NCBI RefSeq assembly: GCF_026672375.1
Contig: NZ_JAPPRA010000001.1
Location: 3,844,001 to 3,908,000, forward strand
Direction of reading: 5' to 3'
DNA: 64,000 bases
Source: Caulobacter sp. SL161
GTDB taxonomy: Bacteria; Pseudomonadota; Alphaproteobacteria; Caulobacterales; Caulobacteraceae
Shown here: piece after piece, positions 1 through 64,000 of the stretch
Layout: each line of letters starts with the position of its first letter
Numbering within the stretch: position 1 is the stretch's first letter
Program-made: the position numbers and the translations under genes
The notes under the pieces: model-generated
The model's input: only the letters and a program-made list of their open reading frames with translations
The model's database searches: none
What the model was told of the DNA's origin: nothing

Positions 1-2
1 TG

Positions 3-254
3 CGTGAAGCCCGTGACGCCGGGGTCAATGAGTTTCTGGCCAAGCCGATCACGGCGCGTGGCCTGGTGCACCGCCTGACCCTGCTGATCGAGAACCCGCG
101 CCCCTTCATCCGGGCGGGCGACTATTTCGGCCCCGACCGCCGTCGGCGCGACGATCCCCGCTATCAGGGACCCCGGCGACGCGCCGAGGATGCGGCGGCC
201 TTCTATCTGGACGACCTGGACGCCGAACGCGGCCATCCGACGCGGAGAATGTAA
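3..254 (+). CDS. Response regulator, C-terminal fragment (5' end outside window)
   Basis: The reading frame is open from the left edge to a TAA at 252-254. The first residues, around AGVNEFLAKPIT, match the end of a CheY-like receiver domain, where the conserved lysine of the K-P pair contacts the phosphoryl group. A short arginine- and aspartate-rich tail follows (PDRRRRDD, then RYQGPRRRAED), with no recognisable output domain. It is therefore probably a single-domain or stand-alone receiver in a two-component pathway. The phospho-accepting aspartate would lie upstream of the window, so activity cannot be judged. Confidence 0.8.
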   Translation, partial: REARDAGVNEFLAKPITARGLVHRLTLLIENPRPFIRAGDYFGPDRRRRDDPRYQGPRRRAEDAAAFYLDDLDAERGHPTRRM

Positions 255-302
255 ACCTTTCGGGGTCTACAAGATGGTGAACAACGCTTTACGAGCCTCG
301 CC

Positions 303-542
303 ATGACTCTCCGTCGCCTCGTTCCGCTCGCCCTGATCCTGGGTGGCCTTTCCCTGACACAGACCGGCTGCATGGCCGCAGCCGCCGTGGGCACAGTCGC
401 CGGCACCGCAATCGGCGTGACCGGCGCCGTCGTCGGCGGCGCAGCCAAGGTCGGCGGCAAGGCCGTCGTGGCCACCGGCAAGGCGATCATCCCGGGCGAC
501 AGCGACAAGAACGACCTCGCCGACCGTCGCGAGGAAGAGTAG
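303..542 (+). CDS. Small lipoprotein, Gly/Ala/Val-rich
   Basis: This 79-residue protein starts with a lipoprotein signal: basic MTLRR, a hydrophobic stretch, then the lipobox T-Q-T-G-C, with Cys23 as the likely lipidation site. The mature part is low complexity (repeated VG, GG and AVV steps, residues 24-63) and ends in a charged tail DLADRREEE. That composition resembles short glycine-zipper-like envelope proteins common in Caulobacterales. It is probably anchored in the inner leaflet of the outer membrane. Its function is unknown and no operon partner is visible. Confidence 0.65.
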   Translation: MTLRRLVPLALILGGLSLTQTGCMAAAAVGTVAGTAIGVTGAVVGGAAKVGGKAVVATGKAIIPGDSDKNDLADRREEE

Positions 543-553
543 GCGAACGCCGC

Positions 554-853
554 CTACTCGGCGTCGATCAGGAACAAGACCCCTCGCGCGCCCGGCAGAA
601 CGCTATGCGGCCGGCCCGCGGGGACGAGGTAGAAGTCGCCCGCCTTCATCGCGATATGACGCCCCTCGATCTCGAGCGTCATGTGGCCCTCGACGACCAG
701 GAAGCCCTCATCGAAATCGGCATGGCTTTCGGTAGGGATCCCGGCCTCGTCCATGCGGATGATCTTGATATTGGCGCCGCCCGTGCGCCCCAGGATCTTC
801 GAGCGCCAGGCTTGCGGCAGGCTCGAGGCTTCTTCGGCCAGATTAATGAACAT
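554..853 (-). CDS. Cupin-domain protein
   Basis: The protein is a single small cupin of 99 residues. The core has a G-x5-H-x-H-like region modified to ESHADFDEGFLVVEG, then the second motif GDFYLVPAGRPHSV. These give the beta-barrel and metal-site signature, with at least two histidines and one glutamate as possible ligands. I placed the start at 853 because an AGGAGG ribosome-binding site sits six bases upstream of that ATG; an in-frame ATG at 880 lacks such a site. Substrate and pathway are unknown. Small cupins of this type are often sugar-binding or regulatory. Confidence 0.7.
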   Translation of the reverse strand: MFINLAEEASSLPQAWRSKILGRTGGANIKIIRMDEAGIPTESHADFDEGFLVVEGHMTLEIEGRHIAMKAGDFYLVPAGRPHSVLPGARGVLFLIDAE

Positions 854-946
854 AGACCCTCCTGAACCGTCCAAAGCCACCTGAAGCCCGCGGGCGTCGT
901 CGGCCGCCCACGATGCGCGCTCGGGTCGCCAGAACGCCCCCCAATC

Positions 947-1312
947 CTAGAGGCTCAGCACGCAGGTCTCGCCGATCGTCGGCCGCGACAGCACCACGCG
1001 GGACAGGCCCGGGAACTGGCCACGCAGACGCTCAGCGAAATAGAGGCACAGCCGTTCCAGCGTCGGCACTTCAAGACCCGGCTTGTCATTCAGCAGGCCG
1101 TGATCCAGCTCGACGGCGACAGCCTTCAGCGCGACATCCAGCGTGTCGAGGTCAGCCACCCAGCCGGCGTCCAGCATCTCGCCGCGCACGCTGGCCTCGA
1201 CCTTGAACGAATGGCCGTGCAGGCGGCGATAGCGATGGTCCGAGGGACCTTGCTCGATATAGTGGGCCGCGTCGAAATACGCGGCCTTCGTGATCTCGAA
1301 GACGGGCTTCAT
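947..1312 (-). CDS. queD: 6-carboxy-5,6,7,8-tetrahydropterin synthase (QueD-like)
   Basis: QueD makes 6-carboxytetrahydropterin from dihydroneopterin triphosphate, the step before QueE in 7-deazaguanine synthesis. The zinc ligands are present: His in FDAAHYI and both histidines of RLHGHSF. The Asp-His pair is seen in ELDHGLLND, and the C-terminal GETC matches the pterin-anchoring glutamate region. The family nucleophile, the Cys four residues before the HGH motif, is replaced by Tyr (YRRLHGH). It follows queE after 72 bases on the same strand, which supports the pathway assignment. The altered nucleophile leaves catalysis uncertain. Confidence 0.85.
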   Translation of the reverse strand: MKPVFEITKAAYFDAAHYIEQGPSDHRYRRLHGHSFKVEASVRGEMLDAGWVADLDTLDVALKAVAVELDHGLLNDKPGLEVPTLERLCLYFAERLRGQFPGLSRVVLSRPTIGETCVLSL

Positions 1313-1384
1313 CTGTTGCTTCTTTGACTAGGCCTGGGAGGCTCTAGCGCAACGACCCTGTCACCAAGTCGCGCGCCTTATCCG

Positions 1385-2017
1385 TCAGGGCAGGCCGAGA
1401 TATTTGTGCGTTTGGACGCTTAAACGCCATTGTGGGTGCGAAAGGCAATAGGCCACGGCCAATTGCGTGTTTGCGTCGCGGTCCGGGCCGTCCATCGGCT
1501 GCAGGTAGAAGCGCTCGAAATCCAGGCCCGCAAAGCGCTCGGGCATCGCCTTTTCCTGCGGGAAGACCAGCTTCAGCTCCTGGCCGGACGTCTGCACCAC
1601 CGGCGCGTCGGCCTTGGGGCTGACACAGATCCAGTCGACGCCCGCCGGCGCGGTGATCGTGCCGTTGGTCTCGACGGCGATCTGAAAGCCCCGCGCGTGC
1701 AGCGCGGCGATGGCCGCGTCGTCCAGCTGCAGGAACGGCTCACCGCCGGTGCAGACAACCAGCCGGTCATCGGGACCGCCCGTCCACTGCGCCTCGACCG
1801 CCGCGGCCAGATCCTCAGCCGTTGCGAACTTGCCGCCGTTCTCGCCGTCGGTCCCGACGAAGTCGGTGTCGCAGAACGTACAGACCGCCTTGGCGCGGTC
1901 CTGCTCGCGGCCGCTCCAGAGATTGCACCCCGAGAACCGGCAGAACACGGCGGCCTTGCCGGCCTGACCGCCCTCGCCCTGGAGGGTCAGGAAGATCTCC
2001 TTGACGGAATAGGTCAT
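1385..2017 (-). CDS. queE: 7-carboxy-7-deazaguanine synthase, radical SAM
   Basis: QueE rearranges 6-carboxytetrahydropterin into 7-carboxy-7-deazaguanine using S-adenosylmethionine and a 4Fe-4S cluster. The cluster motif is the long variant C-x14-C-x2-C starting at GCNLW and ending at CTFC, as seen in some proteobacterial QueE enzymes. The N-terminal LTLQGEG and the central [10 protein letters not shown] (GGE motif) are also present. Length, 210 residues, is normal. The ATG overlaps the TGA of queC (ATGA, 2014-2017), indicating translational coupling in a queC-queE-queD operon. Confidence 0.95.
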
Positions 2018-2742
2018 TGCGCCAGCGCCTCACGCCCCGCCATGTCCCATTCGACATAGCCCTTCTCACGCAGCTCGCACGCAGGGCAGGTCCCGCAGCC
2101 GTGCCCCCAGGCGTGCAACTGGCCGCGCTCGCCCTGGTAACAGGTGTGGCTTTCCTCGACGATCAGGCTGACCAGCGCCTCGCCGCCCAACTGTTTGGAC
2201 AGTCCCCAGGTCTGCGCCTTGGTCAGCCACATCAGCGGCGTCTCGATCCGGAAGTTGCGATCCATGCCCAGGTTCAGCGCCGCCTGCATCGCGTCCAGGG
2301 TGTCGCGCCGACAGTCGGGATAGCCTGAGAAGTCGGTCTCGCACATGCCGCCGACCAGGGCGTCGATGCCGCGCCGATCGGCCAAGGCCGCCGCATAGGT
2401 CAGGAACACCAGATTGCGCCCCGGCACGAAGGTCGAAGGCAAGCCCCGCTCGGTCATCTCGATGGCGCGGTCGGCGGTCAGGGCCGACTGGGCCACGGCG
2501 CCGAAGCTGCGGATATCCAGCACATGGTCTTCGCCCAAGCGTTCGGCCCACTGGGGAAAGCGCGCGGCGACTTCGCGACGCACCGCCTGGCGGGCCTGCA
2601 TCTCGATGGCGTGACGCTGACCATAGTCGAAGCCCACGGTCTCCACGCGGTCATAGCGTTCAAGCGCCCAGGCCAGGCAGACGCTGCTGTCCTGGCCGCC
2701 GGAAAACAGAACCAGGGCCGCCTGGCGCTCACGGGGGCTCAT
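2014..2742 (-). CDS. queC: 7-cyano-7-deazaguanine (preQ0) synthase
   Basis: QueC converts 7-carboxy-7-deazaguanine to preQ0 using ATP and ammonia. The PP-loop ATPase signature FSGGQDSS lies near the N-terminus. A C-terminal zinc site is formed by cysteines in SHTCYQ and the CGTCPAC cluster. Length, 242 residues, fits the family. It is the first gene of the leftward que operon, preceded by a GAGAGG-like ribosome-binding site. This cluster serves tRNA queuosine in the host. It lies well outside the prophage, so I do not read it as a phage DNA-modification system. Confidence 0.96.
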
Positions 2743-3213
2743 GACAGCCTCTCGATGTTCGTGAAAAGGGGGGACATCCCTGCTCCTCTACACGAGCCGC
2801 GCCGCCCTCGGAACAGCCCGGCGCGCCGACCCGCGACTCGTGCGATACTCTGATCACGAAGCGATCTGAACTCTTTCGCCCACGAACTAATGCTTTCGCG
2901 AGAGATTATTGACCCTATGGGCGATACCACCCCTTGAGTTCCGCAAGGGAAATCACAAACCCGTTCTTCTAATCGTGCGGAAACTTACCCGCGCCAGGAG
3001 AACAAGGGCTCTTGGAAAGTGAAAAGGCGTAACCTATCGCTGTTCACTTACAATCAGGCCAGTTGACAGCCTTCAAACGCAAGTATGCAATCTCCCAATG
3101 CTGCGAGGGGCTCGCCGTACGCCCACGCGGTGAAAACAGTACGGCGCCGAGGAAACATCGACGCTCGCAGGCTCCATCCATAAGGCGCCGCTTGCGTTCA
3201 GGGAGGGAATTCA
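2743..3213. promoter_or_regulatory. Divergent intergenic region with candidate promoter for the TonB receptor gene
   Basis: This 471-base gap separates leftward queC from the rightward receptor gene, so it should hold both promoters. A TTGACA at 3063-3068 followed 15 bases later by TATGCA (3084-3089) is a plausible rightward sigma-70-type promoter, leaving a leader of about 120 bases. A strong GGGAGG ribosome-binding site precedes the receptor ATG. I looked for a preQ1-riboswitch-like fold upstream of queC and did not recognise one. No coding sequence in the gap looks real. Confidence 0.35.
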
Positions 3214-6027
3214 ATGTCGCAAACTCTGCGTATGCGGAGCCTATTGGTCATGGGCGCTTCGGCGGTCGCGATCTCCGGCTTCGCTGTCCCCGCGTTCGCT
3301 CAACAGAACACCACCGTCATCGAAGAGCTGGTCGTCACCGCTCAGAAAAAGGAAGAAGCGCTGCAGGACGTGCCGATCGCGGTGTCGGCCTTCAGCCAGG
3401 ACAGCCTGGAAGCGCAGAAGATCGACGGCGGTCCCAACCTGCAGCTGGCGATTCCGAACGTCACCTTCGCCAAGAGCAACTTCACCAACAGCTTCAACTT
3501 CCAGATCCGCGGCATCGGCGCCAAGGCCGTGGGCGCGTCCGCCGACCAGGGCGTCGGCGTGCACATGAACAACGCTCCGCAGCAGTCGGGCAACCTGTTC
3601 GAAGCCGAGTTCTACGACGTCGAGCGCGTCGAAGTGCTGCGCGGCCCGCAAGGCACGCTGTACGGCCGCAACGCCACCGGCGGCGTGGTCAATGTGATCA
3701 CGGCCAAGCCGACCGACATGTTCGAGGCCAACCTTCGCGCCGAGTACGGCAACTACAATTCGATGAAGCTGCGCGGCATGCTGAACGTGCCGATCTTCGG
3801 CGACAAGCTGGCCGTGCGTCTGTCCGGAACCTCGCTGAAGCGCGACGGCTTCGTCACCAACACCTTCAACGGCCACAAGGTCGACGACCGGGATCTGTAT
3901 TCGACCCGGGTCCAGGTGATGTTCAATCCGACCGAGAAGCTGCGCACCAACTTCCTGTGGGAACGGTTCCACGAGAACGACAGCCGCGCCCGCACCGGCA
4001 AGCAGCTCTGCACCAAGGACAACGGTCCGGCCACGGTCGGCGGCGTGCCGACCGGCGCGGCGCGCGTCTTCCTGACCCAGGGCTGCCTGTCCTCCACGCT
4101 ATATGCGCCGGCGGCCTATGGCACCGTGAACACCTCGGGCTCGCTGACGGGGCTGCTGGGCAACATCTTCGGCTTCACCTCGGGTGACGTGAACGCCGGC
4201 GACACCACCTCGACCAACCTGCGCGAGATCGAGACCGCTCTGGACCCGATCTACCGGTCGAAATCCAATACCTACCAGTTCACCCTGAACTACGACCTCA
4301 CCGACGAACTGACCTTCACGTCGATGACCTCGTACGGCAAGGGCGATGTCTGGACCAAGCAGGACTACAACCGCAACGTCGCGACGGTGCCGTTCAACAA
4401 CACGCCTTTCACGCCGGGCGGCTTCTTCACTGACCCGCAGGTGGGCCGCACCAACAAGTTCACCACCATCGACGTCTCGTCGGGGCGCTCTGAGCAGTTC
4501 AGCCAGGAGTTCCGCCTGCAGTCGGCCTTTGATGGTCCGCTGAATTTCACGTTGGGCGCGATCCACTTCACCTATCGCACGCTCACCGACTACTACGTGA
4601 TCGGTAACTCGCTGACCCTGTCGTCGATGGCCCTGAACTTCCAGCGTACGGGCAACCCGACCTGCAACCCGGCGAGCACCGCCAACTGCATCGGGATCGA
4701 CACCTCGGCCGATCCGACCGGCGACGGCCACAACTACTATGACAACCGCACGCCCTATAACCTGGTGTCGGACGCCCTGCTCGGCGAGGTCTACTATCAG
4801 GTCAACGAGGATCTGAAGTTCACCCTGGGCGTGCGCCAGACGCGCGACAAGAAGGCGGTCAAGAACTACTCGACCGTTCTGCTCGCCCCGGGCTACGGCC
4901 TGACGCTGAACCCGACCAACCCCGACCAGCGGGCGCGTTTCAACGAGACCACGGGCCGGGTGGGCGTCGACTACAAGGCGCGCCTGGGCTTCACCGACGA
5001 CACCCTGCTCTATGCCTTCTACTCCAAGGGCTACAAGGGCGGCGGCATCAATCCGGGCGTCCCCGCCAACTCCGTCGGCATCAAGCAGACCTTCGATCCG
5101 GAGTTCGTCAACGCGATCGAAGTCGGCACCAAGAACACCCTGCTGGGCGGCAGCCTGCTGCTGAACGCGACCGCCTTCTCGTATGACTACCAGGGCTACC
5201 AGATCTCCAAGATCGTGAACCGCACCTCGGTGAACGAGAACGTCGACGCCAAGGTCCATGGCTTCGAGCTGGAGTCCATCTGGTCGCCGGTCCGTAACCT
5301 GCGCCTGAACGCCAATATCGGTTACCTCAAGACCAAGATCGGCGATGGCGTCAGCTCGATCGACACCATGAACCGCACCCAGTCGAACCCGGCCTATACG
5401 GTAGTCAAGGTCGGTCCGAACGCCTCGTCGGTCGGCGCCAACTGCGTGCTCAGCACCGTAGGCGTCGCCACGATCCTGGGCGCCGGCGCGGGGGCGACCC
5501 TGCCCTTCGCCTGCTCGGGCGCGGCCGCCTATCAAGGCTTCCTGGCGGCCCCGGCCGCGGCCGGCGGCGCAGGCCTTCCGGCGCCCACGGCGGCGTTCCT
5601 CGCCAACGCGACGGGCCTCTACACCTACGGCGCTGGCTATTCGATCGAAGGCACCGCGGCGAACCTGTCGGGCAACGAACTCCCGAACTCGCCGCACTGG
5701 ACCACTTCGGTGGGCGCCCAGTACACCTTCGAGCTGTCGAACGGCTGGTCTGCGACCCTGCGCGGCGACTACTACCGCCAGAGCAAGCAGTACGCCCGCG
5801 TCTACAACACCGAATACGATCGCCTGAAGTCCTGGGATAACGGCAACATCACCCTGAAGGTCGAGAAACCCGAGTGGGGCGTGGCCATCGACGCCTACGT
5901 CAAGAACATCGGCAACAAGACGCCGATCGTCGACGCCTACACCACCGACGACAGCTCGGGCCTGTTCACCAACGTGATCACCGCCGAGCCGCGTCTGTAC
6001 GGGATCGCGATCACCAAGTCCTGGTAA
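3214..6027 (+). CDS. TonB-dependent outer-membrane receptor
   Basis: The 937-residue protein has a signal peptide ending near VPAFA-Q, a TonB-box-like stretch EELVVTAQ and a plug domain (about residues 45-160) containing the typical VERVEVLRGPQGTLYGRNA and TGGVVNVIT motifs. A large 22-strand-type barrel rich in alternating aromatic residues follows and ends in a terminal Trp. Such receptors take up scarce substrates across the outer membrane with TonB-ExbBD energy; Caulobacters carry dozens. The substrate cannot be read from the sequence. It is monocistronic, with its own strong terminator. Confidence 0.95.
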   Translation: MSQTLRMRSLLVMGASAVAISGFAVPAFAQQNTTVIEELVVTAQKKEEALQDVPIAVSAFSQDSLEAQKIDGGPNLQLAIPNVTFAKSNFTNSFNFQIRGIGAKAVGASADQGVGVHMNNAPQQSGNLFEAEFYDVERVEVLRGPQGTLYGRNATGGVVNVITAKPTDMFEANLRAEYGNYNSMKLRGMLNVPIFGDKLAVRLSGTSLKRDGFVTNTFNGHKVDDRDLYSTRVQVMFNPTEKLRTNFLWERFHENDSRARTGKQLCTKDNGPATVGGVPTGAARVFLTQGCLSSTLYAPAAYGTVNTSGSLTGLLGNIFGFTSGDVNAGDTTSTNLREIETALDPIYRSKSNTYQFTLNYDLTDELTFTSMTSYGKGDVWTKQDYNRNVATVPFNNTPFTPGGFFTDPQVGRTNKFTTIDVSSGRSEQFSQEFRLQSAFDGPLNFTLGAIHFTYRTLTDYYVIGNSLTLSSMALNFQRTGNPTCNPASTANCIGIDTSADPTGDGHNYYDNRTPYNLVSDALLGEVYYQVNEDLKFTLGVRQTRDKKAVKNYSTVLLAPGYGLTLNPTNPDQRARFNETTGRVGVDYKARLGFTDDTLLYAFYSKGYKGGGINPGVPANSVGIKQTFDPEFVNAIEVGTKNTLLGGSLLLNATAFSYDYQGYQISKIVNRTSVNENVDAKVHGFELESIWSPVRNLRLNANIGYLKTKIGDGVSSIDTMNRTQSNPAYTVVKVGPNASSVGANCVLSTVGVATILGAGAGATLPFACSGAAAYQGFLAAPAAAGGAGLPAPTAAFLANATGLYTYGAGYSIEGTAANLSGNELPNSPHWTTSVGAQYTFELSNGWSATLRGDYYRQSKQYARVYNTEYDRLKSWDNGNITLKVEKPEWGVAIDAYVKNIGNKTPIVDAYTTDDSSGLFTNVITAEPRLYGIAITKSW

Positions 6028-6048
6028 GCCCCAGGATGAGCGTATCGA

Positions 6049-6078
6049 GGGGCGGCGGGTCATCCGCCGCCCCTTTTT
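6049..6078 (+). terminator. Intrinsic terminator after the TonB receptor
   Basis: A perfect 10-bp GC stem (6049-6058 pairing with 6064-6073) with a 5-base loop is followed at once by five T residues. It lies 22 bases after the receptor stop codon and would end that transcript. Confidence 0.92.
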
Positions 6079-6204
6079 CGCGCCGGTTCTCAATTTTGAA
6101 GCCCCGTCGCCTCGGGCCGCGACGATGAGCGCGGTACCACCTTAACGACTCTGCAAGGGCGGGCAGGGCAAGTTGCAAACCCCAAGCCGTTGACGAAGCG
6201 CCGT

Positions 6205-7737
6205 ATGGAAACGCTGTCCCGTCTGATCGAACCGCTCGCTCCCATCGCGCCGGGCACGCCCAGCGCGACCGTGGCGGCGATGTTTGACGCCAATCCGGCC
6301 TTCGCCGCGCTGGCCGTGGTCGATGACGGCGCGCCTGTGGGTCTGGTCTACCGGGATGTTCTGCAAGGCATGATGCATGTCGCGGGGCCTGCGCTCGCCG
6401 CGCGTCCGATCGCCGAGATCATGGACGCCAGGCCCCGTATGGTGCCCGTCGGTACCGATCCCAACACCTTCGTCAACGCCCTCGCCGACAGCCCGACACC
6501 CATCTTCCGCACCGCCTATGTCGCGGTCGACGCCGACGGGCGCTACGCCGGCGTGGGCGGGCTTGCCTCCCTGCTGGCCTCGCACCGACGCCGCCAGCAC
6601 GAAGCGCGCGACGCCATGGCCATTGTCGAACGGATGGCCGTCGATATCGGCGCGCATCTCGACGGCGTTCTGGCCATCACCGAACGGCTTGAGCAACAAC
6701 GCCTGACGCCAGACGCCGCCGCCTTCGTCCGAGCCATCGGCGACACCAGCCGCGACATGGGCGAGACCGTCGGCCGAGCAGTAGACCTTCATCGCTCGGT
6801 CAACGGCGACCTCCAGATGGACGCCGCGCCCACGCGTCTGCGCGATTTCGCCGACATCGTCGAAGCCCGGTGGGCCAACCGGGCGAGCGAAGGCGGTTCC
6901 ACGCTTCTCGTCTCTTATGACGGCGATCCCGAATGCGGCGTCGAGATTGATGGCGAGCGCCTGCTGCAGGTGATCGACATTCTGGTCGAGAACGCCCTGT
7001 CCGCCGGACGGGGCATGATCGAGGCTCGCCTCTCCGCGCGCGCCGAGGGCGATCGGATCACTCTGGACTGCCAGCTGCGCGACAACGCCGGCGGACATGC
7101 CGAGGATCGACTGCGCCGTGTCAATGATCCGCTCGGCGGCGTCGGCGGCCAGGATCGCAGCGAGATGGCCCTGGGCGTCGGGCTCGCTCTGGCCCAGAGC
7201 GTCGTTCGCAAGATGGGCGGCCGACTGATCGCCGAAGCCAATCGCGGGGCGGGGCTGACCGTCGGGTTCTCGCTGTCCCTTATCCCGGCGGCCGCCGAAG
7301 CGGCCGTCCAAGACGCCCCGGAGCCGGTCGGCGGCCGTTCGGCCCACATCCTCATCGTCGATGACAACGCCACCAACCGCATGGTGGCCGAGGCGCTTTG
7401 CGACATGTTCGAGTGCACCTCCGAACAGGCCGTCGACGGTGTCGAGGCCGTCGAGATGGCCCGGAGCGGCCGCTTTGACCTCATCCTCATGGATATCAAG
7501 ATGCCGCGCATGGACGGCGTCGCGGCCACGCGCGCCATCCGCGAACTGAGCGGCCGTTCGAGCGCCGCCCCGATCGTGGCCCTGACCGCCAACGCCGATC
7601 CGGCCGACGTCCACACCTACCTCGCGGCGGGCATGCAGGACGTCGTCGAAAAGCCTATCAAGCCCGAGCGTCTCGCGCTGGTGCTCAACAGCCTGCTGGC
7701 CAGCGCAGACGGCGACAGCGCCGAAGCCGCCGCCTAG
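6205..7737 (+). CDS. Hybrid sensor kinase/response regulator lacking the phospho-acceptor histidine
   Basis: The domain order is a CBS-pair-like N-terminus (about 1-130), a HisKA-like helical segment (about 133-190), an HATPase region (N-box ENALSAG, G2-like ALGVGLALAQ) and a C-terminal receiver (HILIVDDN, LILMDIKMP, lysine in VVEKPIKP). Aligned to the usual H-E-I-R-T-P-L-N-G-V-L box, the region reads V-D-I-G-A-H-L-D-G-V-L, so valine (residue 146) sits where the phosphorylated histidine should be. The receiver aspartate is intact. I chose ATG 6205, with GAAG just upstream; a TTG at 6190 is an alternative. It probably acts as a regulator receiving phosphate from another kinase, or as a pseudokinase. 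Confidence 0.85.
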   Translation: METLSRLIEPLAPIAPGTPSATVAAMFDANPAFAALAVVDDGAPVGLVYRDVLQGMMHVAGPALAARPIAEIMDARPRMVPVGTDPNTFVNALADSPTPIFRTAYVAVDADGRYAGVGGLASLLASHRRRQHEARDAMAIVERMAVDIGAHLDGVLAITERLEQQRLTPDAAAFVRAIGDTSRDMGETVGRAVDLHRSVNGDLQMDAAPTRLRDFADIVEARWANRASEGGSTLLVSYDGDPECGVEIDGERLLQVIDILVENALSAGRGMIEARLSARAEGDRITLDCQLRDNAGGHAEDRLRRVNDPLGGVGGQDRSEMALGVGLALAQSVVRKMGGRLIAEANRGAGLTVGFSLSLIPAAAEAAVQDAPEPVGGRSAHILIVDDNATNRMVAEALCDMFECTSEQAVDGVEAVEMARSGRFDLILMDIKMPRMDGVAATRAIRELSGRSSAAPIVALTANADPADVHTYLAAGMQDVVEKPIKPERLALVLNSLLASADGDSAEAAA

Positions 7738-7745
7738 AGCGTTCG

Positions 7746-7770
7746 CCGATCAGTGTGAAGCGGTGATCGG
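7746..7770. repeat. Intergenic inverted repeat
   Basis: CCGATCA (7746-7752) pairs with TGATCGG (7764-7770) around an 11-base loop in the gap between two convergent genes. It may be a weak transcript end or one of the short palindromic intergenic elements of this genus. There is no T-tract. Confidence 0.35.
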
Positions 7771-7919
7771 AGCGAAGAGCGCTCCAAACTTCTGAAATCG
7801 AGCCTTGTCACGCTCAGAGGATCTCGTCTGAGGCAAAGGGGCCATGGGACGCAGCAGGGTCAAGCGCCAGGAAGCCTAGCTCAATACTGACCAGTTGGGC
7901 CGGTTCAGCAGGCTGCAGG

Positions 7920-8246
7920 CTAGAACTTGCGCCGCCCCGTCACTGTCTCGAACCACAGGCGGAAATCGCCCATCAGGCTGTAGACGGGATATTTGAACGT
8001 CGCCGGCCGGTTCTTCTCGAAGACGAAGTGACCGATCCAGGCGGAACCATAGCCGATCACAGGCGCGGCGATGAGAAAGCGCCAATCCCGGAAAACGCCC
8101 AGGACCAGACAGACGAGCACGAGGCTTGTTCCCACCACGTGCAGCCGTCGACTGACGGGGTTGGCGTGCTCGGTCATGTAGAACGGATAAAAGGCCGCAA
8201 AGCTCTTGTACCGTTCGGCGACCGTGCTGGGCTGGGCGCTGTCCAT
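7920..8246 (-). CDS. Mpo1-like (DUF962) integral membrane protein
   Basis: The 108-residue protein begins MDSAQPSTVAERYKSF and carries the family hallmarks FYPFYMTEHANPVSRRLHVVG and GYGSAWIGHFVFEKNRPATF. Histidines in these segments correspond to the iron ligands of yeast Mpo1, a 2-hydroxy fatty acid dioxygenase acting at membranes. Two to three hydrophobic segments are visible. An upstream in-frame extension to 8315 is arginine-rich and unlike the family, so I start at 8246. Bacterial members are mostly uncharacterised; a role in lipid metabolism is inferred only from homology. Confidence 0.85.
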   Translation of the reverse strand: MDSAQPSTVAERYKSFAAFYPFYMTEHANPVSRRLHVVGTSLVLVCLVLGVFRDWRFLIAAPVIGYGSAWIGHFVFEKNRPATFKYPVYSLMGDFRLWFETVTGRRKF

Positions 8247-8469
8247 GGCTGCGAGGCTGCCCGCGCCGACGGTCGCTGGCAAGCGCCTCCTGCACGCGCG
8301 GGCCCGAGGCCGCATGGCCTTTCATGGCTGGAGCGCAAAAGGCGAGGCCGCGATCAGCGCCTGAAGGGCGCCGCCCGAACTCGCGCCTCGCGGGCGGCGA
8401 TCAAGCTCTGGTTGGCGGCGAATCGTGAACACCGCCGATAGCTTCGCCGGACTCGGGGGAGGGAAAGCG

Positions 8470-8500
8470 TTGACATCGCGACGTAACGCCGCGCTAGGGC
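8470..8500 (+). promoter_or_regulatory. Sigma-73-type promoter of the XRE regulator
   Basis: TTGACA at 8470-8475 and a GCTAGGGC element starting at 8493 match the Caulobacter housekeeping pattern (TTGAC(G/A), then GCTA). They lie about 70 bases upstream of the XRE gene in the otherwise empty 320-base divergent gap 8247-8566. Nothing else recognisable was seen in that gap. Confidence 0.6.
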
Positions 8501-8566
8501 AGGCTCGCTTCCACCAACGTAACGGTCGTGTCATTTTCCTAGGACAACCGTTGGAGGCGAAAAAAC

Positions 8567-8998
8567 ATGAGCGAAGAAACCGAAGGCCGGCGCCCCAACC
8601 CCGTCGACTTGCACGTCGGCGGCCGTGTCCGCATGCGCCGTAAACTGCTGGGCGTGAGCCAGGAGCAACTGGCCGACTCGCTGGGGCTGACCTTCCAGCA
8701 GGTTCAAAAGTACGAGCGTGGCGCCAATCGCGTCAGCGCCAGCAAGCTCTACGAGATCGCCAAGACCCTCCAGGTCCCCGTGTCATTCTTCTTCGACGGC
8801 CTGGCCGACCCGATGAACGGGGCTGAGGCGGATGACGCTGGGCTGCACGCCGAGAAGGTGGTCCAGGAGTTCCTGACCACGCCAGAAGGCCTGGAACTGG
8901 CGGAAGTTTTCCCGCGCATCGCGCGTGGTCGCGTCCGCCGCCAAGTCCTCGACCTGGTCCGGGCCATGGCGGACGAGGCGTCGCGCGACGGGGCATGA
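8567..8998 (+). CDS. XRE-family transcriptional regulator
   Basis: This 143-residue DNA-binding protein has an N-terminal helix-turn-helix (about residues 15-72: GRVRMRRKLLGVSQEQLADS then GLTFQQVQKYERGANRVSAS) followed by LYEIAKTLQVPVSFFFDGL. This arrangement is characteristic of a conserved alphaproteobacterial family that includes the rhizobial regulator PraR. The C-terminal half (about 95-140) is helical and probably dimerises. The gene is monocistronic, between a strong promoter and a strong terminator. Target genes are unknown. Confidence 0.9.
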   Translation: MSEETEGRRPNPVDLHVGGRVRMRRKLLGVSQEQLADSLGLTFQQVQKYERGANRVSASKLYEIAKTLQVPVSFFFDGLADPMNGAEADDAGLHAEKVVQEFLTTPEGLELAEVFPRIARGRVRRQVLDLVRAMADEASRDGA

Positions 8999-9027
8999 GC
9001 TCAACGCCCGCCGGCTGAAATGAAGAG

Positions 9028-9060
9028 GGACCTTGGTCGGCGGGCCAAGGTCCTTTTTCT
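9028..9060 (+). terminator. Intrinsic terminator after the XRE gene
   Basis: A 9-bp perfect stem (9028-9036 with 9045-9053) and an 8-base loop are followed by TTTTT and CTT. It lies 29 bases after the XRE stop codon and before the convergent PilZ gene. Confidence 0.9.
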
Positions 9061-9066
9061 TGGGCG

Positions 9067-9420
9067 TCAGCCTGTGGAGACGTCCGCCCGCGACGCCCGC
9101 CAGATACGCTTGGCTGTTCCGGCGACCGCCGGCGCGAGCCCGCGTAGATCGTAGGTCCTGACGATGCGCAGGCCGATCTCGCGCTCGCGCTGCCAGGCGA
9201 CGGTCACGTCATGGGCCAGTCCGGCGTCGAGATCGATCAGTTGGATCTGTCCCGCCGGCGCGCCTCCCGTCAGCATCTGAACGCGCGCGCCCTGGCTGGA
9301 AAGATCGCGGATCACGCAGTCCCAAGCGAAGGCGCCGCAGAGAACCTTGCCTGATCTCTGCGTCTGGATGCGGACAGCCGCTCTTCGATCGTGTTCCGCG
9401 CCAGACGCGTGCTTCGACAT
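9067..9420 (-). CDS. PilZ-domain protein
   Basis: The 117-residue protein starts MSKHASGAEHDRRAAVRIQT, with an RRAAVR motif equivalent to the cyclic-di-GMP-binding R-x3-R of PilZ domains. It continues with VIRDLSSQGARV, the counterpart of the D-x-S-x2-G motif. It therefore has both halves of the c-di-GMP site and little else. Such stand-alone PilZ proteins often control motility or surface attachment. The reading frame continues upstream to 9582, but that part lacks the composition of a real N-terminus, so I use the ATG at 9420. Confidence 0.85.
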   Translation of the reverse strand: MSKHASGAEHDRRAAVRIQTQRSGKVLCGAFAWDCVIRDLSSQGARVQMLTGGAPAGQIQLIDLDAGLAHDVTVAWQREREIGLRIVRTYDLRGLAPAVAGTAKRIWRASRADVSTG

Positions 9421-9635
9421 GGGTCGATAAACGCACGACGCGGTTAATTGGCGGTGCAGAAGTAAGATTTTTGTAGTGAAGGTTAATGATGGGCCGCACC
9501 CAGAATGAGGTTTTGTGTCGCGGCCGCCGATGACAGCCTTGTCAATGACCAGGGGATCAGGCCAACCTTCTTCAGCGACCATCGTTATGGATCGGCGCGC
9601 AAGCCGGCCAAAGACGTCGGCGCGGAGGAAACGTC

Positions 9636-10613
9636 ATGGCCAAGGGATCGGTCCTACTCGCCGACGTGAATGGTCGCGATCTGGCCCTGGCGCTGGTCAG
9701 TCCGGGCGAGGCGCCGCGCGGACATCGCGATCTAGCCTGCCCGTCGCTCAAAGCGCTTGAAGAGCACCTGATCGACGCCGTGTCCGAGCATTCGGCTGAC
9801 GGCCTGATCGGAGCCGCTGTCTGCGGCGCCGGCCCCGAAATCGACGGTGCGATCGCGCTGACGGCCGGCGACTTCACGCTGACCCAGGCCTGGTTACGCG
9901 CGGTGCTGAAGACGCCGCGCGTCTCGCTGTTGAACGACTTCGCCGCCTGCGCCCTGGGCGCGCCCCGCCTGGCCCCGTCGGCCATGCGCCTGATCCACGA
10001 GGGCAAGCCCGGCCGCAACGCCCAGATCGCCGTGATCGGCCCCAATCTCGGCCTCGGCGTCGCCGCCCTGACGCCCCACCGAACCGACGGGTGGACGCCC
10101 GTGGTCAGCGAGGGCGGCCATATCGACTTCACCCCCGGCGAGCCCCGCGAAGTCCCGGTGTTCGAGGCGCTGCAAGCCCGGCATGGCCGGGTCTCGGCGG
10201 AGCATTTCCTGTCACAGCAGGGCCTCGCCGATATCTATGCGGCCCTGGGCGGCGGGCTGGACGGGAGCGACGAGGTCATTCTCGCCTGGGTCCGGGACGG
10301 CGACGAGACGGCGCGGGAAGCCCTGTCGATCTTCAGCGCCCTCCTGGGCGCCTTCGCGGGAGACGCCGCCCTCAGCTTCGCGGCCCGGGGAGGCGTCTAT
10401 ATCAACAGCCCCCTGATGGAACGCATCGATGGTCTGCTCGATCAGGCCGCCTTCAGCCGGCGCTTTGAGGACAAGGGCCGGATGAGCGCCTATCTCAAGG
10501 ACATCCCGGTCTATCTCGCCGTCGGGCGCTGCACGCTGCTGGGCTTGTCCGCGCTCTTCACCGCCAGCGACCTGCGATACGAAGCCGCCGAGGTGAAGGT
10601 CCTCGACTGCTGA
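9636..10613 (+). CDS. Glucokinase-family (Glk) protein with altered ATP-binding loops
   Basis: At 325 residues it matches the length and fold of proteobacterial glucokinase. Sugar-binding residues are kept: the Asn100-Asp101 pair in LLNDFAA (catalytic base), EGGH at 159-162, and a Glu in RVSAEHFL. Both phosphate loops are altered. The usual DVGGTN is DVNGRD (residues 10-15) and the usual GTGLGVA is NLGLGVA (137-143). ATP binding may thus be changed or lost, and the protein could be a sugar sensor rather than a kinase. A GAGGAAA ribosome-binding site precedes the ATG. It converges on megL with seven bases between. Confidence 0.8.
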   Translation: MAKGSVLLADVNGRDLALALVSPGEAPRGHRDLACPSLKALEEHLIDAVSEHSADGLIGAAVCGAGPEIDGAIALTAGDFTLTQAWLRAVLKTPRVSLLNDFAACALGAPRLAPSAMRLIHEGKPGRNAQIAVIGPNLGLGVAALTPHRTDGWTPVVSEGGHIDFTPGEPREVPVFEALQARHGRVSAEHFLSQQGLADIYAALGGGLDGSDEVILAWVRDGDETAREALSIFSALLGAFAGDAALSFAARGGVYINSPLMERIDGLLDQAAFSRRFEDKGRMSAYLKDIPVYLAVGRCTLLGLSALFTASDLRYEAAEVKVLDC

Positions 10614-10620
10614 GCCCGGC

Positions 10621-11826
10621 TCAAGCCGGTTCCGCGACCTTGAGAGGGTCCAGCGCCATCGCCAGATCAGCCAGGATATCGGCCACGTCCTCAAGACCCA
10701 CGGAGAGACGCACCATACCCTCGCCGATTGCGGCGGCGGCCCGCTCCTCAGGCGTGTAGGGCGAATGGGTCATGCTGGCCGGATGCTGGATCAAGGTCTC
10801 GGCGTCGCCCAGCGACACGGCGCGGCGGATCAGCGCTAGCCGGTTCATCATCGCCACGCCGGCGGCGTGGCCGCCCTTCAGCTCGAACGCCATCATGCCG
10901 CCGCCCGACGCCATCTGGCGCGCAGCCAGATCGCGCTGCGGGAAGCTCTGCAGGCCAGGATAGAACACCTGCTCGACAGCGGGGTGATCCTCCAGCCAGC
11001 GGGCCACCGCCTGGGCGCTCTGGCTGTGGCGAGCCATGCGCAGCGACAGCGTCTTGAGCCCGCGCAGGACAAGAAAGGCGGTGAAGGGCGACATCACCGC
11101 ACCGGTCATGTCCTTTACCCCGCACAGGCGCACGCGGCCCATGTCTTCGATCCCGCCGGCGGCGATCCCGCCCACCAGGTCGCCGTGGCCGCCCAGATAC
11201 TTGGTCGCCGAGTGCACCACGATATCGGCGCCCAGAGCCAGGGGCCGGGTCAGGCAGGGCGTGGCGTAGGTGTTGTCGACCACCACCTTGGCGCCCGCAG
11301 CGTGCGCGATCCGGGTGATCGCGGCGATGTCGACCAGACGCATGTTCGGATTCGCCGGGGTCTCGAAATAGACGATCCGCGTCTGGTCCGAGATGGCGGC
11401 CGCCAGGGTTTCGGGCCGGGTCATGTCGACCTGCTTCACCGTCACGCCGAACCGGGTCAGGCCATCGCGCAGGAACGCAAAGGTGCAGCCGTAGAGGGTC
11501 CGGTCGGTGATCACCTCGTCGCCGGCCCGCAGGAAGCTCCACAGGGTGGCGGTGATCGCGCCCATGCCCGAGGCCGTGGCGACCGCCGCCTCGGCGCCCT
11601 CCAGGCTGGCCAGACGACGCTCCAGAAGGTCGGTCGTGGGGTTGGAAATGCGCGAGTAGAAGTGCCCCTCGCGGGTTCCGGCGAACATCTCGCCACCCGC
11701 CTCGGCGCTCTCGAACGCGAAGGTCGAGGTCAGGTGCAGCGGCGGGGTCAGGGCGCCATGCTCGTCGGCGGGATCGTAGCCCGCGTGGATCGCCCGCGTG
11801 GAAAAGCCGGTCTGGTCGTCGCGCAT
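10621..11826 (-). CDS. megL: Methionine gamma-lyase (PLP enzyme)
   Basis: The 401-residue protein belongs to the Cys/Met-metabolism PLP family. The PLP lysine lies in [14 protein letters not shown] and the phosphate-binding tyrosine in [10 protein letters not shown]. The segment [13 protein letters not shown] contains the cysteine that is diagnostic of methionine gamma-lyases (Cys116 of the Pseudomonas putida enzyme) rather than cystathionine enzymes. [11 protein letters not shown] and [18 protein letters not shown] also match that enzyme closely. It would release methanethiol, 2-oxobutyrate and ammonia from methionine. It is divergent from an Lrp/AsnC regulator that probably controls it. Confidence 0.93.
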
Positions 11827-11883
11827 GTCCTGCTCCCTTTGCCGCTACTGTGGCGTAGAACGAAGCGCGCGAGATTGCTAAGT

Positions 11884-11911
11884 CTGCTACAAGACAAGCT
11901 TGTTTTAGCAG
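11884..11911. promoter_or_regulatory. Probable operator between megL and its Lrp-type regulator
   Basis: The 105-base divergent gap contains ACAAGCTTGT (11894-11903), a perfect palindrome. It is nested in the wider arms CTGCTA (11884-11889) and TAGCAG (11906-11911). Lrp-family dimers bind such dyads. Its position between two divergent starts suggests joint control of megL and the regulator. Confidence 0.6.
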
Positions 11912-11931
11912 AATCTGCTCAGGAGGCGCCT

Positions 11932-12390
11932 ATGGACGCCAAGGATCGCCAGATCATCCGCGAACTGCAGAAGGACGGACGTCTCACCAACCAGGAACTG
12001 GCCGAGCGGGTGAACCTCTCGCCCTCCCCCTGCCTGCGTCGGGTGCGCAATCTCGAGGCCGAGGGGGTGATCACCGGCTATACGGCGCTGGTGGACCAGA
12101 AGGCCTACGGCCTGCCGATCACCGTCTTCGTACGGGTTCGGCTGGATCGTCATGGCCAGGACCTGATCAAGGGCTTCGAGGAGGCGGTGGCGCGGATCGA
12201 CCAGATCCTCGACTGCTTCCTTTTGGCGGGCGGCGACGACTATCTGCTGCGCGTGATCGTCGACAGCCTGGAGGCCTATGAAGACTTCATGCGCCGCAAG
12301 CTCCATGCCATCCCGGGCATCGCCTCGATCGACACCAGCTTCGCCTACGGCGTGGTGAAACAAACCCGCGTGTTTCCGCTGGCGGGCTGA
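11932..12390 (+). CDS. Lrp/AsnC-family transcriptional regulator
   Basis: The 152-residue protein has an N-terminal winged helix (DRQIIRELQKDGRLTNQELA, then NLSPSPCLRRVRNLEAEGVI) and a C-terminal RAM ligand-binding domain (about 70-150, including CFLLAGGDDYLLRV). Both match the AsnC/Lrp family in length and order. The start is set by AGGAG seven bases upstream of ATG 11932. It is divergent from methionine gamma-lyase, as amino-acid-responsive regulators often are to the catabolic gene they control. Methionine or a related amino acid is the inferred ligand. Confidence 0.93.
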   Translation: MDAKDRQIIRELQKDGRLTNQELAERVNLSPSPCLRRVRNLEAEGVITGYTALVDQKAYGLPITVFVRVRLDRHGQDLIKGFEEAVARIDQILDCFLLAGGDDYLLRVIVDSLEAYEDFMRRKLHAIPGIASIDTSFAYGVVKQTRVFPLAG

Positions 12391-12452
12391 CGCGCTCGCC
12401 TCACAGGAACGTCAATCCAAGCCTTACCTTCAGGCGATACGATGACGGCGCG

Positions 12453-13874
12453 ATGATCGAAGAAGCGCCGCCCCATCCCCGCGCCCCGATGGCCGCGTCC
12501 CCCAGCGTCACGACGGCGCTGAAGCACGCGCCGTTGGGCATCGCCATCTTCGACAATCAGATGCGTTATCTGGCGGCGTCGCGGCAGTATCTGACCGATC
12601 AGCACCTGCCGCCTGACCTGCCCTTGATCGGCCGCCTTCACTACGACGCCTTCCCCGAGGTGCCGCAGAAGTGGCGGGATCTCCACGCCCGAGTCCTGGC
12701 CGAGGGGGTCGAGCTGCGGCATGAGGGCGATCCCTATGTCGATCGCGACGGGCGCACGCAATGGATCCGCTGGTCCATGGCTCCCTGGCGCACCGATGGG
12801 GGAGAGATCGGGGGCCTTGTACTCTACACCGAGGTGGTCACCGCCGGCATTCTGGCCCGCCGCGCGCTGGAAGCGGCCGAGGCGCGCTACCGCGCCGTTT
12901 TCGACCAGACCGCCATGGGCGTGGCGCGCCTGGCCCAGGACGGCGCGATCCTCGAAGCCAATGACAGCTTCTGCACCATTTTACGCCGCCCCCGGGAACA
13001 GCTTCTGGGAAGCCGCATAACAACCCTGGTGCATGAGCACGATCTGGCCCAGGCGCTGGCGGACGGTGAAGCCCTGACGAGGGGGGCGATCGACACCTAT
13101 ACGGCGGACCGTCGCTTCCGGGGCGAGCAGCCGGACGAGACCCTCTGGCTGAACCTGACAGTGTCCAAGGTCAGCCCGGCCGAGGAACCGCCCTATCTGG
13201 TCGTGATCCTCTCGGACATCAGCCATCGCAAACTCGCCGAGAGCGCGCAACAGCATCACCAGGCGCAACTCCGTCTGCTTATCAACGAGCTGAACCACCG
13301 CGTGAAGAACACCCTGGCCACGGTGCAGTCCATGGCCGCCCAGACCCTGCGCAACGAACCCAGCCCTGCGGTGGCCTTCGAGAAGTTCGAGGCCCGCCTG
13401 ATGGGCCTGTCGGGGGTGCACGACATCCTGACCCGCGAAAGCTGGCATGGCGCGCCGCTGCGCGAGGTGGCCGAGCGGGCCCTGCGCCCCTTCGACGAGG
13501 GGGGAACACGGATCGAGATCACCGGCCCGCCGATCCGCCTGCAGCCCGGCGGCGCCCTGACCATGGCGCTGATCTTCCACGAACTGGCCACCAATGCTCT
13601 GAAGTATGGCGCTCTGTCCTGCGCCGAAGGCCGCGTGCGCCTGTTCTGGAGCTACGATGCGGACAGCCGAACGCTCGACTGCCAATGGATCGAAGCGAGC
13701 GGTCCGCCCGTGGTCGCGCCCACCCGCAAGGGCTTCGGCTCGCGCCTGATCGAACGCAGCCTGCGCGGAGAGCTCAAGGGCGAGGCGACCATGGACTACC
13801 ACCCCGACGGCTTGCGCTGCGGGCTACGCGCGCGCCTTCCGGAGACGGCCGAAGACAAGGGCTCACCACTCTAG
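12453..13874 (+). CDS. PAS-domain sensor histidine kinase, HWE family
   Basis: The 473-residue soluble kinase has two PAS-like regions (about 20-140 and 145-265; HPLNRPF-like features are weak, but PYVDRDGRTQWIRW is typical). An HWE kinase core follows. The phospho-acceptor lies in NELNHRVKNTLATVQSMAAQ, the N-box is HELATNALKYGAL, and the family-defining W-x-E is QWIE. No membrane segment is visible, so it senses a cytoplasmic signal, perhaps light or redox through PAS. HWE kinases are typical of alphaproteobacteria and often feed the general stress response. No partner response regulator is adjacent. Confidence 0.93.
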   Translation: MIEEAPPHPRAPMAASPSVTTALKHAPLGIAIFDNQMRYLAASRQYLTDQHLPPDLPLIGRLHYDAFPEVPQKWRDLHARVLAEGVELRHEGDPYVDRDGRTQWIRWSMAPWRTDGGEIGGLVLYTEVVTAGILARRALEAAEARYRAVFDQTAMGVARLAQDGAILEANDSFCTILRRPREQLLGSRITTLVHEHDLAQALADGEALTRGAIDTYTADRRFRGEQPDETLWLNLTVSKVSPAEEPPYLVVILSDISHRKLAESAQQHHQAQLRLLINELNHRVKNTLATVQSMAAQTLRNEPSPAVAFEKFEARLMGLSGVHDILTRESWHGAPLREVAERALRPFDEGGTRIEITGPPIRLQPGGALTMALIFHELATNALKYGALSCAEGRVRLFWSYDADSRTLDCQWIEASGPPVVAPTRKGFGSRLIERSLRGELKGEATMDYHPDGLRCGLRARLPETAEDKGSPL

Positions 13875-14020
13875 CCTTCAGGGAAACCTTGCGCGGGGAC
13901 GGATGATCCCGGCCAAGCCCGAGAGCGCATCGTCGATGCCGGCGTCATGCAACTGAGGCTGAACCGCCGCGTGGCTGTCGCATGAATCGCTCATAGCGCG
14001 GTTCGGAGACCTTCCCGACC

Positions 14021-15010
14021 ATGCGCCTCCTGACGACCTCCCTCGCCTTGCTGCTCATCGCCGCCACGCCGGCGGGGGCCAACACGTTCCGGGAACGCCT
14101 CTATGATCCCGCCGCCGGGGTCATGGTCGTGGCCCATCGCGGCTGCCACGCTGCGGCGCCGGATCACGGCCTGGCGTCGAGCGCCCCCGAGAACTCTCTG
14201 GAAGCCCTGCAGCGTTGCATCGACATCGGCGTCGACATGGTCGAGACCGATGTGCGCCGCACCCAGGACGGCGTCCTGGTGATCATGCACGACCCAAGTG
14301 TCGACCGAACCACCGATGGCGGCGGCCTAGTCGCCAAGCTGACGCTCGCCCAGATCCAGGCGCTTCGGCTCGACGGCGGCGATGAGGCGCCGCCGACGCT
14401 GGAAGCCTTCCTCCGCGCCGCGCGTGGCCGCGTTCTGGTGAACCTTCATCTGAAGGGCCCCTTCGCGGCCCAGGCGGCGGAGGTCGCGCGCCGCGCCGAC
14501 GCGAGCGACTGGGTGCTGTTCAAGGCCCGGGCGAAGACAGACATGTCTCCGATCGCCGATCAGCCGCTCTATCGCGATGTCGCCTTCATGCCGATGGTCG
14601 GCGAAGGCGCCGCGCGGGACGCGGGGCAGTTGGGCCAGGTCATCACCCGCCAGGCCTCCGGAATTCGTCCTATTCCCGCCGTGGAGACGCGCCGCATGGG
14701 CGCGCAAGGCTTCGCCTCGGTGCGCGACGCCGCCGAAGCCGCCCGGGTTCGCGTCTGGGCCAACACCCTGGGCATGAGCAGCTGGAAAAGCTTTTTCGGC
14801 GTCTCGGGCGACCGCCGCGCGCTGCGCGACCCGGACACCTCCTGGGGTCGCCTGATCGACCAGGGCGTCAGCATCATCCAGACCGATCACCCGGCGCGGC
14901 TCCTGGGCTATCTGAAAAGCCGTCGCCTTCGGGACGGCGTGACCATCGCCACGATCGGCGAGGCCTCCCCGTCCTCGACCACGCACGCCGCTCTGGCCGG
15001 AACGCGGTAG
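14021..15010 (+). CDS. Periplasmic glycerophosphodiester phosphodiesterase
   Basis: A signal peptide (MRLLTTSLALLLIAATPAGA) is followed by a GDPD TIM barrel of normal length (329 residues). Catalytic motifs are VVAHRGCH (general acid/base His), APENSLEAL, VDMVETDVRRTQDG (metal-binding Glu-Asp) and VIMHDP. A late IQTDHPARLL matches the final strand. It would hydrolyse deacylated phospholipids to glycerol-3-phosphate in the periplasm. It is the last host gene before the prophage; the frame and C-terminus look intact. Confidence 0.93.
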   Translation: MRLLTTSLALLLIAATPAGANTFRERLYDPAAGVMVVAHRGCHAAAPDHGLASSAPENSLEALQRCIDIGVDMVETDVRRTQDGVLVIMHDPSVDRTTDGGGLVAKLTLAQIQALRLDGGDEAPPTLEAFLRAARGRVLVNLHLKGPFAAQAAEVARRADASDWVLFKARAKTDMSPIADQPLYRDVAFMPMVGEGAARDAGQLGQVITRQASGIRPIPAVETRRMGAQGFASVRDAAEAARVRVWANTLGMSSWKSFFGVSGDRRALRDPDTSWGRLIDQGVSIIQTDHPARLLGYLKSRRLRDGVTIATIGEASPSSTTHAALAGTR

Positions 15011-15200
15011 GCGGGGGCGCTTACCCGACACGCCACGAACCCGAACCGCGCGCCCAGAAGCGGCGGTCTCGACTTGGCTTTTCAGGGAAATCAGTCCGTC
15101 CTGGTGGCGGGGGGCGGGAGCAAGATGGCTCATACATCGCCGGGTGCCCCGTTTAAGATCGCCGTCTAGGCTTGGTTGCCCGGCCGACCGAAACAAGAAA
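15011..15200. other. Host-prophage junction region (left side)
   Basis: Between the GDPD stop and the first phage terminator there is about 190 bases with no convincing gene. The left prophage end should lie here. I saw no tRNA or tmRNA gene that could serve as attachment site, and the core sequence cannot be defined without the right end, which is outside the window. Confidence 0.4.
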
Positions 15201-15227
15201 GCCCGCCACCAGGGCTTGGTGGCGGGC
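15191..15227 (-). terminator. Terminator of the leftward phage late operon
   Basis: A perfect 10-bp stem (15201-15210 with 15218-15227), loop of 7, is followed in the leftward direction by a T-rich run (complement of 15191-15200). It lies about 35 bases beyond the last phage gene and would stop late transcription before the host GDPD gene. Confidence 0.85.
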
Positions 15228-15261
15228 TTCATCGTGCGCTCGACCTTGCGGGAGCGGTAGA

Positions 15262-15864
15262 TCAGGGCTTGAGCGCCGATCCCTGAGGCTCAGCGGAAAC
15301 GCCCTTGATGTGGGCACCATACAGAGCCGCCTGACGGGAGTACCACTCGCGCCAGGCTAGCGCCTCGACCTCGAGGACGTGGCAGGCTCCGTAGTTGTCG
15401 ACGACGGTGTCGGCGACGGTATAGAGCGCAACTCCGGAAGGGGCTTCGACAGGTCCACCGGGGGATCGGGGAAGGGTGGAGCCAAGAGCTGCGGCGTCGT
15501 GCATGCGGACAAAGCCAACAGGCACGCTGAAAGTGCGATCAACCTCGAAAGGCACATAGATAGGGACCTCCTCTTTTAGGGTCTTGGTGCGCCACCGGAT
15601 CTCGACAGTCTTGACCGCTACGTCACGGCGGATGTCTTGCGTGATGACGCCAGCCTTGGCCCGCACCTCATCAGCGATCTTGCTCGCCTTGGCCATTCGA
15701 TCAGCTTGCGCCGACCGCTCGGCCGAGACACCGGCTTGGCGCCCGAACTGATACACGCCGCCGATCGTCAGCACGGCCACGAGGGCGAAAAGGAGGGCTC
15801 GCCCGATCTTGGATCGCGTAAGCGCCTTGCCGATCCGCACCGCAACCTCAACCAGCCCCATCAT
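15262..15864 (-). CDS. Rz: Inner-membrane spanin (Rz-like)
   Basis: The protein has one N-terminal membrane segment (IGRALLFALVAVLTIGGVYQ) and then a charged, helical periplasmic region (about 40-110). The end, containing NYGACHVLEVEALAWREWY, resembles the C-terminus of Rz proteins. The ATG overlaps the TGA of the endolysin gene, giving the classic endolysin-Rz order. A second gene lies nested in another frame (15357-15557), as in lambda Rz/Rz1. Together they would fuse inner and outer membranes in the last step of lysis. Confidence 0.8.
   Translation of the reverse strand: MMGLVEVAVRIGKALTRSKIGRALLFALVAVLTIGGVYQFGRQAGVSAERSAQADRMAKASKIADEVRAKAGVITQDIRRDVAVKTVEIRWRTKTLKEEVPIYVPFEVDRTFSVPVGFVRMHDAAALGSTLPRSPGGPVEAPSGVALYTVADTVVDNYGACHVLEVEALAWREWYSRQAALYGAHIKGVSAEPQGSALKP
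15357..15557 (-). CDS. Rz1: Outer-membrane lipoprotein spanin (Rz1-like), nested in Rz
   Basis: Entirely inside the Rz gene but in a different frame, this 66-codon gene encodes a lipoprotein signal with lipobox L-S-A-C (Cys19). A proline-rich mature part follows (APPFPDPPVDLSKPLPE), as expected for Rz1-type o-spanins. Position, size and proline content together make chance unlikely. The lipidated end would sit in the outer membrane and bind Rz across the periplasm. Confidence 0.78.
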   Translation of the reverse strand: MCLSRLIALSACLLALSACTTPQLLAPPFPDPPVDLSKPLPELRSIPSPTPSSTTTEPATSSRSRR

Positions 15865-16460
15865 GCGGCGGCCTGCGCGAACGCAGCCTTCAGCTTTTGA
15901 TCGTAGCCGTGTTGCGCGAAGCCTGGACCGTTGTAGCGGCGCGCGAAGCCCGCCCAATCCGAGGCCTTGAGCGCAGCGTGCATGTCATGGTTGGCGACAA
16001 TGAAGAGCGCGAAGCAACGCAGTTGAGCACGCTCGCCCTGGATCATGTCACGGACGAACGACTGCACACTGGCATGCCCGCACGCACGGTGATTGAAGCC
16101 CATAATCTGAAACAGACCGTAGGATGCAGACCGCAGGGCCGCAGTCTCATCAAGGGCCATCGCCGCCACGAGCTGGTCATAACGCTGACCCTGCGTGGCG
16201 AGGTAGGGCTTGCCGCCCCAGGTCGCATAAGAGATGTCCGGATGGGTGGCGCTAAAGCGCCCCTTTGTTTCCCGCGCGAAGATGTGCGGCTCGAACAAAA
16301 TGATAGGGCGTCGCGTCTCAGGATGGACGCCACGCCCCCGACTTTCGACCGCCATAACCGCGCGCACGTGTCGCGTCGTGACGCACAGCACCTTGGCGGC
16401 CGCGCGCACGTCGTCGTCGGAGACCGGTAGGGCCGGCCCCGCAAAGTCTGCCAGTTTCAT
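15861..16460 (-). CDS. Endolysin, N-acetylmuramidase family (DUF3380-like)
   Basis: This 199-residue protein shows features of the N-acetylmuramidase domain: VMAVESRGRG with the probable catalytic glutamate, IILFEPHIFAR, and SYGLFQIMGFNHRACGH. No peptidoglycan-binding repeat and no signal peptide is seen, so export would need a holin. I start it at ATG 16460 (MKLADFAG), just downstream of the palindrome at 16480-16492; an upstream in-frame ATG at 16550 would overlap the previous gene. It sits directly upstream of Rz/Rz1 in a lysis cassette. Confidence 0.87.
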   Translation of the reverse strand: MKLADFAGPALPVSDDDVRAAAKVLCVTTRHVRAVMAVESRGRGVHPETRRPIILFEPHIFARETKGRFSATHPDISYATWGGKPYLATQGQRYDQLVAAMALDETAALRSASYGLFQIMGFNHRACGHASVQSFVRDMIQGERAQLRCFALFIVANHDMHAALKASDWAGFARRYNGPGFAQHGYDQKLKAAFAQAAA

Positions 16461-16479
16461 GATGCTTCTCGCTATGAGA

Positions 16480-16492
16480 CGAACGGCGTTCG
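16480..16492. repeat. 13-bp palindrome CGAACGSCGTTCG, copy 1 (intergenic)
   Basis: Exact copy with central G. It is the only fully intergenic copy, 20 bases upstream of the endolysin start, which shows the element is not a by-product of coding. Confidence 0.9.
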
Positions 16493-16509
16493 CCTTGCTT
16501 AAGATCGCG

Positions 16510-16830
16510 TCAGGGATCGACGCGGCCGCGGTGGCCAATCCGGCCGTCAACCCGCCCGTCCAGCCCGTCGACGTGCTGAAGGATCCTGGGCGCGTAGGTC
16601 GTACCGAAGTAGAGCGCCAGGCCCGCCAGCATGATCACATCCCCCCAGCCGGGGGCCTGACCCTGGAACCGAGGGATCGCCGCAAGGACGAAGCCCGCAG
16701 CGAACATCGCGATCCCGATGCGCTGGAGCAGGGTTAACAGCCCTCCCCAGCCCATCAGCAACAGACAGAGCACCACGACCAGCAGGCCGCCGGCGACCAC
16801 GGAAAGGTATTGGGGCATCTGTGACAGCAT
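16510..16830 (-). CDS. Small membrane protein in lysis region (holin candidate)
   Basis: The 106-residue protein has three hydrophobic segments (YLSVVAGGLLVVVLCLLLMG, then IGIAMFAAGFVLAAIP, then VIMLAGLALYFGTTYA) and a charged C-terminal tail. Three segments and position just upstream of the endolysin fit a class I holin, but I recognise no specific holin family. It follows the 16834-17214 gene by three bases. Confidence 0.6.
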   Translation of the reverse strand: MLSQMPQYLSVVAGGLLVVVLCLLLMGWGGLLTLLQRIGIAMFAAGFVLAAIPRFQGQAPGWGDVIMLAGLALYFGTTYAPRILQHVDGLDGRVDGRIGHRGRVDP

Positions 16831-16833
16831 GGC

Positions 16834-17214
16834 TTAGCCCTCCGCCTGGTCAGAGCCGCCGATGCGCAGGCCGCCCGCCTCGAATTTGATCAGCTTGAAG
16901 GGATCGCCCGCGTACTTGGTGACGGCCTGGGTCAAGCCGCCGAAAAGCGCCATTCCCAGAAACCCGCAGGCGAATCCCACGAACGGGCCCGCCGCCGTTC
17001 CGACGCCGGGCCACTTGGCGTTCAGCAAGAATATGGGAAGCGGCGCCAGCCACGCCACGGCGGCCGCGCCCGAGGCCAGCGAGAGCGCCTTCGCCCGTAG
17101 GGTAAGCCGATCGCCGTACGCCATGGACAGCACCGCCCCCGCCGCGCCGGGCGCGTAGGGTGCGAGCTTGCTCAGGGCCGCGAGTAAGGTCGGATCCCCG
17201 GTATTGTCGGCCAT
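16834..17214 (-). CDS. Membrane protein in lysis region (holin candidate)
   Basis: The 126-residue protein has two or three hydrophobic segments (about 15-33, 45-65 and 72-96, including AAGPFVGFACGFLGMALFGG), then a soluble tail EAGGLRIGGSDQAEG. With the next gene it forms a pair of small membrane proteins before the endolysin. One may be the holin and the other an antiholin or tail-associated membrane protein. The assignment rests on position and topology only. Confidence 0.55.
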   Translation of the reverse strand: MADNTGDPTLLAALSKLAPYAPGAAGAVLSMAYGDRLTLRAKALSLASGAAAVAWLAPLPIFLLNAKWPGVGTAAGPFVGFACGFLGMALFGGLTQAVTKYAGDPFKLIKFEAGGLRIGGSDQAEG

Positions 17215-17303
17215 CGGCCAGATCTCCTGTACGCGAGAGGTGCGCTAGGCACGGTCGGCGGCTCTAGCGGCCGCCGTTGTGGATGATGGGTTCCCAGGCC
17301 GTC

Positions 17304-17711
17304 CTAGACCTCGGGCTCGGGAACCCACTTCAGGCCGCGCCCCAGTAGGACGCCGTTGGCGTGGTCGATCGGCTCGACGTCGCCGGAGGCGGAATAGATC
17401 TGCAGGTTGGCGCCCGAGATCGCGGTCATGGCGTCGGCGGCCGAGATCACCCCGTCCTCGCCCCAGACCTTGCCCTCGGGCAGCGGCGGCAGGTCGCCGC
17501 CGGCGAAGCCCTGCCAGATCGCGACAGTGGCCTGGTCGGTGCTGGCGTCGCTCGACAGATAGTGGGTGGCCGGGCTCTCGATCGTCGGAGAGGCTTCCGT
17601 CGTCAGCTTGCGGCTAAACGTGCCGGGGCCGCGTCCCATCGCTTCCCAGACCAGGTTGATGTTGGTCTGGGCGGCGGCGGTGCAGATCATGATGACAGGC
17701 AGATGAGACAT
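17304..17711 (-). CDS. Hypothetical phage protein, fibre region
   Basis: The 135-residue protein begins MSHLPVIMICTAAAQTNINL and has no domain I recognise. It is rich in Ser, Thr, Ala and Asp. It lies between the LamG-like fibre protein and the lysis genes, and ends with PEPEV. Structural or fibre-associated function is inferred from position. The 89-base gap to its left carries a 7-bp inverted repeat (17256-17276) without a T-tract. Confidence 0.6.
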   Translation of the reverse strand: MSHLPVIMICTAAAQTNINLVWEAMGRGPGTFSRKLTTEASPTIESPATHYLSSDASTDQATVAIWQGFAGGDLPPLPEGKVWGEDGVISAADAMTAISGANLQIYSASGDVEPIDHANGVLLGRGLKWVPEPEV

Positions 17712-17717
17712 AGGTCG

Positions 17718-18899
17718 TCAGGCTCCAGAGAGGATGCGGTTGCGGATGGAGAGGAACTGGGCGAGTTCGAGCGACTTCTGGGCGACGATCAGGCGCTTGA
17801 TGTGGCCGCCCCAATAGGCGCTGGCGCTGCCGTTGCTGTTGAAGCATCCAATGTATATTGGATGCGTCGATGAAACCGTGCCGCCCCTCGGCCCCGAATA
17901 GACTTCGCTATCATTGACGAAGGCGCGGAAGTTGATGACGTCCAGGCTTATGCCGATGATCGCTGACTGCCCTCTAATGTCGGGGCCGACCTGTAAACTC
18001 TCCGTGCCGCCACCTGCACGCAGCCGGCCGTCAGACCCGACCGCGAGAAAGAAGCGCTGAGAGGAACCGTTGAACGCCCCTGCCACCATCTGGGTGGCGG
18101 CCAGAGAGGCCGGAACCGTTACTTGGGCGATCAAGCAGCTGGGAGCATCAAGAGTCGCCGGCGGCAGATACGGGGTGATGAGGCGATCGTCGACAGCGTC
18201 GAACTTCGCGCCATCGAGCTGAAAGCGCGGCTTGAAGTTGGTCGTCTGCTGAACCGCCAGTGCGGTCGTTACGTCCTTAAACGAGCAGCTATAGGCCTCA
18301 CCTTGGCCATCGGTCGTGGTTCGCTCAAGGCAGATCCGGACATCGCCGGTGAAGGTCGCTGTCCAGTAAGTCGCCTGTTCGGCTGCTGAAGCGTTGAAGT
18401 TCAGGACTGTCGAAAGCGACGTATTAACCGTGTCGCGAATTAGGGCGACCATGTTTCCGGTCCCGGCGGTTCGCAGGGCGCTGGCCGCCAAGCGATAGGT
18501 CCGCCCAGCGACAACGGGCACGGTCTGCCGCAGCACGGCGTTGGAGCCAGTGCGTGTGAACAGCACTCTTCCATCCGACTGCCAGGCGACAGTCGGGTTG
18601 CCTTCAAACCAGCCCGCCAGACCCCCAGCAAAGGTTGGATTGGTCAGCATTCCGGGTTGAGCGGCGATCTGCTGCGCTAGGGTCCGTCCAGCCCATTGGG
18701 CGCTGTCCAAGGCCAAGCCGATGGGATCGTCCAGGACATTGACAGCCGTGACCCCAGCGCTGTCCTGGAACAGCCGATCGGTCTTCGTGAAGTCGTAGTC
18801 GAAGCCGCCCGCGCCGCCCGCGAAGAGCGCGGCGATCGGATCCGCCCCGCCAACGCGCGGGCGCGCGAACCCCAAACGGCGCAGACTAAGCCGGCGCAT
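17718..18899 (-). CDS. Putative carbohydrate-binding tail protein (LamG/jelly-roll-like)
   Basis: The 393-residue protein has an N-terminal DYDFTKTDRLFQDSAGVTAV region typical of phage or prophage tail proteins, a central CBM-like sandwich (about 80-200; GLAGWFEGNPTVAW, VPVVAGRTYRLAA) and a C-terminal concanavalin/LamG-like fold (about 220-390; RFFLAVGSDGRLRAG, HPIYIGCFNSNG). Two sugar-binding-type domains suggest receptor or surface-glycan binding, for example the Caulobacter S-layer polysaccharide. It follows an fibre-region gene with a one-base overlap at 18899. Confidence 0.65.
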   Translation of the reverse strand: MRRLSLRRLGFARPRVGGADPIAALFAGGAGGFDYDFTKTDRLFQDSAGVTAVNVLDDPIGLALDSAQWAGRTLAQQIAAQPGMLTNPTFAGGLAGWFEGNPTVAWQSDGRVLFTRTGSNAVLRQTVPVVAGRTYRLAASALRTAGTGNMVALIRDTVNTSLSTVLNFNASAAEQATYWTATFTGDVRICLERTTTDGQGEAYSCSFKDVTTALAVQQTTNFKPRFQLDGAKFDAVDDRLITPYLPPATLDAPSCLIAQVTVPASLAATQMVAGAFNGSSQRFFLAVGSDGRLRAGGGTESLQVGPDIRGQSAIIGISLDVINFRAFVNDSEVYSGPRGGTVSSTHPIYIGCFNSNGSASAYWGGHIKRLIVAQKSLELAQFLSIRNRILSGA

Positions 18900-19234
18900 C
18901 AGATCGTCACCAGGGACAGGGTCTCGCCCGGCTCGAGCACAGGAAACTCTTCGACATCGTCAGCCTTGAGTCGATAGCCGGCGTGAGCCGTTGCGGCGTT
19001 AGGCGAGGCGCCCTGCGCAACGCGCGCCGCGCCATCGACCGTTTTGACGATCCACATGTAGCGCACCAAGCCGTTAGGCTTGAAATCGTCAGGAGCGACA
19101 TAGCCGCCAAGCCCGACAGGCACCGCGCCGACCGTCACCTGACCGTCCCAGATTACAGATCGCTTGATCTGCACCGGCCTGCGACGCACGTCCTCAACAC
19201 CAATTTCAACTAGCATTACATGAGCTTTGGACAT
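18899..19234 (-). CDS. Hypothetical phage protein
   Basis: The 111-residue protein (MSKAHVMLVEIGVEDVRRRP) has no recognised domain. The end of the gene overlaps the start of the LamG-like gene by one base, so the two are probably co-translated. A tail or fibre accessory role is inferred from position only. Confidence 0.6.
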   Translation of the reverse strand: MSKAHVMLVEIGVEDVRRRPVQIKRSVIWDGQVTVGAVPVGLGGYVAPDDFKPNGLVRYMWIVKTVDGAARVAQGASPNAATAHAGYRLKADDVEEFPVLEPGETLSLVTI

Positions 19235-19325
19235 GGGTTTTCCTTCCGTGTTCGAGAACAGGCAGCCGCTGGAGGCCAGCGCAGCTGGTCACGGTCGAGC
19301 GCGCTGAGCTGAGTTGTGTGGGCCG

Positions 19326-19790
19326 TTAGGCCATGGCGTCGGCGGTCAGAACCAGGTCGCGGAACTCCTCGTCCGTCATGCCCAGCGCCGCCTTGGTGTT
19401 CTGGGTCGTCACGCCGGCGGTCACGAAGTTGGGCGCGCGCTCATACTCGGCCAGGGCCAGTACGTTCTGCGGATAGGGCAACGCTGCGAACGCCGCTCGT
19501 ATCGCCGCATCTATGTTGGCGTGGCCCGGCCAGGGCGTGATCAGCGCCGCCTTGAGGATCTTGTGCATCGGCACCTCGGCCGGCAGGGGCGCGACCTCCG
19601 GCGGCGGCCCATCGGTGTCGACCCACCATTCTCCCCCAGCCGCATCCAGCCGGGCGAACTGTCCAGCCTCCAAGACAGGCGGCTCGACGTCGACGAAAAT
19701 CCATCCGGGCGGGCACGGCGCGGAAAGGTCGACGACGGGCGTGGCGGGGGCGACCAGGTAGCCGCGATCATCCAGCTTGACGGTCCACAT
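19326..19790 (-). CDS. Hypothetical protein after the tail fibre (assembly-protein candidate)
   Basis: The 154-residue protein starts MWTVKLDDRGYLVAPATPVV; its ATG overlaps the TAA of the long fibre gene (19790-19792). The N-terminal DDRGYLVAP and WWVDTDGPPPE segments resemble the small partner proteins placed after fibre genes that chaperone or cap the fibre. The C-terminal half is helical. A one-mismatch copy of the 13-bp palindrome lies inside it (19487-19499). Confidence 0.6.
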   Translation of the reverse strand: MWTVKLDDRGYLVAPATPVVDLSAPCPPGWIFVDVEPPVLEAGQFARLDAAGGEWWVDTDGPPPEVAPLPAEVPMHKILKAALITPWPGHANIDAAIRAAFAALPYPQNVLALAEYERAPNFVTAGVTTQNTKAALGMTDEEFRDLVLTADAMA

Positions 19791-22700
19791 TATGCGATCC
19801 TCGTATAGGGGCGCGCTTTGAAGCTCATCGTCCCGGTGCCTTGAGCGGGAATACTTGGCACAGTGAACTGTGCAGGAACTAGCGGAGCCCAGGTAATGTG
19901 CGAATACGCATTCAGACTTGGGTAGCACGCCGCTATTATCCTACCATTAGGATGCTTGACGATATCACGCAGGGCCCCTGGCATACCCGGATTGTTAAAC
20001 AGCGCGATATGAGCCGCTGCAATATCTTCGAACCAACCGATATTATTGGTTCCATCTTGCATTATGCAGAAGAAATAATCTTCCACCTCAATAATTTTGT
20101 ATATGGAAACACTTGTATAATTGGTTCGGTTCATCGCGGCCCATGTTTGACCGTCTGCCGAGATGCGCGTGTCTGGACCAGAGCTGGGAATTATAAAGTA
20201 ACCACCAGCAAAGGTCATTTGAGAGTTGCTTGTAGCTGAGAATGACGAAAGAAGACCGTTGCTGGTCCAGGTCATTCCGTCGTCCGAGTAAAACACTTGG
20301 CCAAACGAACTCATCGCAACAAAGCGGCCATTGCCGTAGGCTACACCCGTAGGGAACGACTCGCTCCCGGGCGCTGTAGCTTTGGTCCACGCGATAGCGT
20401 TCTCAGAGTACCAAATTCCGTTTTCACCAGCGGCGACTAGGATATCGCCGTCGCTTGCGAAGCCACGAATATTGGCAGACACATTCGTGCGCTGCGTCCA
20501 CGAACCGCTATTACCAGTAGGTGACGTATAAATATTAGCGCCAGCGCCGACAACATAGAGGCCGGCGAACTTCGTTACAACAGAAGTGTACCGCGTTCCT
20601 GTAGTGTCTACGTCAATAGCCGTCCACGCTGTCGATGGCGGGTTAGATGATCTAAAAACCTTATTGACACAGTTGCCGAGCCACAGCTCTCCATCAATTT
20701 CGGAAATAAAGGGGCCTGGCTGAGATTGCCCCACGCCACCGATATCGAAATTCGCGTAAGCTGTGGCACTTGTTGCCGGAAACGTACCCATTGCTTTGGG
20801 AAACACCCCAGCGGCCTCTGGATAGGCAGACGCGAGGTACTTTGCCCCGTTCGCAGGGACGATACCCGCAGGCATAGTTGAGCGCTGACTGAAGAACGTG
20901 TCGCCGATCTCAACACCAACGCCACCGCCGTCGCCGAACTCAAATCCGCCGGCGGTCTTCTTGATCACCTGCCCCGCAGCGCCACCCGTGAGGGCGGCCA
21001 GGGCCGTCAGGATGGTGGACGAGGCCTGCTTCTCGGCTAGCGCAGCCGTGAGCCCGGCGACGTCACCAAGGCTCATCGCCAGGGCGGTCTTCAGCGCCGA
21101 CTGCGTGACCACGCCCGTGAGGCCTGCGACCGACAGCACAACGTCGGTCGGCGTGCGCATCCACTTCCAGTCGGCCAGGGTCGCCGGGCTGTCGGTAGAC
21201 AAGACATAGGTCTTGTTCTCGTCGGTGCGGATGGCGATGTCGCCGCGCTGGGCGGTCAGCGCCAGCATGGCGGCCTGCGAGCCGACCTCGAACGTGTCGT
21301 TGATCACCACGGCCGGCAGGTTCGCCGTGTCGATCACACCCGTCAGCCGCGACGCAGCGATCGGGCTGCTCGTATAGTTCAGGGCGCCGATCGCGTCCGT
21401 GATGGCCGCCTTGGTCGAGAGCGCCGTCATCGCCAGGACGTTGTCAGTTCCAGCGATGCCTTGCGCTTCGGTGGCTCGGCCCAGCGTGAAGGTCGGGTTC
21501 CCCGAGACACCGTTGCCGTTGGTGACGGCGATCCCAGCATCCGCGCTGGTGAGCGTACGCCGAGCACTGAGACCCGTGCTCGAGATCTGGACCATGAAAC
21601 CTGTCGAGCTCGTACTCGACGCGCTGGTCAGGCGCGTGACGGACGTGGAGCTCAACGCCGCCAGGCTGGTCAGGCTCGTCGCAAGCGGCTGGAAGCGCGC
21701 GTCGCCAGTCTGACGATCCAGGATCTCGTTCGCAGCCGCCGCCCCGATCGGACGGCCCTCGACCGTGCCGCCGTCAGCAGCGACCGCGACCAGCACCTTG
21801 CCGGCCATGGTCGTGCCGCCCGGCCGGGCGATGAAGTCGCCGCCGACAATCGTCTCGGCCTGGTCGCGCGCCGCCTCGGCCGCCACCCGGGCCGCCTCGG
21901 CCGCATCTCGGGCCGCTTCTGAATCGCCCTGCGCCGTCACAGCCGCAGCGCGCGCCGCCTCGGCCGCCGCCGCGTCGTCAGAGGCCTCGCCCGCCTTGAT
22001 CACGGCCGTGTCCTTGGCCGCCACCGACGCGTCGCGGGCCGCTTCTGAACCGCCCTGCGCCGTCACAGCCGCAGCGCGCGCTGCCTCGGCCGCCGCCGCG
22101 TCGTCAGAGGCCTCGCCCGCCTTGATCACGGCCGTGTCCTTGGCCGCCACCGACGCGTCGCGGGCCGCTTCTGAACCGCCCTGCGCCGTCACAGCCGCAG
22201 CGCGCGCCGCCTCGGCCGCCGCCGCATCGTCAGAGGCCTCGCCCGCCTTGATCACGGCCGTGTCCCTGGCCGCCACCGACGCGTCGCGGGCGGCTTGCGA
22301 ACCGCCCTGCGCCGTCACAGCCGCCGCGCGCGCCGCCTCGGCCGCCGCCGCGTCGCCAGCGACCTCGCCCGCCGTGATCAAAGCGGCGTCTTTGGCCGCC
22401 ACCGACGCATCGCGCGCCGCCTCGGCCGCGTCAACCAGCGGCTGGACGGCTTCTGTCACTGCGTCGACCTGAGCGTTGGCCAGCCAGGTCAGATACTCCG
22501 CCTCGGTCTTGGACGCGTTCCCAGGTTGATCCCGCCACACCTGGTAGGCCGATGCGCCTCGCACCAGCCCCAGATCTTCCCAGCCGCCAGCCGAAAGCAG
22601 GTAGCCGTGGCCGGCGAACTCGCCCGACGTCACGACATAGAAGGCGCCAAGTTCCTCACCGGTTGGCAGGTTCGAAACGAGGTCCACCGCCCCCTTGGGC

Positions 22701-22900
22701 GTGAACAGCTCGAGCGAGTCCAGGATCGTCGCGTTTTCGGTGATCAGCGCTTCGATCCGCCCGGCCAAGCCGCCGACGTCGTCATAGGCGGCCAGGGCCG
22801 TAGCCAGAGCGCCCGCCAGGGTCGATTGCGAGCCGCCCGAGTGAAAGGCCGCGATGGCCGCCGCGATAGCGTTCGCGTGCTGGGTTGGCGTCGTGGTCAT
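19790..22900 (-). CDS. Tail fibre with tandem helical repeats and beta-propeller-like tip
   Basis: The 1036-residue protein has an N-terminal attachment region, then four near-identical 42-residue repeats (about residues 155-330) rich in Ala, Asp and Glu (AARDASVAAKDTAVIKAGEA type) that would form a coiled stalk. The C-terminal part (about 700-1000) contains repeats such as TNVSANIRGFASDGDILVAA, with WTS and YSDDGMTW steps typical of propeller-type receptor-binding tips. DNA encoding the tip (about 19.8-20.9 kb) is visibly richer in A and T than its neighbours, as expected for an exchanged host-range module. Confidence 0.85.
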   Translation of the reverse strand: MTTTPTQHANAIAAAIAAFHSGGSQSTLAGALATALAAYDDVGGLAGRIEALITENATILDSLELFTPKGAVDLVSNLPTGEELGAFYVVTSGEFAGHGYLLSAGGWEDLGLVRGASAYQVWRDQPGNASKTEAEYLTWLANAQVDAVTEAVQPLVDAAEAARDASVAAKDAALITAGEVAGDAAAAEAARAAAVTAQGGSQAARDASVAARDTAVIKAGEASDDAAAAEAARAAAVTAQGGSEAARDASVAAKDTAVIKAGEASDDAAAAEAARAAAVTAQGGSEAARDASVAAKDTAVIKAGEASDDAAAAEAARAAAVTAQGDSEAARDAAEAARVAAEAARDQAETIVGGDFIARPGGTTMAGKVLVAVAADGGTVEGRPIGAAAANEILDRQTGDARFQPLATSLTSLAALSSTSVTRLTSASSTSSTGFMVQISSTGLSARRTLTSADAGIAVTNGNGVSGNPTFTLGRATEAQGIAGTDNVLAMTALSTKAAITDAIGALNYTSSPIAASRLTGVIDTANLPAVVINDTFEVGSQAAMLALTAQRGDIAIRTDENKTYVLSTDSPATLADWKWMRTPTDVVLSVAGLTGVVTQSALKTALAMSLGDVAGLTAALAEKQASSTILTALAALTGGAAGQVIKKTAGGFEFGDGGGVGVEIGDTFFSQRSTMPAGIVPANGAKYLASAYPEAAGVFPKAMGTFPATSATAYANFDIGGVGQSQPGPFISEIDGELWLGNCVNKVFRSSNPPSTAWTAIDVDTTGTRYTSVVTKFAGLYVVGAGANIYTSPTGNSGSWTQRTNVSANIRGFASDGDILVAAGENGIWYSENAIAWTKATAPGSESFPTGVAYGNGRFVAMSSFGQVFYSDDGMTWTSNGLLSSFSATSNSQMTFAGGYFIIPSSGPDTRISADGQTWAAMNRTNYTSVSIYKIIEVEDYFFCIMQDGTNNIGWFEDIAAAHIALFNNPGMPGALRDIVKHPNGRIIAACYPSLNAYSHITWAPLVPAQFTVPSIPAQGTGTMSFKARPYTRIA
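21910..22440. repeat. Four tandem 126-bp repeats within the fibre gene
   Basis: The segment GCCTTGATCACGGCC recurs at 21993, 22119 and 22245, with a diverged form at 22371, a constant step of 126 bases (42 codons). Copies are nearly identical, suggesting recent expansion by slippage or recombination. The number of units would set stalk length. Confidence 0.9.
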
Positions 22901-23175
22901 CAGACTTCGCCTTCGCCAGCCTCGTCACCGGCCGGCGCGATCGGCGCCGGCGGGATCAGCGCCAGTTGGCCTTGGATCATCTCCGCCGCCGAGTGGACGG
23001 CCGTCACCGTGCTGTTCAACGCCGAGAGGACAACCGGCGACAGGAGCGGCCCCGCCGTCATCACCTCTGCCAGCAGGGTCTCGGCCGTGTTGCTCAAGGA
23101 CGACGCGAGCACACTCAGACCGGTGATCTTGGTCAGGCGCGCGGCGTCATCCGCCGAAGTGGCGTTGTCGGACAT
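22900..23175 (-). CDS. Hypothetical protein between gpJ-like protein and fibre
   Basis: The 91-residue protein (MSDNATSADDAARLTKITGL) is predicted to be helical, with an Ala/Pro-rich acidic tail PAPIAPAGDEAGEGEV. No domain is recognised. Its stop overlaps the ATG of the fibre gene at 22900, so it is translated with it and may help attach the fibre. Confidence 0.6.
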   Translation of the reverse strand: MSDNATSADDAARLTKITGLSVLASSLSNTAETLLAEVMTAGPLLSPVVLSALNSTVTAVHSAAEMIQGQLALIPPAPIAPAGDEAGEGEV

Positions 23176-23191
23176 GGAAAGCTCCAGAGCT

Positions 23192-26100
23192 TTACGAGTT
23201 TTCAGAGATCAGGATGCGGACGTCCGCGAAGGCGACGTGCCCCGCAGAGTCTCGCGCGGTGACGCGCCAGTAGCCGTCGAGCGTCTGGCCAAGGGCCGTG
23301 ATCGTGCCGGTGAAAGCGACTGTATCGCCCGTGGTCGACGACGGGCTGTAGCCGGCGCCGGACTGGTAGGACCAGGTGTAGCTCACCGCGCCGACCCCGC
23401 CCGTGGTCGATGCTGTCACCGCATCGGTCGTCGCCGCCCCCGTGCCGAAGCGGTTGCCCGAAACCAGCGGGGTTGAAAGATTGACCTGGAAGCCGCCACC
23501 GCCACCGCCGGTCGGAACAGCCGAGCCGCCAAGATAAGGCGTCGTCTTGGCCAGATAGAAGTAGGCGTTGGCCCTGCTCGCGGCCCAATGGCCGATGCCT
23601 GCGGGGCCAAGCCACAGCAGCAGATCGCCGTCAGCGCCGAACGCCGCTCCCCAGGCGACAATGTAGGCTGTACTGCCCAGTTCGGTCCGCAGCGTGTCGC
23701 TGGCGTCGTCGAGCACGGTGTTATCGCCGAACCAGATCTTGGCCGCCGAAAGTGCGACGTCAGATCCCCCCAGGCTGTCGCTGGTCAGACTCAGGCGAGC
23801 CGGGCGCCCGCCAGAGGCCGCCGCTTCCACAACATACCGGGCAATGGCGACCTTGCTCGCCACGTCGGCCAGGGTCGCCGCCTGGGTCGAAACGCTCGCC
23901 GATAGGGTGGCGGCCGTCGACTGCAGGGTCGTTATCTGTGCGGCCTGGGTCGATTGGGCGTTGCTCAGCGTTGTCAGCGCTGTGGAGGTCGTCGACTGGA
24001 AGCCGTTGAAGGTGCTGGTCAGCGTCGCGAGGCTACCAGCCGTAGCCGAAAGGTTCGTCGTCAGGACCGATAGGCTGCTGTCGGCGCTGGCCTTGTTGTT
24101 CGCCACCGTCGCATTCAGCGAGGTGAACGAGGTCGACAAGGCGCTCACGTCGTTGGTGAGCGTCAGCAGGCCAGCATCAGCTGCGGCCTTGTTGGCCCCG
24201 ACTGTCGACGAGAGCGTCGTGAGGCTTGCCGCTGTTGCGCTGGTGGCCGTCGACAGGCTGACCAGTTCGGACGTCGCGGTCGCCTTGAAGCCGTTATAGT
24301 CGGTCTCCAGCGTGGTCAGGCTTGCAGCCGTGGTGCCGCTGGCCGTTGACAGACTGATCAGCTCCGACGCCGTGGTCGCCTTGAAGCCGTTGTAGTCGGT
24401 CGTCAGCACGGTGCGCTGATAGGCTTCGGCCGAGATCGCGGTTTGCCGCGCGACGGCTTCGCTCGCGATGGCGGCTGTGTTCGATCCCACGACCACATTG
24501 GTGTCGATCAGCACCTGGCGCTGCTCAGCGATCACCTCGCCCAGCGGCTTGCCCGAAAGCACCTGGCGCAGCACGTCCAGGGCGGCGTTCAGATCGCTAA
24601 GCGCCGTGAGGCGCGCATTCAGGATATCCAGCTGAGCCTTACGCGCCGCCGCCTCGATCGCCTTGATCTGATCAACGACAGCATCCACCCCGCCACCAGC
24701 CTGCGCGACACCCTCCGCAAGGGCGTCGATCACCTTGTCGATCGCGCGATCATCGCGTCGCACGACGATCGCGTCCGGTAGTGTCGGCGGTCGGCTGACA
24801 CCCGTGCGATAGGCCGGGATCGGCTCGTCGCCGACGCGTTGCAGCGCTTCGGCGTACGGCACACAAGTAATCGACGCCTTAAGGCCTTCCTTGGGCGCGA
24901 TACGATCGACAACGACATCGAGCAGCTCGACCGCGTGGTCGAACACCGTAACCTGGTCGCCGGGCAGAGGCTGATCAATGAGCGCCGGTCCGGGCGAGGC
25001 GAACCAGACGATGTCGGACTGCCCCGGCAGGGTTTCCAGCGGAAAAACCTCGATCGCCGCATCGGCCGAAGGGCGCCATGCCAGATCGTATGATCGACCC
25101 GCGACCATGGTCACCAACTCGTCGAGCCTCAGACCCTTGACCGACGGATCACTTTCATCAGTGACCCGGGCCCGTACCCGGCCCGTGACTTCACCCACCA
25201 AGGCGACGTGATGCGCCAGCCACGCGCGGTCGCCCTCACGGATCGTCAGGTACTCAACATCCTGCTCGAAGCTGAACCTCTCCGGCCGCAGCACGCGCTC
25301 GGCCAGCATGCGCGCACCCTCGAGGACGACGGCGTCGGCGTCGACCTTGTCGCGCACCTCGACCCGTTCATATTTGTCGGCGGTATCGAGATCATAGAAC
25401 GTGCCGTCAGGCCTTTGCCCGAACACCGTGACGACATCGTCGGCGAAGTCCTTCTCGGCGTTAGCGAAGCGGACGCGCAGCGCATGCACCGGCGCCGGAT
25501 AGGTTAAGTCACCCCGAAAGCCAGAGACGTTGCGCGGCGTGAACATCTGCCGAGGCAGCGGCTTTTCCCAATCCACGACGACGGACAGCGCACCATAGTC
25601 CAGCGTCGGGCGCGCACGCCCGGCGGCGGCGGTCCGTTGAAGCAGTTCGCCGACCGACATCTCGCCGGCCTCGGCCAGATCGCACATCCAACTCTGATCC
25701 TGGCAGAGCGCGCGCCAGTCAGCGATGGCCGCAAAGGCGCGCTCGTCGTCGTCCAGCTCGACGTCCGACATTGGCGGATAGCTGGCGGCCAGGAAGAGAT
25801 CAGCAGGGTTCCGCGTAACGACCAGGTCTCCCGGCCCGGTCGACGTCGCCTGCGGCACGATGCTGGTGGCGATGAAGTTGAAATCGTTCGGGACGCCGTT
25901 CAGTTGGTCACTGGCCTGCAACTCCAGCTCAATCCACGGCTTGGACGCCAGATCGCGCACGGGCGGCTCATCGCGGAACGACCGGACGCAGATCCACGTC
26001 ATCTCATCGCTGATCTTGGGATTGTTGCTTTCCTCGTTGCTGACGCGGCGCACGTGCACGTCGTACTGGCCACGCACCACGGGCCATTCCCAACCAACGC

Positions 26101-27115
26101 GATAGCTGTCCAGCTTGTCGCGCGTGAAGGTGAGCTGACCACTCGCGCCCGCAAAAGGACAAGGCGTCGCCGACGACGGATCACCGCCGCGAGGCCCATA
26201 GCGGAACTCAAACGTCACGCTGCGGTTCTTGGGGTTCCCGCTGCTTTCCTTGGTTTCGAAGAGGCCCGCCATGAAGGCTACGTCGATCGACAGGGCGTCG
26301 CTTTCCAGCGGCGCGGCCCGGGTGATCCATCCCGAGGCCTGCTTCACGGGAAGCGCGAGGCTATCCTCGGCAGGCGTTCGCTGAAACCAGATCGGCTCCA
26401 AACCCTCGTCATGGCGCGTCGACCAGCGGACATTGACGCCCTCGAAGCTGGCAAGATCGGTCTGGCCAATCCGCGCGCTCTCATGATCCACCCACGTCAC
26501 GCAGGGTTGGAACATCTGACGCAGATAGACCGTGTTGTTGACCGTGACCGTGTACCAGTTCGCGCAACGCGGCGGATAGATCCGCCGACGCCCCATGACG
26601 ATCGGGATCGCCTCATGCGGTCGCGCGGCGTTCGATCCGCCGTCCAGCGAATAGCGCTGCTCGCGACCCGCGACCTCAGGCTGTTTGATCGGCGCGATGG
26701 CGTTGACGGCGATCATGCCGCCGACATTGACAGCCGCTGTCGCACCAGCGGCCGCCAAGCCCGACAAGCCGATCGCGCCAGGAACCCAGACCGACAGCGC
26801 GATGACAGCGATCTGCAACAGGGTGCGAACGGCGTTCGACCCTGCCATCGGCGCAACCTCGAGCACGACTGTGTCATCGGCGCGAGGCCGCAAGCCGGAC
26901 CAATCGCCTGCTGAAACCTTGACGCCGGCGACGGAGATCCGAACCCAAGGCCGCAGGGCCGGGTCCAGCGTGCCAGAGGCCTCAAGCGAGACCACCATCT
27001 CCGCCAGGCTCAACCCCTCGGGCAACGCGTGCAGGCTGACCTCTTCCTCGCGCGCTAGCGGGCGAGGCGAGACCACCAGCGAGGTCTTGCGATCCATCAG
27101 GGCGTCAACCGCCAT
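23192..27115 (-). CDS. J: Host-specificity / tail-tip protein (gpJ-like)
   Basis: At 1307 residues this is the central tail-tip protein. The N-terminus holds a hydrophobic stretch (TLLQIAVIALSVWVPGAIG) and then a large baseplate-hub-like core (about 120-800). A long helical region follows with repeated SLSTA and AASLTTL steps (about 850-1130), and an Ig-like C-terminus (VSYTWSYQSGAGYSPSSTTG). Its place after NlpC/P60 and before the fibre fits lambda gpJ. I start at ATG 27115; the frame continues to 27436 but that part overlaps the NlpC gene. One palindrome copy lies inside at codons for N-A-V-R. Confidence 0.88.
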   Translation of the reverse strand: MAVDALMDRKTSLVVSPRPLAREEEVSLHALPEGLSLAEMVVSLEASGTLDPALRPWVRISVAGVKVSAGDWSGLRPRADDTVVLEVAPMAGSNAVRTLLQIAVIALSVWVPGAIGLSGLAAAGATAAVNVGGMIAVNAIAPIKQPEVAGREQRYSLDGGSNAARPHEAIPIVMGRRRIYPPRCANWYTVTVNNTVYLRQMFQPCVTWVDHESARIGQTDLASFEGVNVRWSTRHDEGLEPIWFQRTPAEDSLALPVKQASGWITRAAPLESDALSIDVAFMAGLFETKESSGNPKNRSVTFEFRYGPRGGDPSSATPCPFAGASGQLTFTRDKLDSYRVGWEWPVVRGQYDVHVRRVSNEESNNPKISDEMTWICVRSFRDEPPVRDLASKPWIELELQASDQLNGVPNDFNFIATSIVPQATSTGPGDLVVTRNPADLFLAASYPPMSDVELDDDERAFAAIADWRALCQDQSWMCDLAEAGEMSVGELLQRTAAAGRARPTLDYGALSVVVDWEKPLPRQMFTPRNVSGFRGDLTYPAPVHALRVRFANAEKDFADDVVTVFGQRPDGTFYDLDTADKYERVEVRDKVDADAVVLEGARMLAERVLRPERFSFEQDVEYLTIREGDRAWLAHHVALVGEVTGRVRARVTDESDPSVKGLRLDELVTMVAGRSYDLAWRPSADAAIEVFPLETLPGQSDIVWFASPGPALIDQPLPGDQVTVFDHAVELLDVVVDRIAPKEGLKASITCVPYAEALQRVGDEPIPAYRTGVSRPPTLPDAIVVRRDDRAIDKVIDALAEGVAQAGGGVDAVVDQIKAIEAAARKAQLDILNARLTALSDLNAALDVLRQVLSGKPLGEVIAEQRQVLIDTNVVVGSNTAAIASEAVARQTAISAEAYQRTVLTTDYNGFKATTASELISLSTASGTTAASLTTLETDYNGFKATATSELVSLSTATSATAASLTTLSSTVGANKAAADAGLLTLTNDVSALSTSFTSLNATVANNKASADSSLSVLTTNLSATAGSLATLTSTFNGFQSTTSTALTTLSNAQSTQAAQITTLQSTAATLSASVSTQAATLADVASKVAIARYVVEAAASGGRPARLSLTSDSLGGSDVALSAAKIWFGDNTVLDDASDTLRTELGSTAYIVAWGAAFGADGDLLLWLGPAGIGHWAASRANAYFYLAKTTPYLGGSAVPTGGGGGGFQVNLSTPLVSGNRFGTGAATTDAVTASTTGGVGAVSYTWSYQSGAGYSPSSTTGDTVAFTGTITALGQTLDGYWRVTARDSAGHVAFADVRILISENS
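26826..26838. repeat. 13-bp palindrome CGAACGSCGTTCG, copy 2
   Basis: Exact copy inside the 5' part of the gpJ-like gene, read there as N-A-V-R codons. Confidence 0.88.
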
Positions 27116-27587
27116 AGACGTAAGCCCCCTCCAACCGGGACCCCCAGAACGCCTCGCCGGGCTCAGCCTCGTCGAGCGAGGCCGTGCGCGCGCCGCAGCC
27201 CTTCTGGGTGTGAATGAACCGTCGGCCGCCCAGGGACGTGCCGACATGCGTGGGAAGCCCAGCCACCAGAAACAGCAGCAGGGCGAAGCGCGGATAGCCG
27301 TTCTCGTCAGGCTCAACACGGCGCCAGAGCGAGGCCTGAGCCCGCACGAAGGCGGCGATGTCTTCGGCGTCTCGACGATCGACGCCGCGGTAAAGATCGT
27401 CAGGCTCAGGCACCCGCACGCCAAGCTCGTGCTCAAGGATCAGGTAGTGCTGACCCCGGCAGTCACAGCCCCGGAACGACCGCCCATGCTCCACGAACGG
27501 GACCGGCATGTAGCGAGCGATCCAGGCGTCATCGCCCGCGATCGTCGGCGCGCGGCGAACGGCGTTCGCCCCTTTTGGCGGCTTCAT
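27105..27587 (-). CDS. NlpC/P60-type tail peptidase (gpK-like)
   Basis: The 160-residue protein has a Cys-centred motif RGCDCRGQHYLIL and a later LPTHVGTSLGG containing the candidate catalytic His, as in phage tail NlpC/P60 domains that cut peptidoglycan during DNA entry. The position between the DUF1833 protein and gpJ matches lambda K. The start at 27587 overlaps the upstream stop by ATGA. A palindrome copy lies 19 bases inside the gene. Confidence 0.8.
   Translation of the reverse strand: MKPPKGANAVRRAPTIAGDDAWIARYMPVPFVEHGRSFRGCDCRGQHYLILEHELGVRVPEPDDLYRGVDRRDAEDIAAFVRAQASLWRRVEPDENGYPRFALLLFLVAGLPTHVGTSLGGRRFIHTQKGCGARTASLDEAEPGEAFWGSRLEGAYVYGG
27556..27568. repeat. 13-bp palindrome CGAACGSCGTTCG, copy 3
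   Basis: Exact copy covering codons 7-11 of the NlpC/P60-like gene, where it is read as N-A-V-R. Confidence 0.88.
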
Positions 27588-28084
27588 CCGGCGCGCAGGT
27601 GCCGATAGGTGTCCGGCGAGAAGCTGCCGCCCGCCCGACGGTCTACAAAGCTGGGCATGCGCAGCTCGCCGGTGATCGTCGTCTCGGCGTAGCTCAAACC
27701 CGCCAACCGCAGCCGCGTCGTCCGCTGCTCGATCACGTCGGGCGCGATAACGCGCACCAGCTCAAACCTTACGCGCGCCCAATCGGGCAACCCGCGCAAA
27801 GCCGCCAGCAACAAAGGCTCGTCGGTGCCGTCCTGGGCTACGACATTGTTGATCGTGAACTTCGCGCCGCTGAACGGATTGTCAGGGCCGTTTTCCGGCC
27901 ACGACAGAGCGAACGGATAGGCGATGAACTCACGTTCCTGGCTGGTCAGCCGATAGCCTTCCTCGGCGACATTGCAGACGTAGATCGGCGCATCGAACGT
28001 CGGATGCTCCAACGTCACCAGCTCGACCAGGATATCCGAGGATCCGTCACCCTTTACGGAGGCGTGAACCGCATTGCTGGTCAC
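27584..28084 (-). CDS. Tail protein, DUF1833 family
   Basis: The 166-residue protein fits the DUF1833 tail-tip family: an LEHPTFDAPIYVCN strand, then PFALSWPENG and a C-terminal FSPDTYRHLRAG. These proteins occupy the minor-tail position between gpM-like and gpK-like genes. I use the GTG at 28084, which overlaps the previous stop as GTGA; an in-frame ATG nine bases upstream is the alternative. Confidence 0.8.
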   Translation of the reverse strand: MTSNAVHASVKGDGSSDILVELVTLEHPTFDAPIYVCNVAEEGYRLTSQEREFIAYPFALSWPENGPDNPFSGAKFTINNVVAQDGTDEPLLLAALRGLPDWARVRFELVRVIAPDVIEQRTTRLRLAGLSYAETTITGELRMPSFVDRRAGGSFSPDTYRHLRAG

Positions 28085-28437
28085 GGCCGCCACTCCAGCC
28101 GAACGCTGACGCGCCAGTCAGGCTTCCAGGGCTCATAGGAGGGCGGCGCATCCCGAACGAACCGCGCCAGAACCGTCTGCTGCTCGACCGGATGATACCA
28201 GTCGAACCACACACCGCCGCCAGCCGCCTCGCCGAAATAGAACTGACTGAACCACTGCCGTTCGGCCGACGTCATCTTGTAGACGGCATCAACGGTATGG
28301 CTCGACGCCGTAGTCGTGCGACGCTGCTTTGCCGGTCCTGCGTCAACGTCGGAGCGCTGGACCAGGGTCGGGAAGGTGTCGCGAAACCCATCGGCGAGCA
28401 CGCGCCCCTTGTCCGCCGGCCATGCCGGAGCGGTCAT
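28081..28437 (-). CDS. Minor tail protein (gpM-position)
   Basis: The 118-residue protein (MTAPAWPADKGRVLADGFRD) contains VYKMTSAERQWFSQFYFGEA and GVWFDWYHPVEQ, which resemble tail-tip proteins that follow the tape measure in lambda-like phages. It begins two bases after the tape-measure stop position on the same strand. The precise family is not certain. Confidence 0.7.
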   Translation of the reverse strand: MTAPAWPADKGRVLADGFRDTFPTLVQRSDVDAGPAKQRRTTTASSHTVDAVYKMTSAERQWFSQFYFGEAAGGGVWFDWYHPVEQQTVLARFVRDAPPSYEPWKPDWRVSVRLEWRP

Positions 28438-28438
28438 A

Positions 28439-31015
28439 TCAACCTCCGTTCAATCTGGAGCGGATGCCGAACTTCGACTGGAACGCCGTGTCCATCGAGC
28501 CGTCGAACATCTCGCGCTTGCCCTTGGCGACCCGGCTGTCGATCAGCTCGACCAGGTCAATATCCAGACGCCGCCCGCCCGCCCCGTCGTCGCGCTCAGT
28601 CGCCGTCGCTTGCAGCGGCATGGGCGCATTGTTGTTCAGCGACACGGAGAGCGGTCGCTCGCCGCCGCCTCGTGACGCGACTGAATAGTCGGTGATCTCG
28701 CGCGCCGTTCGAGCCGCGTCCATGACGTAGCCGTCGCCCGAGAACGCAGCGATGCGCTCGAAGCCCTGCTCGTGGATAGGCCGCACATCGCCGCGATAGA
28801 CCGGCCCACCGCCCGCCCGCCCTTTGCTGAGGCTTTTGGTGAGCTGGCCCACCAGGTTCGCCCCGCCGAGATCCGCCGCCGACGCCGCTGAAACCTGCGG
28901 AGCGCTCAAGGCTCCACCCAAGAACGTGCCCACGCCCCCGATCAACGTGCCGAGGAACCCGCCACCGCCACCGCCACCGCCGTTGACGCTCCGCATCAGG
29001 GCGTCGACCATCGGCTTGATGACCAGCATCTGGATGACGACATGTTCCAGAGACGCCACGATCATCTTGCCGACATCGGCGAACACATCGCCCAACGAAC
29101 CGGCGTTCAGGGTCGCGTCAACGATCCCATCGTTCAGCATTTTGAACCCGTCGACCGCGATGGCCTGCAGACTCTCCTTGACCTCGCCATTGGTCCGCAC
29201 AAGCCGGTCGGCATAGTCCGCCAACGGTCCCATCGTGCCGCGCTCGACACTGTTCCGTTGGACCTGGAAAAGCGCTTGCTGATCCGCGCGCCGGCCGTCC
29301 TTCCACGCATCGTCATGCTGCCCATCAGCCGCGAGAGCCCGCTCAAGCTCAGCTCGGGCGACCTTCTGCTGGCCATCCAGGATCGCCAGCTCGATTTGCC
29401 GTCGCTCTTCAGCCGTTCGCGCACCGGCCGCGGCAAAGGCCAGAAGCTGTTGGGTCGTATCCGCCAACGCCCTTTCGTCAGCCAGACGACGCTGCTGAGT
29501 ATCTTCGAAAGCCCGGCGCTGGAGCACTTCACGCTCGGCCGCATAGGCGTCCTGCTCGGCGCGCTTGAGAGCGTCAACCTTCAGCTTATCCAGACGCCCT
29601 TCAGCCGCATCGCGATCGATCTCGGCCATACGGCGCGCCTCGGCGTCGTCTAAGGCCTTCAGCTCAGTCTCAAGCATCTGCTCAAGCGTGCCAGCATACT
29701 GCCGTTGCGCCGCCAGCTCCCGCGCATCCGCGGCGGCGATGGCCGAAGTTGTCCGAGCCGACGCCTCCAAGGCGCGTTTGCGCTCACGCTGAGCATTGGC
29801 CGCCCCGCGCGCAGCGTCTTCTTCGGCCCCGGCCGACACGAGCTGGTCAGATCCCTTTGGACGGTCACCTTGTTTGGAGCCGTCAGCGCCCGAGCGACGA
29901 TCGGCGACAGCGCCCCCATCGTCGGCCGGGAAGTCGCGAGCATCGCCGTAAAACTGGTCTAGGTAGAGCTTGTTGAACCCAAGCTTCTCCAACGAACCCT
30001 TGCTGATGCCTTGGAAGAAATCCTCGACTTTGTTCAAGAACTTCCACGTGACCTCAAACGAGACCTTCACGGCCGGCCGGCTTGCGACCCAGTCGTCGAT
30101 CATCGATTTTAGAGACGTCAGCTCCTGCGCAAACTGGCCGGCGCTCTTCGCGCCGTCGACCATCGCCCCGCTCATCGACACGAGCAGCGGGGCCGCTTCG
30201 ATCAGCGCCGTGTTAAGCTGGACGTCGATCACCTGCTTGAGATCTTCGAGTTGATCGGCAGCTTCGCCAGCTTTGGCGATAACTTCGTCACTCATCACCC
30301 AACCCAGGTCACGAGCACGCTGGAACAGCTCGGCCATGCCATCCGCACCCTCTCTGAGCAGAGGGATCATCGGGCCGAGTCCTAGCTTCTCGGAAATAGC
30401 TTGGCGTTGACGCTCATTGCTTAGGTTGGCGATCCGGTCGGAGACCGCGCGCAGGGCCTCGTCCACGTCCTTGAACGATTTGATATCCTGCCTAGAAAAC
30501 CCAAGCTGCTTAAAGGCGGTAAGCGCCTTCTTGTAGCCAGCCTCGGCAAGACCGAGCGTTTTGGTGAAGCCGCCGATCGCAGCGTCGGCATCGCCAGCCT
30601 CGCCGCCGACCTTGATCATAGCGAAGCGGTATTCCTGCAACATGCTAGTGCCGACGCCGAGCTTTTGCGCGGCGTCGCCGATAGCATCGCCATAGGCGAC
30701 CGCACCCTCGATAGCCGTCTTGGCGTAGCCAGCAGCCAGACCGAGCGCCGCGGCGCCCGCCGAAATGAACAGCCCGTACTTGCCGAAGGACTCTGCGATA
30801 CTGCCGAACGCCCCGGTGCTCGCAGAAAGGTCGTCGACCTTATCCTTAACGGCCCCGACACCGCGCGATACGGCGACGAGGTGAGGCGGCAGCGCTGAGG
30901 CCTCCTGGCGCATCTCCTTGAACGACTTCGCGCCCTTCGCGCCAAAATCCTCTATGCCGCGCGTAGCGGCCTGACCGCCCTCGAGACCAAGGCGGACAGC
31001 GACGTCAATCGTCAT
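28439..31015 (-). CDS. Tape measure protein
   Basis: The 858-residue protein begins MTIDVAVRLGLEGGQAA. It has an amphipathic N-terminal region, a hydrophobic segment LFISAGAAALGLAAGYA (about 80-100), long alanine- and charge-rich helices (about 390-640), and a C-terminal region with DYADRLVRTNGEVKE and a glycine-rich GGGGGGGFLGTLIGGVGTFL patch. This layout, the length and the place directly after the G/GT chaperones identify it. Its length would set the tail length. I start at 31015 because the frame upstream lies inside the chaperone extension. Confidence 0.93.
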   Translation of the reverse strand: MTIDVAVRLGLEGGQAATRGIEDFGAKGAKSFKEMRQEASALPPHLVAVSRGVGAVKDKVDDLSASTGAFGSIAESFGKYGLFISAGAAALGLAAGYAKTAIEGAVAYGDAIGDAAQKLGVGTSMLQEYRFAMIKVGGEAGDADAAIGGFTKTLGLAEAGYKKALTAFKQLGFSRQDIKSFKDVDEALRAVSDRIANLSNERQRQAISEKLGLGPMIPLLREGADGMAELFQRARDLGWVMSDEVIAKAGEAADQLEDLKQVIDVQLNTALIEAAPLLVSMSGAMVDGAKSAGQFAQELTSLKSMIDDWVASRPAVKVSFEVTWKFLNKVEDFFQGISKGSLEKLGFNKLYLDQFYGDARDFPADDGGAVADRRSGADGSKQGDRPKGSDQLVSAGAEEDAARGAANAQRERKRALEASARTTSAIAAADARELAAQRQYAGTLEQMLETELKALDDAEARRMAEIDRDAAEGRLDKLKVDALKRAEQDAYAAEREVLQRRAFEDTQQRRLADERALADTTQQLLAFAAAGARTAEERRQIELAILDGQQKVARAELERALAADGQHDDAWKDGRRADQQALFQVQRNSVERGTMGPLADYADRLVRTNGEVKESLQAIAVDGFKMLNDGIVDATLNAGSLGDVFADVGKMIVASLEHVVIQMLVIKPMVDALMRSVNGGGGGGGGFLGTLIGGVGTFLGGALSAPQVSAASAADLGGANLVGQLTKSLSKGRAGGGPVYRGDVRPIHEQGFERIAAFSGDGYVMDAARTAREITDYSVASRGGGERPLSVSLNNNAPMPLQATATERDDGAGGRRLDIDLVELIDSRVAKGKREMFDGSMDTAFQSKFGIRSRLNGG

Positions 31016-31352
31016 CTTCGGAAGTCTCCGGCACCCCCTTGCGCGCGCCGATCTCAAGAGCGGCGAGCAATGGGCGGACTTGGCTCCAGGGAGCTAGTTT
31101 TGGGTCATGGATCACGGCGCATGCCGACCAATCCAACGATGGCCGACGATCCTTGAAGCGCGGGTGCAAAGGCTGACGCCACGCCCCCGCCTGCCCCGCA
31201 ATTGCCAAGGCGGCACGCTCAGCGCCGTGGATCGGCCGATGACGATCCTCCGGGCAACCGGTCGTCTCGCGGCAAGGACGACCCATCTGCCTACAGCCGC
31301 GACAGTGCTCGCCGCCGCCGCCGAACAAGTATTCGGCGAGGGCGGCTACTCT
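31005..31352 (-). CDS. Tail chaperone T-type extension (product of -1 frameshift)
   Basis: This frame has no good start of its own and opens exactly at the slippery A-tract of the upstream gene. After a -1 slip, translation gives RVAALAEYLFGGGGEHCRGC and continues to EIGARKGVPETSEDDD, making a 260-residue fusion with the 31346-31786 protein. A C-x2-C pair and further cysteines may bind metal. Its end overlaps the tape-measure start by 11 bases. Lambda gpGT is the model; it chaperones the tape measure. Confidence 0.85.
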   Translation of the reverse strand, partial: RVAALAEYLFGGGGEHCRGCRQMGRPCRETTGCPEDRHRPIHGAERAALAIAGQAGAWRQPLHPRFKDRRPSLDWSACAVIHDPKLAPWSQVRPLLAALEIGARKGVPETSEDDD

Positions 31353-31786
31353 TTTTTTGCCCTTATCAGCCCTTCAGACGCCGCATCGACCGACTGGCGG
31401 AAGAGCGTCAGGTTGCCTTCGAGGCGCAATAGCGGTGCGATAACCTCTCGGGCCGGGGTAACAGCGCCGGTCGGTGAGCGGATTGCGGTGACGATTTCAA
31501 CCGCTAGCTCACTGTAGAGCATGTGCGCGAAGGCGATTTCCCACGTTTCGCTATCTTCGATCACGTCGCGAATGTCTGCGATCGACCAGCCATACGCCTC
31601 GACAGCTTTCACGATCGCGTCGCGGCTTTCGACGACCCGAGCCACCCTTGAACGCGCCTTTGCCCAATCAACGCTCTCAGGGGGGCGAATGGTGAGAACC
31701 ACGCCGAGGTTGAGGTCGACGTCGCGTGGTGCGTCATCGACCTCCAGCCCCAGGCTGGCCAGCGCCTCTTTGTCGGCCTTGCGCAT
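31346..31786 (-). CDS. Tail assembly chaperone (gpG-like)
   Basis: The 146-residue helical protein (MRKADKEALASLGLEVDDAP) ends GLIRAKKE directly after the slippery tract. Place and size match lambda gpG, upstream of the tape measure and downstream of the tail tube. Most ribosomes would stop at the TAG (31346-31348) and a fraction would shift to make the longer product. Confidence 0.85.
   Translation of the reverse strand: MRKADKEALASLGLEVDDAPRDVDLNLGVVLTIRPPESVDWAKARSRVARVVESRDAIVKAVEAYGWSIADIRDVIEDSETWEIAFAHMLYSELAVEIVTAIRSPTGAVTPAREVIAPLLRLEGNLTLFRQSVDAASEGLIRAKKE
31352..31358 (-). other. -1 ribosomal frameshift slippery site A-AAA-AAA
   Basis: On the coding strand the sequence reads GCA AAA AAA GAG TAG. 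The heptamer A-AAA-AAA is an ideal -1 slip site, with the zero-frame stop two codons later. Reading on in the -1 frame gives an open frame of 115 further codons to 31005. Confidence 0.88.
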
Positions 31787-31789
31787 GGA

Positions 31790-32770
31790 TCAGTACGCCG
31801 CCACGCCGTTGCCCAGCTCGATCGTCACGGCTGGAGTGTCGGCGCCCTGCGAAGCGCCGAAATTGAAGCTGGCCGACGTCTGGCCACCGCCGGAGATCTC
31901 GCGCTGCGGCTTGCTGACCTGCACACCCGCGTTTGTGATCCGAAGGAACCGATTGTCTTCGTCTTCCGGGTGGGTCGCCTCCAGCGTCAGCACGCCGACA
32001 TCGTTCGTGGCGGCGAAGTCGCGGAAGACCTTGCCATGTCCATAGAGGCGGAAGCTGCCCGTCGGGTCGATTTCGCCGAAGTGATGGAACGACGGCCATT
32101 CGTCGCCATCCAGGCCGTTCACACGCTCCACACCGAGGTTGAGGTTGACATCGACATTGAGCGCCGTCCCGATGGCCACGTCGTTCCAGAGCACGCGCCA
32201 GCGCCAGTCGGAGAAATCGTCGGCGGCCGCAGCGGCGGCGACCGCGCCGGCAGGCCAGGCCTCGCCCTCGGTTTCACCCAGCCCCACCAAGGTCATGTTG
32301 AAGCGCGCCGCCTGATCCGTCTTGGCGGCAGAGATCGCCAGCTCGGCGACCGCGACCCCAAGATCGGTCGAATAGTGACCGGTTTCCCAGAGGTGCGACA
32401 GGCTCAAGGTCTGGGTCGGATTACCGCCCGAGGTGAACGTGTGGACGTAGTCGCCGTCGGCGCCGGTCGCGTCAGCGCGCGTCAACGCCGCCGAGAGCCA
32501 ATAGCCAGCCTCAGACAGGTTGATCGGCGTCGTACGACGCAGGGAACCACCCGGCAGGCCCTTGCGGCGCTTGGTGGCGTCTCGGACGTTGTTCATCGCC
32601 AGACCCAGCTGATCATCCTTGACCAGGGGTCGATCCATACCGGCGGTCAGGGTGTAGAAGCGCACAGGCTTCCAGCCCGACGTCGCCAGCACGCCCGCCG
32701 TGGCCTCGAAGGCCAAGCGGGTCTGGACGGCGCGGCCGCGCGATTGCGACGGCAGAATGGTGGCGGTCAT
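31790..32770 (-). CDS. Major tail (tail tube) protein
   Basis: The 326-residue protein begins MTATILPSQSRGRAVQTRLA and resembles tail-tube proteins of lambda-like phages: a beta-rich core with GMDRPLVKDDQLGLAM, then a second beta domain, and a closing GVQVSKPQREISGGG. The GTGGATTTTCTG-like neighbourhood is absent; the start is the ATG at 32770, just after the short Pro-rich gene. Place between the tail terminator-like gene and G/GT fits lambda V. Confidence 0.85.
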   Translation of the reverse strand: MTATILPSQSRGRAVQTRLAFEATAGVLATSGWKPVRFYTLTAGMDRPLVKDDQLGLAMNNVRDATKRRKGLPGGSLRRTTPINLSEAGYWLSAALTRADATGADGDYVHTFTSGGNPTQTLSLSHLWETGHYSTDLGVAVAELAISAAKTDQAARFNMTLVGLGETEGEAWPAGAVAAAAAADDFSDWRWRVLWNDVAIGTALNVDVNLNLGVERVNGLDGDEWPSFHHFGEIDPTGSFRLYGHGKVFRDFAATNDVGVLTLEATHPEDEDNRFLRITNAGVQVSKPQREISGGGQTSASFNFGASQGADTPAVTIELGNGVAAY

Positions 32771-32790
32771 GGGGGCTCCAGGGCTAGGGC

Positions 32791-33051
32791 TTAAAGGTCG
32801 ATGACACGGCCGCAGACGGCGATGTCGCTTTCGGTGGCGGCGCGCGCCTCGCGCAGCTCGATCAGGTCCGAGACCACACCCGCCGGGCCGCGCACCACGG
32901 CCCCGCGACGAACGCCGTTCGTCGCGCGAAGCAGCACGGCGTGAACGGCTGGCGGCGCCGGGGAGGGACGCGCCGGCGTCGGATCGGGAGGTACTTGAAC
33001 TTGGGGCGCGGGTTCGCGATCGGCGGAGGCCGATTTGGCATTCTTGGTCAT
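32791..33051 (-). CDS. Small proline-rich phage protein
   Basis: The 86-residue protein has a lysine/serine start, a proline-rich linker (PPDPTPARPSPAPPA) and a C-terminal segment VSDLIELREARAATESDIAV. No family is recognised. It lies in the tail region between a tail-terminator-like gene and the tail tube gene. A palindrome copy is embedded in it. Confidence 0.6.
   Translation of the reverse strand: MTKNAKSASADREPAPQVQVPPDPTPARPSPAPPAVHAVLLRATNGVRRGAVVRGPAGVVSDLIELREARAATESDIAVCGRVIDL
32909..32921. repeat. 13-bp palindrome CGAACGSCGTTCG, copy 4
   Basis: Exact copy inside the small proline-rich gene, read as T-N-G-V-R. This uses a different amino-acid outcome from the N-A-V-R copies. Confidence 0.88.
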
Positions 33052-33059
33052 GGAAAACC

Positions 33060-33515
33060 TCAGTCGATCGGTGAATGGCCCGCATAGGTGACGCGGACGG
33101 GGATCACGACAGCCGAAGACTTGGCGTCGTAGGCGAAGCGATGGTTCTCGAAATTCGGCGGCCCGATGACCAGCGCGCGCGCGAGGCCACCCAGGGTACG
33201 ATCGGCATGCAAAGCCGTCTGGATCGCCGCCAGACCCGCACTGAAGCGAGCGGCGCGATGACCATCATCCGCGCGCCGCACGATATACTCCACATGGTAG
33301 ACCTGAGCGAACTCGACCTCGACCAGATCCTCGCCCAGGCCGAGCACCTCGTTGAGGATTTGCGGCGGCGCAGGAGCCTTGACGACGTTGAGCCACTCGC
33401 CGCCCCAGTCCTCGCTGAGGGCCTCGCCGTTGCGAACCACGACGCCGGGAAAGGCTAGCGCCAGAGCGGCGACGATCTCGCCCTGACCTGTGATGATCTT
33501 GCTCAAGTTCCCCAT
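33060..33515 (-). CDS. Tail terminator-like protein (gpU position)
   Basis: The 151-residue protein begins MGNLSKIITGQGEIVAALAL and contains VYHVEYIVRRADDGHRAARF and VVIPVRVTYAGHSPID, an alpha/beta pattern like gpU tail-completion proteins. It overlaps the upstream gene stop by 13 bases and is followed by the tail tube genes, the correct place for a tail terminator. Confidence 0.65.
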   Translation of the reverse strand: MGNLSKIITGQGEIVAALALAFPGVVVRNGEALSEDWGGEWLNVVKAPAPPQILNEVLGLGEDLVEVEFAQVYHVEYIVRRADDGHRAARFSAGLAAIQTALHADRTLGGLARALVIGPPNFENHRFAYDAKSSAVVIPVRVTYAGHSPID

Positions 33516-34324
33516 CCATTCTTGTCTTGCCAGTCGGCCAGCGCCGCGCCGTACAAGCCGGCAGGTCCCGACGCCGTAACAGGACGCCCCCAGTCATCGA
33601 CCATCATCGCGGGCATTTCGCGCCAGTCCCTGGAGGCCTGGGTATCGGTGGACAGGCGTTTCCGGAGGTTGCTTTCCACCCGCCCAGCAAAGCTGCGACG
33701 CATCTCGGGCACCTGCTTTGGCCAATCCAGGCGGTGCGTCAGATGCACATCCGGGACCAGCCAGAACATCGGGATGTCGACCTGGTTCTTCTGGTTCAGC
33801 GGCGTGAAATAGTTTTCCGTCCCGGTCGCCCGACGCCGGGTGAGACGGGTGACGCCGCCGTCCGCTGTCGCTCGTCCCCGGGCGACCAGCATCAGGCCTC
33901 CACCCTTCAGGGCAACAACGCGCATCGGCCCGTAGCGGCGCTCGATCTCCTCGGTGCGCTTCTGACCGCGCTTTATCCGCAGAGCATCAGCAGGGCTTCC
34001 CTCTATAGGGATCGCGATGAAGGGCTTGCCCTTGATCGGCTCCGCACGGGTGAAGGCGTCGATGATGTGCGCCGCCTTGCTGTACAAAAAGACGGCAGGC
34101 GCGTAGCTGAGGCCCTTCGCGGGCTTGAAATCCATTCGCCAAGCATTGGCTAGGCCTTCGCCTAGCCCTGCTTGCTTGACCTCCGCACGCAGCCATTCGA
34201 GATCCGCGCGCCCTTCCTCATAGGCAGCATCGCGGATGCCGGTGAGGAGCTGGACCTTCGTCCGCGCCGCCCAGGCCTCTAGATCACCCTTGAGCGCCAG
34301 CTCAATGCGAAAATCACGGAACAA
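33503..34324 (-). CDS. Minor head-tail/tail protein (gpZ position), DUF-type
   Basis: The 273-residue protein contains RTKVQLLTGIRDAAYEEGRA, FLYSKAAHIIDAFTRAEPIKG and FWLVPDVHLTHRLDWPKQVP, matching phage proteins encoded between FII-like and U-like genes (the lambda Z position). I chose a TTG at 34324 with GGGAAG upstream, giving a short overlap with the previous gene; the frame extends to 34372 but that stretch lies inside the upstream gene. Confidence 0.7.
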   Translation of the reverse strand: MFRDFRIELALKGDLEAWAARTKVQLLTGIRDAAYEEGRADLEWLRAEVKQAGLGEGLANAWRMDFKPAKGLSYAPAVFLYSKAAHIIDAFTRAEPIKGKPFIAIPIEGSPADALRIKRGQKRTEEIERRYGPMRVVALKGGGLMLVARGRATADGGVTRLTRRRATGTENYFTPLNQKNQVDIPMFWLVPDVHLTHRLDWPKQVPEMRRSFAGRVESNLRKRLSTDTQASRDWREMPAMMVDDWGRPVTASGPAGLYGAALADWQDKNGWGT

Positions 34325-34685
34325 CGTCTTCCCGATCGGGCATCGCCAGCGGCCCCCAGAGGAAGCGGCCACCCGGCTTCGGCTTCATGTCTTCGGACAA
34401 CCGCTTGACGCAGAGCACGCCCAGCTCGTCGCGATAGCGCACCCACCAGGTCTTTCCCGGCCGAGCGAGCGCTGTCGCCGGCTGGTAGTCTGCTGCGTCG
34501 AGATGCAAGGCGTCGGCGATCACGCCCGTGCGACTGACGAACCCGTCTATCGTCTCCTCGACCCAGTCACGCCGCACCGCGCCGCGAACCGTACGCCAGC
34601 CACCCGTTGGCGGGCAGACTTCCAGATCGGACCAGAGGTGATCGCGAACGGCGTTCGCGACGCGGGCGGCGTGCTCAGGTCGCAT
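34314..34685 (-). CDS. Head-tail joining protein (gpFII position)
   Basis: The 123-residue protein starts MRPEHAARVANAVRDHLWSD. It ends GGRFLWGPLAMPDREDVVP and contains RPGKTWWVRYRDELGVL. Its order after capsid and gpFI-like genes suggests head-tail joining. Its ATG overlaps the upstream stop (34685). A palindrome copy is at codons 10-14. Confidence 0.6.
   Translation of the reverse strand: MRPEHAARVANAVRDHLWSDLEVCPPTGGWRTVRGAVRRDWVEETIDGFVSRTGVIADALHLDAADYQPATALARPGKTWWVRYRDELGVLCVKRLSEDMKPKPGGRFLWGPLAMPDREDVVP
34645..34657. repeat. 13-bp palindrome CGAACGSCGTTCG, copy 5
   Basis: Exact copy about 28 bases inside the gene starting at 34685, read as N-A-V-R. Confidence 0.88.
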
Positions 34686-35245
34686 CAGAGATGCACGATC
34701 TCTTGCCGAGCGTTTTCAACCTCGGCGACCGTGGCTTGCCGGATCTTGCCTGCGGCAAGCCACTTGGCGGCCTTAGCCGCGCCGACCGTGATGATCCGCC
34801 CTCGCGCCAGGTCCTCGATCTTCGAGGTCTGCAACACATAGTGACCATCGGCGGGACGCGAAGCTGTACGACGCGGCGCGGGCGCGCCGGCCTCCGAAAG
34901 CTTGGCGTCCAACTCGGTGATGACATCGCGCGCAGACGCCAGATCGCGGCCGCGCTCAGCGACCAGATCGCCAAGACGAACGACCTCCTGCTTCAGCTCG
35001 CCGATCGCAGTCGCGCCGGCCGATAGCGCTTCGTCGCGCTCCTTGGTCACAGTTTCAAGCTTGGAGGTCAGCTCGCCGATCTCGGCCTGCAGAGTCTCGA
35101 CGTGAGCGTTGGCAGCGGCCAAAGCGACGCCTGGATCAGCCTGATCCGCCAACAGATCGGGCGCGTCGGACTTGCCGCCCGAGCCCTTGTCGGCCGCCAT
35201 CAGGGCCATGGCGGACACCGCCGCCATCATGTGAAGCGAGCGCAT
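34685..35245 (-). CDS. Coiled-coil phage head protein (gpFI position)
   Basis: The 186-residue protein has a long coiled coil (about 45-105: VETLQAEIGELTSKLETVTK type heptads), a Pro/Arg linker and a C-terminal domain DGHYVLQTSKIEDLARGR. Lambda FI, which aids DNA packaging onto the prohead, lies in the same place after E. Function is inferred from position and coiled coil. It is separated from the capsid gene by a terminator hairpin. Confidence 0.6.
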   Translation of the reverse strand: MRSLHMMAAVSAMALMAADKGSGGKSDAPDLLADQADPGVALAAANAHVETLQAEIGELTSKLETVTKERDEALSAGATAIGELKQEVVRLGDLVAERGRDLASARDVITELDAKLSEAGAPAPRRTASRPADGHYVLQTSKIEDLARGRIITVGAAKAAKWLAAGKIRQATVAEVENARQEIVHL

Positions 35246-35264
35246 GCTTCGCCTCCTTCAGAAA

Positions 35265-35302
35265 AGGTGAAAAGACCCGCCGCCCGGATTGCCGGGCGGC
35301 GG
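35265..35302 (-). terminator. Terminator/attenuator after the major capsid gene
   Basis: A perfect 11-bp stem (35277-35287 with 35292-35302) with a 4-base loop is followed leftward by T-rich DNA (complement of 35261-35273). It is 16 bases after the capsid stop. It would reduce transcription into downstream joining and tail genes so that capsid is made in excess. Confidence 0.8.
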
Positions 35303-35318
35303 CAGGCGGGAGGAAGCG

Positions 35319-36344
35319 TTAGCCGGGATCGGCGGCGGATCTGGCCTTGAACAGCACCTCGGGACGGGTGCAGATGTTCAGCGGGTTCGACTGCGCCTCG
35401 AGGTCGATCTGCTTCTCGCCGGTCTTATCCAGCGAGGCCATGGCGTAGCGCGGCAGGCCGATCCGGTTGACGGCGCTGAACCAAGGCGCCGGCGCGAACA
35501 CCGTCTGGAACAGCTTGGGCACGCCCAGCGGAATGAAGCGGGCTTCATCCGGGGCGATCTCGACATCGCCATAGCCCGGATACTGCTCGAACACCGCGCC
35601 GCCATAGCGGAAGATGTCCAGCGCATCGCTACCGCGCAGATCGGCCGCTTCCTGCTGCGCCAGATAGGTCTCGCGCATTTCGGGATGGTTCGAGGCGTCG
35701 CGGAAGAAATCCTCGCCGCACATGATGTGAACGCCACGCACAGCGCTGTTCTTCAGAGCGCGGCGCATGTTGTTCTTCACGTCGCCGATCAGGCCGCGAA
35801 CGCGACCGCCGTCGGATTCAGCCCAGGCGGCGCCCAGGTCGAAGTAGACGGTGTCCGGCTCGGCGATGCCGAACTCGTCGAAGTAGTCGTAGATGACCGA
35901 ACCATCGGCATCGAGCACCACGCCCTGGATGGCGCCGAGGCGGTGATATTCCAGGGTGTTGTCCAGCGACATCGCCATGTTCTGATTTTTCTCGTCGCGA
36001 ACCTGCTGCACGCCGACCAGGTCGCTTTCCGAGCCGAAGGCGCGAACGTCCTGGACTTCATCGGCCAGGATCTCGTCAGTGACCGAGATGTGCGGGATGC
36101 GGAACTCGCGGCCTTCGCGCTTGTTGGTCGACATCGGCGTGCCGGGCCCACCGCGCGGGCTGGTCGGGACGATCTGGAGCGTCGAGCCCTTCTTCTCGAT
36201 GAAGATCGACGTCGTGCGCACGCCGCGCTCTTCGAAGATGCCCAGCTCGGCGAAGCGCTGCGGAGGCGTTTCGCTTTCGTTGATGGCGGCAGTCAGGTCC
36301 ATCATGGTGAACAGGCTGCTGCGGAACACGTTGACCAAGGACAT
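35319..36344 (-). CDS. E: Major capsid protein (gpE family)
   Basis: The 341-residue protein has the features of the lambda gpE family: an N-terminal SLFTMMDLTAAINESETPPQ, then GVRTTSIFIEKKGSTLQIVP, FRIPHISVTDEILADEVQDV, and a late DVEIAPDEARFIPLGVPKLF. Length is near lambda gpE (341). It lies next to the decoration protein, as in lambda D-E. It forms the icosahedral shell. Confidence 0.95.
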   Translation of the reverse strand: MSLVNVFRSSLFTMMDLTAAINESETPPQRFAELGIFEERGVRTTSIFIEKKGSTLQIVPTSPRGGPGTPMSTNKREGREFRIPHISVTDEILADEVQDVRAFGSESDLVGVQQVRDEKNQNMAMSLDNTLEYHRLGAIQGVVLDADGSVIYDYFDEFGIAEPDTVYFDLGAAWAESDGGRVRGLIGDVKNNMRRALKNSAVRGVHIMCGEDFFRDASNHPEMRETYLAQQEAADLRGSDALDIFRYGGAVFEQYPGYGDVEIAPDEARFIPLGVPKLFQTVFAPAPWFSAVNRIGLPRYAMASLDKTGEKQIDLEAQSNPLNICTRPEVLFKARSAADPG

Positions 36345-36416
36345 GGTCGAACCTTTCTGTGAAATGTGGGTCTTGGCCGACGTGGTCCCACGAGGCCGAT
36401 GGATGGCAGGCCCGCC

Positions 36417-37079
36417 TTAGCGGGCCTTGACGCCCTGGGTTCGCAGGCTGGCCAGGGCGGCGTTCTTCTGGTTGGTGGTGTGACCGTTCCACGCCAGGAG
36501 GGCGGCCTTGACCTCGCAGTTGAGGTTGTGGACGACGGCTTTCTGGGTCACGCCGACGGCGGTCTTCACGGGCGCGAACAGGATCGCGGTAGCGACCTGG
36601 GTGCCATCGGTCGCCGCAGGATCATGAGGCTTGTACTGACCTTCGTTGGCGTGCGCCGCGTCCGCGACCAGCATCGTCCAGGCGTCGCCGGCGACGTAGT
36701 CGGTCGCGCCATCCGGGAAGGTCCCGCTGAGGCCGCCGATATTGAAGGCCGCGCCGACGACGCCATGCCCGATATCGACACCGCCGGGATCGGAGATCAC
36801 GAACGAACCGGCGTTGGCGGCCGGTTCGATGATCCGCATCTTGTAGGCCCCGATCGGCGTGCCGACCGCGACCGTGATGGTCGGCGCCGCGCCGTTGCCG
36901 GTATTGCCAGCCTCGGCCGTGAGCGTGGCGGTGAGAGCGCCGATCGTCACCTGCCCCAGAACCTGCCCAGCCAGCAGATCCTGGTTGGGCGCGATGACGA
37001 TGGTGTCTCGGCTCAGCGCACCGGGCGCTTCCGAGATGATGTGTTCGCCGGCAGAGCGGCGTTCGGTCATGACGGACAT
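36417..37079 (-). CDS. D: Head decoration protein (gpD-like, extended)
   Basis: The 220-residue protein starts MSVMTERRSAGEHIISEAPG; SRDTIVIAPNQDLLAGQVLG and the C-terminal AVVHNLNCEVKAALLAWNG are typical of the HK/lambda D decoration family. Lambda D is about half this length; the extra middle segment (about 50-140) is Gly/Ala/Thr-rich and seen in many prophage versions. A short hairpin (36409-36426) overlaps its stop codon. Confidence 0.88.
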   Translation of the reverse strand: MSVMTERRSAGEHIISEAPGALSRDTIVIAPNQDLLAGQVLGQVTIGALTATLTAEAGNTGNGAAPTITVAVGTPIGAYKMRIIEPAANAGSFVISDPGGVDIGHGVVGAAFNIGGLSGTFPDGATDYVAGDAWTMLVADAAHANEGQYKPHDPAATDGTQVATAILFAPVKTAVGVTQKAVVHNLNCEVKAALLAWNGHTTNQKNAALASLRTQGVKAR

Positions 37080-37166
37080 GACGCGGTCTCCTCAAGAGGG
37101 GCCGGATAGCCGGCGATTTTTCGGGGGAGGATTGCGAGCGAACCCGGCTCGCAACGGGTCGGGACG

Positions 37167-37190
37167 CCTAGCGCCCGCTCGGGCGCTAGG
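37167..37190. repeat. Inverted repeat at the 3' end of the protease coding region
   Basis: Eleven bases (37167-37177) pair perfectly with 37180-37190 around a 2-base gap. The hairpin spans the TAG that ends the shifted protease frame and lies upstream of the decoration gene. It has no T-tract, so a role in RNA stability or translation is more likely than termination. Confidence 0.6.
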
Positions 37191-37505
37191 CGGCGCGCGA
37201 GGCCGACGCCTTACGGCGGCGATAGATGGCCTCAGGATCGAGGCGCTTGGTCAGAGCGGCGTCGAGCGTGCCGCCGCTCGGAGCCAGGTTCGGGTCGCGA
37301 ACACGATCGGCGAGGCCGGTCTCCTTGCCCGCCGAAGCCAGCAGCTCCTTGGCGGCCGCAACCGTCATGCCCGGTTGGAAGGCCAGCTTCTTGGCCAGCT
37401 TCTCGCGACCACGCGCTTCAGGCAGGTCGAGCACAGCCTGGGCGACCTTGGCGTTGACCTTGGCGGCCGTCGGCTCGTCTTCGCCGCCTTCAGCCTCGGC
37501 CTCAT
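37186..37505 (-). CDS. C-terminal part of S49 protease in a shifted frame
   Basis: After the stop of the S49 frame (37502-37504), the next frame continues with SEDEAEAEGGEDEPTAAKV, ARGREKLAKKLAFQPGMTV and a basic end. That is the usual C-terminal/scaffold-like region of prophage S49 head proteases. The acidic linker carries on across the junction, so the two frames were one gene. A +1 shift (skipping one base) near 37500-37510 restores it. It may be an insertion, a sequencing error or a true +1 frameshift. Confidence 0.65.
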
Positions 37506-38671
37506 CCTCGGACCTCGGTGTCATCGGCCTGGTCTTCGCCCTCGGGCGCAGCGTCTTCGCCATCTTCGGGCATTTCGGCCATGGCGGCCCGGATCTGATC
37601 ATTGTTGAGGCCGGCCTTTTTCAAGCCAGCCAGGACTTCACTGCGCTTCACGTCAGTCTCCTTCGCGGGGGATAGAGCCCCGGGCGCCTTGGCGGGCGGG
37701 GCAGGGGAAATCGGGGTCGCAAGCGAGGCCTTCAGGGCCTCAAACGCCTCGCGCTCGGTCATCACGGCGTCGATCAGCCCGACCTTGAGCGCCGAATAGG
37801 CCGGATCGTCGCTGTCGCCGTAGAAGCAGCCGGCCTGGGTGCCGATCACGACCTCTTCGGTCAGGTTTTCGCGGCCCTTGAGCACGTCGGCGACGAACCA
37901 GCGGCCGCACTGCTGCACATCCGCGTTCAAATCAGTCTTCGCCGTCTCCGAGAGCGGCTCGTCCCAAGCGCCATCAGTCTTTTTCAGGCCGAACTTGAAC
38001 TTGGTGATGGTGAGACCGTCGGCAGAGAGACCCTTGCTCGCCTCACAGTGGCCAATGACCGCGCCGATCGATCCGACGCCGCTCTCGCGGGCGGCGACAA
38101 CATGATCACCTTGGGCGACGATCCAGTACGCCGCCGAATAGGCCCGCTCGCAGAAAAACCAGATGGGCTTGCCGCCCGCCTTGGCGCGATTTTCTCGAAG
38201 AAACTTGGCGAGCTGCGGCAAACCAGCGGCGGCAATACCGCCATTGCAGCGGATGCGCCCAAAGACAGCCCGCACATTCGCGTCGGCGGCCATCTCCTCG
38301 AACGCCATCAGCAGGGTGTCATAGCCGTGATACCAGCAGTCGCCCCAGCCAAAGCCCTCCTCCATCAGCGGGCCATCGACTTCAATGACACCGACGCCAT
38401 CCTTCAGCGCCCAGCCAAAGCCGATGTGCTCAGGCTCACCCATCCAGCGCGGCAGGGCGACCATCGGCTCGGTGACGCACGCGCCATCGTGCTCGGCGGA
38501 AGCCTCGGCGCGGAAAAGGCGGCGCGCGCCGCCGATGAACGCCGATAGAGCCGAACGCCGTTCGCCGGTCGCCACCACGCCCAGCATCTGGGCATAGGGC
38601 AGCACCGAGCTTTCGAGCATCAGCAAGGGTCGGCCGGTCAGCTCGGCCGCCAGAAGAGCGGGATTGCGCAT
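37502..38671 (-). CDS. Head maturation protease, S49 (SppA-like) family
   Basis: The 389-residue protein has the ClpP-like fold of S49 peptidases: GVGVIEVDGPLM, then ERAYSAAYWIVAQGD with the candidate catalytic serine, and SGVGSIGAVIGHCEASKGL with the general-base lysine. It would act like lambda gpC, trimming head proteins in the prohead. The frame stops early in an acidic linker (EDGEDAAPEGEDQADD); the expected C-terminal domain lies in the next frame (37186-37505). A palindrome copy falls at codons 36-40 (E-R-R-S). Confidence 0.87.
   Translation of the reverse strand: MRNPALLAAELTGRPLLMLESSVLPYAQMLGVVATGERRSALSAFIGGARRLFRAEASAEHDGACVTEPMVALPRWMGEPEHIGFGWALKDGVGVIEVDGPLMEEGFGWGDCWYHGYDTLLMAFEEMAADANVRAVFGRIRCNGGIAAAGLPQLAKFLRENRAKAGGKPIWFFCERAYSAAYWIVAQGDHVVAARESGVGSIGAVIGHCEASKGLSADGLTITKFKFGLKKTDGAWDEPLSETAKTDLNADVQQCGRWFVADVLKGRENLTEEVVIGTQAGCFYGDSDDPAYSALKVGLIDAVMTEREAFEALKASLATPISPAPPAKAPGALSPAKETDVKRSEVLAGLKKAGLNNDQIRAAMAEMPEDGEDAAPEGEDQADDTEVRG
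38552..38564. repeat. 13-bp palindrome CGAACGSCGTTCG, copy 6
   Basis: Exact copy in the 5' part of the S49 protease gene, read as E-R-R-S. This is a second reading frame relative to the palindrome. Confidence 0.88.
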
Positions 38672-38682
38672 TTGAGGTGTCC

Positions 38683-40302
38683 CTAGGGGTTTGGCTTGTC
38701 GTCTTCAGACGTGCCCCGCATCGCCATCATGGCGGCCAGGGCAGGAGGGGTCAGACCAGCGTCGTGCCACATCCCCTTTTGACGCTTCAGGCCCGCGAGG
38801 TTCAGGTCGAAGTCGATACCCTGCTCGGCCGCGACATCTTCCCAGTTGTTGAAGCCCGCCTCGACTTGCAGGATCGCACCGGCGGGCTCCTTGACCGGAT
38901 CGACCCAGCCCCGTGCCGGACCCAGCCAACGGCCGCGCAGATAGGCGGCGGGACGCTCATAGAGGTCCTCCCAGGTCGCACCGTTGGGAAGTTCGATCTT
39001 GCCTTGGTCGATGCCATCCTCGGTGACGGCGAGCAGCCACGGCGTAGCCACCATCATCGCCACCATCGAGCGCTGGCGTTGGATGCCGCGCCAGACCTCG
39101 ATCAGCGCCGCGCGCGCCGAGGAATAGTTCACCTTCGACCAGTCCATCGCGATCTGCTCGTAGGTGATGCCCAGCGACGAGGCGATCGACCGCAGGAAGA
39201 CGGTCGTAAAGCTTTCGAACGCGACCGTTTCACGCGGCGTCGTGAGGAACTTCAGCTCGTCGCCCGGGAACAGGTGCTGGATCCTCGCACCGGCAAGGCG
39301 CGGATCGGCGGTCTCGTAGAATTTTTGCCGCAGATCCTGGTAGCCGGCGGTCGCCGACGACATCAGGTGATCTTGAGCGACGGCCGGATCGAAGCTTGAA
39401 ACGATCGTCCCCGCGAACAGAGAGTTGATCGTGCTGTTGGCCAGCTCGTTGTCAGTGAGCCGCGACGCACCCTTGAAGCGCGCCAGCCCAGCCACCAGAC
39501 GGGAGACACCGCGCGACTGGCCAGGCCGACGCTTTTCGAACAGGTGAGTGACCTTGGGCCGACCGTACGGCTCGTTGCGCTCGACCCGCTCCCAAGTCAT
39601 GGACTTAGATGTCGAGCCTAGAACATCACCAGGGTGGGCGTTGCGGAAGTGGTAGGCGATCGGGGCGTTGTAGCGGTCCTTCTCGACGCCACCGCGAATG
39701 TGATCATCGTCAGCGACGCCATTGGGGTTGGATAGACGGTCGCTGTCCAGGACCTGGACGCAGGTTCGGAAACCCCAGCCCGGCCGCTCGCGCATGCGCA
39801 AAACAGAGACACCGTCGCCCGTGACCTCCGCCTCCATCACTTGAAGGTAGAGCAGCCATGAAGCGGTCAGTGTGTCTTCGGCGTCGCACCGACACAGCGG
39901 ATCTTCACCCCAGAGCCGGTAGTTGCTTTCGATCTGCGACCCGAGCGTTTGAGCCTGTTCTTCGGTGATGCCCAAGGCTTGCGCATCAGGCCGGATAATC
40001 GGCCGCCAGCCCGCGCCGACCAGCATGTCAAGTTTGCGATCGACGCCGCCCTGAGCCCAGGGCTCGTTCTGCATCAGCTCGCGCGTGCGCGCGACCGCCA
40101 GGTCTCGTGACCAGAGCCAACTCGCGTCGGCCGATTGCTGCGACGGCAGCCATCCGCCGACATCCTGACCACGCGTCTGGCCGGCCTTGTAGCCGACATT
40201 GAAAGACAGGTCGGTGCCCTCGCGGTTAGCCATGGCGCGGACGGCGGCGCCGATCCCTTGCGGAAGCGGGGAGCCCGTCGGGCCGAGAAGTTGCCGATCC
40301 AT
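38683..40302 (-). CDS. B: Portal protein (lambda gpB family)
   Basis: The 539-residue protein shows portal-family signatures: WLWSRDLAVARTRELMQNEP, VEAEVTGDGVSVLRMR-like text, SRGVSRLVAGLARFKG, and SSLGITYEQIAMDWSKVNYS, the last highly typical of lambda-family portals. I start at ATG 40302, directly after the gpW stop. It forms the dodecameric DNA entry ring of the head. Confidence 0.95.
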   Translation of the reverse strand: MDRQLLGPTGSPLPQGIGAAVRAMANREGTDLSFNVGYKAGQTRGQDVGGWLPSQQSADASWLWSRDLAVARTRELMQNEPWAQGGVDRKLDMLVGAGWRPIIRPDAQALGITEEQAQTLGSQIESNYRLWGEDPLCRCDAEDTLTASWLLYLQVMEAEVTGDGVSVLRMRERPGWGFRTCVQVLDSDRLSNPNGVADDDHIRGGVEKDRYNAPIAYHFRNAHPGDVLGSTSKSMTWERVERNEPYGRPKVTHLFEKRRPGQSRGVSRLVAGLARFKGASRLTDNELANSTINSLFAGTIVSSFDPAVAQDHLMSSATAGYQDLRQKFYETADPRLAGARIQHLFPGDELKFLTTPRETVAFESFTTVFLRSIASSLGITYEQIAMDWSKVNYSSARAALIEVWRGIQRQRSMVAMMVATPWLLAVTEDGIDQGKIELPNGATWEDLYERPAAYLRGRWLGPARGWVDPVKEPAGAILQVEAGFNNWEDVAAEQGIDFDLNLAGLKRQKGMWHDAGLTPPALAAMMAMRGTSEDDKPNP

Positions 40303-40303
40303 A

Positions 40304-40552
40304 CTAGGCCCCGAACGTCGGCGTAATCGCGCCGCCGCTGACGACGCCGCCACCAAGGCGATTGACGATCGAGCGCGCCTCGAAGATCGCCCGGGACAGT
40401 TCCTGCATCGAAACCGGATCGGCGTATTCGACGCCGCCGACCTCGTACTTCACCGACTTGACCTGGACGCCCTTGAAGCGGTCCAGCTCCGCAGCCTCCA
40501 GCGCGGCCAACCGGGCTGTCGCCAGTTCCAGATTTTCGCGCCAGTTGGCCAT
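40304..40552 (-). CDS. W: Head-tail connector gpW family
   Basis: The 82-residue protein (MANWRENLELATARLAALEA) contains GVQVKSVKYEVGGVEYADPV and an Arg/Val helix, typical of the gpW/gp16-like family that sits beneath the portal. It lies between terminase and portal as in lambda. Its ATG overlaps the terminase stop by one base. Confidence 0.9.
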   Translation of the reverse strand: MANWRENLELATARLAALEAAELDRFKGVQVKSVKYEVGGVEYADPVSMQELSRAIFEARSIVNRLGGGVVSGGAITPTFGA

Positions 40553-42771
40553 CAGGTTCCTCTCATGTCGCGTGCAAGCTTGAGCAGCGGGTGGACGTTT
40601 TCGACGGGATCGTCGGCAGGCGGCGGCGAACGGCGTTCGGGAGCAGCGGCGGGCGCGTTGGCCGGTGGCAGCGCAGGAGCGCCAGACCACAGACCCTCGA
40701 GAGGTAGTTGACCCTCGCGCGACGGTTCTCGCCGCCGCTCCGCAATCAGCCGCTTCCAGTCTTCCTCGGTCATCACGTCAGGCAGGAATGACCAGGCGAT
40801 GGCGTGGCAGTAGACGGCCATGTCCAACTGCTCGTTGCGGACACCCTTGACCGGTTCCCAGATCTCGTACTTTCGAGGCGGCTTTTTCGAAGGGTCTGGC
40901 GGCAGCAGGACTTCAGCCGTCATCTGCTGGAAATCCAGCTCGGAAGCCGTGCCCTCGAGCGTGACTGATCCCGGCAGATGCTCGCCCAGCTCGACCCCCG
41001 CCAGGGTTTGGGCCAGGCCGAAGTAGATTTCCTTTTTTATGCCGTGCGTACCGACGAGGTAGAGCTGGACTTCGCCGACCACTCGACGCCCGACCTTCGC
41101 CTTTCGGCGGGTGCCCGCCTCGATCGGGAAGGTCTGTTTCTTTTCCTTTTCGGACGCACCCTTCAGCGCCATCACGTTCGGGCGGCCCATGCAGAACACG
41201 TAAGCCCGGTTCGTGTGGTGCCCGCCCGTATCGACGCCCACGCGGTCAAAGCCGATCGGCCGACAGGCGTCACCTTCGTAGGTTCGCTTGGTAATGTCGG
41301 CCATCTCCGACCAAGCTCTTGGATCGACCGGCGGGATCGGGATGATGCCGCTGTCAATCCGCGCGTAGCGCCTTCCCTTGGCGCCCTCGGGTAGCGGCCC
41401 CGCGGGACCGACCACCCACACCGCCCATTCGAGGCGGTCACCCTGAACGTCTACGGCCAGGAACACCGTCCAAGCCCAGGGCGGGATGCGTCCGCGCTCG
41501 ACCATGGCGATGGCCGCAGCCTCGGTGCGCTTCTCGTAGAGACGCGCGGTCGCCGGGCGATCATAAGCTGCCTCGAACGGCAACCCGAGCACTTGCTGCC
41601 AGAACGTGACCAGGGCCTCGGGATCGTCGGACTTCATTGCCTCGTCGAACTCGACGAAAATCCGCGACCAGGTCGTGAACGGCGAATAAGCTTGCCAGAT
41701 ACCGTCGAAGGACGGGTCGCGCCCCTCGAGGAGCGCGCCCTGACAGTCCGGACCCCGGCGGCCTAGCCAGTATTCCCACGCGCCGTGTTCGATACACGGC
41801 GGCGGCGGGATGTTCGGATGTTCAAGATCCGGTGTGCCGTCCGCCTTCTGGTGCTGGAAGCAAGCCAGCCAACCACCGTTTCCGGCGTCGGCCTGGTCCA
41901 GCATCCAGCGCTTATGCTCGTGGCCGATAGGCTCGCCGCAACTGTTCGATTGGCAGATGAAGAACGGTCGTCCGCCCTCGCACTGCATGTTCTCCCAAAG
42001 CAGGAGCTGCTTGGCGTTACAGTGCGGGCAGGGAACGTAGTACTTTTCGTGCGTACGCCGTTCGATCTCGACCGTGACTGGGCAGTCGCCGACGAACTTG
42101 GGCGTGCCGCCACCCAACTCCTTGGCGTCATCGCCCCAGGCCAGTGTCCGGGTCCGGCCCTGACGGATCGGCGAACCCCGGCCGCCGACATCGCGAGGAT
42201 AGGACGAGGGCTCTTCGAAGATCAGCAGGCCGATGTCGGACTGCTGAAGCTGGGCTTCGGAACCGGCGTTCGCGATCTTTAGGAAGCCGCCGCGAAACCG
42301 CTTGTGGTACTTGGTCGAGCTGTTCTCGGCCCCGGCCTTCACGGCCATGATCTTCAGACCGACCTTGGGCGAGGCCCGGATGTTCGGCGAGAAGACTTCC
42401 TTCTCGAAGTCCTTCTGCTTTTGATCGCTAGCGCAAACGACCATGGCCGAACGCGGCGCGGTGTCGATGCAGTGCATCGCCGAGTTTAGGAAGACCTGCG
42501 TCTTTCCGGTCTTTGCCGACCATCGCAGCCAGACCGATCCGCAAGGATGATCGACGCCGCTGACGTCCATCGGCCGCCGCATGTACGGCGCGACGCTGGT
42601 CTTCCACCGGCCGGTGATCCTCGCGCCAGACTCTGGCGAGATGTACCGATACTCGTCGGACCAGACCGAGACAGTTTGTTCGACTGGCGGCGTCGCATTT
42701 GCGGCGACCGCCGAGAACATCACCGCCCACCCGACCGCCAGGCCAGGGAACTGCGATCGAAGCGCGCTCAT
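40552..42771 (-). CDS. A: Terminase large subunit (GpA family)
   Basis: The 739-residue packaging motor has a Walker A-like SAKTGKTQ, a Walker B-type IGLLIFEEPSSYP and a zinc ribbon (CPHCNAK ... CQSNSCG). Nuclease-domain acidic residues are seen in AVDVQGDRLEW and GVDTGGHHTNRA, and the end has QLDMAVYCHAIA. It would cleave concatemers at cos and pump DNA into the head. The start overlaps the small-subunit stop (ATGA). A palindrome copy lies near its 3' end, 75 bases upstream of the gpW start. Confidence 0.95.
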   Translation of the reverse strand: MSALRSQFPGLAVGWAVMFSAVAANATPPVEQTVSVWSDEYRYISPESGARITGRWKTSVAPYMRRPMDVSGVDHPCGSVWLRWSAKTGKTQVFLNSAMHCIDTAPRSAMVVCASDQKQKDFEKEVFSPNIRASPKVGLKIMAVKAGAENSSTKYHKRFRGGFLKIANAGSEAQLQQSDIGLLIFEEPSSYPRDVGGRGSPIRQGRTRTLAWGDDAKELGGGTPKFVGDCPVTVEIERRTHEKYYVPCPHCNAKQLLLWENMQCEGGRPFFICQSNSCGEPIGHEHKRWMLDQADAGNGGWLACFQHQKADGTPDLEHPNIPPPPCIEHGAWEYWLGRRGPDCQGALLEGRDPSFDGIWQAYSPFTTWSRIFVEFDEAMKSDDPEALVTFWQQVLGLPFEAAYDRPATARLYEKRTEAAAIAMVERGRIPPWAWTVFLAVDVQGDRLEWAVWVVGPAGPLPEGAKGRRYARIDSGIIPIPPVDPRAWSEMADITKRTYEGDACRPIGFDRVGVDTGGHHTNRAYVFCMGRPNVMALKGASEKEKKQTFPIEAGTRRKAKVGRRVVGEVQLYLVGTHGIKKEIYFGLAQTLAGVELGEHLPGSVTLEGTASELDFQQMTAEVLLPPDPSKKPPRKYEIWEPVKGVRNEQLDMAVYCHAIAWSFLPDVMTEEDWKRLIAERRREPSREGQLPLEGLWSGAPALPPANAPAAAPERRSPPPADDPVENVHPLLKLARDMRGT
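40627..40639. repeat. 13-bp palindrome CGAACGSCGTTCG, copy 7
   Basis: Exact copy near the 3' end of the terminase gene, read as E-R-R-S, about 75 bases before the gpW start. Confidence 0.88.
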
Positions 42772-43448
42772 GCGACGGCAGCGTTCGCCTTGCCAGCGCG
42801 CAGCCGAACCGCGTGCGCGGCGAGCGTCATCAGCCTATCCAGGGCCTCGCCCGTGCTCTCGTTGCCAGCAGCCAGCGCCTTGCCGATCCGCGTCGCGAAG
42901 CGATCCTGACCAACACGGTCGTATCGCTTGAGGGCCGCTCGTAGGGTGCGAACCTTCTCAGACGGCAGGCCAAGCTCCGCCGCCAGACGTTCAGCGAAAT
43001 CGGCGCGAACCTCGACAAACGCGGCGCGCATCTCGACGATCGCCTCTGCTGCACCGGCGTCGACCTCAGCCACATCGGTCAGCTTACCTTCCTCGGCGGC
43101 CTCTTCGCGAAGCTCGCGACGCAACTGGACAGCCTTGAGCTGGCGATGCTCGTCCAGCTTGACGGGCTCGTCCCGCGCCGCCGACGTGGGATTGGGCGTC
43201 GGCGGCGCGGCCTCGGTGGCGGGAACGCTATGCAGCGCCTCACCGCTCATCACCGACCGGGTGTAGTTGTTCTTTCGATGATCGCGCACGGCCTCAAAGT
43301 CGACCATGACCTCGCGGCCGACTTTCCCCAGCTTCAGGCTATGGGCGTCGCAATACCGCGAGAGCGCCGACCGCTCGATGACGTCGCCGGCAGCCGTCAG
43401 CAGCTCGGCGGCGCGAGCCACTGACACCCGCCCGATAGGACCGGACAT
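42768..43448 (-). CDS. Terminase small subunit-like protein (Nu1 position)
   Basis: The 226-residue protein starts with an MSGPIGRVSVARAAELLTAA helix-turn-helix region (about 5-60) as in gpNu1, which binds cos DNA. A Pro/Ala linker and a long charged helical part (about 95-215) follow. It overlaps terminase A by four bases. It is the first gene after the intrinsic terminator at 43641-43675, so it heads the structural operon. Confidence 0.7.
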   Translation of the reverse strand: MSGPIGRVSVARAAELLTAAGDVIERSALSRYCDAHSLKLGKVGREVMVDFEAVRDHRKNNYTRSVMSGEALHSVPATEAAPPTPNPTSAARDEPVKLDEHRQLKAVQLRRELREEAAEEGKLTDVAEVDAGAAEAIVEMRAAFVEVRADFAERLAAELGLPSEKVRTLRAALKRYDRVGQDRFATRIGKALAAGNESTGEALDRLMTLAAHAVRLRAGKANAAVA

Positions 43449-43640
43449 GTGTGCTCAACCGTGATGAAGGGAAACGTGCAATCCGTGCGCCTTTGCGCGC
43501 GGCTCACACAAGAAAGCGAGCGCGACTTTGAACGCGCCGTATCCCTCAGAGGCCCGGAAGGACCCGCGAAGGTAGGCCGAGGGCCTCGTCAGCGGACGAT
43601 CCGCCGCGCGATCGGATCGCCGATGTTGCCTTTAGGCACG

Positions 43641-43675
43641 AAAAAGCCCGCACGATCGGACGACCGGCGGGCTTT
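43641..43675 (-). terminator. Intrinsic terminator between NusG-like gene and packaging genes
   Basis: Nine bases (43643-43651, AAAGCCCGC) pair perfectly with 43667-43675 (GCGGGCTTT), loop 15. Leftward transcription runs straight into TTTTT (complement of 43641-43645). It stands about 100 bases after the NusG-like stop and about 190 bases before the terminase small-subunit start. Confidence 0.85.
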
Positions 43676-43694
43676 CAGTCAGGGGAATGGGTGG

Positions 43695-43798
43695 CCTAGA
43701 TGGCTGCCGCACCCGGCCTCGCTAGAGCGTGGCCAAGGTGCAGAGCGATTGCCTTAGATGGCTGCCGCACCCAGCCTTACTTCAGTGTGGCCAAGGTG
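43695..43798. repeat. 46-bp direct repeat at the end of the NusG-like gene
   Basis: Copy A (43695-43740) and copy B (43753-43798) share TAGATGGCTGCCGCACCC and GTGGCCAAGGTG at the same spacing, 58 bases apart. Copy B contains the last codons of the NusG-like gene (T-L-A-T-L-K-stop); copy A repeats them as T-L-A-T-L-stop. It lies in the 328-base gap 43449-43776, before the terminator. It could be a partial gene duplication or an RNA site used by the antiterminator. Confidence 0.85.
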
Positions 43799-44331
43799 AC
43801 GACTTTGGACGTCTCGCGTCCGAGTAGGTTGAATAAGATCTCTGCGCGAGTCTTGTCAACCGGCTGAACGAAGATCGCGTCAAGGTCTCCAGCCTCACCC
43901 GCGTACCGAACAGCATCGCCACGCTGCCAGCGCTCGGGCTCAGGCGCGGCCTGGGCGACCTTGATGAACCCGTTTTCTTCCCGCGCCTGAAGCGCTTCGA
44001 TGATGCGCGGTGGCACGGCAACAGGACGCTGGTCAGGCCCGACGAAGACCGAGGACACGCCGATCGTGCCGTACATCGACCGCCACCATCCGATCGATGC
44101 GTCGCTCAACCGGACGAACAGATACCGAGGGAAGAACGGCCGGATGTTCAGACCGCCCTTCGGATTGCGCGGCGTCTTCGGCGCCTCGCTCACCGCTAGA
44201 GGCACATAGACCTCGAACTTCTGGGCCTCCAAGCGCGCACGAGCGGTGCGATCCATGCCGGGCTTGGCGACCACGACACACCACCGGCCGACCAGGTCAG
44301 CACCATCCTCACCACCACCAAAGTCAGCCAT
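43777..44331 (-). CDS. NusG-like transcription antitermination factor (phage paralog)
   Basis: The 184-residue protein shows the NusG N-terminal (NGN) fold: RWCVVVAKPGMDRTARARLE, FEVYVPLAVSE, FFPRYLFVRLSD and a GVSSVFVGPDQRPVAVP segment. A short KOW-like C-terminus follows (RGDAVRYAGEAGDLDAIFVQ). In length and motifs it resembles RfaH-type NusG paralogs that keep RNA polymerase running past terminators. It is the last early gene before an intrinsic terminator and the structural operon, where lambda Q-type factors act. I start at 44331 (MADFGGG), overlapping the upstream stop. Confidence 0.87.
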   Translation of the reverse strand: MADFGGGEDGADLVGRWCVVVAKPGMDRTARARLEAQKFEVYVPLAVSEAPKTPRNPKGGLNIRPFFPRYLFVRLSDASIGWWRSMYGTIGVSSVFVGPDQRPVAVPPRIIEALQAREENGFIKVAQAAPEPERWQRGDAVRYAGEAGDLDAIFVQPVDKTRAEILFNLLGRETSKVVTLATLK

Positions 44332-45326
44332 CACGCCACCCCTCTTTGAACGTCTCCGAGCACATAGCCCATTGATTTTATTGGAAACCATGCTCGCGCA
44401 AGTTCATCGCGAGCGTACCCATTTGCTGGCAAGACAGCCTGCCCTCCAGGGTCATACCGGGCCGGATCGAGGTACTTCCGCACGAAGCTTTCGCCCTGCG
44501 TCTCGCACAGCTTTCGCCGCAGCTCCGGCGGGCCTTCGAAGCGGAAAAGGTCCACGGCAGCCGCAACGACAGCGACGGCTGGCACGAAGTCAGCCCAGCG
44601 CCCGAGCGCAAACCATTCGGCGATCGCCTTCGGCTGGCCGCTCGATCCCCAGGCGGACTTGTCCGCAGCATAGGCCGAGCCCGCAGCGATCAGCCGCTCG
44701 GCTGCCGCGCCAGCGACTAGCTCAGCTCGGATGACCTTGCGCAGCTCCCGCTTGCCCGACCGGCGCAAGCCAACCTCGGGCCACACGCCCCAGAGCGCCC
44801 CCACGACCTGTTCGACAACCTCATCGAGGTCGCGCGCGCATACGCCTGGTGAGGAAGCGATAGCTTCCGAACTACTCTTGTCTTGTCTACTCTTGTCTAG
44901 GGCTGTAAGTGTCTGATTTTCAACGCTTTCAAGGTCGAGAAGTGGCGGGTTCTTTCCGACACCTTCCGACTTCTCCTCGACACCTGCCGACTTCTCCCCG
45001 ACTTCCGCCCGACCTGACCGCGTCGTGACGCCCTTAACCGAGCGCCTCTCGTCCTCGAATTTGGCGTTAGAGATGTAGTGCTCGCCATCGACTTCGAAGC
45101 GGATCAGCTTCCGCTTTTCGATAAGCCGATTGAGGATCGGATTGAGCTTCTGAACGGCGCAGCCGCAATGCCCTGCGATGTAGCCACGATTGTCCTCAAG
45201 CGGGCGCCACGTCAGGTACAAAAGGTCGATGACCGTATTGTAGACCCCACGCTCCTCCAGCGTCATCGACACCATGCCCTGGAGCGCCGCGCCAGGATCT
45301 CGGCGATAGAAGTTCTCGCGCTTCAT
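44331..45326 (-). CDS. DUF1376 (YdaU-like) replication-region protein
   Basis: The 331-residue protein begins MKRENFYRRDPGAALQGMVS; TLEERGVYNTVIDLLYLTWR and AGHCGCAVQKLNPILNRLIE are hallmarks of DUF1376, a winged-helix domain at the N-terminus of prophage replication proteins. The middle is a charged linker and the C-terminus is helical, with a possible DnaA/DnaC-like function unproven. Its ATG overlaps the SNF2 helicase stop (ATGA), so it belongs to the leftward early operon. Confidence 0.8.
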   Translation of the reverse strand: MKRENFYRRDPGAALQGMVSMTLEERGVYNTVIDLLYLTWRPLEDNRGYIAGHCGCAVQKLNPILNRLIEKRKLIRFEVDGEHYISNAKFEDERRSVKGVTTRSGRAEVGEKSAGVEEKSEGVGKNPPLLDLESVENQTLTALDKSRQDKSSSEAIASSPGVCARDLDEVVEQVVGALWGVWPEVGLRRSGKRELRKVIRAELVAGAAAERLIAAGSAYAADKSAWGSSGQPKAIAEWFALGRWADFVPAVAVVAAAVDLFRFEGPPELRRKLCETQGESFVRKYLDPARYDPGGQAVLPANGYARDELARAWFPIKSMGYVLGDVQRGVA

Positions 45327-46966
45327 GCTGCCTCCGACCGGTTGAGGTACCGCTGCACCAGGCTCTGGAGCTTGCTGACATCGCGCGTGACGATGCGCTC
45401 TTCGCCCGGATCGACGATGCCGTGCGCTTGGCTGGCCTTGAGGCCGTTGACGTCCATCATGGGCGGATCGGAGCCATCGACAGCGACGAGGAAGATCGCC
45501 GTCACCGGCTCTGGCCAGCAGGCCTGACCCTCGCGATTGAGACGCCCGATGCACTGCGCATGCATCTGCGGCGACCAATCCAACTCGCCGAAGATGGTGA
45601 CCTTGGCGCGGGCCTGGAGCCCGTCGAGCCCGGCGCCCGAGCGCAGGCTCATGATGAAGATATCGCTCTCTCCAGCCAGGAAACGGCGCTTGGCCTCTTC
45701 CTTGCGCGCTGGCGTCTCGGTACCGGTGTACATCACCGGATTGAGGTCACTCAGCTCGCTCAGCCAGATGTCGTAGACGTCTCGGTGCCAGCCCAGAAGG
45801 ATCAGCGGCTCGCCCGCTTCGGCCACGATCCGAGCGTACTTCGCCACGGCCTTGGCCTTGGCGACGCCCGTGTTGAGCCGCATCATCATGTCCAGCTCGC
45901 GCACGGCCTGACCGCGCTCTTCGAACGTGCCCGTCGAGGCCCGGATAGCCAGCGCGTGCGCCAGGTGCTCGACCCGCTCCAGGGCCTCGACCTCATGGTC
46001 GATCGTCTGGACGATGATGTTGGGCTTTGGCCCCGGCGAGACCTTGCGGATCATCGCATGCTGCTCTCGCAGATACGTGCCCAAAGCCTCAGGATCTTGG
46101 ACTTCCCGGCCGCTACCACACCATTCGCGCGCGAAGTCTTCGTACTCGCCCAGCACCTCAGGGCGGCAGTACTGCATGATGCGCCAGATCTCGTTGCCAT
46201 AGTTGAACACCGGCGTGCCGGTCATCACCATGCGCATCGCCGAGGCTTCGGCTAGACGCAGCGCCGCGACACCCTTCTGGGTGTCGGTTCCGTGCCGCAG
46301 CTCATGCGCCTCGTCGAAGATCACGAGACCGGTCCCGAGCATATCCAGCACGTCCGCCCAGCCCTGGAGCTGGGTGTAGGAGAACACCCGCACATCGCAC
46401 GGCGGCAGCGGGTAGGGCTTCGTTGTCGAAATGACGTGCGGTTCGAGCGTCGTGAACTCGCGCAGCTTCTGAGCCCACTGGCCTCGCAGGTGCGTCGGGC
46501 AGACGACGGTCGCCGGCAGCGCGCCGGGCAACAGGCACGCCCCGCCGCCGGTATAGGTCTTGCCCAGCCCCATCTCGTCGCCGACCAGCACGCCGCCAAA
46601 CCGCCGCACCATCTCGATTGCGCGCGCCTGGTGCGCCCGGATCTCTTGGCCAGGACGCAGGCCCGCGAGCAGCGTCGGCTGATAGTCCGGCGCCAGGATG
46701 GCGGCCATTTCGTCCTGCACCCGCACGAACGCCGTTCGTCGCCGCTCCAGCTCGGCCAGATCACCGGCAGAGGCCTGCAAGGGGTAGCGCTGCAAGAACC
46801 AACTCACGTCGGCCGAAGTCGCCTCATTGGCCGGCAACTTGAACGGCCCGGCCGAGGCCTTGGGCACGCTAGGGAAGATCGCCTTGAGCTTGATAGCAAC
46901 GTGGGGCTCGACGTCCTCAAGCACCCAGCATTCGCCAGCGCGCGCCAGCTTTCCATAGGTCCTCAC
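45323..46966 (-). CDS. SNF2-type DEAD/DEAH helicase
   Basis: The 547-residue protein has helicase superfamily 2 motifs: I in VLVGDEMGLGKTYTG, II LVIFDEAHELRHG, III VMTGTPVFN and VI SPQMHAQCIGRLNREGQ. It fits phage SNF2 helicases found with replication nucleases. It probably remodels or unwinds DNA during phage replication. It overlaps genes on both sides. A palindrome copy lies at codons 77-81. Confidence 0.92.
   Translation of the reverse strand: MRTYGKLARAGECWVLEDVEPHVAIKLKAIFPSVPKASAGPFKLPANEATSADVSWFLQRYPLQASAGDLAELERRRTAFVRVQDEMAAILAPDYQPTLLAGLRPGQEIRAHQARAIEMVRRFGGVLVGDEMGLGKTYTGGGACLLPGALPATVVCPTHLRGQWAQKLREFTTLEPHVISTTKPYPLPPCDVRVFSYTQLQGWADVLDMLGTGLVIFDEAHELRHGTDTQKGVAALRLAEASAMRMVMTGTPVFNYGNEIWRIMQYCRPEVLGEYEDFAREWCGSGREVQDPEALGTYLREQHAMIRKVSPGPKPNIIVQTIDHEVEALERVEHLAHALAIRASTGTFEERGQAVRELDMMMRLNTGVAKAKAVAKYARIVAEAGEPLILLGWHRDVYDIWLSELSDLNPVMYTGTETPARKEEAKRRFLAGESDIFIMSLRSGAGLDGLQARAKVTIFGELDWSPQMHAQCIGRLNREGQACWPEPVTAIFLVAVDGSDPPMMDVNGLKASQAHGIVDPGEERIVTRDVSKLQSLVQRYLNRSEAA
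46726..46738. repeat. 13-bp palindrome CGAACGSCGTTCG, copy 8
   Basis: Exact copy in the SNF2 helicase gene, read as R-T-A-F. This is the third reading frame relative to the palindrome. Confidence 0.88.
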
Positions 46967-47163
46967 GCGACCCTCCCATCCGGGCCGATGCCGCGCTCGC
47001 GCCGCAAACGGATGAGCCTCAGCCGCGCTTCGCGCACGGTTAGGATACGCCCGTCTGGCACTGGGTCAGGCCGCCCCGCCCATGCCGCCAACAAGCGCTC
47101 ATCGGCGGTGAGGCCCGGCGGGACCACGACCGGGATTGGCCGAAAGAACTGCACGCTCCTCAT
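46963..47163 (-). CDS. Small hypothetical phage protein
   Basis: The 66-residue basic protein (MRSVQFFRPIPVVVPPGLTA) contains an RRERGIGP end. It overlaps the SNF2 helicase start and the upstream gene stop by four bases each, so it is a true operon member. No domain is recognised. Confidence 0.65.
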   Translation of the reverse strand: MRSVQFFRPIPVVVPPGLTADERLLAAWAGRPDPVPDGRILTVREARLRLIRLRRERGIGPDGRVA

Positions 47164-47438
47164 GGCGCCGACACCAGAGGCGCCAGCGGCAAGAGCCTAC
47201 CCTCGCGAAAGGCTTCGATCAGACGCTCGGCGAGATCGCACATAGCGTCCTCACCATGCATGGCGACACCCTCATCCCAGGCCTCTCGCACCCGCTCAGC
47301 CGCCCGATCCCCAAACCAGATCGCCTGAAGCCGCCTAGACGCGTCGATCCAACGCAGCGCCACGCCATAGTCGACGCCCGCCGCCAGCGCGGCCCCGTAA
47401 ACCGGAAAGCTGACAGACTTCGGATCAATCACAGCCAA
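47160..47438 (-). CDS. Small hypothetical phage protein
   Basis: The 92-residue protein (MAVIDPKSVSFPVYGAALAA) is helical with a conserved-looking GVDYGVALRWIDASRRLQAI segment. It overlaps both neighbours by a few bases. No family is recognised; an association with the nuclease next to it is inferred from coupling. Confidence 0.65.
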   Translation of the reverse strand: MAVIDPKSVSFPVYGAALAAGVDYGVALRWIDASRRLQAIWFGDRAAERVREAWDEGVAMHGEDAMCDLAERLIEAFREGRLLPLAPLVSAP

Positions 47439-47791
47439 GCCTCCCCGAGGTTGACCACAGCCACCGGCTTGCCGCCGATCGTGGCGGGCAGAATGATGCT
47501 CCGGCCGGTGGCCAGCACGATCCCTTCGACGGCGGCATGCTCGGCATAGCGCTGCAACTGCCGTTCGATCTTTGCCCGGACCGCGCCATGGACCTTGGCC
47601 TCGACGACAAACCGGCCATCAATCAGCCAGTCAGGCCGATCACGCCCGCTTAGGCGATGTTCACGAGAGATCGCTACGCCCGGAAACGCCGCGCGCAGAT
47701 GCGCGTCGATCGCCAACTGGCAGTCACTTTCGCGCTTGAGGGGAAAACACCCGCGACCGAGCACCCTGGCGACTTCACCGACACTCACCAT
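47429..47791 (-). CDS. PD-(D/E)XK-fold nuclease (VRR-NUC-like)
   Basis: The 120-residue protein carries a compact nuclease signature: an early Asp/Gln helix (CQLAIDAHLRAAFP), then DRPDWLIDGRFVVEAKVHGA, giving the PD and E-x-K active site. The helix after it (IERQLQRYAEHAA) is typical for the fold. Together with the SNF2 helicase three genes away it matches the VRR-NUC/helicase pairs of phage replication. It may instead be a restriction nuclease partner of the adjacent methylase. Confidence 0.7.
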   Translation of the reverse strand: MVSVGEVARVLGRGCFPLKRESDCQLAIDAHLRAAFPGVAISREHRLSGRDRPDWLIDGRFVVEAKVHGAVRAKIERQLQRYAEHAAVEGIVLATGRSIILPATIGGKPVAVVNLGEAWL

Positions 47792-47795
47792 GACC

Positions 47796-50333
47796 TTACG
47801 CGGCCTCCGTCGCTGGAGCTGGACGCTCGCCGATGAGGTCGAAAAGGGTCGGCGTCGCCATCTCGCGCGCCATCGCCTCGACGTGCTTCACGCCGTCCAG
47901 GAAATAGGCGGGGTTCAGCTCGTTCGCGCATCCGCGCCGGCCAAGCTTGATCGCCCGGAAGGGCACGGTCATCAGCCCGCCGAACGGATCGAACACCATC
48001 TCGCCGGGCATGCTGAACTGCGTGATCAGACGATCGACGATGTCGAACGGCAGCGGACAGAGATGTTTCTCAGCGCCCTTCTGAGCCTGTACCGTGTTGA
48101 GCGACAGCATCTGAGCCACGTCGGTCCAGACATCATCGTGCCAGGAATGCGGCGGCAGCAGCATGAACGTCGGCGGCAAACGGCCGACCGCCGTTAGCGC
48201 CTCGCCGATCTGGACATGGTGCTCGAAGTCATAAAGCCGCTGGAGGTTGAAGCCCTTCCAGAGGCGGTAGACCTGATCGGCGTCTTCGAACTTGGCCCAT
48301 TCCTCGGGCGCGACGAGACGATCACCGGCCGAGCGCATGAGGTGATGCGCATCGAGCTGCCAGCGCGCCCGCGTGTAGCTGTCCTTGTCCTTGGCCACCG
48401 GCAGATCGGCATAGCCGTTGGAGCGATCCGAGGGCGGCTTGCGGAACAGCAGAACCTTCTCGGGCAGCCCCGCGCCCATGCGCGAGCCGTCCTTGCACTG
48501 CTCCGACCAGCCCAACCGATAGGTCTGGTTGTTCTCGCGCACCACGTCCGTCAGGTTGGTCTTCTCGCCGAGATAGGCGAAGCCATGGCGCCGGAAAGCC
48601 ACGCGGCAGTCGTCGGCGAACGGATAGACGGTCTGGAAGCCCAGCCCCGTCATGCCGCCCGGCACGATCCGATCCTTGACGTGAATGGCCGCCACGCGCC
48701 CAGGCTGCAGGACTCTGAGCAGCTCCGGCACCAGATAGTCCATCTGCTGCCAAAAGTGCTCGTTGTCGTCGGTGTGGCCAAAGTCGGCGTAGTTGGGCGA
48801 ATACTCGTACTGCGTCGAGAATGGGATCGACGTGACGATCAGGTCGACGCTGCTATCGGCCATGCGGCGCGTCTCGCGCACGGTGTCGTCATTGACCAGA
48901 CGATAGCCCTCGTCCTCGACGACGATCCGATCCTTGACGCCCATGGCGCGCGTCAGGACCCCAGCCATGTCGGCGTTCGACAGGCCATAGTTTCGAATGA
49001 TCGCGCTCATGGTTGCGGCCATCTCCTCGTGCTGAGCCCATTTTTCCTGAAGGTTCCGCAGCACCGCGCACTCGCTCTCGGCGTAGATCACGTGGATCTC
49101 GACAGGATGCTGCTGAAGGAACCGCTGGATGCGGTGAATGGCCTGGATGAAGTCGTTGAACTTGAAGCCGATGCCCAGGAACACGGCCTTGTGGCAGTGA
49201 CGCTGGAAGTTACAGCCCGACCCGGCGATGACCGGTTTCGCCGCGAGGTAGGGGAACCAGCCGTCGCTGAAATGCACGATGGCGTCTTCGCGAGCGTCGG
49301 GATCTTGCGCGCCATAGACGCTGACGCATTGCGGAACGGCCACCTCGATCGCCGCGCGCTCGGCCTCCAGGTCATGCCAGAGGATGTAGCGCTCGTCCGG
49401 ATCGGAGCGCAGGATCTCGCACATCTTCAGAACGCGAGCCTCAAGCGTGTCGCGCTTGACCTTGCTGGCGCCGACGATGCCGTGAGCGTCGTCCTGAAAC
49501 AGACGATGCTGCCCGCTCTTCTCGACACCCGCCGCGCGGTGATCGACCGGCACCTCGTGATAGATCACCTTCAGCTCGGGAAGGGCGTAACCCTCGTCGC
49601 TGAACCCCAGGTCTGACGGGCGCTGCACAAACAGCCCCCAACTGGCGACCCAGAGCCAGAACTCCTGCTCCTTGTGCGGATGCAGGGTCAGATTGTCGGC
49701 GTTCTCGCTGTCGCGCTTGAAGAACCGCGTCTTGGCCTGACCCACATCCATCACGCCGAGGAAGGCCGAGTAGGCCAGCAGCTCGATGTGATCGTTCGGC
49801 GATGGCGTGGCGGTGCCAACGAAGCGATAGGCGACCTTGTCGAACAACCGCATGAACTCGCGGAAGGTCTTGCTGCCGCCAAAGCCGCGAAGGCATGAGG
49901 CCTCGTCGAGGCAGGCCACAGAGAAGTGGTTCGGGTCCAGCTTGCCGTCGCGCACCGTCTCGTAGTTCGTCAGATAGATCCCGCGAGGGTCTGTCGCCTC
50001 TTCGATGCGGCGGATGAACGTCACGTCGATGCCCAGCATCGCCGCGTCCTTGCGGAACTCCTGACGCACGCCGAGCGGCATCACGATCAAGGCCCGCCCG
50101 CCGACCAGGTCGCGCATGATCCGCGCGATTTCCAACTGCATCACGCTCTTGCCCAGGCCAAAGGCGGCGAAGATGGCCGCGCGCCCCCGCCAGACCGCCC
50201 ATCGCACGATCGCGCGCTGGTGTGGCTTCAGCAGCGGGTGGATGACCTCATCGCCGATCTCGAACCCGCATCGCGGCGCGGGCGGCACCTTGGCGGCCAG
50301 GAAGGCGTCATAGTCGCGAACGGCGTTCGTCAT
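47796..50333 (-). CDS. Helicase-like ATPase fused to a DNA methylase (beta-type N4/N6)
   Basis: The 845-residue protein joins two enzymes. The N-terminal half (about 30-450) has a Walker A-type FGLGKS (58-63), DEAS (143-146), GTATPS and a late IHRIQR motif of SNF2/DEAD ATPases. The C-terminal half is an amino-methyltransferase with the catalytic SIPF (502-505) and, far downstream, the AdoMet motif FDPFGG (781-786) followed by ANELNP. That order defines the beta class, to which host CcrM belongs. It is immediately downstream of the C5 methyltransferase. Confidence 0.88.
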   Translation of the reverse strand: MTNAVRDYDAFLAAKVPPAPRCGFEIGDEVIHPLLKPHQRAIVRWAVWRGRAAIFAAFGLGKSVMQLEIARIMRDLVGGRALIVMPLGVRQEFRKDAAMLGIDVTFIRRIEEATDPRGIYLTNYETVRDGKLDPNHFSVACLDEASCLRGFGGSKTFREFMRLFDKVAYRFVGTATPSPNDHIELLAYSAFLGVMDVGQAKTRFFKRDSENADNLTLHPHKEQEFWLWVASWGLFVQRPSDLGFSDEGYALPELKVIYHEVPVDHRAAGVEKSGQHRLFQDDAHGIVGASKVKRDTLEARVLKMCEILRSDPDERYILWHDLEAERAAIEVAVPQCVSVYGAQDPDAREDAIVHFSDGWFPYLAAKPVIAGSGCNFQRHCHKAVFLGIGFKFNDFIQAIHRIQRFLQQHPVEIHVIYAESECAVLRNLQEKWAQHEEMAATMSAIIRNYGLSNADMAGVLTRAMGVKDRIVVEDEGYRLVNDDTVRETRRMADSSVDLIVTSIPFSTQYEYSPNYADFGHTDDNEHFWQQMDYLVPELLRVLQPGRVAAIHVKDRIVPGGMTGLGFQTVYPFADDCRVAFRRHGFAYLGEKTNLTDVVRENNQTYRLGWSEQCKDGSRMGAGLPEKVLLFRKPPSDRSNGYADLPVAKDKDSYTRARWQLDAHHLMRSAGDRLVAPEEWAKFEDADQVYRLWKGFNLQRLYDFEHHVQIGEALTAVGRLPPTFMLLPPHSWHDDVWTDVAQMLSLNTVQAQKGAEKHLCPLPFDIVDRLITQFSMPGEMVFDPFGGLMTVPFRAIKLGRRGCANELNPAYFLDGVKHVEAMAREMATPTLFDLIGERPAPATEAA
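50317..50329. repeat. 13-bp palindrome CGAACGSCGTTCG, copy 9
   Basis: Exact copy starting four bases inside the ATG of the helicase-methylase gene (codons 2-6, N-A-V-R). It could overlap the ribosome entry region. Confidence 0.88.
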
Positions 50334-52387
50334 GCCACCACCCGCACGTCTTCGGCCTCAAGCGGCAGGTTGGCGCGGATGAACGGCGCGGCGGCGATCG
50401 GCGACACGCTGTTGCCGATCAGGCGCGTCTCGTCGGTCTTGGTGACAGGCTCGACCTTGCCGGTCGCGAAGTCGATCCGGCGATCGGTGCGATACGCCTT
50501 CGGGAAGCCCTGCGCCGCCGCCAGTTCGCGCGGCGTCAGCATGCGCATGCCGATGTCAGTGATCTGCATCAGCTCGCCACGCACATAGACCAGACCAAAG
50601 CGCGCGCGCGACGTGACGCTGTGGAGCGGATCACGAAGATCCTGACCCTCGGCGGTACCGTAGTATTTGACGAGGAACGCGCTCAGGCGATCCGAGATCG
50701 GAGCCCCGCCCTCAGCCAGCGGCATTTGCAGCAGATAGTGATGGTTGCCGCCGGCCGTGATCGTCTTGGCCGGTTGCTCGGGATCACCTTCACCGCCGGC
50801 CGTATTCGACGTGTAGGCATGAGACAGCATCGCCGTCACCAGCCGCTGAGTGCAGCCCTTGCTGACGATGGTCGAGACCGGGTCAACCATATCGCGCCCG
50901 ACCATGTCGGTATTGGCCTGTTCCATGTAGGCCGACACTACGCCCAGCGGCACTGCGCCACCGGGCCGCACGTTGAAGCTGTTGGCCGTCACAGTCGGCA
51001 TCGGATCTTCGAGGCCCGATCCCGTCGCGCCCGCGCGGAACTTGGTGAGGAACTGGGTCACCAGCCCATGGCGCGGCGCGCCCGCCATCACGGTATGCAG
51101 CGGCTCGCCAGGATCTTCCCCGATACTGTTCTCGCTGAACTTGGTCAGATAGGCCGCCGTCACACAGCGATCGGCCTTGCCGATCACCGTGCCCAGCGGA
51201 TCATCCAGTCCGCGCGGCGGACTTTGACCGGCCCGCGACCCGCACCCCACAATCGCCCCACCCATCAGCGTCGGCTGGACCAGAGCCAGCTCACCCCGAT
51301 GCGCGGCGGTCACCGTGCGCAGAGGATCTTGCGGGTCATAGAACCGGCCCTCGCCATGATGCGTCAGCGGCGTCACAAACGGACCGGCCGCCATCTCAGG
51401 CCGGACCAGGGCGAACGCGCCGCCGCGCGGATAGGCCGTGATGGTCCGCAGCGGATCGTCGATGTCGTGAACGCGCTCGTGCGACCAGTTCTGGATCGGC
51501 ACGATGAACGGGTCGCCCGAGGCGATGACGTAGCGCATCACCCCCTTGGCGATGCGCGCCAGGGTCGCCTCTTCCAACGGCCGCTTGGCCCGGATGCCCC
51601 GCTCGCGGCATTCCGCCTGCGTCAGGAAGATCGACGGGCACGGCAGCGAGAAGTCGATGCAGTCGGCGGCCGGAACATAGGGCTTGAGCCCCTTGCTCTT
51701 GGCCACCTTGCGCGGCGCATGCGTCGGCTCAGGCCACACGATCGGCTGGCCATCGCGGCGCGCGATCAGGATCAGCCGCTTACGCGTGGTCGGGGCGCCG
51801 AAGTCGGCGGCGATCCAATCGACCTTGTACTCGACCACATAGCCGCATTGACGCAGCCGCTTGCACCAAAGACCGAACGTCTCGCCCTTCCGCGCCGGAT
51901 CGGGCCGCTGGACACCCTTGTCGTCCGGCGGCAGCAGCGGCCCCCAGTCGACGAACTCTTCGACGTTTTCGAGGAAGATCACGTCGGGCGCGAGATCGCC
52001 GAGCAGCTTGGCGACCTTGACCACCACCCAAGCCAGACCCCGCACGCGCGGGCTCACAGGCGCGCTGCCCTTGGCCTTGCTGAAATGGCGACAGTCGGGC
52101 GAGGCCCAGAAAGACCGCCACTTCACGCCCGGCCGGATCACGGTCGGATCAATGTCGAACACGTCGGCGATGAAGTGTTCGGTCTCGGGGCAGTTGAACA
52201 TGTGGACGCCGATGGCGACCGCGTTGTGGTTCAAGGCCACATCGGGGTGACGGCCGAGCGCTAGGCGATAGGCCTCAGACGACCCGCCGGCCCCTGCGAA
52301 GTAAACCACGTCGATGGGGCGCGCGGGCGCATCATTGGCTGGCGCGATATAGGCGGAGCGCTCAGCCATCGGCGCCGACCAGCTCAC
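50330..52387 (-). CDS. C5-cytosine DNA methyltransferase with internal repeats
   Basis: The 685-residue protein has C5-MTase motifs: AdoMet motif I in VVYFAGAGGSSEAYRLALG (about 28-46), the catalytic cysteine in ASPDCRHFSKAKG (Cys99), ENVEE (140-144), and RLIGNSVSP near the end. The long middle (about 310-620) carries eight copies of a short D/E-P-x2-T-(V/I) unit (DPLRTITA, DPLRTVTA, DPMPTVTA and so on) that probably shape target recognition. No cognate restriction enzyme is certain, so it is likely an orphan that protects phage DNA. It overlaps the next gene by four bases. Confidence 0.92.
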   Translation of the reverse strand: MSWSAPMAERSAYIAPANDAPARPIDVVYFAGAGGSSEAYRLALGRHPDVALNHNAVAIGVHMFNCPETEHFIADVFDIDPTVIRPGVKWRSFWASPDCRHFSKAKGSAPVSPRVRGLAWVVVKVAKLLGDLAPDVIFLENVEEFVDWGPLLPPDDKGVQRPDPARKGETFGLWCKRLRQCGYVVEYKVDWIAADFGAPTTRKRLILIARRDGQPIVWPEPTHAPRKVAKSKGLKPYVPAADCIDFSLPCPSIFLTQAECRERGIRAKRPLEEATLARIAKGVMRYVIASGDPFIVPIQNWSHERVHDIDDPLRTITAYPRGGAFALVRPEMAAGPFVTPLTHHGEGRFYDPQDPLRTVTAAHRGELALVQPTLMGGAIVGCGSRAGQSPPRGLDDPLGTVIGKADRCVTAAYLTKFSENSIGEDPGEPLHTVMAGAPRHGLVTQFLTKFRAGATGSGLEDPMPTVTANSFNVRPGGAVPLGVVSAYMEQANTDMVGRDMVDPVSTIVSKGCTQRLVTAMLSHAYTSNTAGGEGDPEQPAKTITAGGNHHYLLQMPLAEGGAPISDRLSAFLVKYYGTAEGQDLRDPLHSVTSRARFGLVYVRGELMQITDIGMRMLTPRELAAAQGFPKAYRTDRRIDFATGKVEPVTKTDETRLIGNSVSPIAAAPFIRANLPLEAEDVRVVA

Positions 52388-52877
52388 GCCCCATCGGGCT
52401 GAGGCGCCAAGCGAAACGGCCAGTCCTCAGACGACGCGAGACGACAACGCCCCGACTTTCCAGCCCAGGCAGAAGACGGCCGATCTTGTTGGAGCCGACG
52501 GCAAGCCGCGTCACCAGCTCGGAGATGGCGATGTCCGGCAGCTTGCGGCGGTTGTCGCGATGGTCCTGGTCGGCCTCGGCCAGCAGGTTGAGCACCCTCA
52601 GGCTGACATCATCGAGATCGCGCATCCGCAGGCGAGGCTTGGTGACGGGCGCGGCAAAATCGGGCCGGTAGTCCGGATCGCAGGCCAGGCGGACGTCGTG
52701 AACCGATCGGCCGACCATCTCGGCGCAAGCCTGCCAACTGGCGCGCACCGTGCGGCGACGCTCGCGCACCATGTCCATCTCGTAGCGCTCAATCCGACTG
52801 CGCGGCAGCACGCCCACATCCGAAAGCGCGCCACCAGCCGTTCTCAGCGCCGAAGCCGTATGACCCCCTCGCGACAT
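52362..52877 (-). CDS. Winged-helix DNA-binding protein, hypothetical
   Basis: The 171-residue basic protein ends with a winged-helix-like region (about 105-165: ISELVTRLAVGSNKIGRLLP and GVVVSRRLRTGRFAWRLSP). The N-terminal part is arginine-rich. No named family is recognised. It is tightly coupled to the methyltransferase gene downstream and could regulate the leftward early operon. Confidence 0.65.
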   Translation of the reverse strand: MSRGGHTASALRTAGGALSDVGVLPRSRIERYEMDMVRERRRTVRASWQACAEMVGRSVHDVRLACDPDYRPDFAAPVTKPRLRMRDLDDVSLRVLNLLAEADQDHRDNRRKLPDIAISELVTRLAVGSNKIGRLLPGLESRGVVVSRRLRTGRFAWRLSPMGRELVGADG

Positions 52878-53282
52878 CTAGTCCTCCATCCCCATGCGTT
52901 GGCGGCTCGCAGCCGCTTGAGCCGCGCCCTGTTCGATCAGAAAGTCGGTGAAAGCCTTCGCGTCGGCGGCCAGGCCCGCGGCGAACGCCGTTCGGGTGCT
53001 TGCACCCCCATCGACCCAGAGGCGCGCCCGCTCCAGAAACGACTTGGCCCAACGAGCCCGGATATCCCCGCGCTCGACGGGAAAGTTGTCGCCGGTCAGG
53101 CCGCGCAGGCTGTTGGCGAAGTCGTAGGGCGTCTCGGAAGGCGCATCGAAGGCCTTGATCGCGAACTCGAACATCGTGATCCAAGCCCGGCGATCAGGCG
53201 AACGGCGTTCGGGCGCCCTCGGAACCGATCGACGCGGCAGGCCGCTCACATAGCCAGACGAGCGTGAAGGGTAACGGCTCAT
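52878..53282 (-). CDS. Hypothetical early phage protein
   Basis: The 134-residue protein begins MSRYPSRSSGYVSGLPRRSV, has a basic N-terminus and a helical core (FEFAIKAFDAPSETPYDFAN, FTDFLIEQGAAQAAAS). No domain is recognised. The start overlaps the upstream stop by ATGA. It is the only gene with two exact palindrome copies. Confidence 0.6.
   Translation of the reverse strand: MSRYPSRSSGYVSGLPRRSVPRAPERRSPDRRAWITMFEFAIKAFDAPSETPYDFANSLRGLTGDNFPVERGDIRARWAKSFLERARLWVDGGASTRTAFAAGLAADAKAFTDFLIEQGAAQAAASRQRMGMED
52982..52994. repeat. 13-bp palindrome CGAACGSCGTTCG, copy 10
   Basis: Exact copy in the 3' half of the 52878-53282 gene, read as R-T-A-F. Confidence 0.88.
53199..53211. repeat. 13-bp palindrome CGAACGSCGTTCG, copy 11
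   Basis: Exact copy in the 5' part of the same gene, read as E-R-R-S and only 205 bases from copy 10. Confidence 0.88.
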
Positions 53283-53734
53283 GCCTGCCCCCCGCCGCTA
53301 ACCAGCTTCTGCGCCGCGCTTTTGAAGGCGTCAGCCGCCTCGAGCGCTTCGCGCGCGGCGACCTCACGCGCCAACCGATCGCCACCACGCTCGAGAGCCT
53401 CGAACATGGCGTTGACGGCCTCGTTACCCTCGCGGACCGCCGTCTTCATGCTGGCGGCGACCTCGGCGGCTCCGGCCGACGCCATCGAGGCGCGCTCCAG
53501 GCGCATGGCGTAGGCGGCTAGCATCGGCGGATCACCGCCACCGGCCGCGATGAACGCCGCGTCCAGACGAAAGGCGTCTTCGATCGTCGGCAGGGCGCCG
53601 GTGTCCGGATCGGACCAGTTGCGCACGGTCCGCTCGGCCTTGCCGACAGCTTCGGCCGCAACCGGATAGGTGAGGAAGCCGCCGATCGTGGCGACGGCGT
53701 CCTGAAAGCTCGCGGGGACGCGACGCTTGGTCAT
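53279..53734 (-). CDS. Phage regulator with N-terminal HTH, first leftward gene
   Basis: The 151-residue protein starts MTKRRVPASFQDAVATIGGF. The N-terminal segment LTYPVAAEAVGKAERTVRNW looks like a helix-turn-helix, followed by alanine-rich helices (about 70-150). It is the first gene of the leftward early operon and may be a CII-like or replication regulator. The frame extends upstream to 53947 but that part has no protein-like composition; ATG 53734 is preferred. Confidence 0.65.
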   Translation of the reverse strand: MTKRRVPASFQDAVATIGGFLTYPVAAEAVGKAERTVRNWSDPDTGALPTIEDAFRLDAAFIAAGGGDPPMLAAYAMRLERASMASAGAAEVAASMKTAVREGNEAVNAMFEALERGGDRLAREVAAREALEAADAFKSAAQKLVSGGGQA

Positions 53735-53931
53735 GCCCAGCTCCGAATGTTGAGGAAGGGGATCGCGCCGCTGGCGAGGCGGATGCCAGCGGCGCGCGCG
53801 ATGACGAGAAGAAGGCGGGGACCCGTCACGCGATGGCGGGGCCGGCGTTGCAAAGCAGCGCGCCGACCGCAAACGACGTGTCCGCCCGGCGAGGCTACAA
53901 GCCTGATGGCGCCTGCAACCGGAGGGACAAG
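53735..53931. promoter_or_regulatory. Divergent early promoter region (leftward early operon / rightward small genes)
   Basis: This 197-base gap separates the leftward early operon from rightward genes. It contains half-sites resembling the repressor operator (TTGCAAAG at 53848-53855 and CGCAAACG at 53868-53875), so it may be a second repressor-controlled promoter region. No clear -35/-10 pair was seen. A GGAGGG ribosome-binding site lies before the 53932 gene. Confidence 0.4.
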
Positions 53932-54171
53932 ATGAATGACCTGACAATCATCAAGGGCCAGATCGAGGCCCTTGCGCACGCCAGCGCGATCCTGCTGGGC
54001 GCTCGCATCCGACACCTGACGCCTGGCGAAGCCGCCACGGCCTGCCGTGTGTTCGCGACCCCGCTGACCGATCCGACACCAGCCGACGATCCGGCCCGGC
54101 GCGGCGTCATGCTGGACACGCTGGGCGACATCGCCGAGCGCGCCCTGATGTTGAGCAGGCCCGTCGGATGA
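53932..54171 (+). CDS. Small hypothetical phage protein
   Basis: The 79-residue helical protein (MNDLTIIKGQIEALAHASAI) has a strong GGAGGG ribosome-binding site six bases upstream. No domain is recognised. It is the first rightward gene of the early right arm. Confidence 0.6.
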   Translation: MNDLTIIKGQIEALAHASAILLGARIRHLTPGEAATACRVFATPLTDPTPADDPARRGVMLDTLGDIAERALMLSRPVG

Positions 54172-54298
54172 CCCGGCGGAAATACAGCGCGAGCGAGTTT
54201 GCCACCCACCCGTCAACTCTGGTTCGACGGCAATGTGTCGCGGCGTCGCACCATGCAAATTAACGTCCAATTCCACGGCCACGCTGTATGCGGTGGCC

Positions 54299-54514
54299 AT
54301 GATCGACGAACCGACTACACGCCCGTCCGACGAGTTTCGCGCCTTGACGATCCTGGCCTTGGCGCTTGCCGAAACCCTTGGCCAGCAAGGCCAGGGCGAG
54401 AAGTTCCTGGTGAACCTGATGCGCGTGATCGAAGACCAGCGCCCGACAGCGCCCGACGGCGACCGCGCCATCATTTGGGCCGACAAACTCTCGAACGAGT
54501 TGCTGATCAGATAG
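54299..54514 (+). CDS. Small hypothetical phage protein
   Basis: The 71-residue protein (MIDEPTTRPSDEFRALTILA) is mostly helical and acidic. An ATGCAAATT about 45 bases upstream of its ATG resembles a repressor half-site. No family is recognised. Confidence 0.5.
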   Translation: MIDEPTTRPSDEFRALTILALALAETLGQQGQGEKFLVNLMRVIEDQRPTAPDGDRAIIWADKLSNELLIR

Positions 54515-54571
54515 CCTGCGACTTGACCGCGAGCGCGCAGTGTGCAGCATCCGCAACCGTTGGGGGTGTGT

Positions 54572-54931
54572 ATGCCGCGTACGCGTTTCGATGTAGCGAA
54601 GATCTGCGACCCGACGCCGGTCGGGACAAGATCGATGGCGGTGAAGGCCAACCTGGAGGCATCGATCTCGCCCGCGAACGACCCCGTCGACTTCACGAGC
54701 GCATACATGGTGCTTGTCGACAGACTGCTCAGCGACGTAGCCGACAGCGACGCCAGCGAGTGCGCCCGCATCGTTCGAGCCATCACGCGCCGCTCGCTCA
54801 AAGAAACACCGAAAGGGCGCGCGACGCTGCGACGCGCGCCGCATTTGGCGACCGCCGAGGCGGTGTCCAGGCGCGTCTTGAAGGCGCGCTGCGAAGCGTG
54901 CCCTCGGATCTGCCAGTCTCCACTGAGATAG
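54572..54931 (+). CDS. Hypothetical basic phage protein (start uncertain)
   Basis: The frame encodes about 119 residues (MPRTRFDVAKICDPTPVGTR), with a helical centre SAYMVLVDRLLSDVADSDAS and an Arg/Ala-rich end. A later ATG at 54635 is an alternative start. Antisense frames are also open here, but they give low-complexity protein. It lies just before the convergent XRE gene. Confidence 0.4.
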   Translation: MPRTRFDVAKICDPTPVGTRSMAVKANLEASISPANDPVDFTSAYMVLVDRLLSDVADSDASECARIVRAITRRSLKETPKGRATLRRAPHLATAEAVSRRVLKARCEACPRICQSPLR

Positions 54932-54935
54932 GACA

Positions 54936-55124
54936 TCAATCCCTCTCAGCCGGAAGCCATGCGCTCGGCGGAATGCCCAGCTCGCGCTCAATCCGAACCG
55001 CCAGCTCAAGCGACGGCGTGCGCGCGCCGCTCACAAGCTGCGAAACGTAGCCCTTGGAAATGCCAAGCGACCTCAGCTTCTCGCCAAGATCCTCGCTCGA
55101 CCGGGTGAGGTTTGCGGTTTCCAT
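54936..55124 (-). CDS. Small XRE/Cro-CI-type repressor
   Basis: The 62-residue protein is essentially one helix-turn-helix: SEDLGEKLRSLGISKGYVSQ, LVSGARTPSLELAVRIEREL, then GIPPSAWLPAERD. I start at ATG 55124, which leaves the operator at 55133-55149 immediately upstream; the longer frame to 55175 would put coding over the operator. It is divergent from the XRE gene at 55219. One of the pair should be the lysogeny repressor and the other Cro-like. Confidence 0.8.
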   Translation of the reverse strand: METANLTRSSEDLGEKLRSLGISKGYVSQLVSGARTPSLELAVRIERELGIPPSAWLPAERD

Positions 55125-55132
55125 GACCGAGG

Positions 55133-55177
55133 GTTTGCATATTGCAAACTCTTTGGCAACCCGTGCGGTTTGCAACC
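55133..55177. promoter_or_regulatory. Repressor operators between the divergent XRE genes
   Basis: GTTTGCATATTGCAAAC (55133-55149) is a 7-3-7 palindrome and lies nine bases upstream of the leftward XRE start. GGTTTGCAACC (55167-55177) is a second, partial site. The same 17-mer occurs in inverse orientation at 56102-56118. A TTGGCA at 55153-55158 may be a -35 element. Confidence 0.8.
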
Positions 55178-55218
55178 TGCGTGACGACGCGAAGGTGCCC
55201 GTACGTCAAACTGCGAAC

Positions 55219-55539
55219 ATGGAAAGCGCCGACAAGCCCCTGCACCACCTTCGCGACTGGCGGAACTTCAGAGGCCTGTCTCAGGAGGACCTGGCGGAGC
55301 AGATCGGAACAACCAAGTCCGTGATCAGCCTGCTGGAGACCGGCGAAAGGCAGTTATCGCCTAAGTGGCTTTTCCGACTGGCACCGGTTCTGAAAACCAA
55401 GCCCGGCGCCATCATCGATCACAATCCCTATGACCTTCCGCGCGACGTAATCGACATCTGGCTGGAGATCGCCGAGGACCAGAGACCTCAGGCGATGAAG
55501 GTGCTCGAAACCTTCCGGAAGGCCGCCTCCGACCGCTAG
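55219..55539 (+). CDS. XRE-family repressor/Cro-like regulator
   Basis: The 106-residue protein begins MESADKPLHHLRDWRNFRGL. The helix-turn-helix is SQEDLAEQIGTTKSVISLLE, then TGERQLSPKWLFRLAPVLKT. A C-terminal segment (PRDVIDIWLEIAEDQRPQAM, about 75-95) is helical and may dimerise. No self-cleaving LexA-type peptidase domain is present, so induction would need another route. It is divergent from the 62-residue XRE gene and followed by the membrane-anchored gene. Confidence 0.85.
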   Translation: MESADKPLHHLRDWRNFRGLSQEDLAEQIGTTKSVISLLETGERQLSPKWLFRLAPVLKTKPGAIIDHNPYDLPRDVIDIWLEIAEDQRPQAMKVLETFRKAASDR

Positions 55540-55563
55540 GCGGCTACAAACAAGGCTCTCAAT

Positions 55564-56043
55564 ATGAGACCGCTGCAATTGAAAGCACGGAAAGAAGTTA
55601 TCCGAACAATTGCACTCTTGTGTTTGCTGGCGGCAACTCTCTTCTTGGCCTACGGCCGAAACGACGCCGATCAGACAGATAGCCACTTAGAAAAGGTGCT
55701 GGCTGAAAGTCCCGATCTCGCTGAACTGAGAGCTGATCGCGCCCGCAAGGAACACCAACTAGACCTGGAAGCCAGCCGAGGCATAAACGGCATCACGCTT
55801 TGCGCCGCGGGCATCAGCCGCGCGCAACGCGCTTTCGTTGGCGCTTGGGACCTTAGCTACGTTCACGGAAACGCCCCCGAGGTGGTGCGCGACGCGATGC
55901 TTCCGACCTTCAATTGCCCGGTCAAGACCAGCGAAGCAGCAGGCACCCTTACCGTAACAGCCGGCTGCATGGATCGAAGCGACTTCTATTGCGCCGAACC
56001 TCGACGCCTAGTCATTGGCAGCTCGGAGCAAAATCGCCGATAG
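55564..56043 (+). CDS. Membrane-anchored accessory protein (moron candidate)
   Basis: The 159-residue protein has one N-terminal membrane segment (TIALLCLLAATLFLAYG, about 15-31), a charged helical stalk (about 40-75) and a C-terminal domain with cysteines (CAAGISRAQ, NCPVKTSEA, GCMDRSDFYC) that could form disulfides in the periplasm. Its DNA is richer in A and T than neighbours. Placed between the repressor and the early promoter, it is probably expressed in the lysogen. Superinfection exclusion or a change of the cell surface is a reasonable guess, not shown. Confidence 0.65.
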   Translation: MRPLQLKARKEVIRTIALLCLLAATLFLAYGRNDADQTDSHLEKVLAESPDLAELRADRARKEHQLDLEASRGINGITLCAAGISRAQRAFVGAWDLSYVHGNAPEVVRDAMLPTFNCPVKTSEAAGTLTVTAGCMDRSDFYCAEPRRLVIGSSEQNRR

Positions 56044-56050
56044 CCGCTCC

Positions 56051-56119
56051 AACTGCAAACCGCCGGGTTCGCAGTTTGCAAACTTTTTGTTTGACGACAG
56101 CGTTTGCAATATGCAAACG
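56051..56119. promoter_or_regulatory. Operator cluster and probable rightward early promoter
   Basis: Three GTTTGCA-type sites lie upstream of the 56231 gene: a half-site (56051-56060), AGTTTGCAAACT (56073-56084) and GTTTGCAATATGCAAAC (56102-56118). TTGACG at 56091-56096 sits between the last two, as a -35 element covered by repressor would. The -10 element is not clear. Confidence 0.75.
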
Positions 56120-56230
56120 CTATGGTCACCCGCACCGGACGAGCGAGCACACGGGGTGTTCGTCTGGGACTGGAAGGGCGTTGAGAACCGATTTCGGTTC
56201 CCGATCGCTCCGGTGCGGTCAAAGGCCGTC

Positions 56231-56626
56231 ATGTCGTCGTCCGTTGCGCCCGAAACACCCGAACGCCGTTCGGCTGAGGTCATCTCCCTCACCGAATGGG
56301 CGGCCTCCCGTCGCCGTAGCGAGCCACCGAGCTGGGATCAGCACGCGCTCGACTTGCAACCCTATCAGCGTGACGCATTGGCGTGGCTGGAGCGCCAGGA
56401 CGCGCTGAACACCAACGACCTTTGGGCTGCGCAAGCCGCGACGGCCTATCTCGGCGACCGCATTGCCCTGCCCGCTGCGGCGATCGAGGCCGCGTTCGAC
56501 GCGAGGACCGGCCGCTTCGATCTCCCGGCCTATGTGGCCAACGCCCTTGATGGCGCGCCGGCCGTCCTGCCGCTGCCGCAACCGCCCGCCGGCATGATCG
56601 CGCGCTTGCTGCGGAGGCTGCATTGA
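56231..56626 (+). CDS. Hypothetical protein, first gene of the rightward early operon
   Basis: The 131-residue protein starts MSSSVAPETPERRSAEVISL; the rest (ALAWLERQDALNTNDLWAAQ, AAATAYLGDRIALPAAAIEA-like helices) has no domain I recognise. The upstream part of the frame overlaps the operators, so the ATG at 56231 is preferred. A palindrome copy lies at codons 11-14. The stop overlaps the next ATG (TGATG). Confidence 0.65.
   Translation: MSSSVAPETPERRSAEVISLTEWAASRRRSEPPSWDQHALDLQPYQRDALAWLERQDALNTNDLWAAQAATAYLGDRIALPAAAIEAAFDARTGRFDLPAYVANALDGAPAVLPLPQPPAGMIARLLRRLH
56260..56272. repeat. 13-bp palindrome CGAACGSCGTTCG, copy 12
   Basis: Exact copy about 30 bases inside the first gene of the rightward early operon, read as E-R-R-S. 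Confidence 0.88.
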
Positions 56627-56913
56627 TGGCCGACGACGCCCAAGCCACCGCCGACGCCGTCCGCGCCGCTTGCGCCCGCCGCGTCCGCGATCTGCTGCAA
56701 AAACGCGTCGGCGCCGGGCGCGAGGATCCTCGCCGCGCGCTGTCGGATGAGGCCAGCATCGCCAACGACTGGAAGGCCGACAGCTTCGACAGGCTCCAGC
56801 TCGTGCTCGACATCGAAGAGACCTTCGACATCGGCGTCAGTGACGAGGAGGCCGAGACGATCGACACGATCGACGCGGCGGTCACCCGCATCATGTCGGG
56901 GGCCTGGACGTGA
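56626..56913 (+). CDS. Acyl-carrier-protein-like protein
   Basis: The C-terminal 55 of 95 residues look like an acyl carrier protein. ASIANDWKADSFDRLQLVLD and IEETFDIGVSDEEAETIDTI align with the bacterial ACP core (ADSLD-LV-EE-FD-DEEAE-I-T). The phosphopantetheine serine is kept in the motif D-S-F (Ser53; usually D-S-L). An N-terminal extension of about 40 charged residues is not typical. No fatty-acid or polyketide genes are adjacent, so it may modify a protein or tap host acyl metabolism. GGAGG lies before the ATG. Confidence 0.78.
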   Translation: MADDAQATADAVRAACARRVRDLLQKRVGAGREDPRRALSDEASIANDWKADSFDRLQLVLDIEETFDIGVSDEEAETIDTIDAAVTRIMSGAWT

Positions 56914-57239
56914 ACATCACCGTGATCGCTCCGGAAAAGCGCGACGTGCTGTTCCACCTGACGCCCTTCGCCAAGGGTTGCGCCAGTGCAGCGGCCAGCG
57001 ACCGCAAGCGCCGATACCTTGTGACCAGCCGCCGCCCCGGCCAGGCCATTCACGCCTTGCTGACGCGACTGGAGCGCGCACCCGACGAGGTCGAGATCTC
57101 GCCCTGCGGCGCGACCGAAACCGCGATCCACCCGATCGGCAGGCCCCACGAGCCCTACGCCTTCGTCTGGGAGGGCCTAGCCTTCGACGAAGTGGCGACC
57201 GCCCTTTCCAATCTCAGAGCCGCAAGGACCACCCGATGA
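56910..57239 (+). CDS. Hypothetical early phage protein
   Basis: The 109-residue protein (GTG start, overlapping the upstream stop as GTGA) begins with ITVIAPEKRDVLFHLTPFAK. It has an alpha/beta feel, but no family is recognised. It is coupled to the ACP-like gene, so the two may act together. Confidence 0.65.
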   Translation: MNITVIAPEKRDVLFHLTPFAKGCASAAASDRKRRYLVTSRRPGQAIHALLTRLERAPDEVEISPCGATETAIHPIGRPHEPYAFVWEGLAFDEVATALSNLRAARTTR

Positions 57240-57427
57240 CGCGCTGGCGCGAAGGCGACGCCGCGCGCGTCGTCGACCTGACCGACCTGAAGATGCCCGG
57301 CAAGGGACGCCCGCCCTTCGCCAAGGACGACATCGTCCGGGTTCGACGCGCCTCGCCCGACGGCAAGCGTCTGGTTCTGGACACGCACACGGGCTGGTTT
57401 TCCGCCCACCGCTTCAAGCCGCTCTAG
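57236..57427 (+). CDS. Small hypothetical phage protein
   Basis: The 63-residue protein (MTRWREGDAARVVDLTDLKM) looks like a small beta-barrel: RPPFAKDDIVRVRRASPDGK then LVLDTHTGWFSAHRFKPL. It overlaps the upstream stop as ATGA. No family is assigned. Confidence 0.65.
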   Translation: MTRWREGDAARVVDLTDLKMPGKGRPPFAKDDIVRVRRASPDGKRLVLDTHTGWFSAHRFKPL

Positions 57428-57436
57428 GAGCATCCC

Positions 57437-59677
57437 ATGTCAGCCCTGACCGTCATGGCGTTGGAAAACGCCGACATTCTGCGCGCCCTTAGGTCATCGA
57501 AGTTCGAGACCGTCAGCGATCTTGCGCGCACCCTCGAACGCGACCCCAGCAATCTGCGGCGCAGCCTGACCCGGATGGCCGACGACGGCCTGCTGTCGCT
57601 GGCCAATCTGTCGCCGCTGGACGCCAGTCTGACGCTGGCGGCTCAAGCTGCTCTTGAGGCCCTGGACCGGGCCGACGGCGCCGACGTCGCCGCAGCGCCC
57701 GCTGGCTATGTCGCCCTCCGTCACGACCAGATCTTGCCCGATCCGGAGAACGCGCGCACCAGCTCGGGCCTGTCGACGTCATCCATCTTCGAAATGGCCG
57801 ACAGCCTTGCCAACCAGGGCATGCTGCAATCGCCCGCCGTGCGCCCTGCGGCCGACGGCTCGGGCTATGTGCTGGTCATGGGCGAACGTCGCTGGCGCGG
57901 CTGGGGTCTGTTGATCGAACAGGGCCGGTGGACAGCGGACAAGACGATCCTCTGCCGCCTCGACGATGGTGACGATCTGGCGCGGCTGGAGGCCGGTCTC
58001 GTCGAGAACCTGCAACGATCCGACCTCAACAATCTGGAAGCCGCCGAGGGCTTCCTGACGCTGTCGATCCGCCACAAGCGCACCGCCCAACAGATCGCCA
58101 AGACAGTCGGCTGGAACGAGCGAACCGTTCAGATCGCGCTCAAGGTCGCCAAGGAAGCCACTGAGGCCGACAAGCAGAAGTACCTCGAAAGCGAGGCCAC
58201 CTATGCACTTGCCAAGGAAACCGGCGAAGCGGGCGTCAAGCGCACCTTCACCTGGGAAGACCTTCGCGAGACGGTCAAGACGCCCAAATGGCGCCAGGTG
58301 CTGGACAAGCGTAGCCGCGTCTCGCTGCTGGTCATGGAGCTGGCCTTCAAGCAGCTCAGCGATTGCGACGGCCCCGACGGGCTGACGCGGATCTCGGTTC
58401 CGCCCGGCGGCGGCTTCTGGTCCGAGGCCGAGGATCTTGGCCTGGTCAAAGACATGCGCGTCGATCAGGCCGTGTTCGCAGGCGTGACCGACCGCGCCCG
58501 GGAATGGCTGGCCGACAACCAGTTCGACGCCGACCCCGACGCGGCGCTCAAGACGCTGCGCATCGACGCCCTGGGCTCAATGGGCGAGCGGCTGGCGTCG
58601 GACGCGGGCCGCTACGCCACCGACTTCATCAACCCGCCCAAGCCGCAACCGCCGGCGCCCGAACCCAGCCCGGAGCCGCCAACTCAGGCCTCCGACGATC
58701 GCCGCGACAGCTTCACCCGGCAGGTTCTCGCGGTCGACGGTGATGACGCTGGAGATAGCCACGAGACCGCGCCGACGATCGACGCGGCCGCAACGGCTTA
58801 TGGCGCGGCCATTGAAGAGCACGGGGCCTCTTCGCCCGAGGCCGTCGCAGGCCTAGAGGATCTGCGAGCCGCACGCGCCGCAAACAACGCGCCCTCCGCT
58901 CAAGACCCCAGCGCCCTCTACGCAGCCCTCGGCGGCAAGGCAGCCGCTCCAGCCAGCGAGGCGACGAGCGCCGTTCGCGACGAGGCGAACAATCCGGGCA
59001 ACCTGGAGGACGACGAGTTCCTGACGATCGCCGAGATCGCCCATAAGACCACGTTCGACGGCGTCGATACGCGCGGCGGCGCGATCCGTGGATGTCGCGT
59101 CTTCTCGTTCCACACCGGCCCGGGCGCCGAACTGGCCAGCCGCCTTCAGCACAAGCGCATGCTGGGCTTTGGCCAGGCCGCCAGCGGATCGGGCTTTATC
59201 GCCTATCTGACGCAGGACGCCTGGAACCTGATCGGCGAGGTTGATGATGAACGCCTCGAGGGCATGCGCCATGAGACGCTCGACACCGGCGACCTGACGG
59301 CGCTCGAGGCCTCGGGCGTCAAGTACGTGACGCCCTGGCTGGTCGATCCGGCCAAGGCCGAGGAACCGGCCCCATCCGAAGCTGCAGACTCTGACGACGG
59401 CTCGCCGTTCGCCGAAGATGAGGACGATGACGGCGAGGAAATGGACCCCCACTGGTTCGACGCCGCCGCGCACCTGGGCGGACGATGGGACTACCTGCTC
59501 GCCCTCCAGATGACCTCGCCGGCCCCGGCCGGGCTGGACGCCCCGTTCTACATCTCCGCCAAGAGCGAGGGCGAGGGCATGATCGTCGGCGAAACCCTTG
59601 CCGGGTCGGGACGCTTCAGCGACGTCAGGCTCTACCGCCGTAGCGGCAAGCTGCTGCTCCACTGGAGCGTCGCATGA
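57437..59677 (+). CDS. ParB/KorB-like protein with N-terminal HTH
   Basis: This large protein (746 residues) starts with a winged-helix segment (about 11-55: SDLARTLERDPSNLRRSLTR). A ParB N-terminal/CTPase domain follows (about 92-206), with GERRWRG (149-155, the G-x-R-R nucleotide motif) and ENLQRSDLNNLEAAEGF (190-206). Then comes the central ParB/KorB helix-turn-helix (about 215-237: TAQQIAKTVGWNERTVQIAL). The rest (about 400-746) is an acidic Ala/Pro linker and an unrecognised C-terminal domain. No ParA is nearby. It is the best candidate to bind the 13-bp palindromes. Confidence 0.87.
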   Translation: MSALTVMALENADILRALRSSKFETVSDLARTLERDPSNLRRSLTRMADDGLLSLANLSPLDASLTLAAQAALEALDRADGADVAAAPAGYVALRHDQILPDPENARTSSGLSTSSIFEMADSLANQGMLQSPAVRPAADGSGYVLVMGERRWRGWGLLIEQGRWTADKTILCRLDDGDDLARLEAGLVENLQRSDLNNLEAAEGFLTLSIRHKRTAQQIAKTVGWNERTVQIALKVAKEATEADKQKYLESEATYALAKETGEAGVKRTFTWEDLRETVKTPKWRQVLDKRSRVSLLVMELAFKQLSDCDGPDGLTRISVPPGGGFWSEAEDLGLVKDMRVDQAVFAGVTDRAREWLADNQFDADPDAALKTLRIDALGSMGERLASDAGRYATDFINPPKPQPPAPEPSPEPPTQASDDRRDSFTRQVLAVDGDDAGDSHETAPTIDAAATAYGAAIEEHGASSPEAVAGLEDLRAARAANNAPSAQDPSALYAALGGKAAAPASEATSAVRDEANNPGNLEDDEFLTIAEIAHKTTFDGVDTRGGAIRGCRVFSFHTGPGAELASRLQHKRMLGFGQAASGSGFIAYLTQDAWNLIGEVDDERLEGMRHETLDTGDLTALEASGVKYVTPWLVDPAKAEEPAPSEAADSDDGSPFAEDEDDDGEEMDPHWFDAAAHLGGRWDYLLALQMTSPAPAGLDAPFYISAKSEGEGMIVGETLAGSGRFSDVRLYRRSGKLLLHWSVA

Positions 59678-60096
59678 CCGCCGCCCCCGCAACAAGCCCG
59701 GCCGTCGATCTGATGGCCGAGGCCATCGCCGAGGCGACCTGGGCGCGCATCGAGCACATCAAACCCGGCTATCGCGCCCAACGCCGCTTCCCCACCTGGA
59801 GCAAGCTGGACGCGGCGGAACGCCAGTCCTGGCGATTGTGCGCCCGGCATGTCCTTACCGCCCTGCGGCAGGCCGGCGAGATGAACGACGGCGCGCGCCG
59901 CCTGTTGATCGCGCGCACCGTCGCCGACGCCACCTGGGAAGCCACCCGCACCGATGGCCGTCCGTCGCTGACCCCTTTCCCGACCTGGGAAACGGTCACG
60001 GCCGATCATCGCGGCGACTACATGCACATCGCGGGCGACATCATGTCCCGCGTGCGCGCCGCCAAGGCGCAAGCTCAGCAGGCGAGGGCGGCATGA
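59674..60096 (+). CDS. Hypothetical protein with an internal duplication
   Basis: The 140-residue protein contains two related halves: AEATWARIEHIKPGYRAQRR with FPTWSKL, and ADATWEATRTDGRPSLTPFP with TWETV. Each half runs ATW-x(n)-FPTW followed by a helical segment. No family is recognised. It overlaps the ParB-like gene by four bases and is co-translated. Confidence 0.65.
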   Translation: MTAAPATSPAVDLMAEAIAEATWARIEHIKPGYRAQRRFPTWSKLDAAERQSWRLCARHVLTALRQAGEMNDGARRLLIARTVADATWEATRTDGRPSLTPFPTWETVTADHRGDYMHIAGDIMSRVRAAKAQAQQARAA

Positions 60097-60332
60097 CCCA
60101 GCCCGCTCCGACCCTGGCCGACATCGTCGCCTATCACGCCACCGAGGCCGAGAACTACACCGCCAAGGCCACCGGATGGGCGCGATCGGCCGAGCTGCTC
60201 AAGACGGGCGACAGCGTCGCGAACGCCGTTCGCATCAGCCGGTTCAGCGACGCCGCCCAGCTCGCCTCCGACATCGGCGCTCGCCACGCCGAGATGGCAG
60301 CCGTGCTCAAAGCCCTGAGCGCCCGGCCATGA
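60093..60332 (+). CDS. Small hypothetical phage protein
   Basis: The 79-residue helical protein (MTQPAPTLADIVAYHATEAE) overlaps its neighbours by four bases at each end. No domain is recognised. It carries the last exact palindrome copy in the window. Confidence 0.65.
   Translation: MTQPAPTLADIVAYHATEAENYTAKATGWARSAELLKTGDSVANAVRISRFSDAAQLASDIGARHAEMAAVLKALSARP
60220..60232. repeat. 13-bp palindrome CGAACGSCGTTCG, copy 13
   Basis: Exact copy inside the 60093-60332 gene, read as N-A-V-R. Confidence 0.88.
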
Positions 60333-60439
60333 AGCGCTGGCCTCGCCTGATCGGCTGGACGCTCGCCGCAGCCGCCTCGGCCGCGCTGTGGCACGCGCTT
60401 GTCTCGCTCTTCCGTTTTTTTTCCGGCCGCCAAGGCTGA
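60329..60439 (+). CDS. Very small membrane protein
   Basis: A 36-residue gene starts with an ATG that overlaps the previous TGA (ATGA). It encodes MKRWPRLIGWTLAAAASAAL, then WHALVSLFRFFSGRQG: one membrane helix flanked by basic residues. A run of T in the gene is part of its F-F codons. Function unknown; size and overlap suggest a true early phage gene. Confidence 0.6.
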   Translation: MKRWPRLIGWTLAAAASAALWHALVSLFRFFSGRQG

Positions 60440-60464
60440 ACCCCAAAAACCTTAGGAGGCCTTG

Positions 60465-61286
60465 ATGGCCGATATAATGCTCGACCTGGAGACCCTAGGC
60501 ACGACGCCTGGCTGCGTCATCCGCTCTATCGGTGCGGTCGCCTTTGACCCGAACGGCGGCCCGATGGGCGAAACGCTATACCTGATCATCGACCGCGCCT
60601 CGTGCGAGGCCGCCGGCTTAACGGTTGATCCCGACACCGAGGCCTGGTGGGCCGCCCAATCGCCCGAGGCGCGCTCAGAATTCGACGGGCAGGGCATGGC
60701 CCTGTCCGATGCGCTCAACGTCTTCAATCTGTTTTACGAGACCCTGGCCCCGATCGATGCGAAGGCCGACCGCCTGTGGTGCAACGGCCCTAGCTTCGAC
60801 GAAAGCATCCTGGCCGCCGCCTACCACGCTCTAGGCCGTAAGACGCCATGGCGCTACAACGCCGCCAGGGATTGCCGCACGATCTACGACCTCGCCGGCC
60901 TTAAGCTCCAACATACCGGCGGCACCTTCCACAAAGCGATCGACGATGCCGTCGAACAGGCGAAGCTAGTGCAGGAGGCGCGGCGTCAGCTCGTCGCGGC
61001 GGAGGGACCGGCGTGGCGCCCAGAGGTCGTCGCGTTTGCGGACCTGATGGAACAGCAGCTCCGCGCGAACGACCACAAGGGCGGATGGAAGGGCGATACC
61101 AGTGACGCTCTTTACCAGCGTCTGCTGGAAGAAGCCGAGGAGCTGTCTCAAGCTCTAGCGTGGCGCTCAGCTCTGTTCGGCGATGCAGACCCCGACAGAA
61201 TTGGCCGCGAGGCTGCGGACGTCGCCAACTTCGCCATGATGATCGCCGACGCGTCCGGCGCGCTGGGATCGGAGGCGCGGCCGTGA
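60465..61286 (+). CDS. DEDD 3'-5' exonuclease fused to a MazG-like domain
   Basis: Residues 1-175 resemble the ExoVIII/Rv2179c-type DEDD exonuclease: D-x-E in MLDLETLGTTPG, a later Asp in WCNGPSFDESIL, and the final H-x4-D in FHKAIDDAVEQ. Residues 190-265 look like a MazG-type pyrophosphohydrolase with L-L-E-E-A-E-E-L and GREAADVANFAMMI, whose acidic residues bind Mg. The fusion could degrade nucleic acid and clear nucleotides. AGGAGG before ATG 60465 decides the start over a TTG three bases upstream. Confidence 0.78.
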   Translation: MADIMLDLETLGTTPGCVIRSIGAVAFDPNGGPMGETLYLIIDRASCEAAGLTVDPDTEAWWAAQSPEARSEFDGQGMALSDALNVFNLFYETLAPIDAKADRLWCNGPSFDESILAAAYHALGRKTPWRYNAARDCRTIYDLAGLKLQHTGGTFHKAIDDAVEQAKLVQEARRQLVAAEGPAWRPEVVAFADLMEQQLRANDHKGGWKGDTSDALYQRLLEEAEELSQALAWRSALFGDADPDRIGREAADVANFAMMIADASGALGSEARP

Positions 61287-61846
61287 AGGATTTCACCCCC
61301 ACCAAGGAAACCATCAGCCTTCACGGGCTAGGGTTCATCCAGCTCATCCTGGGCGGGAACCAACGGCTGCACGTCTGGCATCCGGATCTACCGCGCCGCG
61401 ATTGCTATGAGCACTCAGCGATCCACAATCACCGCTTCGGCTTCGTATCACGCGTCCTGAAGGGCACTCAGGTCAATCAGCGCGTCGACCTGGAGATTGT
61501 GAAGCCGGAGACAGGCTCGCACGTCCTGATCAGCCACAACGGCCCGCGTAGCGACAAGGGCGGGCGGCTTAGCTACCCGGTCGCCGACGTCAACGTCATC
61601 CCCCGCGCGCCCGAGTTCTACGAGGCGGGCGACGAGTACGTCATGCCGCCCATGGAATACCACCAAACGCCATGCGAAGGCGTTGTGGTCACGCTCATGC
61701 GAAAGACCGTGGAGACGTCGCTACACGCCAACAGTGTCTGCCGACGCGGCGTCGATTTCCACTACGATTTCGACCGCTTCCAGCTCTCGCCGAGCGAGCT
61801 GTTCGCCTACGTGGTCGATGCGCTTGGATCGGCGGTGCAGCCATGA
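61283..61846 (+). CDS. Cupin-like phage protein
   Basis: The 187-residue protein (GTG start overlapping the previous TGA) shows a cupin-type metal-binding pattern: SAIHNHRFGFVSRVLKG, with two histidines, and a later MPPMEYHQTPCEGVV with a third. The fold is inferred from spacing and beta-strand pattern. The substrate is unknown; related phage proteins are annotated only as hypothetical. Confidence 0.6.
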   Translation: MKDFTPTKETISLHGLGFIQLILGGNQRLHVWHPDLPRRDCYEHSAIHNHRFGFVSRVLKGTQVNQRVDLEIVKPETGSHVLISHNGPRSDKGGRLSYPVADVNVIPRAPEFYEAGDEYVMPPMEYHQTPCEGVVVTLMRKTVETSLHANSVCRRGVDFHYDFDRFQLSPSELFAYVVDALGSAVQP

Positions 61847-62097
61847 CCCCGAAGCCGCAGCCGTCGAACGACAAGCACGAGGCCCTGTATCAGGAACTCG
61901 TCGCCGTTATGCGCAAGTACGAGCTTTCTCAGGTCGAGATCCTCGCGGTCGTCGCCAACATCACCGGCAAGTGCCTCGCCTTTCAGGACCAGACCAAGGG
62001 CACGGCCGACGACTACATGCGGATCGTCATCGCCAACCTCGAGGAAGGCAACCGTCAGGCTGCCGCCGAGCTGCTCAACCCCATCGGGAGGGCGTGA
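61843..62097 (+). CDS. Small hypothetical phage protein
   Basis: The 84-residue helical protein (MTPKPQPSNDKHEALYQELV) overlaps the upstream stop by ATGA and is followed directly by the zinc-ribbon gene. No family is recognised. Confidence 0.65.
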   Translation: MTPKPQPSNDKHEALYQELVAVMRKYELSQVEILAVVANITGKCLAFQDQTKGTADDYMRIVIANLEEGNRQAAAELLNPIGRA

Positions 62098-62483
62098 TGG
62101 TCGAAGTCATCACCGTTGAGGAACTGCACCAGCGCTTCAAAGCCCAGGACGTCGGCGAGCGCCGCTTCATCGCCATGAAGTGCCCGATCTGCGGCACTGT
62201 CCAGAACATGCAATCCCTGCTGACGGCGGGCGCTGGCGAAACGGAGGACCAGGTCGAGCGCTACATCGGCTTTAGCTGCGTCGGGCGCTGGACAAACGCC
62301 GGCCCGCACAAGCGCGGCGAGCCGCCCGGTCGCGGCTGCGACTGGACGCTCGGCGGGCTCCTCAAGTTCCAAAAGCTAGAGGTCGTAAACGCGCGCGGCC
62401 GGCGCGAACCGTACTTCGAGATCGCCACGCAGGAAGAGGCCAAGGCGCTCATGGCGCAGCAGGAGACCCTCGCCCATGGCTGA
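62097..62483 (+). CDS. VVA0879-family zinc-ribbon phage protein
   Basis: The 128-residue protein carries a zinc ribbon (MKCPICGTVQNMQSLL) and a second cysteine pair (IGFSCVGRWTNAG ... GRGCDWTLGGLLKF), the layout of the VVA0879 phage family. The role is unknown. Its ATG overlaps the previous TGA by one base. Confidence 0.75.
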   Translation: MVEVITVEELHQRFKAQDVGERRFIAMKCPICGTVQNMQSLLTAGAGETEDQVERYIGFSCVGRWTNAGPHKRGEPPGRGCDWTLGGLLKFQKLEVVNARGRREPYFEIATQEEAKALMAQQETLAHG

Positions 62484-63156
62484 CGGAACCAAGAGCCTGG
62501 GCGAGAAGCTGTTCGACAGCCTCGTCACCGCCCGTGCCGAAACGACGACCTGGGCGGCGTTGTCGGACCAGGACCGCACCATCTGCGAGAAGGCAGCCCT
62601 GGCCTTCTGCGCGCGGCTATCCCACGACGAGGCCACCCAGGCGGTGATCGCCGAGCTGACCGAACAAAACCAGCGGCTGATCAACGAGGCGACGGCACGC
62701 GCGCGAGCTGACAGCGCTTATCGGGCGCGCTGGGCGCGCGACCCCAAAATGGTCACCGTCGACGAGATCCGCAGGCATCTTGCGGGCCTTCGACCCTATT
62801 GGTCTGAGGCCTTGGCCGAGATGCAGAACCGGGTCTTTTCGGCCGAAGACAAGGCCGATCTCTTGGTCGGCCTCACGCCTCGCCTGTGGTTGATCACCTA
62901 CCTGCTCAAGTCGGGCGATCGGACCTGGAGCGCCTATGATCGCGAGGAAGCTGCGCTGAAGGAGATCGAAGCACCAAAGGGCGAGGAAGTTTTCCACAAG
63001 CAGCTGGTCCGCCTCTACGCCGGCTGCCACGTACATCCCGATCGCTTCGCGATCACAAACTTGGATGGCGAGGACCTCTGCCACGATTGCGCCAACGCCT
63101 GGGTAGAGGGCGAGGGCGACCACCAGGCTTACCTTGAACAGGAGGCCGGGCGATGA
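62476..63156 (+). CDS. Hypothetical protein with C-terminal zinc-finger-like motif
   Basis: The 226-residue protein is helical for about 170 residues (QAVIAELTEQNQRLINEATA). It ends with CHVHPDRFAITNLDGEDLCH-D-C, a C-x-H...C-x2-C cluster that could bind one zinc. It overlaps the VVA0879 gene by eight bases. No named family is recognised. Confidence 0.65.
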   Translation: MADGTKSLGEKLFDSLVTARAETTTWAALSDQDRTICEKAALAFCARLSHDEATQAVIAELTEQNQRLINEATARARADSAYRARWARDPKMVTVDEIRRHLAGLRPYWSEALAEMQNRVFSAEDKADLLVGLTPRLWLITYLLKSGDRTWSAYDREEAALKEIEAPKGEEVFHKQLVRLYAGCHVHPDRFAITNLDGEDLCHDCANAWVEGEGDHQAYLEQEAGR

Positions 63157-63596
63157 CAGCCCAGCCTCTACCCACCGTCGCCCTGTCGATCCTCCAGCCG
63201 TGGGCTTGGCTCATCGTCAACGGCTACAAGGACATCGAGAACCGCACCTGGCGGACGCATCGGCGCGGGCCGATCCTGGTCCACACCGGCAAGGGCTTTG
63301 ACAGCGAGGCGCACGACCTCCTGCGACTAGGCATCCACCCGACCCCAGGCATGGCGGCCTTCGGTTGCTCGGAGATCCAGGCCGCCTATCAGCATGCGCT
63401 CGAAACGCACCAGGTGCAGCGCGGCGGCATCGTTGGCGTGACCACCATCACCGGATGCGTAAGCACGCACGGAAGCCTCTGGTTCTGCGGTCCATACGGC
63501 TTCACGCTCGCGGACGCTCGCCCCCTGCCATTCATGCCGCTGAGCGGCGCGCGGGGGTTCTTCCCGACCGAGTACGTCGCCCCCGAAGGCTGCTGA
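63153..63596 (+). CDS. ASCH-domain protein
   Basis: The 147-residue protein has the ASCH signature: ALSILQPWAWLIVNGYKDIE, NRTWRTHRRGPILVHTGKGF, then GGIVGVTTITGCVS. ASCH domains bind RNA or nucleotides, and some hydrolyse modified nucleosides. It may act on host RNA or modified nucleotides during phage growth; overlap with neighbours marks it as an operon member. Confidence 0.85.
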   Translation: MTAQPLPTVALSILQPWAWLIVNGYKDIENRTWRTHRRGPILVHTGKGFDSEAHDLLRLGIHPTPGMAAFGCSEIQAAYQHALETHQVQRGGIVGVTTITGCVSTHGSLWFCGPYGFTLADARPLPFMPLSGARGFFPTEYVAPEGC

Positions 63597-64000
63597 TGGA
63601 CCCGTTCGATCACGACCCGCTCAACAGGAACTACCGAGGCCCGCTTCGCGCCGACGGCAAGCACCCTTACAACAGCCACTGGTGGGCCGAGGGCGAGGAT
63701 TGCTGGCGACTGTGGACGCCGGCCGAACATCACCTCCTGGGGGTGGTCCCGCTGAACAACGGCGCGTGGCTTGCCGGCTTTTGCCCGGCTCACTACGATC
63801 CTCAATATCCGGATCGCGCTGCGGCGATCCGCGCAGTGGCCGCCGACTTCCTGCGGACAATCCGCCATCGTCGGGCGTCGCGACAACGCATCGAGCACCG
63901 GGAAGCAGGCAGGCTCACTGGCTTTGATCACATCACCAGGCGCGAGGAGTTTCGCGCCCGCGCATGGCTTTGCCGGATCTTACATCGCGAGCTGGGCACG
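63596..64000 (+). CDS. Hypothetical phage protein, truncated by window end
   Basis: The frame is open from ATG 63596 to the last base (135 codons) and starts MDPFDHDPLNRNYRGPLRAD. Segments HWWAEGEDCWRLWTPAEHH and ARAWLCRILHRELGT show no known domain. The ATG overlaps the ASCH stop by one base. Confidence 0.7.
   Translation, partial: MDPFDHDPLNRNYRGPLRADGKHPYNSHWWAEGEDCWRLWTPAEHHLLGVVPLNNGAWLAGFCPAHYDPQYPDRAAAIRAVAADFLRTIRHRRASRQRIEHREAGRLTGFDHITRREEFRARAWLCRILHRELGT

What the first reader, a model, noticed from the sequence alone, without database searches (positions are those of the whole stretch)
16480..60232. Thirteen exact copies of the 13-bp palindrome CGAACG(G/C)CGTTCG dispersed over the prophage, none in adjacent host DNA
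Copies read by eye: 16480, 26826, 27556, 32909, 34645, 38552, 40627, 46726, 50317, 52982, 53199, 56260 and 60220 (first bases). One-mismatch forms: 19487, 42052, 58965. At about two-thirds GC a random 49 kb should hold far fewer than one. Within genes the site is read in all three frames (N-A-V-R, E-R-R-S, R-T-A-F); one copy is intergenic, and several lie within about 110 bases of a gene start. That pattern means DNA-level selection, as for operators, stoperators or partition sites. I do not know of this motif being described.
Basis: partly seen in the sequence, partly recalled or inferred. Interest (0 to 1): 0.92.

Follow-up and report, generated by a model that had tools for sequence, protein, structure and literature searches.

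The report
Orphan phage ParB's genome-wide docking sites
A virus lying dormant in a Caulobacter genome carries a short palindrome every few thousand bases that is very probably the docking site of its own ParB-type DNA clamp, and related viruses keep the arrangement with matched changes in the site, which gives a concrete handle on what partnerless ParB proteins of phages do.

Summary
In detail: 13 exact CGAACGSCGTTCG in the window, a 14th just outside it, all 14 in a 51-kb prophage at tRNA-Met, and 2 elsewhere in 4.0 Mb, about chance level. The prophage encodes a 746-aa ParB-like protein (57437-59677) and no ParA. In 21 of 29 regions with relatives of this ParB, a blind scan gave as top motif a dispersed palindrome of the same plan, with half-sites CGAACG, CGAACC, CGAGCG or CGCACG; six host windows show no such array. 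Conversely, two site clusters found by pattern proved to be prophages with a second, divergent ParB; one strain holds two prophages, each with its own ParB and site type. Below 80% flank identity, sites survive at homologous positions about ten times more often than other 13-mers, a few with both arms switched together, and spacing is more even than chance. Best explanation: loading sites of an orphan ParB clamp covering the phage genome, comparable to KorB on RK2; not operators of the CI repressor, which has its own. Binding, CTP use and purpose are inferred, not shown. Eight of 29 regions and distant ParB phages lack clear arrays.

The parts
15101..64000 (.). Prophage (continues to window-equivalent 66334, outside the window); attL 15101-15119, attR 66316-66334 at tRNA-Met
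   Evidence: 19-bp direct repeat, tRNA-Met at L016:2317-2393, integrase L016:678-2360, phage genes
57437..59677 (+). Orphan ParB-like protein, 746 aa: N-terminal winged HTH (6-55), ParB_N domain (111-193), ParB HTH (196-242), long C-terminal part without Pfam match
   Evidence: Pfam, PHROGs ParB families, PDB profile hits to Spo0J/ParB/Noc and KorB, AlphaFold model of residues 1-320 and Foldseek, motifs GERRWRG and ENLQR
16480..16492 (.). ParB-type site 1, CGAACGGCGTTCG
   Evidence: kept in G161 and G308
26826..26838 (.). site 2
   Evidence: kept in G161, not alignable in G308
27556..27568 (.). site 3
   Evidence: kept in G161, not alignable in G308
32909..32921 (.). site 4
   Evidence: kept in G161, not alignable in G308
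34645..34657 (.). site 5
   Evidence: kept in G161, not alignable in G308
38552..38564 (.). site 6
   Evidence: kept in G161, not alignable in G308
40627..40639 (.). site 7
   Evidence: exact site in G161 at the same place, alignment gapped
46726..46738 (.). site 8
   Evidence: kept in G161 and G308; the G308 copy aligns with the other site type, both arms changed, in G342
50317..50329 (.). site 9
   Evidence: one mismatch in G161, kept in G308 with the centre flipped
52982..52994 (.). site 10
   Evidence: kept in G161 and G308
53199..53211 (.). site 11
   Evidence: kept in G161, not alignable in G308
56260..56272 (.). site 12
   Evidence: one arm base differs in G161
60220..60232 (.). site 13 (site 14 lies at window-equivalent 65257, outside the window, kept in G161 and G308)
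55133..55149 (.). Immunity-type operator GTTTGCANNNTGCAAAC (others at 56067-56083, 1 mismatch, and 56102-56118)
55054..55539 (+). CI-type HTH repressor gene (ORF; true start probably internal)
   Evidence: HTH_31 and HTH_3 above cut-off
54936..55175 (-). Cro-type HTH gene
   Evidence: HTH_3 above cut-off

Best explanation
The 13-mer is the recognition and loading site of the prophage's own ParB-like protein (57437-59677). By analogy with ParB, Noc and KorB, this NTP-dependent clamp would load at each of the 14 sites, slide off and decorate the few kilobases to the next one, so that the whole phage genome becomes a ParB-coated, self-marked unit. There is no ParA in the prophage and no ParA-binding motif in the ParBs checked, so it is not an ordinary partition system. 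The parB gene lies in the rightward gene run behind CI-type operators, so it is probably made after induction or infection rather than in the quiet lysogen; the coat would then organise, protect or silence phage DNA during lytic growth. Shown here by sequence: ParB domains and motifs, the pairing of ParB with sites in both directions, matched site types, conservation at DNA level, even spacing over the group, absence of ParA. Inferred: binding itself, CTP use, sliding, timing and purpose.
For: Blind palindrome scan of 29 ParB-bearing regions: 21 of 29 at log10P -9 or below, all 21 with the same core, though in 4 of them (G017, G342, G622, G337) the sixth half-site base varies; 6 host 60-kb windows reach -4.4 to -6.6 and 13 simulated sequences -2.3 to -4.8. 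Most regions have one dominant half-site type. Converse test over 75 genomes: 9 or more CGAACG in 4 only, 8 or more CGAACC in 4 only; two clusters lay away from the ParBs found before and each contains a divergent ParB and phage head and tail genes. One strain (G116) has two prophages, 8 CGAACC and 0 CGAACG in one, 8 CGAACG and 0 CGAACC in the other. Retention in pairwise alignments: 51 of 165, 25 of 49, 24 of 27 and 50 of 52 sites at flank identity 0.55-0.70, 0.70-0.80, 0.80-0.90 and above, against 2.4%, 4.9%, 18% and 70% of control 13-mers. Positions with both arms switched to the other type: 12 rows = 6 locus pairs = 4 positions. Even spacing: Fisher P 4e-11 over 15 phages, 10 of 15 individually below 0.05. 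PDB profile: Spo0J 2.2e-42, KorB 3.5e-20. No AAA_31 ParA in the prophage; no ParA Walker motif in ORFs of the 29 regions nor in the two further prophages, while the same pattern finds the host ParA and many others; no ParA-binding motif in 29 of 29 ParBs.
Against: No binding was measured. 8 of 29 regions failed the blind scan: G367 and G512 hold only 7.5 and 10.4 kb, but G106, G590a, G590b, G502, G433 and G425 are 40-80 kb. Some of these show degenerate sites (G425 2 exact and 8 at up to one mismatch, G433 0 and 6, G502 3 and 6), while G106 has 1 and the two G590 regions 2 each. G622 mixes two types. Three distant ParB phages of Gordonia have no such sites. Of 91 viral-contig loci only 19 had this kind as best motif (among the 60 best listed). 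No recognition residue explaining the site types stood out. The 29 regions, and most of the 27 viral loci added, were chosen for ParB or for the motif, so only the converse test is free of that choice. On the ParB tree the types need 8 changes, not 3. The window's prophage alone is not significantly even. Operon position rests on reading one control region; the sigma-70 promoter scan found nothing there.
Confidence: 0.85

Rival explanations
1. KorB-like global transcription regulator: ParB loads at the sites and silences or times phage genes, alone or with a partner protein, rather than organising DNA. (This shares the ParB-site pairing with the main explanation and differs in purpose.)
For: KorB is a ParB-family protein whose clamp slides from OB to distant promoters (PMC11790492, Main section; KorB matches the family profile). 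Sites are enriched at gene edges: 48 of 132 intragenic sites lie in the first fifth of a gene against 20% of random positions, and 47 of 179 lie outside a called gene against 13% (my crude gene caller, 19 loci).
Against: Sites are spread over the genome with mean gaps of about 3-6 kb, in head, tail and lysis genes too, rather than grouped at promoters; edge enrichment may only mean weaker protein constraint there. No partner such as KorA was identified (none was searched for specifically).
Confidence: 0.35
2. Stoperators: sites at which the immunity repressor of the lysogen halts transcription, as in cluster A mycobacteriophages.
For: Dispersed, exact, often at gene edges.
Against: Operators of another kind, GTTTGCANNNTGCAAAC, lie beside the CI/Cro pair at 55133-56118. 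The 13-mer goes with ParB, while the CI ORF matched in 7 of 56 loci, the window's own included (many loci are partial). The sites are palindromes, so they carry no orientation.
Confidence: 0.04
3. True partition (centromere) sites for a plasmid-like phase, as in phage N15, with a borrowed host ParA.
For: ParB fold and palindromic sites; N15-type scattered centromere sites exist (PMC5016525 section 4); host ParAs lie at C1:547396 and on contig C2.
Against: Integrated at tRNA-Met with an integrase, no ParA of its own, no ParA-binding motif in 29 of 29 ParBs.
Confidence: 0.1
4. Sites of another phage protein genetically linked to ParB, or methyltransferase sites.
For: The phage carries two methyltransferase-domain proteins.
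Against: None of 20 other phage proteins tested recurs in all 56 loci; the methyltransferase 50330-52387 matched 7 of 56, own included (ORFs of 120 aa and more only, and many loci are 10-20 kb pieces). Two clusters found by site alone held a ParB.
Confidence: 0.05

Closest known systems
KorB and its operators OB of plasmid RK2 (IncP)
   Same: ParB-family protein; palindrome with G:C centre (TTTAGCGGCTAAA occurs in PMC11790492, search listing); OB sites scattered over the element (PMC5016525 section 4; about 12 on RK2 is recalled); OB up to more than 1 kb from promoters
   Different: Different sequence (the paper gives OB as 16 bp); the phage protein has an extra N-terminal winged HTH and a long C-terminal part; no ParA; no KorA known; sites mostly inside genes and rather even
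SopB-type sites of the plasmid-prophage N15
   Same: A phage with ParB-family protein and scattered centromere sites (PMC5016525 section 4 read; N15 papers themselves not seen)
   Different: N15 is a linear plasmid in the lysogen and has a ParA partner (recalled); here the prophage is integrated and has no ParA
Chromosomal ParB-parS and Noc
   Same: ParB_N plus HTH, GERRxR and ENLQR motifs; closest solved relatives
   Different: parS and Noc sites are even 16-bp palindromes (recalled); the host ParB is a separate gene at C1:546692
Orphan prophage ParB-CTPase-fold proteins surveyed in PMC12704722 (2025)
   Same: Prophage-borne, without ParA, fused to extra domains; roles open (passages read)
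   Different: The survey's main text does not use 'palindrom' (0 occurrences); no dispersed sites in the passages I saw
Stoperators of cluster A mycobacteriophages
   Same: Many copies over the phage genome
   Different: Bound by the immunity repressor and asymmetric (PMC9283540, title and start of abstract in listing)
Actinobacteriophage parABS (PMC4998052)
   Same: Phage-encoded ParB with sites
   Different: Includes ParA by its title; seen only as a reference

Membership tests
ParB/Noc/KorB family (protein) | ParB_N NTP-binding domain followed by ParB-type HTH | tested here: met
   PF02195 over cut-off, HTH_ParB matched below cut-off; profile hits to Spo0J 2.2e-42 and KorB 3.5e-20; Foldseek 7bm8 1.2e-10 with low whole-model TM-score 0.28
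ParB/Noc/KorB family (protein) | CTP-binding boxes GERRxR and ENxxR | tested here: met
   P0001 has GERRWRG and ENLQR; G149, R152, N191 and R194 invariant in 22 of 22 aligned
ParB/Noc/KorB family (protein) | CTP binding and clamp sliding | not testable with these tools
   needs biochemistry
ParABS partition system | adjacent ParA ATPase | tested here: not met
   no AAA_31 in the prophage; no Walker motif in ORFs of 29 regions, pattern validated on host and other ParAs
ParABS partition system | ParA-binding motif [LFI]G[KR]G[LFI] in ParB | tested here: not met
   0 of 29; motif as given, which notes that P1 ParB lacks it too
ParABS partition system | cognate ParB sites on the same replicon | tested here: met
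   by association only
KorB-OB regulon | sites upstream of target promoters, with KorA partner | tested here: inconclusive
   gene-edge enrichment; no promoter map; no KorA searched for
Stoperators | bound by the immunity repressor | tested here: inconclusive
   separate candidate repressor operators found; binding not testable
Stoperators | asymmetric site | tested here: not met
   palindrome in all 13

The most novel reading that the evidence does not exclude
A ParA-less 'phage nucleoid' system: temperate phages of Caulobacteraceae keep a rather even array of ParB loading sites along their whole genome, so that early in lytic growth a sliding ParB clamp coats every part of the phage DNA and marks it as self (against host defence, condensins or transcription, or for replication and packaging). 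The site alphabet changes with the ParB, so two such phages can share one cell without cross-loading.
Probability: 0.4. Interest if true: 0.88.

Novelty: new variant of a known kind. Interest (0 to 1): 0.77.

Why it matters
Orphan ParB proteins of prophages are many and their roles are open (PMC12704722, passages). Here one clade comes with its probable recognition sites, four site types, natural switches between types, a strain with two non-mixing pairs, and relatives in named Caulobacter and Brevundimonas strains. Binding, specificity and function become directly testable. The genome-wide, rather even layout without ParA suggests a use of ParB clamps other than segregation.

Tried and rejected
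CI-repressor operators or stoperators: disfavoured, separate operators exist. LexA box: set aside from recalled spacings, not tested by a call. Methyltransferase site: disfavoured, the enzyme is in 7 of 56 loci. Host parS: the prophage-only distribution speaks against it. Composition artefact: rejected by shuffles and host windows. Specificity residues by mutual information: no clear answer, the top columns lie outside the recognition helix and relatedness confounds it; in KorB too specificity lies outside the HTH (PMC5016525 section 4). Gordonia ParB phages: no such sites. P0001 in genome contigs: none; in phage records 26 matches over 14-25% of the query. Codon test over 90 pairs regardless of type was weak (0.80 against 0.71, P 0.009); 35 same-type pairs 0.895 against 0.726, 20 different-type pairs no effect (0.676 against 0.680). 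Rows dropped: fetched fragments G608 (3.1 kb) and G318 (5.4 kb) were not scanned; host-type ParBs of about 300 aa were not followed; G337 was scanned over 20 of 62 kb. The G161 region runs into a second prophage: 12 of its 14 sites are in the first. Six viral loci with strong unrelated palindromes were not pursued.
Full report
Observation. The genome (two contigs, 4.0 Mb) holds 16 exact places: 14 in the prophage, one at C1:709574 and one on contig C2. The prophage spans window 15101 to 66334, bounded by a 19-bp repeat at tRNA-Met, with an integrase gene at its right end. It encodes terminase, portal, head and tail genes, a NusG-like antiterminator, helicases, two methyltransferase-domain proteins and a CI/Cro-like control region.

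The candidate reader of the site. The protein at 57437-59677 has a winged HTH, a ParB NTP-binding domain and a ParB HTH. A 22-member profile finds Spo0J, ParB and Noc structures down to 2.2e-42 and KorB at 3.5e-20. The AlphaFold model of its first 320 residues (mean pLDDT 82.9, pTM 0.55) matches CTP-bound ParB and the KorB-KorA complex by Foldseek (E 1e-10 and 2e-8), with low to moderate TM-scores over the whole model. No ParA lies in the prophage.

Pairing of ParB and sites, forward test. Searches of 299 genomes of the order, 75 of the genus and 390 of the family (overlapping sets) gave relatives of this ParB, from which I scanned 29 regions, the window's included, blind for gapped palindromes. 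In 21 of 29 the top motif passes log10P -9, and all 21 share a core CG-N-N-C, three centre bases, G-N-N-CG as a palindrome: CGAACG, CGAACC, CGAGCG or CGCACG half-sites, often with G or TG outside; in 4 the sixth base varies. Six host windows reach at most -6.6 and 13 simulated sequences -4.8. Of the 8 that failed, two are short pieces, three have degenerate or few CGAACC sites and three of 40 kb or more have 1 or 2 sites. In viral contigs 91 loci were scanned: among the 60 best listed 19 had this kind as best motif, and 10 of these pass -9; six others pass -9 with unrelated palindromes; the best simulated value was -6.3. Two of the 19 carry ParBs identical to regions already counted (L192, L195).

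Converse test. I scanned 75 Caulobacter genomes for the two commonest site types without using ParB. CGAACG reached 9 or more in G000, G308, G161 and G116 and 5 or less in the other 71. CGAACC reached 8 or more in G091, G337, G116 and G141 and 5 or less in the other 71. Two clusters had no ParB found before: G116:C25 and G161:C1:3577-3614 kb. A ParB_N search found a divergent ParB inside each, the phage ParB profile recognises both at 2.2e-63 and 1.9e-72, and 10 large ORFs tested from the two clusters are terminase, portal, head or tail proteins. G116 thus holds two prophages with two ParBs and two site types that do not mix: 8 and 0, 0 and 8.

Selection on DNA. Against G308 (69% DNA identity over 12 kb aligned) all 5 window sites that fall in alignable DNA are sites there too, one with its centre flipped; against G161 (91%) 12 of 14 are kept. 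Over the pairs among 56 loci (the 29 plus 27 viral loci, most of the latter chosen for the motif or a close ParB) sites are kept at 31%, 51%, 89% and 96% in four identity bands where control 13-mers are kept at 2.4%, 4.9%, 18% and 70%; the pairs are not independent. Six locus pairs, at 4 positions, show the two types at one aligned place with both arms changed, which is what a change of reader would demand. In same-type coding pairs the site codons keep the same codon in 85 of 95 cases against 73% in the flanks. Intragenic sites lie in all three phases (29, 66, 37).

Layout. Mean gaps are about 3-6 kb and more even than random in 15 phages taken together (Fisher P 4e-11, partly relaxed site definitions, some phages related; 10 of 15 below 0.05 alone), but not significantly in the window's own prophage. 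Sites are scarcer in gene middles. Operators GTTTGCANNNTGCAAAC with at most one mismatch occur in the window only at 55133, 56067 and 56102; two further matches have 3 mismatches. parB lies in the rightward gene run behind the second group; from this I infer early lytic expression. In three Gordonia phages parB also lies in the rightward arm after the repressor, but those phages lack such sites.

Mechanism. That the ParB reads the sites is the one account I found that fits the pairing in both directions, the matched type changes and the two-prophage strain. Loading, sliding and CTP use are inferred from the family. The purpose is open: a genome-wide coat or mark fits the layout best, KorB-like regulation is the main rival, and true partition is unlikely without ParA.

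Literature. Ten searches were answered. No listed title or abstract start describes ParA-less dispersed ParB sites in phages; most subscription papers are not held. Scattered ParB-type sites as such are known from RK2 and, with ParA (recalled), from N15 (PMC5016525 section 4). PMC12704722 was read in passages, PMC11790492 in passages and its Main section, PMC5016525 in passages and section 4.

Noticed in passing
56623-56913 +: Small acyl-carrier-like protein (PP-binding above cut-off) two genes upstream of the phage parB; also in G161. Other loci were not fairly tested, as short ORFs were left out.
   Followed up: no
54936-56118: CI/Cro-like control region with 17-bp operators GTTTGCANNNTGCAAAC in two groups, reminiscent of lambda's two operators.
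   Followed up: partly
L248 12364-19078: Viral contig with a distant ParB and 8 copies of ACAGATTT-N-AAATCTGT, the strongest palindrome array of the 91 viral loci; may be another ParB site family or an operator array.
   Followed up: no
G161:C1:3577-3614 kb (L031, L032, L338, L339): Second prophage beside the relative of this one, with its own ParB and 9 sites, most with TG/CA flanks.
   Followed up: partly
63153-63596 +: ASCH-domain protein in the same rightward arm, matched in 11 of 56 loci, own included.
   Followed up: no
47796-52387 -: Protein with helicase and N6/N4 methyltransferase parts, followed by a C5 cytosine methyltransferase: a possible phage DNA modification module.
   Followed up: no
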